DNA from: Liolophura sinensis
Taxonomy: Eukaryota > Mollusca > Polyplacophora > Chitonida > Chitonidae
Length of the DNA: 64,000 nucleotides
Direction: 5' to 3'
Assembly: GCF_032854445.1 (NCBI RefSeq)
Contig: NC_088295.1
Span: forward strand, 54,291,249-54,355,248
This document shows, piece after piece, positions 1 through 64,000 of the stretch; within the stretch, counting starts at the first letter, position 1; every line of letters begins with the position of its first letter. Under the pieces are notes generated by a model. The model was not told the DNA's origin. It was given only the letters and a program-made list of their open reading frames with translations, and did not search any database. The position numbers were made by a program, and so were the translations under genes.

Positions 1-1998
1 GAACTACTGTGTCCAAATAAAAAAGCAAGTAAGCGGCAAGTTTTCAATATGAATGGTAGTGACATTTGTGATGACACCAGGATTGCTGACAACTTTAATG
101 AGTACTTCAGTACAATAGCAGACTAACTAGTGAGCAACATGGACTCCGCAAGTGGACAATTCACAGATTTTCTTGGACAACGAATTGGATTAGAGTTCAA
201 CTCTTTGCGTCTCTCCAAATTTTATTCAATCTGTGATAGGCAAGCTGAAATGTAATTCCTCGTCTGGGTTAGATGGAATACGTACATCCCTCGTGCAGTT
301 AGAATCAGATGTAATATCTACACCTCTAGAACACATTATCAATTTATGTCTTACTTCTGGAACTGTTCCGAGAAGTCTAAAAATTGTTCAAGTCTTGCCC
401 ATATATAATCTGGTGAGACTAATCACATTGAAAATCATAGATCTATTTCTGTCCTGCCTTGTTTCAGCAAAATCCTTGAGGAAACTGTATCAATAATGTT
501 GCTCGAATATCTAGAAGAGAAATCTATAATTAATCCAAATCAGTTTGATTTGAGGGCAAATCATTCTGCCATTCACGCTGCCAATAGTCTTTACGAAAAA
601 CTAGTAAATTCGAAAGAGAATAAACAAGCTTCCATTAACACTAAGATCAGTTTCTTCTAAATCGCACTTTAAACTTTCTCATTATGGTATTCTCAACAGT
701 CCAAATAAATTTTTTTTTTAAATTTTTTTTGTGACAGACAACAATATATAAAGTTTAATAACGCACAATCTAACCCAGCTGCCATCACTTGTGGTGTCCC
801 ACAGGGATCTGTTCTCGGCCCAACCTTATTTCCACTCAACATTAATAAAATTATTAGAGAATCAAACCTCCTGGATCGTACTCTATTTGCAGATGACACA
901 AGTTGCAATTACTCCAACGATGACGCAACTGAAGTGATTTCTGTCATAAATGTCGAGTTGGAAAAAATTTATACGTGGCTTCTGGCCAACCGGTTAACTC
1001 CGAATACTTCCAAAATATATGTTAATAAAACCGAATAACAAGAAAATAACTGCAATCCCAATTTGGTTATCTCTGGTAACTAAACTGAAAAAGTTGACAA
1101 ATTCAAATCTCTTGGTATATTTTTCCATGAGAAACTGACCTCGACTGTCCATATCAGCTACTTATGTCAAGAAATATAGACCTTATTTCACACATTAAAC
1201 ACTCTCTATATATAAAAAAAATCCTAATCTTTTATTACTCACTTGTTTATCCATATCTACTATACGGCAATATATTATGGTGAAACGCATATCAGACACA
1301 TCTCAAGCCCTTGTACATAGTTCAAAATAGGGCAATTAGAACAATTACGTTATCAAGCCGCCTTTGCCATACCCAAAAGCTTTTTTTTTTGAAAATCTTA
1401 CCCCCTGCCGAACTATCTCTATTTTCTACTCTGTTACAAACTCATGTTTACTTCTGTTCCATAGACACTATTCCTGTAAGTTTAGAGCCCTGATTAATCA
1501 AACAAGAAATTTTAAACCCGTATCGCATGTGAGATAGACATCTAGCCTTCCACAAACCATTGTATAATACAAATCTATCACATTATTTATTCAGAACTTC
1601 CGGTCTCAGGGAATGGAACAAGCTTCCATTAACACTAAGATCAGTTTCTTCTAAATCGCACTTTCAGTCTTTATTAAAATCTTTTCTACTTTCTAAGCTG
1701 CAATCTTCAGTCTAACATTACACAATTAAGGCATAGTTGAGGTAAAATAAACTCATATATTTAGAACGAAAAAAAATTATTCAGACATAAACTAAAATGT
1801 CACCCTCACCCCTACAATGCTGTTATTACTTGTATATGGGATAGAACAAGCTCAACCTGAGCTTTATTCCCGACATGTATTATATCTTTCTAGACTTTAT
1901 TGTTATCACACTGTCTGTATTTTGTTGATGTCTTAAAATCCAATGTATATATATTTATTATTGCATGGCTAATAAAAAATCAATCAATCAATCAATCT
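1..1998 (+). mobile_element. Decayed non-LTR (LINE) retrotransposon, RT part and 3' end
   Basis: This is a broken open reading frame of a non-LTR retrotransposon. Around 30-125 the + strand reads a linker like those before reverse transcriptase domains (ADNFNEYFSTIAD). Positions 230-310 give the RT start (SSSGLDGIRTSLV), 430-600 give PISVLPCFSKILEE-like and EKSIINPNQFDLRANHS pieces, about 785-830 give CGVPQGSVLGP, and about 885-900 give the catalytic FADDT box. Positions 1605-1715 encode a C-terminal motif (LREWNKLPLTLRS). The element ends in an AATC repeat at about 1979-1998. Stops and frame changes show it is dead. The layout resembles Jockey/CR1-type elements, but the clade is not settled. 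Its 5' part lies outside the window. Confidence 0.85.
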
Positions 1999-3425
1999 TC
2001 ACTTTAAGGGAAATTTGTGCGTTTAAAGTCTTTCGCGTTACGGACTTTTCAACTGTCATCGAGTAACAGTCGCGTATCCTGTTGGTTCAAGCATTTCACG
2101 GATCGCGGACGAACCCGAGAAATCGAGATAAACTGTACATACCATCTAACAACTTGTATATAGTGTACATGAAGTTGGAAACCACTGGTTGGTGGCATAA
2201 TTCATTACAAAACTGGACAGGTGCTCAAAACTTGTGAGATAATTATATAATTTCACTACTTTCAGTCATCAAATTCTGATTTCTTTCTTTCATCACCACA
2301 TTTTCATAATTTAGGCTATAATTTTGTGTTAATGTTGTTTTACTAGAACGCCAGGAGCCATTTTTTTTCAAAGGGAATGGGGGGGGGGGGGCGATGTGCT
2401 ATCCTTGATCCATGTTGATCTATGTATTAAATAGGAACTATATGTTTCCGCGTATTCACACCTTCAATAGTAAAGAGAGTTGCGCAGTGAGATCAAGAAG
2501 TCAGTCGAGCGGGAGAATCGGAGTGAGCTGGTTGCACATATATGTGAGGAAACTTGCATGTACTCCTGTTGTATATCTGTCACAGGAAACTTTATGATGT
2601 CGTCTCCCCGTACTTTCCTATATACTATGACATAAGAACCTGTAATCGGCTGTCAGAGCCGTGTACCTTACCATAAACCATGCACAATCATAGGCCTATA
2701 AGTTCAGCATAATTTGAGACTGAAAACGAGACTGAGATCTGTACAGTGTTAGCAGCGGTCACACTTGGATTTGTCCTTCCATCAGTTACTTCCATCAGTT
2801 TGCAAGTATCAAACAATAATATACACTGAGCAATAATCTCTCATCTTATAGCTCGAGAACCCATATATTGGTCTCCAGTTTGATGTAAATAGCTACTTAC
2901 AGTACACAACACATTCAGAAAATATATATGTGCCTACAGTTCGATGTATAATGCCGCACTACCATTATCAAGATGTTGGCTTTCTTTTGGTGTCAAATTA
3001 TCCCTACAGTAACATGCCTATAATCCAAAGTATATCATATAGAGTAGCATTAAATTATGTTGATGAACATCAGGTATATTACATTACTTTATTCATCAGG
3101 GAAAGACATAATATTTTCCTTCCGCTGATCCTATATTAAGTTACATAAGTTATCTTGATATATAGTATTTGCCTCACGATGTTTAAGTCGCACGCACACA
3201 CCCTCTTTTCTTTGACAGAGATTGGTAAATATGCTTCAAAAACATAGCTGCATGCTAATATTCATTTGATCAGTAATTCACGATATGCATCCAATATATA
3301 GTCAGTCTATATCAGTTATCCGATGCGCAAAGTTTAATGAAAATCGGTCGAAATGAAGATATTCGATGACAAGCTCTTATTTTCATTAAGCCAATCATTA
3401 TTCCATCTTCGAACAGCTGACCGGC
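1999..3425. other. Non-coding stretch, no gene seen
   Basis: AT-rich sequence with only short open frames that show no protein-like composition. The one notable item is a run of 13 G at 2379-2391. Confidence 0.6.
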
Positions 3426-3701
3426 TGACCTAAGACCTTGAGGAACAAAGCAGCTTCCTTGCTTGACGTTCAGCATTAAGGGGATAGTGCAACAACTGGT
3501 TGACTCGTATCAATACAATGGTTCGGGCGGGGAGACTTACTTGCCTTCGGTAAGTCGTCCCAGTGAAGCAGCACTATTAAAAGAGCAGTGGAAGTTCGTC
3601 CTGCAGCAAGGAGGCACATTACATGCACTCTAAGGACTCGTCGTCATATGAGTGAAAAACTTAAGCACGACGTTAAACCCCAAGCATTCACTTACCAAAA
3701 C
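3426..3701 (+). mobile_element. SINE family 2, 5'-truncated copy
   Basis: Shares its body with the copies at 16.7 kb and 42.6 kb: the blocks GGGGATAGTGCAACAACTGG, CAGTGAAGCAGCACTA, CAAGGAGGCACATTACATGC and the tail GACGTTAAACCCCAAGCA. The tRNA-like head is missing or unrecognisable here. Confidence 0.75.
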
Positions 3702-3971
3702 TGCCGTCACTTGAAAAAATACGAACGGAATGTAACCATAAAGACACACGCACATTTACATATTGTCTCCAACACGTGCTAAATTTAATACATTGGAAAC
3801 TGTATGGCGCATTACCCTGACAATTAAGCTCTCGTATTATTATGGATTTCATGTTCACTGTTCAAGTCGATAACTTGGAAAAGAATTCACGAAATGAAAC
3901 CAAATAACCCCACGCATACCTGCACATTACACCCCAACTATCATTTCATTCAATTTCAATCACTATCTTGG

Positions 3972-4172
3972 ATGGGCCTGGCTGACTCAAACATAAATAG
4001 TTAAAGCGTTGATAATTGACCAAAGAGGTTTAGGTACCTGTTCCAATCCAGTTCTCGTAGTTTCGACTGCGGCTTTAAGTCAGCTTGTCTGTCAGGTACC
4101 TAGAGAAGGTCGGCGGTGTACTCCGGACACACCGATTTCCTCAATCTATAAACCTGATTGTCGTCATACCAG
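3972..4172 (+). mobile_element. SINE family 3 copy (diverged)
   Basis: Contains TCGACTGCGGCTTTAAGTCA, TCTGTCAGGTACCTAGAGAA and a GTGTACTCCGGACACACCG-like block ending in AAACCTGATTGTCGTCATAC. It matches the pattern of the copies at 9.9, 21.4-21.9 and 40.2 kb. The head at about 3975 (GGCCTGGCTGACTCAAAC) is a decayed tRNA-like A-box region. Confidence 0.55.
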
Positions 4173-4179
4173 TTTAATA

Positions 4180-5590
4180 TGTACGCGCAAAACGGGACAA
4201 AAACTGCGATGATTTTGTAAAAAAAATGGACGAAAGGGCTGGGTGAAGTCATGACCCAAGCCCTGAGCTGTAGTATGAGCTCTGATGAAAAAATGCCCCA
4301 AAAACGGTTTTGGGGCGGACTGACGAGGAGCAACGCTGCCTCCTCCAGTACCAATAGGAGACTTATAGTTACGGAATACATGTAGAAGCAAACTACCTTG
4401 TAGACATATATATTTCCCCCAGAGTGCACGTCTTTCAAGTTTCATGAAAATCTGATGAGAACTTTAGGGGATGCGTTGGAAGTTCTCTTTTCAGTAAGTC
4501 CAAATTCTATCGTAATTCACAACTCCAACGTACAACAATACGGCAGAAAGATGACCGTGATCTGTAAAGGAGGATAGTGAAGCCAACTGCTAAGTTCCAG
4601 TTCAGCACGATGAATTGTTTTGAAATGAAGTCCGGAAATTTGTCGAAGTCCAAAATGGGCCGAAAGGGGCCACAGTTTACTCGAACTTCAACTGTAGATC
4701 TCGTCAAAACATCAAGTTTCAATTAAATACAACATGAAGGTAAGAAAAAAAATCGACAAACTTTCACGGTTCAGAACAGGACAAAAATGTCCACAATTTT
4801 ATCGAAATGAATTAAACGCTTAATAGCTGGAACTTGATCTGTAAGTCATGGTGAAGATAAGTACAAGTGAGCTTACCTATAGTTGCCATTAAATCCTATG
4901 TGGCGTAGCAAAACAAAAAAGCCGCCAAAAACGAGTGGATATTTCTTAAAAATAGAACCGCTTCTGATACCTGATGATTGTAACAATTAAGATGCCTTTT
5001 TTTTCTTTCTCAAGCATGTAACGTACCTCGGTATAGGCCTACTACTGTAGATAACAACACGTGCAGTTCCGCTACAGCTGAAAATCCACGCCTTCCTGCC
5101 AGCAAGTTTATATACTGCTATCTAATCTGATAATGTTGGACATTACTAGCTTTGTTCAATGAAGATTGAACTCAGGCCCTGGATGCTAAAAACTTGACAC
5201 ACACACACTGTTTTACTGAAGCTTTTATCAATCTAAGCGTCTAGTCCGACATTCGTTGGCCACTCATGGGATTAGCCTAAGACACGTCTATCTTAATCCC
5301 AGGCCACTCGTAAACCATAAAGACGTGTTCTAAATCAATAATACCCAAATCCATTTTCAAAACAACCTAATCAAGCAGCAGTTCTCAAAAGAATATTTAA
5401 GAAATAATATATAAATAGTGAATACAGCTGATTACATGGAAGAAAGAAGTGCTCAGTCACCAGTCTCATTGAAGCAGAGAAGACAGTCCAATCAAAGCCC
5501 TTTAACGCATACGTAAATATAAATAGCCTATGTGTGTTAGGCCTTGGTTCTCGTTGGTTTCTGTTTTTAGACATAGTTTTCATTTTGCCA
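4180..5590. other. Upstream intergenic DNA, nothing recognised
   Basis: There are short overlapping open frames on the - strand (4.1-4.7 and 5.37-5.58 kb), but they lack family motifs and overlap one another in different frames. A weak inverted pair lies around 5269-5303 (GGGATTAGCC / TTAATCCC). Confidence 0.5.
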
Positions 5591-5955
5591 ACTGTGTGCT
5601 TAGTGGTCGCTGTTACCGGTCCTTAGCTGTAACCGCTCCAGATTTCAGGCTTGCTCGGGGTGTACTTCCGGTCCGCTGATGGAGGTAAGCTGTTCTGCTT
5701 GACTGACTGCACGGTCTGAATAAAGATTCCTTCACTTGCTGTAAGGCTCTGTAGTATGCAAATTGGCCGTGGTAGTGTATTTAAACAACCAACTCGCAGT
5801 ATAATCAGGAACAGTGTTAACTTCTGCTCCAGCAGGGTCTTTCTAACGTGACACGCTGTGCTGAACAAGAGAAATGATGACAGAAGTTCGGCCTAGAGAT
5901 GGTCCCGTTCCAAATCCCGTGAGAAAAGGCGTGACTACAGCTCATCGACAGTGCT
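5591..5955 (+). promoter_or_regulatory. MAP3K4: Probable promoter / 5' UTR of MAP3K4
   Basis: Sequence just upstream of the first coding exon. An in-frame TGA lies 24 bases before the ATG, which supports that ATG as the start. No clear TATA box is visible and the transcription start cannot be placed from sequence alone. Confidence 0.35.
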
Positions 5956-6029
5956 ATGGCGGATGGGACGGGCGAAGGAAATCTGTCGCGCTCTCCCAGA
6001 GAGGATTATGATCCCTTGAAAGATTATCT
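5956..6029 (+). CDS. MAP3K4: MAP3K4 exon 1 (start)
   Basis: Reads [20 protein letters not shown] and ends at CT|GTGAGT, phase 2. Joined to exon 2 it completes a Leu codon and continues [11 protein letters not shown]. No strong homology in this leader, so the start rests on the upstream stop and the phase fit. Confidence 0.75.
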
Positions 6030-9000
6030 GTGAGTGCAGTGTGCAAACTTTGCAAATCTTATCCATTCAGTTGTACATCTAGCTATTGCAACAGTGCGTT
6101 GTACGTAACGATTAAGAGAAAACATCCCTGCACTGTGCAAAGGTCATACATAGCATGTACTATTTTCCGACTACCAACTGACTGAAGTGCTACGCCGCAC
6201 TGAAAAATCAGTGGTGATGTGGTAAAGCGATTGGTTTCTCGATAAACAAGGTTGAGGGTTGAATTACTTTTTTTTTGTGGAGGTGCGATTGGCGTAGTAA
6301 GCAGTCTCGACGCGATATGTCTTGTCACTATTAAGCTGACAGTGAAATCACACCTTCACTGACTGAGCATAGACTGAGACAGGTGGGGTTTTGCAGGTAT
6401 ACCTGGGCGACTAAGTCTAAACGAAAGAGGTGATATGCTCGAACCCTGCTCTCACGTGGTCGGCTGCATTATTATCTCAGGAGATTCGTGAGGAACCTGC
6501 ATGGCAGAAGGCGGTGGTTTCAAACAAGCTGTGTTGAGTTTCTTGTGGAGTTTCTGCCCTTATACTTAACAGCTATCATATGATAAAAGCAAAATCTTGT
6601 TAAAAGGATTTGTTAAGCTGATATTGCTGTTTTCAGTAGAGGGTATTGCATCAATTCATTGAACAGTTAGCTTTTTACAATGAGGGTGTCTTATGAGGGA
6701 AATATCTTTTAACATTAAACCCCAAACAGTGTTTCAATATATATTTATTGCATGCCTTTCACAAGCTGATCAAACTTGTCATATCCTGGGCCTCAGTTCT
6801 GCTTCTATGTTTGCAAAGTATACACCTTAACATTCAGTGATGGCATAACTGGGGGTGTATAGTAGCAGGGAAAAATCTTCATGTATTTATTAGTAGTTTC
6901 AATGCTTATAGCCATACTGTTTTTGTATATTTCAGCTCTTCCTCTGAAGGGAAGACATACAAATCTTCTATCAGTCATGAAGACGTCTATGTGACAACCC
7001 ACCCTGATGAAGAATCTCCCTCAAGTTCTATTGATCTGGAAAATGAGGCTCTCTATGGGGTGACCCCGCCCGTCAGCCTTAGGAGTGTACACAGGGAACG
7101 TCGCATACACGGGAGTAAGAAAAGGGAGAGCAGCTTTAAAGACGGCAAAGACCCTGCCTTTGCCCGTCGAAATTACAGGAATAAATCAGATGTCAATGTT
7201 ATTCGTGACTCTTATGATGTTTGCAGGGCAGGCGAGTCCTCTTCCATGAGCCACATGGATTCTGATGAGTTTAGCTACTGGGAGGTGAAGGATGCCAAAG
7301 AGCGAAAGAAGCGAGAGAGTAGAGAGTCAAAGAAAAGTCTTACTGCCTGTCGCAGCAGCAACAGGTTTGCTAAAATGAACAATGGGGGTCTTGGGAGTGA
7401 TACTGGTGGTGCCGAAGTCTTCAGTCATACCGGTAACCCACGTACCTGCAGACACATCACACAGGCATCGTCCAGTGAAAAAGTCATTTGCCTCAGTGGA
7501 GAGCGGGAGTGACACGGGTCTGGATGGCAGAGTTCGACGACCAGCCTCCTTCAGTAAAAATGACTGTCCTGAAGATCGTAAGGAGTTCTATCATATTTTC
7601 TCCACACTAATTAACATGGGCTCTCACGCCAAGAAGGAAAAAGATCAGAAAGTTGGTAAAGCTACTTACATGAGACAGAAAAGCTCTGAACAAGAAATCT
7701 GGCAGACAAGATTAAAAGATGCTATTTGGCTAGAACTTCAGGCATGGCACAGTAGCCGCAAACGCGATGAGGAGGAAGAATTTCTGAGGAGGGAGCGGGG
7801 TAAAGTGTCTGAGGTACTTGCAGAAATCCTCAAGTTCAAGCTAAACTGTGATATAGGATCTGGTCTGACAGAGATATCCCCCTCCAAAGTTAATGAATCT
7901 GCTGTCATCTTTGTCCAGCTCCCCGAGCAGCCTTCACACCCTGCCTCAATCTCCTGAACACTTTGCTGCCACGGCTGCCTCCTTCCAAACCATCACTCTA
8001 ACAGAAAATACAGTCCAGTGCCAAAGAGACGCTATGAAGCAGGTGGAATCGCTCCTCGAAAAGCTAGAGATTTGTGAAAGGCATTTCCCTACAATGAAAG
8101 CCTTCTGGCAATATGATGAGATTTATCGTAGCCAGGAATTTCGGCAGCGTGTGAGAGCATTGTATTTGTGGTTGAATGTGACTCGTGATATGTGCCAGAA
8201 AATGAAGGAAATAGGTAAAATGATGGGTGTGCAAAATGTGATAGGGGTTGTAGACTGGCCTTGGATGGATTACCAACCCCCTAAACAGGACAACCCTCTT
8301 AATCCCTCCCTGTATACAGCCACTCACATACGCCGAATCAGCGTTCCTGAACTGAAGGAACCCGATGCTATGGTGCAGACTTCACACTCTCTGTCATGTC
8401 TCTCAGAATTAAACACCAGTGAAGCTGGAGAAGGGGAGGAGTCCGATTCAGCCAATCAGGATGCTGTGAGTGGGGGCCGCAACCTGAAAGTAGTCATTCC
8501 TCCTACACGTAAAGTGCAGTTCTCCCCAGGCAGTGAGCAGAATTCACGCTCTGGCACACCTGTTCTCATTGACAGCCCAGTCCACTCAGGCTGCTCCACT
8601 CCCACAAAACTGCTGCCCAAGTCAGGCTCGGCTCTCTTTCAAAACTTGTCCAGGGCATCCAGCGAGCTGTGTTTGGATGATCTGTCCAAGACGTCAGTCT
8701 ATCGTTACTTTGTGGACAAAAGTCTGAAAAAGATGGGAATGCACAAGCTGTTGCTTAGACTTCATAAACTACTGCACCATTCTCTTCAGAGAGCCAAGGA
8801 AGCATTGGAGAAACCTAAAGATCCACCCTCTTGTGCTGAGGTGCTGTTGTTTTATTAGCGTTACATTTTGTTTTTTCCATGTACTAAATAACCAGATATC
8901 ACCAGAATTTCATGGAATTTTTCACCAACTAATCACCCTTCTCTAATGGTGAAAAATTCTGTGAAACTTTATCGGATTAACAGTATTAAATCACATGATA

Positions 9001-12000
9001 TGATTTTTCACTGTCTAACCACCTGTCTGTATCACAGTTCATACACCAGGGCAATTGCATGTAGTGGGTGAAAAATGCCATGAAAGTACTGGTGATGTAG
9101 TGTAGATCTAGCTAGCATCATGCGAAAGTTTGTCTGTAATGTCCTCTTCGGGTGAGTTCAGTTTCCATTATTTGTCACCATATTTATGAGGTTATAGTAC
9201 TATGCTGGTGTTAAATTAAATTAATTGGATACTCTGAATTCCTTGTGGTACAGATTTTATGTTATGTTATAGAATCCTGCCTCATACGTGTGTGAGGCAC
9301 CTAGAGAAGAGTGGGGGGTTTATTCTGTCCACTTCATTTTCCTCCAACCATAATCTTGACCGTTGTCATATATAACCAGTCAAAGAAACAAGATTTCAGA
9401 AAATGTTTCGAAAGTGCTTTGTTGCATAATACAAGTTGCATGTCATATCCCGTAGATACTTTAATAATTAATATGTCAATATGTTTATGTGTCTAATGAT
9501 TTGATATTTCCCTGAGTTACTTAGTATTGCTGTTTCATCATTGATGTGTTTAAGGACTATACATGTAACTGTCATGGCCTGGTGCATTAGGCTAGTCCGC
9601 TTAGAAACACTCAGCTGACACTCAACCAGATACACATCTACCTGATAAACCTCTTTTACAAAGACACATACAGCTGAACCAATGGGAGCAGTGGGGACAA
9701 GAGCTGGCAGTGTCATTGGTCACTGGCTGATCATCTGCGTTAGAACTTATGAGTGCGGAGATAGTCTTAATGTGTCATTTTAGATATTTAATATTTGTCA
9801 CGTTCAGTTTGGGTTAGTTCAAGTTTATATAAATGGAAGGAATTCATCAAGGAAAGACTTATGGGCAAGATTAAGTATTCATCAGGGGACCCTGGATGGC
9901 TCAGGTGGTTCAGATACTCCAACTGTCATGTCCTTAATCATCGAGATTGTGTGTTAAAATTCAGTTTTTGCTGGTTCGGCTGTGGTTATCAGGATCCTAG
10001 TTAAGGGCAGTAGTATGCTCCAGGCACTTTGGTTTCCTTTACCCATAAACCTGAAAAATTCTTAAATTCAGAATGAAACACTTTCATTGATAATAATCAA
10101 TCACTCGCCTATTCACCAGATAGTCTTGCAAGGTTTTCAGTGTGGAGTCAGCCAATGTCAGCTCAGTAATGACCTGCATATATCCACCTGTTGCTGGTTT
10201 CTAATTTTTATCGACATCTTGAGTGGCAGAACTAGTGGATATGGGCTGGAGAAAACTCAAATTTGCTTTATAAATTGAAATGAATGTTTGATAACTTGTG
10301 TCTTGGGTATTCCTGGGTATTCAGTTGGAAGTCACACATCTCTTATATTTTTGAATGAATAAAAATTACTCTCTGCGAATATGGCTAATCGTTATGTGTG
10401 TGCCAATTCTTTGGCATTCGCTAGACACACAGTAATGCAGGACAATGTCTCTTTGTCTATAGTGGTGGATTGATGCCTTTCTTTGGCTTGGGTTTGCTGT
10501 CTTGGAGTGCCTCCTAGTTTGTAACTGTGACGGTCAAGTGGTATAAATTCCCAAAAATGTTAGGTGAAAGGACTAGATGTGGGTCTTCATATCCCACCCA
10601 TTCCAACCATTACAAGCTACTTCAGTGTTTTCAGCTGTTCAGTATATCCATAGTTAAATTTGCAACATTTAAAGAAAAAGTTAAAATTAGATGAAGCTCT
10701 ACTAGTTTACTTACTTTAATGGTTGTCATGTTGTTGTCAGGTGGCGGACTGGGATCGTAGTCCTGGAAACCTTCCAACATTTCCATCACTGGACCCCCCA
10801 GAGACGGGTTCCCATCCAAGTACACTCGCAGAGGAGAAGCCTGAGGACTGGAACAAGCAATTCATGGATATGGGCTTACCATCCTTCAGATCCAGCTATC
10901 TGTTCCTCACCAGGATCAAGCTGGATGTGATACACGAGTGCCTAAGGCTGCGTCTAGAACAGAGGCCAAAGTCAGATCCCTCATTTCTCAGTATAAGACA
11001 GGTAAGCAGCAGACCCCTCAGTTCTGTGTATAAAACAAGTAAGCAACACACCCCTCATTTCTCAGTATATTTATTTATTTATTTGACTGGTGTTTTACGC
11101 TGTACTCAACAATATTTCACTTATACGACGGCGGCCAGCATTATGGTGGGAGGAAACCAGGCAGAGCGCGGGGGAAACCCACTACCATCCACAGGCTGCT
11201 CACAGACCTTCCCATGTACCATGGAAGGTCTGTGAGCTTTATGGAAAAAGAAAAAATATATGCAAGAAAATCCTTAGTGGCACACACATTTAAATAATAA
11301 ATGTTTATTATTAAGCCTGTTTAAATAATACAGCCACCTTAATCATTATGACTGTGCATTTGTTCTGTTACAGTTAATTCATGAATGTAAGGAGGTTCTG
11401 AAGGGAGCTGTCAATGTGAAGCAGTATTATCAGCAGATGGTCTCAGCAGTCCTCTGGGATGATGAAAATGCAGAGGAAAACTTTGCATCCAGTCTTGAGC
11501 AGTTTGACACGGATATGAGGAAAATGCTTGAGGTGACCAGCAAACTCAGAGATGCTTGGATAAAATTTACCTTCGACATGTTACTTTTATACTATTTTAC
11601 CAGTAGTATTTAAACTTTCTTTATATGTAACGGCGATTACATATTTCTCCCAGTCTCACTTCATAATGAAGTTGATCCTGAAACCACGACCAAAAATAAT
11701 GGAATACTATGCCCCATTTTCAAAAGTGTATTTGTTGAGTCTGTATTTGAGTGTGACTAACGTTCATCACAGCTACATGGAGTGTGTCCCATGATTTTGT
11801 TTGCGAGGTACTTTCACTTCACTCGTCATCACTAAACTGGCTCTCATGTTGTTTCTGGGTGAATACTCTAATCAAGATGATTAGGCAGATGGTTGGCAGT
11901 GAGGTGCAATGACCCAAGAGCCTCTCACCAATTTGGTGGCTGTGAGGTCAAGTCCAGGTCATGCTGGCTTCTTCTCCGGCTCTAGGTGGGAGGTCTTGCA

Positions 12001-15000
12001 ACAACCTGTGGATGGTTGTTGGTTTCCCTTGGTTTCTGCCCTATTCCTCCCACCATAATACTGGCCGCCGTTGTGTAAGTGAAGTGTTCTTGAGTATAGT
12101 ATAAAACACCAATCAAATAAATAAATAATTATAAATGGGCATGTGTAGGCATTTATTTGAAATATGCTATTGAAATAAGCTGAATTCATGTGCAGCCTAT
12201 GACAAATGAAAGACAAATTCATGATGCTTTGTGCCTTGTTTTCTCCAGATTTACTTCTCATACCTACAAAATTGGATGTACAGCCTTCAAAATCTACCCG
12301 AGGCATCTCGTAGTTTAAAGAACGCACTGGAGATAGAGTGGACTTTTACCAAGAAGATTTGTCCTCATGTAGGGGGTGGAGAGGCAGAGGCTGGGAAAAA
12401 GTTCAGGTTAGTTTGCTTGCTTATTTGTTTGCTAGAGGTTTCAGTCTCACCTATTCTCACTCATTATTTCAGTTATATCACAGCTCTGCTTCAGCCTTTT
12501 TGCATGTTTGCAGGGTATTTATCTGAGCATATTCTGAAGGCCAATCCATCCAAAGTAGTTTTGTCTCCAAAATCAAATTGAAAATGTGCATAAATTGCAC
12601 TGAAAGATGTTCTTTTATTTGTGAAAAGGTTGAAAAATGGGCTCATCTTCAATGTATGGAATTCTTGGCAAGATAATGATAGTAATATTGAGTACTGCCT
12701 GTTGTCATACTTGTACCATACACAGTACAGATTTGGTGTGCACATTTAGTTATGTTATGCAAAAATACATTATTGTCACGTCCCCTACTCACTCATAATA
12801 TCTCCGAGTACAAAATACTACCAAGCGTATTAGGTGCTCAAGTGAACAGGTAAAATAGAAAATGAGCGCTACTTAGACTTCGCCACTCAACACTCTTAAC
12901 ATGGTAAAGATATGGGAAAAAATGAAATATAGTAACCCTGCTGGAGCAAAATAACCACAAAAATCTCTGTTTGGACACACTGTTTCACCTTTCTATCTAA
13001 TCATTTATAAGTCATGTATATCATCATTAATACCTCATGTATATCACACTCTTTATCTGGTAGTGACATAATGTATGTTATGTTTCCTGTTTCTGCTTAG
13101 TACCCTGGCCAGCAGTTTGTTGAGCTCCATATCAGACTTCCTGGAGCAGGGCATGGACGACTGCACAGCCCATCTGTTTGACATGACCCTGGGAGATAGT
13201 GATGACCGAGAAGACGGGGAGGAGGATGGTGATGGGGAAGATCAGCTAGATGAAGATGATCAGCTAGATGAAGAGGGGGACACCAGGGATGAGGCAGAAA
13301 GCCTAATGCCCCATCGCAGACCAGGGCTCTCCCTGGATGTGTCCCAGAGGCTGGGTGAGCATACCTCTGACTACCTGATGGAGGAGGACCAGCAGGCAGA
13401 CCACCGACACAGGGACTTCAGGTCAGTTGTACTCAGACGTGATTTGTTAGTTTGAATCCCGTAAATCTGGTTCTTGCTGTGACTCCCACAAACTCAAACC
13501 ATAGAAATCTTTTCTGATTCTCACAACAAAAATCATACTCACAGTCAAACAGGTATCTTTATTACAACACTGGTTTGAGAAGTATAACATTTAAACATTG
13601 AATAGAAATTTGAATTTATTTGTTCTTGCTATTTATTATGTGCTTGATTTTGCAGGCATTCCATTCAGCAGACCTGTCGGGACTTCAAAAACTTATTTCA
13701 TGAGGCCAGACAGAGGGCTTCCAAGGCACTGGGATTTGCTAAAATGCTGAGAAAGGTAAAGTTTTGAGAAACTGATATTTGATTTAAAAATGGGTGTGAT
13801 TTGATTGTCCAGGTGAGTGATCATTTAATTTTTTTTTTTTTTTTTTTTTTTTTTTGAAGTTTCATGTCTTCAGCATATTGAAACAGCAGACAGGTTTATG
13901 GATGGAAGAAACTGGGCGGAATTTATTAAATGTCACTTGTTCTTCACCAGTTTTTGATGTCCAGCTGGATTCATATGCTTAATATCAGGGCTTGTCTCAA
14001 ATGTGGGAGAGTTTGTCAGTAACTTGCCAAAGTTTGGTGGTTTACCTCACGAATCTTAGGGTTTCCTTCACTGATAAAACTGACTGCCATCGGATAAGAG
14101 TAAAGTATGAGAGAAAAAAATAGATAATTCAAAGGCTAGTCGTCTGAGTGTAATGTCTTAGAGTTGTGTTATATCTATTTATTTGCTGCTGTTTAGATCT
14201 AAATTGCAGTTATGAGATTTTTACAAATTACTGTTCACTTAACTTAGGTAATAATAGAAAGAGTGTTTCAAAATTTACTTAAGCTGTGCTTTAAGGGCAC
14301 ACTTTTATTTGTTTTTTTTTTGTATGTTTGTTATTATTTGTTTGGTAGGATCTGGAGATTGCTGCTGACTTTAATATTGCTGTGACTACAAAAAATCTGC
14401 TAGAAAAACTGAAAGAAACCAGCCATGTGCGGGTAAGTCTGTCATGAAATATTTCTCCTACAATTCAGTGTTAATTACTCTGACATATAAGACATGATAC
14501 AAGGCAATGGGAGAGAAGAAAAGGTGGATTTTGAAAAGGTATTATCTAATCACACATGTTGATCCTGTATACTCAGTCAAGGTTACATGATACCTGTACC
14601 GTTCATTGCTTTTATAGTAGAATACCTTTTCCCCACAGTTACTCAAATCCAAGTTGAATGGTGCGTTGTTTTTTTCTGCAATGTATGAGAGATACATTAT
14701 AACTTTGCCCTGTAGACGTCATCAGAACGTGTTGACTGCTTATTGTCATATGACAGTGATTGAGTATGACGTTAAACCCCAAGCATACATACATACAGGT
14801 ACGTCACCAGACAGCTGGAAATGAACTGTAGACAACACAGCTTAGGCCTGCATGACTTCAAGTGAGAGAGTTTCTTCACTGGCAGTATATTCACAGGTTC
14901 CATTGTAAATTTCTTGTAGAATCCTTATACATTTTGTTTTAATACATGCATAACATCTTTCTTCTGTGAAGATATTTCATAAGCTAGGTTGCCCGGTTTA

Positions 15001-18000
15001 CTCGTACCATAATGCTGGCTGCTGTCGTACAAGTAAAATATTCTTGAGCGCAGCATATCAACACCAGTCAAATAAATAAATAAGCTGGGTAGTGTCCTCC
15101 ATCAAATAATGTTAAATAATGACAGCAGGTCTGGTTTAGTTTAATTGGCTGATGCAGTCTGTAGTCCTGTATTTCTTCATCTGACTGTTATATTTTGTCG
15201 TTGTTGTTGTTGTTGTACAGGTGATTGCCCCAACCAGTGCTGGGTACCTAATGTTTATACCTCAGAGTATTCTAGAAAACAAGTCTCTTATTCTCCAATT
15301 GCTCAACGTGACATGTGGTCGAGAAGGCACTAGTAACTCTTACCTGGCTGGGCGAGATGAGGGTTACCTGCTTATGGTTCGCTGCGAGGGTGGCGCTGAT
15401 CATATAAGGGAATGCCCAATGTGGAATGGGCAGAAGATCCACGTGGAGCCCACTGCGGAGACAACTATAGCTCTCTCACACATAGAGGTATGCTGGTGGA
15501 TTTGAGCACCTGCTTCTGATCAAATGAATAAATGATGATGGCTTTAAACTGCTTTGACTGTGTTACAGTGGTATTGTGGCGAGAAAAAGTTTAAACAAGG
15601 AAACAGTAGAACGGTTCAAACAAACTGTAGTGGTCATAATAAGATTTACTCATCAGGGTGCCAAAGACGAAGGATTGGTGAAAATTTTGTGATTCTCTCA
15701 AGAAGAGCTCTGAAAGTAAACTTGAAACAGCTGGAAAGGTCTTGTTGCTTCGAGATACCCAGGAATGCTGAATGTTGCTACCTATGTAGCTAGAGATTTG
15801 CAGATGCTAAATATTTTAGTTACTTATGTACTCTTTCAGGTTGATGGACTGTTGTTGGTGGTGATCCACTCCTCTCAACTGGGCACTCAGAGACGGGACT
15901 TTGAACAGAAGATGGGACCTACTGTGGAACTGGTGAATGAACAGACATCTTGTCACCAGAAAATAGCAGAGGCACTGGAAGAACTGAAGGTAGGCCTTAT
16001 GACAAGTTGTTTAATCAGGTTATCTGTCAAAGAAGGTAGTTTTGCTTTTGTGCACGAGAATGACCGGTGTAAGGGATCAAATATTAGTAACTCTGTCCAG
16101 TTCATTCAACTAAGCCATGCAGTAGACCACCAGGTGTAGCTTTCTGTCAGGAAGTTTGTCAGTTACCTGGCATTAGGTGATAGTTTCCACCTGGTTCTTG
16201 CTGGTTTCTTCAACCCTTAATGCCTGGTGATGAGTTCCAGGTGGTTATTGTCCGTTTTTTTTAACCTGTAACCCAGGTGACGTTTTCCACCTGGTTCCTG
16301 CCAGAAATCCTCAACTTGTAATGCCAGGTGATGGATAGAGTCGTTTGCTTGAAGTGATTTTATCTCCAAGGTAAAATAAATGCAATATATTGAGCTACAG
16401 CTGTAGTTCCCATCGGCGTCTGATTTTCAACAACTTTACATTTCAAGATTCTGAGTTTGTAGATAGTCTCCATCTTTGATATCTCTGATGATATGCTCAG
16501 ACAGCCTACGTTTTTGTATCTCGCTACCGAACACCTCGGTTGGGGCTGTAGTCGATGTCCAGATTGTCATATCTGATATTTCTTCTGTGATGAAAAACCA
16601 TAATGTCGCTTTAAAATAATGAAAGCATTGAATGATTACATTATGTATGCATGTCTTAGTGGACCGACCCTGCTAGCACAGTTAGTAGAGTGTCCACTTT
16701 GGGAGCGGTAGATCCAGGGTCAATCCTGAGTCAAGTCACACCTAAGACTTTAAAAGAGGAAGTTGCAGCTGGAAGGGGATAGTGCAACTACTGGTTGACG
16801 CGTATCAGTGTAACAGCTCGATCGGGGCGACTTACTTGCCTATGGTAAAGCGTCTCAGTGAAGCAGCACTAGATAAAAGAGCGGTGGAAATCCGTCCTCC
16901 ACAAGGAAACACATTACATACACTCTAATGATTCCTTCATTCCTTCATCCTTCATTTCATATGACTGAAAAATGACATTACATACACTCTAATGATTCCT
17001 TCATACTTCATTTCATATGACTGAAAAATTGTTAGACATGACGTTAAACACCAAGCACTCCCTCACTCATGTCTTGGTGCTTTATTGTACATAGTATGCT
17101 GACCCTCATTGTACCGCCAAACTCGCTACACCGCCAACATTGCGTCGATACCAATCCCGGCGTTATAACGAGGTTCATCTGTACTTGACAATTCTGCCTG
17201 TTATTCAGACTGCAGCATTAAACCTGCGTGAGAAGGTGGTGCAGGCGATCAAGCAGGTGGATGAGAAGCTGAACTTAGAGGATACAGAGCACCTGGAAGA
17301 AGCGGAGAGGAGCCACCTGCTGAAACTCTACAGGGAAACCATGTTACAGTGTTACAACTTTGGTTTTGAGGTGAGACACAGTGGGCTATAAATTCACCGT
17401 TGAGGGTGGCACCATTGGTGTGAGTAAATCAGTGATTGCACTGAATTTTTCTCCAGCAAGAAATCGCCAGCTGTAGTTTAGAAGTTATCTTTGAAGTACT
17501 GTGAATCACATGAAAGTCACCAAATCATTTTTCATCAACTTGGTACAGCACTGTGATTAGTTGGTGAAAAATTAATTGAAATTGAAGGGGATTTACTAGT
17601 AAATTAGTGATGTTTGAAAAAATTGCAGTTTGGTGTTCTGCTAATGGAACGCCTTTTCCTATGCAGTGCCTACTTGAGTTCAAGTCAGATCGACCTATGG
17701 GCTCTCGCGGTTTGTTAGTAATATGATACCAGATTCATGACAAATCATCAATATAAAGGCAGGAAGTAACAGTAAACAACACAGCTTACATGTGTAGGCC
17801 TGATTTACTTTGGGTGAGAAAAGTCCTCCATTACTGTGAACACTTATTATATAGCTTTAGTTGTCATCACAATTTATAGTGAAGTATCAGACAGGAATAA
17901 ATAGTAACGTTTCAGTCCATGGTATTAACATGGGATTTTGTGAATGAAGGAAGGTGTTGAGACATGAACATTTGTTAGTGTGGTGTTAAAGAACCTAAGA

Positions 18001-21000
18001 GAAGATAAAATTATTCTGTGTGCTTTTTTAAAAAAAGTAAAGAGTCTGCATGGAGCTATGTTGCAAATATTATCGAAAATGAGATTAATGGAGTTTGTCA
18101 TTGGCTCTGATTAGCCTCACTGTTCTTACGAACCCAGTTTTAACAGACCAAGAGAACTGCCCAGTAAGAAAGCCCTGAAGTAAATTTAGTAGGAAACCGA
18201 TGTTTGGTCAGTCATTTTTGGTCACAAACTGCAGGCTGTTAATGGCTGTATCTGGCCTAAATGCTGCTGCAAACTTACTTCTACTTGCATGATTGTTGTA
18301 AAGAGAAGCACATCACATCCGTAAACAGTATCCTTTTAATAGAATGCCATATATTCTGTTGTCAGTATCACAAGGAGGTGACTCGCCTTGTGACAGGAGA
18401 TGCTAGGCATCGACTTGGACGAGCTCTTATAGACTTTGCTCAAGAGTGGATGAAGTTTGTCTCTCAGAAGTGCGAGCGTGGGCGAGGAATGAGACCCAGG
18501 TGGGTGAGGATTGGAGGGGGACGAAACTTTTGTAGAGGAGAACTGAATAGTGGGGAGTTTGTGAATGCAACTTTTTTCCGTCTTTTCGAAAAAAATTCAA
18601 GCAACTTTATATTTCAGCTTTTGAAATAACAGTGTTTATTTTACATGCTAAATCCACCTTGTCTGAGAGCTGTCTTATTCATTTTCCTTTGTCTGTTGTA
18701 TTCTGAAAGATCTTAAAAACTCTCAGAGATAGTAACTGCTGATTCAGTCCTCAGATTCAATTAACTGTAAATTCATCTACTTCTTAATAAGAAATGTGCA
18801 GTTTGAGCCTGTCTTCTTCTGATGCATCCCTGACCTCACTTGTAATACTGCTGTTGAGTTGAGATCATTTGGATTTTATTGTTTGACATTGGTTATTGTT
18901 AATTCGTTAAGATACATGCATATTGAGCAGTTTTTATCCTAGTTGGAATAACTATGTTGTCAGATGGGCGAGCCAGGGCTTGGATTTCCTCACTGTGGCA
19001 TGTGAACCCAAGACAATGACATGTCTGACAGATGCAGAGTTCCAGGTAATATTAAGCAGTAGTCAACTTCTAAAATAAAAAGAACACACGTATCAGATGG
19101 GGAGAAGGGAAGACAGTGTTACTATTTGTGTTCATTGTAATGCTTACTTCCAAATATATTTCTACTTAAAAAATCATCAAAAGTATGAAATTACAATTTT
19201 CCAGCAGGATATCATCTCAAGTTCCAAGCAAACCTCAAAACACCTTTCTAAAATCAGGAATCAGAAAAAATTGACAAGTTTGTCATGGACTAAATTTATG
19301 GTCATTTAGTGTAGGTGTAATTTTCACTTATATGACCACATTACCACGGTGCAATCATTTAATGAAGCTATACTGGAGATTTGGGGTAAAAAAACTTCGT
19401 TATCTGCTTATCTAATTAAATTTTCTCTATTTACCAAGAATAGCTCAAAATTATTGCCTTTTGGTAAATATCAGACTCATATCTGTACTATTTATGGTAT
19501 TAAAATATCAGGCTCATATCTGCACTATTCATAGTTTTAAAATATCAGACTCATATCTGCACTGTTCATAGTAATAAAATATCAGACTCGTACCTGTACT
19601 ATTCATAGTATTAAAATGATTCTGAAGTTTGAAATAGTTATAAAGCAACCAGTTTGACAGATTTTAGGAATTTTATTCCCGTTTTTGAATGGTAACATGA
19701 GGAGAGAGCAATGATACAATTAATTATATTATAAGGTAATTATGTGAGCTATTCTAGAATAACAGCGGGAATTTGATCTTAATAACAGCATTTTTAAAAT
19801 AATCATTTATGCAGGATAAAATGATTGTCAAATCTTAAGAAAGGGGACTTTAAAATTTAGTAATCAAATCCGACTTTTTCTTGTAACTGGTGATCAGTGG
19901 ATCTGTGCCTTATGTGGGTATATGTGTATGGCTAAAACCATAGGTACACACGTGTGATATGTCATTCTCAGGTTTTGAAGGGAATACTTTTTTGCCAGCT
20001 AGGAAGGATATTTAACATATTTGTTATAAAGCAGTGGAACTTGTTTGTGTAGATATGCATGTGGGATCATCGTGAACAAAATCAGAATATTGTTCCAGAA
20101 CTTGAAGCAGAGTATCAATGACTGCATAACCCATGTGATAGGAAGCGCAGAGAGAATTGTCCCGTGGAGCCCTACCCAGGGTAAGTCATGTTCATATGGC
20201 AAATCATGTTCATATGGCAAGTCATGTTCAGATGGCAAGTCATGTTCATATGGCAAATCATGTTCAGATGGCAAGTCATGTTCATATGGCAAATCATGTT
20301 CAGATGGCAAGTCATGTTCATATGGCAAATCATGTTCAGATGGCAAGTCATGTTCATATGGCAAATCATGTTCAGATGACAAGTCATGTTCAGATGGCAA
20401 GTCATGTTCAGATGGCAAGTCATGTTTAACTAGCAAGTCATGTTCATGTGGCAAGTCATGTTCAGATGGCAAGTCATGTTTAAATGACAAGTCATGTTAA
20501 ATGGCAAATCATGTTCATATGGCAAATCATGTTTAAATGGCAAATCATGTTCATGTGGCAAAGCATGTTTATCTGGCATGTCCTCTTCAGTGGGCTGTCA
20601 GGTACTAAGATTAAGTGTTCACTTGCTTAATCTATGGTATGGCTTACATCTTCACAGAATTAAAATTTCTATTTATGCATAAACCAAACACTGTAATTAA
20701 AATGCTGAAATTTGTGAATTCCTGAAGTTAAAAAAGATTGTCAAATGACCTCCCATGTGTGTTGTTTGTAGGTTTCAAGGTGGGCCAGGATGTTCAGAAG
20801 GTGAACCGTATTTTCTCCTGGCCAGCCGAATCCCCCAAAGTCTCACGATCCTTTTCCCACTTAAGTGAACCAACACCTACCCCGAAACGCAGCCCTGAAA
20901 CGGCACCAGTAGAATCCGGTATGTCCAAAAAGTGGCAACCAAAGTTTAATTATTTGATTAATTCAGTTGCAGTAATGTTCCAAGATTAAATAACTTATTG

Positions 21001-24000
21001 AGATCAAAATTTCCAAGTATTGTTAAATATACAGTTTTGAATGCTGTATTCCAGGCTTTTAAAAAAGTACTTTCAGAAGTACGTACATTACAAAGGTTCT
21101 AAAATGATATTTTTGATGCCAACACTCAAGTTTTTATGTTAATTAATCAGATTAAATTCAGTTAAATTTAAAAAAAACTTTCTTATGTGATCCTATAAGG
21201 TGAATGAATCGATCAGAATCAAGCAGAATGTGTCACTTGAAAGAAGCTAAACTTTAGGTAAAATACAGTATTTGCGATGCATTGAGGTTGATGTGAAGAT
21301 CGGCAAAACAGGCTGCTAAAGTGTTGCCATTTCTGTCATATCTGATTGTGATCAGGCAGTTTTGAACAGTTTTATCTCCTCGGGACCTCTCTGGGTTACA
21401 TGGTTAAAACGTTGGTTTGCTCCGATTACCAGGCCCTTGACCAATGATCTATTTATTTATTTATTTATTTTATTGGTGTATTACACCGTACTCAAGAATA
21501 TTTCGCTTATATGAGACAGCCAGCATTATAGTAGGAGGTAACCCACAACCATCCACAGGTTGCTGAATGACCTTCACACATGCAGCCTTAGAGGAGGCCA
21601 GTATGAGGCGACCGCATTGGTGAGAGGCTCCAGGGCCATTATGCTGCACTAGGGGGCTAACCAACTGAGCCATGGAGGCCACTCCCTTGACCAATGAGGG
21701 CACATTTGAATTCAGCTGATGGTGTTTGGGCTGCGGCTTTTGGTCATGAAGTTTGTCAGGTACCCGGCTAAGGGCGCTGGTTTACTCAGACACTCTGGTT
21801 TCCTCCACCTGAATGCATCATATTGAAGCTTTTTGACCAGATGTTAAACAGTTGTTTTATCAGTCAATCAATCAATCATTCAGCTCGTATCAGACACTAT
21901 GGATTGAAGTCTGTTGTTGATAAGATATTTTTTTTTATTTATTGATAAATTTGATTTATGATTTATACCGCACCAAAAAATTTACATAATAACAGAGAAT
22001 ATTTCACTTGTATTATTTGCTTGCATTTATGGGCAGAGGAGAAACCTGCCAGTTCTCCTGATGCCAAGCATGCAAAAACTGGGTAGAGACGTCTTGGAAG
22101 AATGGGTCAGTGCATGTTGCAGCCCTGCGAATTGATTTTGTTTGATTTATTCCCATCTGTTGGTAAACAGGAGCTGAAGCAGTAAGAAGAATATCAGAAA
22201 ATGGGTTTTGACCCTGCAGTTGTATATATCCTGTTGATTGTATGTGAATCCTCAGCCTTTGTGGATTTTGTGAATCTACTGTAAATAGCGGATTGTACAT
22301 CTTTCATCACAGACCGCATATTAGGCAGCGAAATCTGTTTGTCTTACAATGAACAGATTTAAACTTGCTATTTAATTTTCTAAATGATAGATTGCAGTGA
22401 TAGTACTACTTTTGATTGGGTAGGCTTACAAATATTTTGCAGTGCATTATGAGAACTGTGTTGTGATTTGGTTAATGATCTCACCTGAAAGCTGTGTATA
22501 CGCACATGAGAAAACTTAACAGCCAGCTAAGAAATAATGTCATGCCGATTTTTGAACGTCTCTTGAACTCTCTGGTTATGATGTGGGTTTTGGACCAAGC
22601 TATTCCATATTCTTCACCAAGGGCTGATTTCTTAAAATAACAGTTCTCTCTTTATATAATAGCTCCATGTAGATGGCCATGTTTCAGTTTTGTACATGTG
22701 TACTTCACAATTGGTGGTTGCTTCATCTAGTTTTGTATATAAGATGACATCAAATCAACTGAATTCCAACTTTATCTTTTTTTTCATTTTGGTAGATTGT
22801 TGATCATAATAACATGAATCGTGGATTAAAAACCTTCGAATTTATTCTGGACGACATTCCCGTGCCATTACTAACATAACAAGTCATTAACTTGAAGAAG
22901 GTGTTAAGTAAGTACACTGAAATGTCATGGAGAATAAATTGAGAAGTTTGCATTGCTCATTTGCATATAAATGTCTTATCACTCTTCCTCTCATTCTGTA
23001 CCACAAAGTTCCTTCTTTTAAAGGAGAAGAAAACATAAAAATGATGCCAAAATCAGATGAAACAGTGTCAAAACTTATTTGCAAATATGACCTTTAATAT
23101 CTTTTTGGATTTTTTTTTTTCAAGAGAATGGTGGGTATTTGGGACTAACTTTTGGTATTTATCGTTGTTGCATAATAATATCCTACATAAGGACGTGATG
23201 CTTATCTACTAAATTTATTTGAATGTCAATTTGTTGTTTATGTCGAAACATATGTATTTAACCTAAATTACGATAATATTTATGAACATATTACAAATAT
23301 AAATGTGATCCAAATTGAGGTTTAATACATTTGTTAGCTGAAAAGAACAAATTCTAGTGCAAAAATATTTATTGAATCTGTGTTACATCCTCATTTATGA
23401 CGTTATTAAACAAAGACTATAAATACTGAAAGGTGGTCCCAAATACCCACCATACAAAAATTATTTTCAAGTGTCTTTTTCTCCTTGAGGAAAAGTCGGA
23501 AAAAATATTGAAGACCACAATTAGGAATAACTTTTTGCACTCTTTCATCTGAACTTTGTCATTTTTATGTTTTCTGCACCTTTAAAATGCCTGATCACTG
23601 TTCGTGTCCTCATTCCTATCCACATAGCTCCATTATTTCAAATGTCTGATCAGTGTTCATCTCCTCATTCCAAACCACATAGCGTCTTCATTTAAATTGA
23701 CCTATCACTGTTCCATCTCCGCATTCCAAACCACACACACATGTAGCTTCTTCATTTAAAATGTCTGATCACTGTTCCATCTCCTCATTCCCATCCACAT
23801 AGCTCCTTTATTTCAAATGTCTGATCAGTGTTCGTCTCCTGACGGTGTAACAGGTGTTAAGCGAGCCAACATGTCTGAGAGTTTGCAGGAGGCGGTCAGC
23901 ATTCACGACAGCGAAGAAGGAGGGCTTGTAATGGATATCAGTCATTCTCCATTTCGCTACCACAAACCCAGAGGTCAGTTTTCTGCGTTTCAAAATCAAC

Positions 24001-27000
24001 TCCAGTTTGAGCAGAATGATTGGAAACTTAACACTCTACCACCTGTACTGCCACTCTTTGGAAGTACTTAGTCTTAATGAAATCAGTTTTCTGTCTTTAT
24101 TCCATGGGCCGGACATGATATTGGTACCACCTGAGGTGGCCAAACCTTATTGGTACTAACATGTTTATAGGGTCAGTAGACAAATTTCAAAAATGTAACA
24201 TTCAGTAGTAATTCCCCCATGACAAAGACTTGGTTGTACTATCCAAAGGTGCTTGTCATTAACCTGCAGCTATCACTTGTAGATTTTCTAGGGATACATC
24301 AACTACTTCCAGAGAGATCAACCCAAAACATTGTTTGATAATCCGAAGATTTTCGCTGTTTATATGATGAAATTGTGCCGACACTCTCGTACATTAGAAG
24401 CTCTAGATTATACACAAACAGGAATTTTCTTCCAGAAATAGCAGTATTAACCTATAATCATTCAGTTATAAATTCCTCAAGAAGTGGTGCAGGGGAGGAA
24501 TAGAAACTGATGGTAGGAGTTAATGAAAACAATGAAAAACTCTTAATTTCTTATAAGGGATGATCTCTTTCTAAATCAAAAAGTGCTACGCTTGACAGAT
24601 TTAACATCAAGGTCAAAACATCTACAAACAATCTTGTTTCAGAAGAGTTGGATGATTTTTGGATGAGAAGACAAATCTTCTCCTTTATCCAGACAGCTTG
24701 ACCATACAACGTACCAATGACTGCCAACACCCAGGTTTCCGTAATTAAAATCAGTATGCAATTAAGACACCAAATTAAGGGACAAGATTTTAGTTAAACA
24801 TCCATGGCACCCGCTGACAGATAATTGAGAGTATGAATATCTCTCTGAAAGAATGAAAAGTCTTGCAGTGTCCTTTAGTGTTTGGGGACATGGAAAAACT
24901 TTACTGTGTGCCATTTGGAATTTACCATTTGGATATTTAGACCTGAAGTCAATAGTTAATTGTTAATACAAGCATAATAGAATGCCCTAAAATGTAAGAA
25001 AACATAGTCTTCTGTCGTTTTCTGGCTGCAAAGAAAACTGCTGATGCAGTCCTTCTAACTGCTGTAGCTCACCCCTCTCCCAACCCAGAGAGGGCTAAAA
25101 TGTCAGCAAATGTCTTTCGTCAACAATCTGCCTCTATGTTTGAGAAGCTTAAATTAGTTAAGGAAGTATTCCTAAAGGTAAACACTCTCTTCCTTAGTTG
25201 ATTAGGGGTTCAAATAGAGCTGTTGTTGTATGACTGTTGGCATTATATGAAAAGGGGCATAAACCATAAAGCTACCCATCTGCTAGAGCTATCGTATTAA
25301 AACCTGAACAAAAGACATGTAAATCAGCTGGAAAATTAGCATGGAGGTTTGGCCACCCTTTGAGGTACCAGTATGTGAAATTTTGGGCCTTGGCCCATGG
25401 ATTACTAATATTTGTACATTTTATGCTGAACAACCTCTTCTTCCTCTGATCAGAAATCAGAAGTCATAATGAAGCCATTCGTTGTCAGTATAAATCTACT
25501 TGGGGATTTTACACTCAGCGTGGAGACATTATGTTGGAATATGGTGTAGACTTTACAGTTTTAAGGAAAAGTGAAAAGTTTTTCCCCCCATGACCATCTG
25601 GTAACCTTGAGAAATAATTTATGCTCGTTTATAAAATTTGGTAAGTTTACATTGTCATGATCAACAGTTAATGCAGTTTCATGTTTATCTGAGTTGGAGA
25701 TCAAGTATTTCTTAAAATAATTTTTCAGTGAGTGAATTACTTGTCTTTTTTTTTTAGTAGTGTAGATGAATTAGTTTTTGTCTTGTCTGCATGTTTCATC
25801 TGGTTTCTATCCTCTTGCATGGCTGTCGATTTTCTCACCTATCATTTTTGACCTGGGACTAGGTGGCTCTGTAAAAGGGTGATTCTGTCTGTCAGTCTGT
25901 TGATCTGTCAGAATTGTCAACATCCTATCATTTAACCTGCACCTCCTATCTCTGAACTTGGGCCATTCACCTAACATGGGCTCTGGGTGATAGACCACAC
26001 TAAATCCTCTGCGAGGAGAATGTTACAGCTGTCATGAATTTATACATGTAATGAAAAGATTAAACAGGACATACCGGTAAATCGACCATTTGTGTAGGTC
26101 TGTAGTACATCTTGACCATACATCTTGACCATAGAACTAGATTACATGTTTAAAAGATGAGCAATTAACAGTTGTTGTTATTGCTGTAATTTTGTGAAGG
26201 GGTCTGTCAAGCACAACATGTACTTAACACGTTTGTGAAATGATGTCCAGGTGCGCGTGCTAATAATGCAGGAATCCTGTCGGCTGGCCTTGAGTGATAT
26301 GTTATGGCTTTTAATCTGTTACACACCTTGGATGAAATTTTCCACTTCAGGTATTTTCTCGTGTTAATTTCAACACAGTATCACCCAGACTACTGGGCTG
26401 AATTCACTGAAATTTCCCTTGTGGATTCACGGCTGGCTTCAACACATTGGATCAGATTTAGTCACATTGTTGACCTTTGACTTATTTTCTGAGGTCATAT
26501 TGTGTTCTTATTTTGTGATCAGCCTCAGGCTGAATACACGTCTAGTTAGTTGATCTTTATGTAAATAAATGACGCCCTGAAAGACACAATAACAATGATA
26601 AACAACAATTAGTCAGTCTATCAATCATTCTGCATGGGCCAGAGTAGATGATTTCAACTTTGAGGTGGGCTGACCTAGCGGCTGATCTTCTTGATGATTG
26701 CTCATGGTGAACTTTTTTTTTGCCTCAGCTTGAATTTGGTTTCAGAGATAAAACACTGAAAGTTGCTTCACTGTTTTAGTGGTCAAGCTCAGTGTTAGCG
26801 CCAAAAGTAAAATCTATCCACCTCATGGATGCAAGATTTCAGAGAAAGAAATACAGTTGTTACTCTGTTTGCACAGAAAAGAAGCATGGAGCACTCAGAC
26901 TGTGTGTCTGACACTGAAAGGCCTAGCAAGAAAATGAACTCCTGAATAGATGTTGAGGAAGGTTTCCACACTGGCATTATGCCAAATTCAATCTTGTATT

Positions 27001-30000
27001 CTTTCATTTGTGAACTTATTTGCTCATATTAACTGGTAAATAACAACATTTGATTTTTATTCGGTGGAAGACTTAATATTTATAAGAAAAATTCCGTTTA
27101 GTGATGTTGCTAAGGTTTCATTTTTAGATGATTTATTTCTTTTTTTCTTTTTGTTTTCATTCATGTCATTTGTTTCAAGATGTTAGTTGTACTGTAGACT
27201 ATTGTCTCCCTTAAATAGGGCACATGGAAATAATACTGAGGCCATCCAATGATTTTGCCCACACTAAGCTGTTCATCTCATGTAGTTGAACAGCTGGTTT
27301 TGCCATGGAAACCATCAAATTTCCTTTTGAAATTATTGCTAGAGTGATAGGAGAAAAATTGTATAAGTTGTTGATGTGTGCTGTCTTCAGGCACGCTCTT
27401 CTGATAGTATTCAGAAGATTTGCACCAATATGAAGACTTGTTTCAGTCACATATTGTACCAGTTGCATAGTCTAGAAAACAACTCTTACTACATAGATTT
27501 TAGGTCATATCATTACTGTACAACATTTATTTTCTCTCGAGTTGAAAATCATTTCAGCTGGAGTCGAATCGCTATCTACATGTATGCTCTCTGAAATTAT
27601 AAGATGCTGAGATCAAAATCATTGTTTTGCACGCAAACTTTGGTTTGACAGATACCTTTCTCGTGGTGGCTGGATTTGGTTTTTGTTTTAATTCATAGAA
27701 ATAATATTAATTTCTTTTTTTTTCTTACAATTACATGCATGTAAAGATCAAGAAGTTCATGTCATTGATGATTTTAGTTTTGTCTGTTTATTGTCAGACG
27801 GCCAAAACAATCATCTATTTTGCATATGTTCTAGGACAGCACAGTGTCATGAACTCTAGATCTGATCTCTGATTCATTCAATAAAAGACATGGTCAGTGT
27901 TCAGGACTGTAAAATGGTGGAATGAATTGGAGTTTGTAAATCTGGGAGTGAAGAGGGTTCCAGTCTAATGGTAGAGGAGGTGGCAGCATTCTTATCCAGG
28001 GCGAGTCACCTGACCGCAGACGTGCAAGAGACGGCCTGTTCTTTTATCAAACTACTGGTACTTGGGTTGACTTAAAATGCATGTGGTTCTCGCCTGTATG
28101 CATGTAGATAGATTATTTTTCAGTTTTGTCAGTAAATACATGCACTCTTCTCTTGATGTCTCATGAACATTTTGTCAGCCACTGTCCAGGGGCAAATTTT
28201 ACAATGATTTCACAACAAACGCCTGGCTTAATCTCCATGGTAACAAGTGTCAAGTCAGATATTCATATACCTTGAATAGTCACAAAACCCATTGAGAAAA
28301 GAACCTAAAACACCAGTTCCCAATATGGAGTAACATATCAACAGTAAATAAAGCTGGTAACATTTAAGATAGCAGTCATCATTTCCAGTGAAACAGGGAA
28401 GACTGAAAACATGAGGACAAAATTCAAAACTCAGGGTCCTTGAATACTTTCCATGTCAGATACAGATATCTCAGTCCAGCTTGAAGACAGACATTGCCAT
28501 GGTAACTCTGTGTGATGCATCATGATAGCTTTGTAAAATTTGCCCCAGGGATATTGTTTATAGTGTGTGGTAAGAGTTTGTGAACAGGTTATTGTCTTCT
28601 ACAGCCCACTCTGCAGATCCTGTGCTCCCCAGCTTCCCGTACTCCAAATGCATGAGGGCTGTGGAAAGACTGGAGCAGGAACGCAACAGGAAGCTACAGG
28701 AGAAACGTGTGATTGGGCGGGTGACGACCAGGATGTATGAGACAGATTATCACATCAGCGTTAGGAGGGTCAACTTCAGGTGGCAGAGAGGCATCAAGAT
28801 AGGCGAGTAGGAAATGACAACCTTAAGGGCCTGAGCTTATTGATGTCACATGAAACCAGTCTAGGGATTGCAGTAGCTCCATGAATCCATTTTTTGAATG
28901 AAATCATGGTTATGTTATCCATCTTGCAATTGTAATGTTTAATTGGATGAGCTGATCATTGAAACTTTTGGAGACCAATGAAAACTATGATTTATTTATA
29001 TAATTTGTGAGGATACTTAGACATTTAGAGGTCTGTCTTTGACAGATTATGTAAGAAGCAACACTAGTATTTGGTTTTGTGTGGCTCATGGAAAGCTTGA
29101 CACTAGGTCATGGTGAGTTTACATGATGGTATATGCTCATTGACATTTGGAGGAGATGCCTGTACCTGGTTGCATCCAGGATAACAGAAATCCTACAAGT
29201 ATATGGGGAAGGCTGTACCTGAAGAAATTCAGTAAAACTGCCGAACTATATGATTTTATGGGACTCCTGTACAGGATATCACTATCAGAAATGCAATCTG
29301 CATGTTAATGCCTCACCGATCTCTTTTTTCACAGCCAGCTCGAAGCAGTGACTTAGGAGCTTCTCACCAATGCGGTTGCTGTGAGTTCAAGTCCAGCTCT
29401 TCCTGGCTTCCTCTCCAGCCATAATTGGGATGGTCTGGCAGCAACCTGCGGATGGTTGTGGATTTCTTCGGGGCTCTGCCTGGTTTCCTCCCACCATAAT
29501 GCTGGCCATTGTCATATAAGTGAAATATTCTTGAGTATGGCGTAAAACACCAACCAAATGAATAAATCAGTAAAGAAATAAATCTTCTCTTGCAGGTGAG
29601 GGTCAGTTTGGGAAGGTCTACACAGCTGTCAACATGGACACCGGCGAACTGATGGCCATGAAGGAGGTGAGTTACATGTACTCAAAGAGGAATATTGATA
29701 TATGTGTATTTTCACAGGCAATTTGTAGATTGTCTCACTCTCACTTTCATTGTGGCCTGGGTGACAAGAATGATCCAATGAAAACTATTGAATGCTTCTC
29801 TTGGCATCTTTCCATGCTATTTTCGTACTTACATACTTCCACATTACTTTGGTGGTTGTGTTAAACATTAGACATTTTGGGAATTAGCCTTGAGATTATT
29901 TACGTGAAATGTTCATCTTGGTTGATGAAACGTCACAATTTTGCATCAATATTCTCAAGTTCTCTGAATTGGGCCTTAACTCTATGACAAAATAGTATGT

Positions 30001-33000
30001 CCCAGGAAAAGGTACTACCAGATATGTAGACTTGCATTTTTCAAAACTGTATTTTGATGCAATTAATGTTTGTGTAATTAATGAACCATGGTTAAATTTC
30101 AGATGAAATTCCAGCCAAATGACCATCAGGCATTCAAGGGAATTGCTGATGAAATAAAGAACTTTGAAGGAATCGAACATAAAAATTTGGTCCGCTATTA
30201 TGGCGTAGAAGTACATAAGGTAATATTATACATAGTTGTGAGAAATGTTACGGGATGCAAATGTTAACAGGTAATAATAATTTGGGTCTGGAATATACCA
30301 TGGAAGGGTTTGATACTCTGTTACTTTCAGCAGACATGAGATTTAAATGTCTCCTTCACCTGAGTCTGGCAAATCTGGAATGAAATCACTGAATGACAGT
30401 GTGTTAAAAAAATCAGTCATGAGAAATGAGAAAAGTTGAGATTTACTTGATTCACAGCTAGGAAAGTAGGAACAACTTGATTAAGTGCACACCCACTTAT
30501 AACATCTTTACTTGTACATTAATTGCAGTGTATTTTTCTGGTTTGGAGTCTTTACTTCACAAACAAACAAACAAAAATTGTGAAAAACATGCCTTGATTT
30601 CCAGGATTAGGACTGGTCATCTTGAAAGCTTTCAAATTATTGGCTGTGTAGAAAAAAATGTAGGCATCAGTTTAAAGAATAGGTATTGAACTTTCGAATG
30701 ATTGGTAGAATTGAATTTCTACATGTAGTATATTTTGTCCATTGCAAAAAATAATAAAATAAATTTTATATATTTTGTATGTTTATATATGTGCGAAGTG
30801 CCAAAAGCGTAGTAATCGGAGAAAGATATCCTTTGTTGTCCGCTTCGCCGTAAATCAACATAAATCATGTTTCTTTATTCAGGTTACTTTTCCAATGCAA
30901 TTTCCAATGAATTTAAAGTTAAAGCCGGATGGGTTTACTCTGGGCATTTCAATTTTCTCCACCCTCGAAACTCATAGCCGATATACATGCGAGTTAGTGG
31001 TCCTTCTATTTTTGAATTGAAATAATCAGGACTACATTGTATATGCACATACTGTATATAAGTATTTGTTGTTTTTTTTGTGTGTGTTGAAAGGATGAGT
31101 TGTTGATATTCATGGAGTACTGTGACAGAGGAACCATTGAGGATGCTGCAAAGTTGGGGTTACCAGAGCACATGATCAGGAAGTACACGCGGGACATTCT
31201 TGTGGCCATACACACTTTACATGAACATGGTATTGTTCATAGAGATATTAAAGGTAAGCTAAACAGTGTTCACAGTGATATCAGAGGCACACTAAAACTT
31301 GTTCACTGATATATGAAAGGTAAGCTAAAGTTTGTTCACTTAGATATCAAGGGTTGGCCAAAACATTGTTCACAAGAGATATCAGATGTAAGTTAAAAAT
31401 TGTTCACTGAGATATCAAAGGTAGTGCAAATATAGTTCACTGAGATAAAAAAAAAAACATAAGTTGATCATTGCTTATGGAAGTATCAGAAGTAAACCAA
31501 ACATTGTTCACTGAGATGTCAAAGGGTAGCTAATTTGATGTGATTCAAGTGTTGTTGATTGAGATAACAAGGGTACACGTAAGTTATTAATCTTCAGCTC
31601 CGTTGTGTTGACGAAGGTAACAAAGCTAAGCTGATTATCATTTAACATTTCGGATGTATGAGGTAACAAAGTTAGGCTAATCACTGTATTTATCTTAAAG
31701 TTTTGCCTGCAAGAATACACTTTCAGAGCACAGAAAGGCCTTAAAAATGATACTTTTGATGCCAACGACAATGAATCAGACTTCAGGAAAAACTCTTAAA
31801 AGTGGCCTCCAAAAGTGGATGAATCGCTAAGGTTTAAGCATAATGTGTCAGTTGAAAAAAAATAAACTCCTGGTGAAATTTAATATCTTGAAAACATTGC
31901 TGTTGAATAATTATTTTAACACCAACACAGCTTGGTCACTGTGAGTTCAAGTCCAGCCCATGCTGGCTCCTCTCCGGCCGTATGTGGGAAGGTCTGTCAG
32001 CAACCTGCGGATGGTCGTGGGTTTCCCCCGGGCTGTGCCCGGTTTCCACCCACCATAATGCCGGCCACCGTCGTATAAGTGAAATATTCTTGAGTACGGC
32101 GTAAAACACCAATCAAATAAATAAATAAACCAACACGGCTTAGTGTACAGATCTGAAAGCAGTAATTGCACTGTCATCATTCTGAACTACAGTATAGTAC
32201 ATGCAGGTCTATGGTATTCCAGTTGCTTTGTTCTGTGTTTCAGGAGCAAATATATTTCTGACATCGGATGGGTGCTTGAAACTGGGTGACTTTGGGTGTT
32301 CTGTTCGATTAAAGAGCCACACAACGATGCCTGGGGAAGTAAACGCACTTGTGGGAACTACAGGTAATGGGTCTGACCTCAAGTTTGTGTAAACCAAACC
32401 AAACATTCCAACCTAATTAACCAGTCGCTGTTGCTGGTTAACAAACATTTACATTTTACCACATATATGGAAAATATGCAATGACCATGCACTCAACAGT
32501 GACTTTGCGTAAAGTTTTTCTCTTGTAAACAGAACTAAAAGTAACTTGTACCCACTAATCAGTTTATTTTCAATGGTGAATGTCAAAGCTTTACACAAGA
32601 TGTATTTTCAGTGACATGAACTGAAGAGTTAGACCTACATTCAGTTCGCCAGCAACCTGTGGATGGTCGTGGGTTTCCTGCAGATTCTGCCTGGTTTCCT
32701 CTCATAATAATACTGGCTGCAGTTGTATAAGTTAAATATGGAATATGGCATAAAACAAAAATCGTACGATAGATAAATAAATAGTTCCCTTATGACATGA
32801 ATAGAGCTGCATGTACATATGAATAATGTATGTATATATACAAATAGTGAGAAAATTGGGGGCAGAGGTGGTTAGCATGCCAGAGCGGCACAATAACGAA
32901 GGAGACTGTCACTGTGAGTTCAAGTCCAGCTCGTGCTGGCTTCCTCTCCAGCCATACATGGGAAGGTCTTCCAGCAACCTGTGGAAGGTTGTGGGTTTCC

Positions 33001-35154
33001 TCTGGACTCTGCCCGTTTTCTTCCCACCATAATGCTGGCCGTTGTCATGTGGTGAAATATTCACGGTGTGAAATATCAATCAAATGATTAAAACAAAAAC
33101 AAAGTGAGAATATTCTTGGTTATGACACTAAACACCAATCACTGAACACTGATAAGTAAATAAATACAAATAGTGAAATCTCCCTGTTAAGTCTGTGACA
33201 TAATTTTGTTTTGCCTTCAGCCTACATGGCACCTGAGGTGATAGCTCGTAGTGGTCAGGAAGGTCACGGGAGGGCAGCGGACATCTGGAGCTTAGGCTGT
33301 GTTGTCTTGGAGATGGTCACTGGAAAGGTAAGGCAGAAAACTTCAATAGCAAATGTTGACAGGTGTTATCAGATATATATTACAGAAAGACTTTTTTGTT
33401 AAGTGTAGATGGCCTCAGTGTTAATATACACAAATATATAAATTTTTGATCTAGTGCACTGAAGTGGTAGCCCCTGTGAGACTGAAGAGATAGCCCCTGT
33501 GAGACTGAAGTGATAGCCCCTGTGATACTGAAGTGGTAGCCCCTGTGAGACTGAAGTGGTGGCCCACGTGAGACTGTAGTGGTGGCCCCTGTGATACTGA
33601 AGAGATAGCCCCTGTGATACTGAAAAGATAGCCCCTGTGAGTCTGAAGTGGTGGCCCATGTGAGACCGTAGCGGTGGCCCCTGTGAGACTGAAGTGGTAG
33701 CCCCTGTGATACTGAAGAGATAGCCCCTGTGAGACTGAAGTGGTAACCCCTGTGAGACTGAAGTGGTGGCCCATGTGAGACTGTATGGGTGGCCCCTATG
33801 AGACTGAAGTGGTAGCCCCTGTGAGACTGAAGTGGTGGCCCATGTGAGACTGTATGGGCGGCCCCTATGAGACTGAAGTGGTAGCCCCTGTGAGACTGAA
33901 GTGGTGGCCCATGTGAGACTGTATGGGCGGCCCCTATGAGACTGAAGAGATAGCCCCTGTGAGACTGAAGTGGTGGCCCATGTGAGACTGTAGTGGTGAC
34001 CCCTGTAAGACTGTAGTGGTAACCCCTGTGAGACTGAAGTAGTAGCCCCTGTGAGACTGAAGTGGTGGCGCATGTGAGACTGTAGTGGTGGCCCTTGTGA
34101 GACTGAAGAGATAGCCCCTGTGAGACTGAAATGGTGGCCCATGTGAGACTGTAGTGGTGGCCCATGTGAGACTGTAGTGGTGGCCCCTGTGAGACTGAAG
34201 TGATAGCCCCTGTGAGACTGAAGTGGTGGCCCATGTGAGACTGAAGTGGCGAGACTGAAATTTTAATTTCTTTTCCCTTACAGCGACCATGGCATGAGTT
34301 TGAGAACAACTACCAGATCATGTTTAAGGTGGGAATGGGCTGTACACCTGTCATTCCTGAAAGCCTGAGTGCCGAGGGTAAGGAATTCCTGGAGCATTGT
34401 TTTAGAACAGACCCCACAGAAAGAGCTACGGCCAGTGACCTACAGACACTTCTCTTCACCATGGTAAGATTCTACCAGAAAGGGTGCATTTTTAGAAGTA
34501 AGGAAAGGTTATGAAGTGTTACATTTGCTACTGTACAAACGTACCTACACTGTACCCCTCAAACAATTCTGAAAAAGGCCAATGGAACTCTCAGAAATGG
34601 AAAATGAGTAACTTACCCAGTGATGATCCTATACACCAGTTCACAGTTTCGCATTTGAAACATAAATAAAGCCACATGGTGCTGTTCGACATTACAAAAA
34701 GCATGCTTTTTTTGCATGCGCATTAGCGTAGCCAGTTCTAGCTTTTTTTTTTTGGCATGCTGTGAGTTTGTGTACCTACTTTACATTATAAAGGGACACT
34801 TGGCATGCTTACTTGACTGTATAAGGGGACACTGTAAGCTTGTGTATTCTGATCAGCTGCAGTGCTGAGGGATTCTGCTTCATGCAGCCTTATGTTTCCA
34901 TGTAGCATTAGACAGGTGCAATGCTGTAAACTAAGTGTCAGCATTGACTCTGCCAGTAGAAGTGACCTTGTGATGTATTGGCAGTGTATAGACCTAATCA
35001 ATGAATGAATGATTCATGGGGTTTAGCACCCCATTTGTCAGTATTTTAGCGATCGTGATGACCTGTGATCAATGAACAATGATACATATTCAGTGAGCTA
35101 AATCTCTGATTTCTGTTTTTGTAGGTCTATGAAGAAGTGGAGGATGCGGTATGA
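5956..35154 (+). CDS. MAP3K4: Mitogen-activated protein kinase kinase kinase 4 (MEKK4/MTK1), 24 coding exons
   Basis: Ser/Thr kinase of the stress-MAPK cascade. Family knowledge: GADD45-type proteins release its autoinhibition, and it phosphorylates MKK3/6 and MKK4/7 to drive p38 and JNK. Coding exons: 5956-6029, 6936-8840, 10741-11001, 11374-11532, 12249-12406, 13101-13421, 13656-13755, 14349-14432, 15221-15487, 15840-15989, 17209-17370, 18366-18499, 18964-19045, 20099-20180, 20772-20918, 23854-23973, 28605-28802, 29596-29666, 30103-30219, 31094-31253, 32244-32363, 33221-33327, 34284-34463, 35125-35154. All junction phases chain, giving about 1,728 residues (human about 1,600). Kinase landmarks: GEGQFGKV about 1468-1475, lysine in MAMK about 1490, HRDIKG about 1579, DFG about 1599, APE about 1627. 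Blocks typical of MEKK4 outside the kinase include [48 protein letters not shown] and YNFGFEYHKEV. Oddities: two +1 frame breaks in exon 2 and a GC donor after exon 17. Confidence 0.95.
6936..8840 (+). CDS. MAP3K4: MAP3K4 exon 2, N-terminal regulatory half (two frame breaks)
   Basis: Large exon entered at TTTCAG and left at GCTGAG|GTGCTG, phase 0. Family landmarks in order: [12 protein letters not shown] near the start, [63 protein letters not shown]. The reading frame changes by one base twice. The first change lies between about 7384 and 7512, the second between about 7878 and 7957. Each interval begins at a five-base homopolymer (G 7384-7388; C 7878-7882). Removing one base from each restores one frame and makes the exon fit the flanking phases exactly. 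Confidence 0.85.
8896..9104. mobile_element. Short inverted-repeat element (MITE-like)
   Basis: The ends are imperfect inverted repeats. The left has ATCACCAGAATTTCATGGAA followed by TTTTTCACCAACTA. The right has TAGTGGGTGAAAAATGCCAT followed by GAAAGTACTGGTGAT. A relative of one arm recurs at 17.5 kb. It has no coding capacity. Confidence 0.6.
9270..9370 (+). mobile_element. SINE family 3 fragment
   Basis: Holds only the 3' body block (GAGGCACCTAGAGAAGAGTG, a TTTATTCTGTCCACTTC-like segment, and CATAATCTTGACCGTTGTCA). Confidence 0.4.
9886..10076 (+). mobile_element. SINE family 3 copy
   Basis: The head GGACCCTGGATGGCTCAGGT looks like a tRNA A box. A B-box-like GTGTTAAAATTCAG follows, then GGTTCGGCTGTGGTTATCAG and a GGCACTTTGGTTTCCTTTAC-like block. 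Matches the copies near 21.4 and 40.2 kb. Confidence 0.55.
10741..11001 (+). CDS. MAP3K4: MAP3K4 exon 3
   Basis: Starts after TTGTCAG and ends CAG|GTAAGC, phase 0 on both sides. Encodes a MEKK4-type block with [13 protein letters not shown] and SLDPPETG. The last 24 bases and the donor belong to a 37-bp tandem repeat that continues into the intron. Confidence 0.9.
10978..11070. repeat. 37-bp tandem repeat spanning exon 3 end and its splice donor
   Basis: About 2.5 copies, starting at 10978, 11015 and 11052. Copy 1 is the exon 3 end plus GTAAGCAGCAGA. Copy 2 is the diverged equivalent with AAACAAGTAAGC in place of the donor. Copy 3 is again CCCTCATTTCTCAGTAT and runs into a SINE tail. Confidence 0.85.
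11069..11222 (-). mobile_element. SINE family 1 copy (reverse)
   Basis: Begins with the complement of the (AAAT)n tail, then the complement of the family core (TTCTTGAGTACGGCGTAAAA region), then GGCGGCCAGCATTATGGTGG. Its outer end forms a near-perfect hairpin at about 11199-11236 (CTCACAGACCTTCCC / GGAAGGTCTGTGAG). Confidence 0.85.
11374..11532 (+). CDS. MAP3K4: MAP3K4 exon 4
   Basis: Starts after TGTTACAG with [11 protein letters not shown], the counterpart of a conserved MEKK4 block, then VKQYYQQM. Ends KMLE|GTGACC, phase 0. Confidence 0.88.
11884..12131 (+). mobile_element. SINE family 1 copy, near full length
   Basis: Has the leader AAGAGCCTCTCACCAATTTGG, the B-box-like GTGAGGTCAAGTCC, the body CCAACAACCTGTGGATGG-like, the core TTCTTGAGTATAGTATAAAA, and an AATAAATAAATAA tail. 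Confidence 0.85.
12249..12406 (+). CDS. MAP3K4: MAP3K4 exon 5
   Basis: Enters after TTCTCCAG and encodes [20 protein letters not shown] and [11 protein letters not shown], matching the MEKK4 central region. Ends AG|GTTAGT, phase 2. Confidence 0.9.
13101..13421 (+). CDS. MAP3K4: MAP3K4 exon 6 with acidic stretch
   Basis: Enters after CTGCTTAG, ends AG|GTCAGT (phase 2 both sides). Begins [18 protein letters not shown] like the family. It then carries a long Asp/Glu-rich segment with a repeated DQLDED unit, longer than in the human protein as I know it. This may account for part of the extra length. Confidence 0.88.
13656..13755 (+). CDS. MAP3K4: MAP3K4 exon 7
   Basis: Encodes [20 protein letters not shown], then MLRK; this is one of the most conserved MEKK4 blocks. 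Ends AAG|GTAAAG, phase 0. Confidence 0.93.
13829..13856. repeat. Poly-T run
   Basis: Uninterrupted run of about 27 T in the intron after exon 7; prone to length change and sequencing error. Confidence 0.8.
14349..14432 (+). CDS. MAP3K4: MAP3K4 exon 8
   Basis: Continues the conserved block with [20 protein letters not shown]. Ends CGG|GTAAGT, phase 0. Confidence 0.92.
14750..14801 (+). mobile_element. SINE family 2 tail fragment
   Basis: Only the 3' end is present: TATGACGTTAAACCCCAAGC followed by ATACATACATAC. Confidence 0.6.
14986..15084 (+). mobile_element. SINE family 1, 3' fragment
   Basis: Contains TGCCCGGTTTACTCGTACCA, CATAATGCTGGCTGCTGTCG, the core TTCTTGAGCGCAGCATATCA and an AATAAATAAATAA tail. 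Confidence 0.75.
15221..15487 (+). CDS. MAP3K4: MAP3K4 exon 9
   Basis: After TTGTACAG reads [20 protein letters not shown] then [13 protein letters not shown], aligning with the family's FVPDTLAEEKSIILQLLN region. Ends GAG|GTATGC, phase 0. Confidence 0.9.
15840..15989 (+). CDS. MAP3K4: MAP3K4 exon 10
   Basis: Encodes [20 protein letters not shown] and [18 protein letters not shown], both recognisable in MEKK4. Ends AAG|GTAGGC, phase 0. Confidence 0.92.
16160..16335. repeat. About 50-bp tandem repeat, 3-4 copies
   Basis: Units begin with a CCTGGTGATG-like motif near 16169, 16221, 16271 and 16321 and contain TTCCACCTGGTTCTTGCTGG-like sequence. It lies in an intron and contains no gene. Confidence 0.7.
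16663..17067 (+). mobile_element. SINE family 2, near full length with internal duplication
   Basis: The tRNA-like head CTAGCACAGTTAGTAGAGTG and B-box-like CCAGGGTCAATCCTGAGTC are present, followed by the family body and the tail ACGTTAAACACCAAGCACTC. A segment of about 55 bp near the 3' end (ATTACATACACTCTAATGAT onward) is duplicated in tandem. Confidence 0.85.
17209..17370 (+). CDS. MAP3K4: MAP3K4 exon 11
   Basis: Starts [20 protein letters not shown] and ends [18 protein letters not shown]; both segments match family blocks (ISNAIDRVD and YREAMIQGYNFGFE in human). Phase 0. Confidence 0.92.
17488..17612. mobile_element. Partial relative of the MITE at 8.9 kb
   Basis: Carries TGATTAGTTGGTGAAAAATT and GAAATTGAAGGGG, the complement of the left arm of the 8.9-kb element, and an inverted partner near 17515-17545 (AAGTCACCAAATCATTTTTC). 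Confidence 0.45.
18366..18499 (+). CDS. MAP3K4: MAP3K4 exon 12
   Basis: [20 protein letters not shown] then [15 protein letters not shown]. The donor is AG|GTGGGT in phase 2; joining to exon 13 gives RPRWASQG, as in the family. Confidence 0.92.
18964..19045 (+). CDS. MAP3K4: MAP3K4 exon 13
   Basis: Enters after TTGTCAG and completes Arg, then [20 protein letters not shown]. Ends TTCCAG|GTAATA, phase 0. Confidence 0.9.
19466..19617. repeat. 38-bp tandem repeat, about 4 copies
   Basis: The unit is AAATATCAGACTCATATCTG followed by CACTATTCATAGTATTA, with copies starting near 19468, 19503, 19541 and 19578. Intronic. Confidence 0.8.
20099..20180 (+). CDS. MAP3K4: MAP3K4 exon 14
   Basis: Acceptor TGTTCCAG gives [20 protein letters not shown], the counterpart of the family's LMNECIGHVIG. 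Ends CAGG|GTAAGT, phase 1. An upstream TGTGTAG acceptor at 20052 puts the wrong phase on the upstream exon, so 20099 is preferred. The donor is the first unit of an 18-bp minisatellite. Confidence 0.88.
20179..20582. repeat. 18-bp minisatellite starting at the exon 14 splice donor
   Basis: About 22 units of GGCAAGTCATGTTCAGAT with variants (GGCAAATCATGTTCATAT, GTTTAAATGGCAA). The first unit reads GGGTAAGTCATGTTCATAT, which contains the exon 14 donor. The middle alternates AAGTC/AGAT and AAATC/ATAT units, giving a 36-bp higher-order period. As the unit is 18 bp, exon 14's frame stays open through the array to a stop at 20498-20500. Confidence 0.95.
20772..20918 (+). CDS. MAP3K4: MAP3K4 exon 15
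   Basis: Enters after TTTGTAG in phase 1 and encodes [18 protein letters not shown] then a Ser/Pro-rich linker ([18 protein letters not shown]). Ends CCG|GTATGT, phase 1. Linker regions between the central domain and the kinase are poorly conserved. Confidence 0.82.
21045..21265. repeat. Dispersed intronic repeat, copy A
   Basis: Shares TTTTGATGCCAAC, GAATCGATCAGAATCAAGCA and AATGTGTCACTTGAAAGAA-like blocks, in the same order, with 31.74-31.87 kb. Family unknown. Confidence 0.5.
21384..21886 (+). mobile_element. SINE family 3 copy split by a SINE family 1 insertion
   Basis: The head CTGGGTTACATGGTTAAAAC lies before 21447. The body (TTTGGGCTGCGGCTTTTGGT, AAGTTTGTCAGGTACCCGGC, CAGACACTCTGGTTTCCTCC) and an AATCAATCAATCA tail lie after 21684. 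The 14-bp CCCTTGACCAATGA occurs on both sides of the inserted SINE. Confidence 0.75.
21448..21683 (-). mobile_element. SINE family 1 copy (reverse), full length, with target-site duplication
   Basis: Read on the - strand it has a tRNA-like head (CCATGGCTCAGTTGGTTAGC), the CTCTCACCAATGCGGTCGCC leader, a body, the TTCTTGAGTACGGTGTAATA core and an AAATAAATAAATA tail. It is flanked by perfect 14-bp direct repeats at 21434-21447 and 21684-21697. Confidence 0.9.
23017..23586. mobile_element. Foldback/MITE element, copy 1
   Basis: About 570 bp with inverted arms of roughly 130 bp. The left begins TTTAAAGGAGAAGAAAACAT and runs to ATGGTGGGTATTTGGGAC. The right starts GTCCCAAATACCCACCAT and ends TTTATGTTTTCTGCACCTTT. 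The centre is AT-rich without coding. A second copy lies at 58.7 kb. Confidence 0.8.
23587..23850. repeat. About 56-62-bp tandem repeat reaching the exon 16 acceptor
   Basis: Five units, each starting AATGTCTGATCA(C/G)TGTTC and containing CTCCTCATTCC and a CACATAGCTCC-like block. They start near 23586, 23639, 23695, 23758 and 23814. The last unit runs into the acceptor GTGTAACAG of exon 16. Confidence 0.85.
23854..23973 (+). CDS. MAP3K4: MAP3K4 exon 16
   Basis: Enters after GTAACAG in phase 1 and encodes [20 protein letters not shown], then [13 protein letters not shown]. Ends AGAG|GTCAGT, phase 1. It is a linker region; the support is its phase fit and open composition rather than strong homology. 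Confidence 0.7.
24101..25401. mobile_element. Candidate 1.3-kb terminal-inverted-repeat element
   Basis: The left end reads TCCATGGGCCGGACATGATA, then TTGGTACCACCTGAGGTGGC and CAAACC. The right end reads GGTTTGGCCACCCTTTGAGG, then TACCAGTATG, and GGGCCTTGGCCCATGGA. Over about 45-55 bp the ends are imperfect inverted repeats (GGTTTGGCCACC and GGCCCATGGA match exactly). The inside holds two protein-like open stretches (about 24291-24440 and 24998-25201) that I do not recognise. No target-site duplication is certain. Confidence 0.55.
25402..28186. other. Intron 16 remainder, nothing recognised
   Basis: AT-rich intron sequence. A TCTGTCTGTCAGTCTGTTG-like stretch near 25885 resembles a repeat also seen near 47.35 kb. 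I found no exon with acceptor, donor and a phase 1-1 frame that I would trust. Confidence 0.5.
28187..28554. mobile_element. MITE with inverted ends
   Basis: The left end CAGGGGCAAATTTTACAATG pairs with the right end GCTTTGTAAAATTTGCCCCAG. Inner inverted matches include CCATGGTAACAA-like (left) and GCCATGGTAACTC (right), and CAGATATTCATAT versus ACAGATATCTCAG. No coding. Confidence 0.75.
28605..28802 (+). CDS. MAP3K4: MAP3K4 exon 17, kinase domain start, GC donor
   Basis: Enters after TTCTACAG in phase 1. Encodes [20 protein letters not shown] then [15 protein letters not shown], the family's LRKVTFKWQRGNKIG. The exon must end ATAG|GCGAGT for the frame to give [10 protein letters not shown] with exon 18. 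No in-phase GT donor works here, so this is read as a GC-AG intron. Confidence 0.88.
28803..28808 (+). promoter_or_regulatory. Non-canonical GC splice donor
   Basis: Sequence AG|GCGAGT right after the Gly codon start. The later GT at 28807 (GGCGA|GTAGGA) would shift the frame against exon 18. GC donors are a known minor class, usually AG|GCAAGT. Confidence 0.75.
29336..29580 (+). mobile_element. SINE family 1 copy, about 15 bp before exon 18
   Basis: Shows GGAGCTTCTCACCAATGCGG, the B-box-like GTGAGTTCAAGTCC, CAGCAACCTGCGGATGGTTG, CCATAATGCTGGCCATTGTC, TTCTTGAGTATGGCGTAAAA and an AATAAAT tail. Its end nearly touches the polypyrimidine tract of the exon 18 acceptor (TCTTCTCTTGCAG). Confidence 0.88.
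29596..29666 (+). CDS. MAP3K4: MAP3K4 exon 18, glycine loop and catalytic lysine
   Basis: Encodes [20 protein letters not shown], then AMKE; the Lys of AMK is the expected ATP-anchoring lysine. Enters after CTTGCAG, leaves GAG|GTGAGT, phase 0. Confidence 0.95.
30103..30219 (+). CDS. MAP3K4: MAP3K4 exon 19
   Basis: [20 protein letters not shown] then [17 protein letters not shown]: kinase C-helix region with its Glu (ADEIKNFEG) and strand 4. Ends AAG|GTAATA, phase 0. Confidence 0.95.
31094..31253 (+). CDS. MAP3K4: MAP3K4 exon 20, hinge to catalytic loop
   Basis: Starts [20 protein letters not shown] (hinge) and ends [13 protein letters not shown] with the HRD catalytic loop. Donor AAAG|GTAAGC, phase 1. 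The last bases and the donor are the first unit of a 33-bp array. Confidence 0.95.
31235..31560. repeat. 33-bp tandem array copying the HRDIKG coding end and its donor
   Basis: Units start with GTTCA at 31235 (inside exon 20), 31268, 31301, 31334, 31368, 31402 and 31435. A degraded unit near 31466 and a later one at 31506 follow. A unit reads GTTCACTGAGATATCAAAGG then TAAGCTAAA. At least three keep a GTAAGY-like donor remnant. Units 1-3 stay in the exon 20 frame. Confidence 0.9.
31740..31875. repeat. Dispersed intronic repeat, copy B
   Basis: Same block order as copy A near 21.1 kb: AAAATGATACTTTTGATGCC, GTGGATGAATCGCTAAGG and CATAATGTGTCAGTTGAAA. Confidence 0.5.
31930..32129 (+). mobile_element. 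SINE family 1 copy
   Basis: Starts CTTGGTCACTGTGAGTTCAA and carries the full body, TTCTTGAGTACGGCGTAAAA and AATAAATAAATAA. One of the least diverged copies here. Confidence 0.92.
32244..32363 (+). CDS. MAP3K4: MAP3K4 exon 21, DFG segment
   Basis: [20 protein letters not shown] then [12 protein letters not shown]: magnesium-binding DFG and activation loop. Phase 1 both ends (CAG|GA and ACAG|GTAATG). Confidence 0.95.
32644..32784 (+). mobile_element. SINE family 1, 3' half, diverged
   Basis: Contains CAGCAACCTGTGGATGGTCG, TCTGCCTGGTTTCCTCTCAT and a decayed core (GGAATATGGCATAAAAC). Confidence 0.75.
32864..33092 (+). mobile_element. SINE family 1 copy with variant head
   Basis: The head GAGGTGGTTAGCATGCCAGA is tRNA-like. 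It continues CACTGTGAGTTCAAGTCCAG, CAGCAACCTGTGGAAGGTTG and CCATAATGCTGGCCGTTGTC. The 3' end is degraded. Confidence 0.8.
33221..33327 (+). CDS. MAP3K4: MAP3K4 exon 22, APE segment
   Basis: [20 protein letters not shown] then [15 protein letters not shown]. Enters after GCCTTCAG in phase 1, ends AAG|GTAAGG in phase 0. Confidence 0.96.
33458..34258. repeat. 23-bp minisatellite, about 35 copies
   Basis: Unit ACTGAAGTGGTAGCCCCTGT then GAG, with recurring variants (GAAGAGATAG, GTAGTGGTGG, CCCATGTGAG, GTATGGGCGG). It fills most of the last large intron before exon 23. Because 23 is not a multiple of 3 and the unit has no stop on the - strand, all three reverse frames stay open. Confidence 0.97.
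34284..34463 (+). CDS. MAP3K4: MAP3K4 exon 23, kinase C-lobe
   Basis: [19 protein letters not shown] then [17 protein letters not shown] and [12 protein letters not shown]. Ends ATG|GTAAGA, phase 0. Confidence 0.96.
35125..35154 (+). CDS. MAP3K4: MAP3K4 exon 24, C-terminus and stop
   Basis: Nine codons VYEEVEDAV then TGA, entered after TTTTTGTAG. The human protein ends in a similarly short acidic tail, so length and position fit. Confidence 0.85.
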   Translation, partial: VYEEVEDAV

Positions 35155-36455
35155 TGTTGGCAAAGATATAGCATGTTATTATACTTGAAAGAGTTGTTTT
35201 TGTATTTCTTCGTGTAATTTATTTGCACACAAAATTTACTGTGTGGATTGGCCTTATGAGTTAATTTGTGCAGAAAAAGAGAAGTAGTATTTTCAGCTTA
35301 TTTTATGTGCATGCAGGATGTAAATGTGAATATTTGTGCTATATTTGGATAATCTGTTTGTTAGACAATTTGTACATAGTTTTATTTGTATAGAGATTTA
35401 CCTGAGTACGGGCTGGTTATTTGACTGAAAGCTTAATGCGTGTGTACGTAGAGGTGAGAGTCAGACCTTACCTCTGGATGTGTAATTATAAATTGGCCAG
35501 TGAAAGTTCTGAATCTGAATGTTAATTTGTCTATAAATATTTTACGATTAAATGATCAGAAAATTCTTATCTTTTGAAAATAAAGTGCTGAAGAGGATTT
35601 TGCTGGACATTTTGCTGATACGTATGTACATGTAATATGAGCTCTTGTAATAAATGATGTTAGTGTCCTTCCTGCAGAGGATGAAAACTGATCCGTCATC
35701 AGGTGATTCTTAACGAAGAGAAATCGTAGGACAGTTGTCAACTTTGTGGAAAAGAGAAGCGAGAAGCGTAGGGACATTTCAGTGATGAATTCCGCACATT
35801 TCACTTCGCACATGGAACTTACAGCCATAGAAGTGGTACACCCACAGCTATGTTGAATTAATGAATATAAGACAACGTACATATGTGTGATGTCTAGGGT
35901 AATTTAGGGTAATTATGCCTCACTCTACCCAGCATGTTATTCCCCATGAAGCGATTTGGAAAGTTTGCAGAAGCAACACGAAGCAAACCTCCTGGGGCTC
36001 CATAAATCCAGTGTTTTATCTTCATAAATAATTATTAGTGTTGGTCATTATCACAGTCAGCTTTGCTGTAAGGTGGCCTGTCGGGAGCTTGTGCCCTTTC
36101 AAAGTCGCACTAAAACTGAACTTGCAATATATTTGTCATGAACTAAATGTTTTATTCCTGAAAGTCTCACTGTGTGTCTTCCGTGACTTATAGATTTTGT
36201 CATGACGTACATGATTGACTGAACATAGATGATATAAAGGCTAACCTTAATGCTGGTAACGGTTAAACGCATTGATGGAGAATCTGTGTATTAAATGTAT
36301 ATGTTGGAAAAAAGTGCGCCTGAGACACAAAATGGTAGGAGATACTTGACTGTAATCTGTTACAAATCTGTTTGCTGCTTTATGATTGCATATAAAAATA
36401 TGTAATCAAGTATTTGATCAGTTTGAATTGAATAAAGGACCTGTGCTATAATCCT
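35155..36455 (+). other. MAP3K4: Probable 3' UTR of MAP3K4
   Basis: AT-rich sequence after the stop. AATAAA occurs at 35579-35584 and 36431-36436; the second is followed by a plausible cleavage region before repeats begin. Which is used cannot be told from sequence. Confidence 0.45.
36431..36436 (+). terminator. Candidate polyadenylation signal AATAAA
   Basis: Canonical hexamer about 1.28 kb after the MAP3K4 stop codon; an alternative lies at 35579. Confidence 0.4.
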
Positions 36456-36503
36456 TGGTGTTGTACAGGTAAGAAGCTGTTATCCAGTGCCCATGGTATA
36501 CTG

Positions 36504-36730
36504 GGGGCTCTGGCACAAAGCGATCCTACAATCATAGGTTGATTGTAACTACCATGACAACATATAGTATATAGCAGACGGTATAGTAGTTACTATCAAC
36601 TTAGCCTACGGTCACTTTGTGCAAAGGGCCCTCGAGACCTCTTGCACAGCGATCGTAGCCTAAGTCGACGCTTACTCCCATGGCAACAAATGTTTTAACA
36701 TGTGTCGCCATGGTAGTTACAATCAAATTA
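36504..36730. mobile_element. Two adjacent hairpin elements of one family
   Basis: Hairpin 1 (36504-36632): CTGGCACAAAGCGATCCTAC and GGTTGATTGTAACTACCATG pair with AGTAGTTACTATCAACTTAG and CACTTTGTGCAAAGGGCCC. Hairpin 2 (about 36637-36729) restarts with TTGCACAGCGATCGTAGCCT and closes with CCATGGTAGTTACAATCAA. Confidence 0.65.
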
Positions 36731-36795
36731 ATCTTTATTACCCTTATTTATGATCAGTGTGAAACTGAATACGTTTTTTTTTTTTATAATTATTT

Positions 36796-37080
36796 GTTAG
36801 AACCTATTATCAAGTATTCATGATCAACATGTCTGTAGGAGAGCTTTACTGTAATGTCTAAGAATCTGTTAATGAGTATTCATGATCTACATTAATTTGA
36901 ATTGGAGAGCTTTACTTAAATCTGTTAAAATGTTATCAAATATTTATGATGTACGTGAATTTGAAATGGAGAGCTTTACTGTAATCTCTAAGGATGTTAT
37001 CAAGTATTCATGATCTATGTGAATTTGAATAGGGTAGCTCTATCAAGAATCTGGTAAATATCAAGTGTTCCTGACCTTCA
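36796..37080. repeat. About 66-bp tandem repeat, 4 copies
   Basis: Units carry ATCAAGTATTCATGATC(A/T)A, GTGAATTTGAA and GGAGAGCTTTACTGTAATCT. Intergenic. Confidence 0.8.
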
Positions 37081-37379
37081 AGTAGAGAACAGATATGTGC
37101 ATAAAGATATTCATTTAACTTGGGAAAGTCATTTTTGCTTTGTATGTAAATGCCTTCGCTTTTAATATTGGTTGGTTTTTGCATATGGCCAAATAGTTTG
37201 TTCACATTTAAATTTTTGTCAAACATTATTTACTGTTATGCTCATCAAGGATTAGGTTGAACAGCCATTATTAAAATGGCCAGTCATGTGATAGTAGATG
37301 TCCACTAGGTACCAAGTTAAACATATTTTCTCAGGATGTTCCTTAGACTACTAAGTCTAATCCCATATTCCTTATAGTA

Positions 37380-37758
37380 CATGCATCACTCTCTTCCTTT
37401 CGCTTTACATTACTTTACATCACCACTATTAAATTTTGTATAAAAATCTTGAACAATGCAGAGGTCATTGGGGTCATGGTGATGAGGCAGGAGGTGATAT
37501 CAGATACCAATCCATCTCAACCTTTGTCTCTAATAGTACTTTATACACATGCACTCTCCTCATCTGGAGTATGTACAACATGATTCTTACAAAACCTAAA
37601 ACAATTTTATTGATGAATGCTGATTAAATAGTTCCGCCGGAGGACACACATGACGAGGCTAAGCCTAAACAAGTCTACATGCGTCTTACAGGCTCCAAAG
37701 GTCAAACTTGTCTATTGGTGGCAGTGATGTAAAGCGAAAGGTAGAGAGTGACGCATGC
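37380..37758. mobile_element. MITE with inverted ends
   Basis: The left end ATGCATCACTCTCTTCCTTT then CGCTTTACAT pairs with the right end ATGTAAAGCGAAAGGTAGAG then AGTGACGCATGC. No coding potential between. Confidence 0.75.
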
Positions 37759-38728
37759 GCTGTTAGGAGCCTAAACCTGTTGAGAGAAAGGCACTATTTT
37801 TGTATTTTTCACTCTGCTGTGTTCAGAGATTAAAAAAGGGTTACTTTGATATTGATTGCAGTAAAGTATTACAGGTTTACAGTAGGAAAATGCATACAAA
37901 GGTAAAAAAAAAAATAATTTTTTATGTAGTAAACCATGATTTATAATTGTTTCTTTATCTTTCTCAGCACTGAAAACTTCATGAAATGCAGTTGTAGGTA
38001 TTCATTAATGTAAATATGATTATTGTCATAGAAAGTTTATCTGTGAATGCTGACTGATGTGAAAGACACTTTACAAAATGAATGTTTGCATTTTTCTTAT
38101 AGGTAAGAAAAAAATTAAAAATATTAAACAGCTTTTAATAAGTTTAGTAAAATATTTTATTTGATATGTACCCTAAAGACACTTTTAAACAGGAAGTAAT
38201 CTATGTATATGTTCCTTTATATAAGAAATTTATAACAAGTCATGATCATGTGTTGGCAAAATCTTCTCTAGTCACTATATGACAGGAAAATGGTTAAGTA
38301 GGATATAAAACTCCAAGCATACATTCATATGAAATCTTCTATTTTATACTATGCCTGTGTATTAAACAAGTTTTGTTGACATGTTCATTACACCTGATTT
38401 TAATAAATTCTGTGGGAACCATTTTTAAATGCCATCGTCACGAATTTGTGATGCGAAAAATTGGCTTTATTCTATAATGTACAGTACTACAGTTAATTGT
38501 AGTAAATTTTCCACAAAGGGCTGTGATAATGCTAGAAAACAGTCCCGCTGAGAAAACAGGAAGGTTACACATACCATTTATATATTTATGATTCAAATTC
38601 GAAACCGTATCAGTACGCAAGTCTGTTGCACATGTATGACATGTTGGTCAGGTTACGTAATGAGCGAAGGAACCTCCACATATAAATCCTCAGCCAAACC
38701 GGCGTGGACTGGATTAGAGTACACGACT

Positions 38729-38845
38729 CATTGTCAAGGCCTGATTGGCTTTACCAAGAACAGACCTCATTGTCAAGGCCTGAATGATTGGCTGTACCAA
38801 GAACAGACCTCATTTGTCAAGGCCTGATTGGCTGTACCAAGAACT
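38729..38845. repeat. About 42-bp tandem repeat, 3 copies
   Basis: Unit CATTGTCAAGGCCTGATTGG then CTGTACCAAGAACAGACCT. Confidence 0.85.
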
Positions 38846-40159
38846 TCACTTTTATTGACCGAGACATGTACAGTTAGATTCTAATCAATCTTTTGAGTAC
38901 ATGTACACAGTTCTTGGTGTATATTTAACATTAGACATAGCTTAATCAGTCATTTTGGATCCGTCTGTCTGAACAGCAATGAGAACGTATTGAAGATTGA
39001 TACCATTGGATACTAAGCCATTTTTGTTCAGCTTGAACAAGAAACGGAGAGAATCATGTACTCTACTCCACTGAAGGTCTTTTGAGAGGTCATGAGTAAT
39101 TGTCCAATAACTGTTTAGGAGAATCATGGACATCATAAAAAAACATTTGTAAAACCTATAAATACATAGATTATAGACTGAGTACATTACATGTGATAGC
39201 ACTTAGTTTATTTGCTAATCTGTGTCCTTTAATGTAAAAATCTGATCAAATAATATCCAGGCATGTAGTACGCATATGTGTTAGGACAAGCTGCCCACTG
39301 GTGCTCAGTGTTGTGGAGTGGTGAACGCCCAAATGTGCGGACTTGTGGTTCACTGGTCCATGATGAAAGAGTCAACATGTACATGTTCTAACGTGGCCCT
39401 GAATATACTGATTGCTGACTGAACTTTAATGTACAAGGGAGCAACAGTCAATAAATTGTGATCTAAATGTAGACTCCTAAGTCTTTAATAGGAACTGTGT
39501 GTGTTTGCAGCCATCAAGTTGTCAGTATGTAACCGTATATTTCATGAATGTGATTTTAATACGCAATCTGTCGTGGTTTATCAAATTGTTTTGATTGTGA
39601 TATTTAATGCAGGGAGTTTTGTGCTCTTAAACAAGCTTTATGGTTAATGAAAGCTAGAGGTAGAACTGACTTGAATTCTGCTAAACATTGCTCATAGAGA
39701 GAGATAAAGAATGTATTATACATGAGGATTGTGGTTCCTAATGTAGCCAAGATTAAATACAGATTTATCTATCAGTTTAAATTGTGTGGAATTCCCACTA
39801 AGTATAGTGTACAAAGTCTGCTCAAGAAATTTCTGCAAGAAACATCCAGCGATACTTGTGAAAAATATATTTTGTTGATACCATGAAATGTGTTGTGAGT
39901 TTGATTTTCTGTACTTTGGGAAATGCCTTGGTGACCTCAGGCTTCAAAGAAGCAGAGAAAGACTTTCATTTCTGCTGGTATAAGCAGCATCTTGGTATCT
40001 CTGCTCACAGATTATAGACCCTGCACGGTTTGAGAGCATGGATAGCCTAGTCTGCTTGTGGCACCTACAAGTCTGCTCAACCAATACTTGCTGAACATGA
40101 TAACAACAACTAGACATGTTAGGCTTTGCGGCTCCCAAGGCAGCAGTGGTGGTTTAACA

Positions 40160-40352
40160 CAATAGATGGCTCAAATGGCTGAAACACTGGCTTGCTACAA
40201 CTATCAGGCCTTTCAGCAGTGTGGTCTAGTGTTCAAATCCAACTCTTGCTATTTTGGTTCGGTTTATGCCAAGAGGTTTGTCTGGTACGTGACAAAGGTC
40301 AACGGTTTACTCTGTTTTCCAGCCATTAACTTGCTATCATATCAGTGAAAAA
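40160..40352 (+). mobile_element. SINE family 3 copy
   Basis: Head AATAGATGGCTCAAATGGCT (A-box-like), B-box-like TAGTGTTCAAATCCAACTC, then TTTTGGTTCGGTTTATGCC and GTCAACGGTTTACTCTGTTT. Confidence 0.6.
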
Positions 40353-41160
40353 TGACAGAGCACCACGTCATGCACCATTCCAATTAAAAGAAAATAATAG
40401 TGTTTCAACATACCACAGGTATACTCTTCACATTTTATACTTGTTAGAGGATTTAGGTTTGCCTGCTATTAGCCTGGGATACAAAGTCCTGGATGTATGT
40501 CAGAGAGTTGGTTTTATGGGCAAAATCATCTTGCATCCAGAGGGTTATCTCCTGATGTAAGGCCTGGAAGGTTCAAAGAAAATTATAATACTGAACCAAG
40601 TATCGATACTTTGAATGAGTCGTGTTGGAGTTGCCACAGCTGAGTAGACCTACCCGGTACTCTACTTTGTGAAACTTACAAATCGAACAGGAAAAAGATT
40701 TAAAGGAAGCTGTTGAGAAGTCAGGAATCATGTAAAACTTTAAAAACAAATTAGTTTAATTATAATTAGTTATGTTGGTGGGGGGAGGGGGGCAACACGC
40801 AGTTTATCCTGTGTTTCATAACATTAGTCACCAGAAATCACGTAAAGCACATCTGTGACTATTTGAAAGGCCACAGCTGTATTAAATTCCAACCAGATTT
40901 TGGACTGTGTATAAATCTAACTACTAAGACACCGTCGTGATATGAAAGAATTCACCTTGAAAGCAAATAAATCACGGTACAGTCAAATCGGTATATGCCA
41001 TTTGTACCAACTGACTTACAACAGGCAAATCCTCGTAAATGTACGAGTGTAGATCTGGCTGCTGCTCAATGATATCCGTCTTCCATGTGGAGGGGAGTTG
41101 TCCAACTCTATTCGGCGCTAAGCGATCCTATTTTAGTAAGAGCCCCACGTTGACTGTTGG

Positions 41161-58608
<17,448 letters not shown>

Positions 58609-58742
58609 ACATGTACCAGTCAGTTGTGTTGATGCAAAAGTGTGAGTTATATAATAACAGCAATGTTTTAAAAGAAAGCAAGATAAGAAATATCTGCTTT
58701 GTAAATTATTGTACATTTAAGCTCTTGTATAATTTCGTATTA

Positions 58743-59337
58743 TTAAAGGTGGAAGAAACAAAGAAATGATGCAAACGCTTAATTAAAGATAAAAGTTTGT
58801 GAAAAGTTAATTGTAAATAAGGTTTTCAATATGTTCTTGTCAGTTTTTATTAGAGGAGAAAAGGATGTTTGAAAATAATTTTTGTATGGTGGGTAGTCAG
58901 GAATACCCCTTCATTTATATTGACTGTGCATAATATTGCTCTAAATGAGGATGTGATACATGTGTAATAAGTTATTTTTACTTTAATTTGGTCATTTCTC
59001 CTAACAAATATTTTAAACCAGAATTTTAATAATATTAACATTTTTTTGGTATATTCCTAAATATTGTTATAATTCATGTTCAGTGCATTAGGTTGGATAT
59101 AAACATCGAATTTACTATCACACTTATCACTTTCACATTTTGAACATGGTTATACAAAGATGCTAAATGCTGAACGCTAAATGCTAAATGCTGAATACCC
59201 ACCATACGATAAGTATTTTCAAATGTCCCGTTCTCCTTAAAGAAAAATTGAAAGATTGAAGACTGTAGCTACCAATAACTTTTTACACACTTTCACCTTA
59301 ATTTTCCATCATTTCCATGTTTTCTCCTCCTTTAAAG
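58743..59337. mobile_element. Foldback/MITE element, copy 2
   Basis: Same family as 23.0 kb. The left arm (ATTAAAGGTGGAAGAAACAA to TGTATGGTGGGTAGTCAGGA) is inverted against the right arm (GAATACCCACCATACGATAA to CATGTTTTCTCCTCCTTTAA). Starts about 135 bp after the MAN1A stop, so it probably lies in the 3' UTR. Confidence 0.78.
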
Positions 59338-62300
59338 TGGCTCATGGAGATGTTTTTAAAGATGACATTACTGTACATTAGTATATATATATACATACAT
59401 AGTTTAAATGTTGATTGTAATGTAAAAATGATTCCGTCAATACTTTAGATTTTCAAATAGGTACGTGTATTACATGGGGCATGTTTGTGAGTGAGTGAGT
59501 GAATGGCTTGATTGGTGTACAACTGTGCATGTTCAAGTGAAGCTGTCAGTGGCTAGTATAAGTGACCTGGAATTGACAGAAGTGTATTGTAGTTGATGTT
59601 GTGTTACTTTTGAATGTCATCAGATGATGTTGATGATGACCACACACATGCTCTGACTATCATATTGGCTTATCTTTCACTGTACAGATGTCCAGTATCA
59701 GCAGTCTTTTTCAAACGAAGCTGTCTCATTCAGGTTCAGCTAGTTGAGCTGTGAGATCAGGGGGTCTGTCGGCCAAATTGCAAAGGGCATTGGGTTATGT
59801 TGTGTTGTAAAGTGACCATCTAAACGTGTAAGCAAACACAACACCTTCAAAAACCCCTAATCAACCAAGACTTTGTGGTTCTGCCGGGGGGAAAAAAAAA
59901 TTAGATAAACATTGACGCGTCGGTTGCAGAAACAAGACAAATATTCAGAAGTATTATCAATACATTCAGATTGTTTCAGACTGTACAGTATTTTAAAATC
60001 TGGCAGATGTGGTGGGTGATTTCCTGTATCACAGGGCTATGCTATGGCTGACAATTTTGATAGCTCCATCTTTGATTAGGCTAATAGATGTATGTCTTGA
60101 TTTTCAAGTACATGTACCATAAACCCTTTAGCTTTTGTTTTTTTTTTTCTTTTAAGGCAACTTTATAACCAGTTTATGCAGTGAAAAACTTGTGTATTGC
60201 AATGTATGTGGATCTTGTTCTCTGTATAACTCGTTACAAGAAGTGCGATACTTTCCTGTTAATGTAAGTAATCCGTTAAATTAATTGCGATAATGATGCT
60301 GAGGATAACATCATCCTGCGGAGACGGATCAGCCATGTCAGTGGATGGGTGGTCATGCTGGGCTGGTTAAGTCATTCCATGCTTTGACTCCATTGGCCAT
60401 TCAACACCAGCTCGAGAGATTGTCTCCATCCATGTCTGCAGTTAAACCAGAGCAGCATTACCATAGTAACCATCCGCTATGTGTCTCGTCATTCTAGTCT
60501 ATGGTAGTTGCTTTGGAAAGAACTTTTCTGGTCCAAAATCTTCATAGAGAAAACGATATATGCCTGCCATGTAAAACATCTTACTTTGGAATTCTCAGTC
60601 TTTTTTTAATGTTATACTTGTAGTTTTATTTTCACTAGAAATGTGTGTGTGTGTGATTTAATAATCTGTGTGATTTGCTACACTTCAGTGCACAAATGGG
60701 GAACATTAATATAGAGTGGTAAATGTTGTCGAATCACCTTACCACATATTCACACGCACGCAAATGAAAAAAAGGGAACACTGTTTTTCTTGGTGGAAAC
60801 AAACTGAATAAAGGTATATTTTTGTTTTTAGTTTACATGGGAAGCCACATTGAGCTTGAATAAGAAATCTCTTTCAGAACTGGATTTGTTGGTGGTGTTC
60901 TGTAAATTTTAAGATATTGTTCAAGATTCAGGAAAGGTCTGGGGGGTAATTAGTTTAATCATTATTACCTGTCTCTTAAAGAATTTGATTTCAGGATACA
61001 AATGTAACATACATGTATGGAACTACGTTTGTTGCTTTAATATAGGACTGTCCGTTTTTCTTGATGGGCTACAGTTTTTGTCTCATGCTTGTAGCTAGCC
61101 TGGAATGCCATGTTACGTGCATATATCTCATGATGCGATGTTAACATGGTATTCTGGGTTAGCTATTTGGCAAGTTCTTTGCACACTGTAAAATCAACAT
61201 TTCACCTTACATCCTCATGTGTATTATGGTTAGCAATTTTTTCCACTGGTTAATTGTATATGTATGTCTTGAGAAAGCCTTAGCACATGTCAATGCTGTA
61301 CATTTTGGATCTGTGGGAACATTTTTACCTGGAGAACTCTTGTTGGACCAATTATTAAAATACTTCTGTTTCTTGTGTGTGAGCATATCCATGAATGCTT
61401 ATGTGAGTTTAATTGTCAAACAATGTCTTGTATTTTAACTGTAAAAACAATGGAAATGTAACAGTAATTGATAAGTTTATAGTTAATCTGTTGGGATCAT
61501 GCCACATGTATTTTGAAGTTTAAATGACCTGATGTCTGTAATCATATAGAGGCACTGCTGTTATACCAGTTTCCCGGCCAGTGATATTCCTCCAGTCATT
61601 ATGGATGGTCCTGCTAGAGAGATTTCACATGTAAACCCTGTAAAGATGGTAGCTGAATTGCATGTACAAAAACTTTCACTCATGTTTTTGGATTGCTAAC
61701 ATTACTAACATTCAGCTAGTTTGTTTATCGAATAACTGGCCTAAGAATGCTCATTGTTTACATGAAGACCCCCATCGTCTACTTGAATCCAGCAAAAATG
61801 TATTGGAACATTCATTGTGTTAATTGTTAAATTTAGTGTTACCTGGGCTACAGGTAGTGATTGTCTATAAGCAGAGTAGACCATATGTAAGCTGTCATTT
61901 ACCTGCCTTCAAAACCCACATCATTGTCTAACCATGGAACTTGCTAGGTAAATTGACAGAGCCATATTTTGGACCATATATGTATGTTCTCTTCGCAGGA
62001 AGTGGAGGGTAATAAATGCACTTTGATTTTGCAAAGAAATGAGAAAAAATATATACATATAAGGAAAAAATGATCAATCATCATCCAATGCTGATAAGTG
62101 CTTGTTGTCTCAGCATGACTTGGATAAGCCTACTCCTGAGACGCCTAATAAAGAATGGTTAGGGCCGTGCATTGTTAAAATGACAGGGTTACCTTATTCA
62201 TTATTCACTTAATAATTATTTATGTACAGATATTCAACAGAGTATTGATTTATATGTGTGAATAAACTTTATAAGTTTTATAATTATACATGGATAATGC

Positions 62301-62492
62301 CATTGCATGAGCATAAAAAGAGTCACATTACTGGGAACAGTGAATTGGTTCATTGCATTGTGCAGACAAACAGAGATTATGTTGGGTTTGGTAGTTGACT
62401 TATCAATGTCAGGGGTGAAGTATTAGTTACACCTATGGTGTATTTTTTTTTTTTTTTTTTTTTTGTCGACCCTTTGCCAACTTAGAGCCAGT
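59338..62492 (+). other. Downstream DNA, part probably MAN1A 3' UTR
   Basis: No gene seen. AATAAA occurs at 60807-60812, 62147-62152 and 62261-62266; the true polyadenylation site cannot be chosen. Minor GTGA and GT repeats lie near 59489 and 60640. Confidence 0.4.
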
Positions 62493-62637
62493 AAAATTAT
62501 TTATTTTATTTGATGGGTGTCTTACGCCGCAGTCAAGAATATTTCACTTATACAAAGGCGGCCAGCATTATTGTGGGAGAAAACCCATGACCATCCGCAG
62601 GTTTCTGCCAGACCTTCCCACTTGCGACCAGAGAGGA
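62493..62637 (-). mobile_element. SINE family 1, 3' half (reverse)
   Basis: Complement of tail and core (TTATTTTATTTGATGGGTGT, CAGTCAAGAATATTTCACTT), then GGCGGCCAGCATTATTGTGG and CCATGACCATCCGCAGGTTT. Preceded by a poly-T run at about 62443-62464. Confidence 0.85.
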
Positions 62638-64000
62638 AGCAAATTAATTAAATTGTTGTAGAGATCAACTTACTATTCATCATCATCAATTTTTGCCATC
62701 ATTTCATATAGAATTGTAGATGTTTAGTGATGTCTAACAGTGTACGTATTGTACATGGGTAAGTCCTCAGCACATAACAATTCATTAATACTATCAGTCA
62801 ATCATTAATTGTTTATAAGATAAATGCTGCTGTGCAGAACTTAGAGAGTTTCAGCCTCTGGGATCAACAAATGATTTTAGACTTGTGTCAAAATTTGAAA
62901 TCACTTTGAAATTGTTGTTTTGTCAAAATATTGCATGACAGCGTAAATACTGGGTAGATTCTTGTAAAACAAATTTCAGCTAAAATAATGGAAAAAGGTA
63001 CATACCGTACTGTTTGAAATTGACGATTGAAATGTTGACGTTGGTCTAAGATGGCTTTGGGATCTCAGTGCCTGAAGAAAGATGAAATCATTCTATCATT
63101 ATAGTCTTGCTTCACTGACATGCCCTTAACATAGATAAGTTCATGAAAACAAATTTGTTTGATATCTGGTAATTGATTTGTTATCAGAGGGACATAAAAA
63201 CAGCAATCACAACAACTAAACACTTAAACCATTATTCTGACTCCATGCTTAAACCGGACTGATATCATATAGGGGAATAATTCTTGAGGACGGCATTAAA
63301 CACCAATCAACAAGTCACTTATAATATTTGCAGCAAGACAATTAACTGCTGATAATTTTATGCTAAGCAGAACATTTGCATATACCCTGTCCTCAACGAA
63401 TTTGCCCCGTAAAGTATAAGATGTGATGCTATTTGAAAATGTAATTTATAGGATTTTGAAGACAATAATGTGTTGCTCAGTGAAAGGGCACATCTAAACT
63501 TAACAGAAATTAGATTTCAAACAAATAAAAAAAGAAAACCCAGTCCTGAGCAGTTGAAATTCCCCTAATATGCAAAAACCTGCACTTAGTCTATGATCAG
63601 AATTGTTGAGGATGTAGGGTCAGAACTGGCACACATCTTCAGTTCTTCCTGCCGAAGGATGTACACATACAAACCTACACCTACAAAGAAAAATTTGTCC
63701 GATGTTTGACAAAGTCAAGAAAACTAGGCTTAATTTATTGATTTATTTATTTGATTGAAGGAGGGTGAGGGGTTATGACACGGCGGTGATGGGATGGTAC
63801 ATGTAAAGGAGTTGTAGGTGCTAAGTACCAGTACTAAAATATTGCTATTACATTGGAACAGTTAAAACGATGTACAGTAAATGGAATTCTTCATCGCCAC
63901 ATCTCTGGTTTTTATAATTTTAATCAATTCTCATTTATGTATGAACGTGAAAGAAAAAAAAAAAGTACAGTATGTATGGACAATATATATTGCAATGTAC
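62638..64000. other. Window end, nothing but a SINE-1 scrap
   Basis: AT-rich. A short SINE-1 core remnant lies at 63281-63312 (TTCTTGAGGACGGCATTAAA then CACCAATCAA) and a tail-like TTTATTTATTTGATTG near 63742. No gene seen. Confidence 0.5.

Follow-up and report, generated by a model that had tools for sequence, protein, structure and literature searches.

Tandem arrays that copy exon ends together with their 5′ splice donors in the chiton Liolophura sinensis

Tandem arrays in the sampled introns of Liolophura sinensis enter exons at donors far more often than at acceptors. The 250 introns hold 60 arrays, of which 11 span a donor, 1 spans an acceptor and 48 span neither junction, a ratio of donor- to acceptor-spanning arrays of 11:1 (binomial P = 0.006). 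The anatomy of such arrays is already known from single human loci (ABCA7, CBS). The favored reading, to which a probability of about 0.55 is given, is that these are junction-spanning minisatellites: random tandem duplications that are tolerated at donors, since splicing takes the first one, but weeded out where an exon start is copied.

Sampled Introns and Counting Rules

The window, i.e., the whole stretch of 64,000 nucleotides under analysis (C1:54291249-54355248 in a 609-Mb genome of 632 contigs), harbors a MAP3K4 gene (MEKK4_N and Pkinase profile matches) and a class I mannosidase gene (MAN1A; GH47 matches at window positions 47735, 52990, 57372, and 58357). Another protein kinase match lies on the same strand about 6 kb past the window (C1:54361513-54361704). 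A blind sample of 30 stretches of 6 to 10 kb, labeled by L-numbers (L001 etc.), was picked via myosin, kinase, GH47, and dynein domain matches, by the density of matched exons and with the sequence unseen. Introns were counted between confident exons, giving 118 in dynein, 75 in myosin, 25 in GH47 or kinase genes and 32 in the window, the last figure being close to the total of 33 introns in the earlier note. Arrays were accepted from TRF at a score of at least 90 and a period of at least 10; 49 of them belong to the blind part and 11 to the window. Their share of bases differs between gene families, with 21% in the myosin stretches, 13% in the GH47/kinase stretches, 4.5% in the dynein stretches, and 5% in the window.

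Exons were predicted with a simple home-made gene finder and counted if they scored at least 7 or overlapped a domain match. It picked up 68 of the 70 domain matches in the first 20 stretches and all 53 of those in the following 10. Six lower-scoring window exons (18964, 20099, 25068, 49139, 51690, and 52963) were added by hand, none of which founds any of the three donor-spanning arrays of the window. One predicted exon that lies within an array was excluded (L008 5543-6939), and six 15-nt predictions in the L006 array, with scores below 7, were left uncounted. The array at L017 9097-9901 is likewise uncounted, its intron not being bounded; it has a 109-bp unit, runs from about 103 nt before the end of a GH47 exon to the end of the stretch and is likely donor-spanning. 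At least two exon ends were misplaced by the finder, namely window 53177 and that of L029, which was set at 726 although a better site (score 8.1 vs. 1.1), also within the array, lies at 687; the counts, copy scores, and frame test for L029 used 726.

Arrays in the Window

The earlier note had described, in four introns of the window, arrays whose unit is the end of the preceding exon plus its own donor. This holds for three of them, with units of 37 bp (exon end 11001), 33 bp (31253), and 104/98 bp (56233), in each of which the founding unit comprises the exon end and its donor (Table 1). A copy search in each array found 1, 4, and 7 further copies of exon end plus donor, respectively. In the 37-bp array, the second donor-like site stands at +37 (AAACAA/GTAAGC, slash at the splice junction) and scores 8.2 vs. 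11.8 for the authentic donor. The 33-bp array includes four donor-like copies, one of them equal in strength to the authentic site. The seven donor copies of the MAN1A array comprise six that score like the authentic GTGAGT. TRF places this array at 56225-56906 (98 bp, 5.9 copies for 56329-56905), but the copied part of the exon, as read by eye, spans about 64 nt (56170-56233) and is thus longer than the TRF start implies.

The fourth case, at exon end 20180, is not of this kind. Its 18-bp array begins at +3 of the donor, the unit does not contain the exon end, the copies read GGCAAGT or GGCAAAT with GC in place of GT, and the copy search in the exon's own intron found 0 copies of the exon end plus GT donor. 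A fifth array, absent from the earlier note, is a mirror case: its 55-bp units carry the acceptor-like CACATAG and adjoin an acceptor. The 23-bp array listed for comparison is intronic, separated from the donor by 131 bp and from the acceptor by 35 bp.

Table 1. Positions of the arrays and their founding exons (window coordinates)
Feature	Position	Strand	Basis
MAP3K4 exon, founder of the 37-bp array	10741..11001	+	MEKK4_N match, continuing into the next exons
37-bp array, 2.6 copies, across the donor at 11002	10973..11069	+	TRF, sequence
18-bp array, 22.3 copies	20183..20582	+	TRF, sequence, copy search
55-bp array, 4.5 copies, adjoining the acceptor of the exon at 23854	23581..23840	+	TRF, sequence
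MAP3K4 kinase exon, ends in HRDIK, founder of the 33-bp array	31094..31253	+	Pkinase match; junction gapless in MAP3K5
33-bp array, 6.5 copies, 72% matches, across the donor at 31254	31232..31447	+	TRF, sequence
23-bp array, 34.4 copies, comparison, touches neither junction	33458..34249	+	TRF
MAN1A (GH47) exon, last ~64 nt copied	56129..56233	+	junction gapless vs. mannosidase IA; sequence
104/98-bp array across the donor at 56234	56170..56906	+	TRF, sequence; left end by eye

That the arrays arose as independent events, as had been proposed, agrees with their differing units and with a genome search with one of them, in which the 136-bp junction stretch of exon 3 matched only itself (simple repeats and very common words are skipped by this search). 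Local tandem duplication is therefore the simplest origin. For the exon-3 stretch, the dispersed occurrence of the same sequence that marks introners and transposons was not found.

Other repeats are present in the window. Open frames at 194-1712 resemble the remains of a LINE reverse transcriptase. A short element apparently recurs in introns (11069-11230, 11950-12110, 53126-53177, and elsewhere); it is the probable cause of the faulty prediction of exon 52963-53177. This exon also gave a donor match, a 29-nt identical copy 985 bp into the intron, which was judged a dispersed-repeat artefact.

Donor and Acceptor Ends Compared

Outside the window, TRF arrays span the donor at 8 of the 218 blind introns (L001, L005, L006, L007 twice, L026, L028, and L029). 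The addition of L015 by alignment brings the introns with copies of exon end plus donor to 9 of 218 (4%). The class, defined by a unit that holds the exon's own donor and reaches into the intron, thus includes nine blind junctions besides window 11001, 31253, and 56233, and excludes 20180. When the founding unit is placed at random within its own intron, 3.23 arrays are expected at each end; for the window and sampled stretches together, the 11 donor-spanning arrays exceed this number (P = 5e-4), whichever TRF period is chosen (smallest, P = 5e-5; best, 5e-4; largest, 1e-3). The blind part alone gives 8 donor-spanning arrays vs. 2.67 expected (P = 0.006 with the best period, 0.001 with the smallest, and 0.010 with the largest) and 1 acceptor-spanning array. 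The earlier note had thought a shared cause possible; a shared tendency across the genome is thereby supported, as is an excess of arrays at donors.

Arrays that narrowly miss a junction are distributed differently: six begin 3-41 bp past a donor, and another six stop 11-36 bp short of an acceptor. Because these are equal at both ends, the asymmetry concerns arrays that copy exon sequence. One of the six near-misses at donors, that of L015, does copy the exon end.

The comparison was also made independently of TRF, by aligning the last 30 exonic nucleotides to the exon's own downstream intron and the first 30 to the upstream intron. At a score of at least 14, 11 of the 250 introns show a match at the donor and 2 at the acceptor, compared with 0.11 and 0.16 when introns are swapped. 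One of the 11 is the match of window exon 52963-53177 that was judged an artefact. L001 scores 13.0 and so falls outside these 11, the donor at L015 1381 was found by alignment while TRF placed the array at +32, and L026, with 5 exonic bases in its array, was detected by TRF only. The two acceptor matches (L001 exon 7930-8017 and L029 exon 8978-9076) were rejected as arrays, the copy being exon-like with its own AG. These exon-like copies lie 909 and 226 bp upstream, respectively, and are possibly alternative duplicated exons. The clearest acceptor-side counterpart is the 32-bp array at L003 1646-3006 (42.9 copies), which spans the acceptor before 2998 and reaches into a myosin exon by 8-9 nt; the acceptor-like TTTGTAG/GTTTGAG occurs in the units inspected.

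Probable Use of the First Donor

Predicted exons were joined and compared with known proteins at nine of the twelve junctions, i.e., all except those of L001, L026, and L029. Seven of the nine are gapless when the upstream-most donor is used: L007 1174 and 3684 against myosin VIIa, L006 4520 against myosin Ic, L028 2249 against dynein heavy chain 6, L015 1381 against EDEM1, window 56233, and window 31253, where a one-residue gap follows a few residues further. At window 11001, the evidence is a profile match only, MEKK4_N running across the junction with 157 residues vs. 152 profile positions, and the L005 junction has a two-residue gap nearby. As the alignments run through the junction, the exon-proximal first donor gives the conserved protein. 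Judging from this protein homology, the first donor appears to be the one used.

Origin and Maintenance of the Arrays

The favored reading begins with random short tandem duplications, which slippage or unequal exchange would produce. Duplication across a donor would leave the exon unchanged if the first-transcribed donor is used, and only the intron would grow; such a duplication would be tolerated and free to expand. Duplication across an acceptor would set a copied acceptor and exon start upstream, where they would be met first at the risk of a longer exon, and would therefore be removed more often. Tolerance at donors together with filtering at acceptors predicts the asymmetry of 11:1, of which selection would then be the maker. 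Several observations run contrary to these steps. An acceptor-spanning array of about 43 copies does exist (L003), arrays that narrowly miss a junction are no rarer at acceptors than at donors, and for human CBS a 68-bp duplication that takes in an intron-exon junction is described as tolerated because splicing favors the more distal site (PMC2630376). Contrary to the first-donor rule, a donor one unit downstream is reported to be used in some ABCA7 transcripts (PMC5954066). Furthermore, 11 arrays against 3.2 under uniform placement means that tolerance alone is not enough for the roughly threefold excess, which suggests either that mutation is additionally biased toward exon ends or that arrays survive longer there.

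This excess is an argument for the strongest alternative, that duplication is targeted to 5′ splice sites by transcription or splicing (pausing, R-loops, strand breaks) and selection is minor. The excess is robust to the choice of unit, and genome-wide motif counts point in the same direction. Single CAGGTGAGT sites number 10,120 vs. 2,743 for the reversed control, and since they are 3.7 times the control, a per-locus test is fairer than counts of triples. Among the first 100 listed sites of each kind, CAGGTGAGT occurs in more than one copy within 150 bp at 11 of 66 loci, and the reversed 9-mer at 5 of 94 (P = 0.03). Triples of CAGGTGAGT give 673 matches, compared with 28 for the reversed control, 75 for another shuffle and 146 for that shuffle's reverse; among the matches listed, which cover C1:1-49.74 Mb, these amount by eye to 14 loci vs. 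1 and 3. Triples of CAGGTAAGT give 264 vs. 158 matches and, among those listed (C1 to C3:23.3 Mb), 15 vs. 6 loci by eye. Of 24 sense CAGGTRAGT sites in the sampled DNA, 13 coincide with the predicted end of an exon. The motif counts include sites other than exon ends and are weaker evidence, only supporting. Several results oppose targeting. At 300 bp the per-locus test, again on the first 100 listed sites each, gives 10 of 59 vs. 6 of 91 (P = 0.059), and most arrays (48 of 60) span neither junction. The exonic share of the unit is evenly spread, as random breakpoints predict (mean 0.50, KS P = 0.52, 10 arrays), which argues against a fixed break site. Taken together, targeting is unlikely.

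A second alternative holds that donor copies are kept by selection, as spare donors, for regulated intron length or for alternative transcripts. In 12 arrays, 69 of 99 copies equal or exceed their own authentic donor in score (L006, 11/12; L007 at 1174, 16/18, and at 3684, 1/17; L015, 20/20; L005, 5/8; L001, 4/5; L026, 3/4; L028, 1/1; window 56233, 6/7; window 31253, 1/4; window 11001, 0/1; and L029, 1/2, measured from the misplaced donor at 726). GT is missed once in 162 copy positions vs. 8.9 expected (P = 0.011; nine arrays), which plain neutral decay does not predict and which leaves room for some function. The idea of selection for spare donors, raised in the earlier note, draws its slender support from this conservation. 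The same nine arrays do not show the nine-base donor to be significantly better conserved than other parts of the unit (P = 0.18), and in the array at L007 3684 the copies are weakened (mean 7.6 vs. 12.5 for the authentic donor), hinting at selection on decoys. Nor does the reading frame favor spare donors. The next donor copy evaluated, which is the first detected (at +87 in L026 and +66 at window 31253), would either break the reading frame or bring in a stop in all 12 cases, so that the in-frame, stop-free extension of a functional tandem donor was found in none. The +33 copy at window 31253, outside these 12, is a weak GC site (score -0.9) that would be in-frame without a stop. Unit lengths are multiples of three in 3 of 12 arrays, as by chance. 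In the 48 interior arrays, donor motifs did not differ significantly between sense and antisense (P = 0.13). Retention of copies by selection is accordingly given still less weight than targeting.

Chance or artefact has even less to recommend it. Coincidence in an array-rich genome, or errors in the assembly or exon models, might be suspected given the high array content of the myosin stretches, the small counts, window cases chosen by eye and a gene finder with known misplacements. However, the blind sample and the TRF-free test both replicate the pattern, and the seven junctions that are gapless in known proteins already disfavor such an explanation, which is highly improbable. Finally, the arrays are most improbable as traces of intron birth through tandem genomic duplication of an exon segment that contains AGGT, for although AG/GT stands beside exon sequence in the units, the acceptors lie 94-1774 bp past the ends of the 11 donor-spanning arrays rather than in a second AGGT copy, and the introns hold other sequence also.

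Relation to Known Systems

The earlier note knew of no named phenomenon of this kind, but single cases have been published. The VNTR in intron 18 of human ABCA7 is described as a 25-bp array flanking exon 18, in which the first GT is the exon's own donor and the donor of the next unit serves as a cryptic site that leaves 25 bp in the transcript, out of frame (PMC5954066). As in the arrays described here, the exon's own donor is part of a unit that reaches into the intron. In contrast, the ABCA7 array starts at the GT, whereas most of the present arrays copy exonic bases too. ABCA7 is, as far as its description goes, one locus in one species with length variation and use in RNA demonstrated, while the present data are the sequence of one assembly. 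The CBS gene has a 31-bp VNTR at the exon 13-intron 13 border, c.1444_1467+7(16_21), with 16-21 copies (PMC2630376, PMC1395315). By this notation, the unit comprises 24 exonic and 7 intronic bases and has the same anatomy as the arrays described here. CBS is again a single locus, with variation between people known, compared with arrays from one assembly.

A third case concerns an interferon-induced gene that is said to be IFI6/6-16. According to its title, the report by Turri, Cuin and Porter (1995; cited in PMC2572611, PMC2915984) describes a minisatellite giving multiple splice donors in an interferon-induced transcript; the likeness, several donors in one transcript, is that of the title. 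Intron gain by tandem genomic duplication, as outlined in PMC3443670 and PMC2891723, involves duplication of an AG/GT segment with the acceptor in the second copy. That process creates an intron, whereas here an existing intron is extended and the acceptor remains outside the array. TERT intron 4 (PMC4459975) and the Amoebophrya introners (PMC7789003) were set aside as comparisons. A search of one open-licence library turned up no account of such arrays as a widespread class within a single genome, or of their asymmetry.

Implications

In humans, links of such arrays with disease risk or enzyme activity have been reported (ABCA7, PMC5954066; CBS, by the title of a reference). For annotators they carry a warning, as the gene finder used here put the L029 donor one copy too far downstream. 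Work on how the spliceosome decides between several equal 5′ splice sites usually relies on engineered constructs. With about 4% of the sampled introns holding natural rows of similar donors, in units of about 30 to 125 bp, many test cases are available in this genome. The asymmetry between donors and acceptors is a readable trace of the duplications that genes tolerate. A bolder proposal, doubtful though somewhat more credible than targeting with selection minor, is that this lineage has a duplication bias to 5′ splice sites, leaving about one intron in 25 with near-identical donors among which the spliceosome chooses by transcription order. If both the bias and the order-of-transcription choice are true, the arrays, through their asymmetry, would record that rule across the genome.
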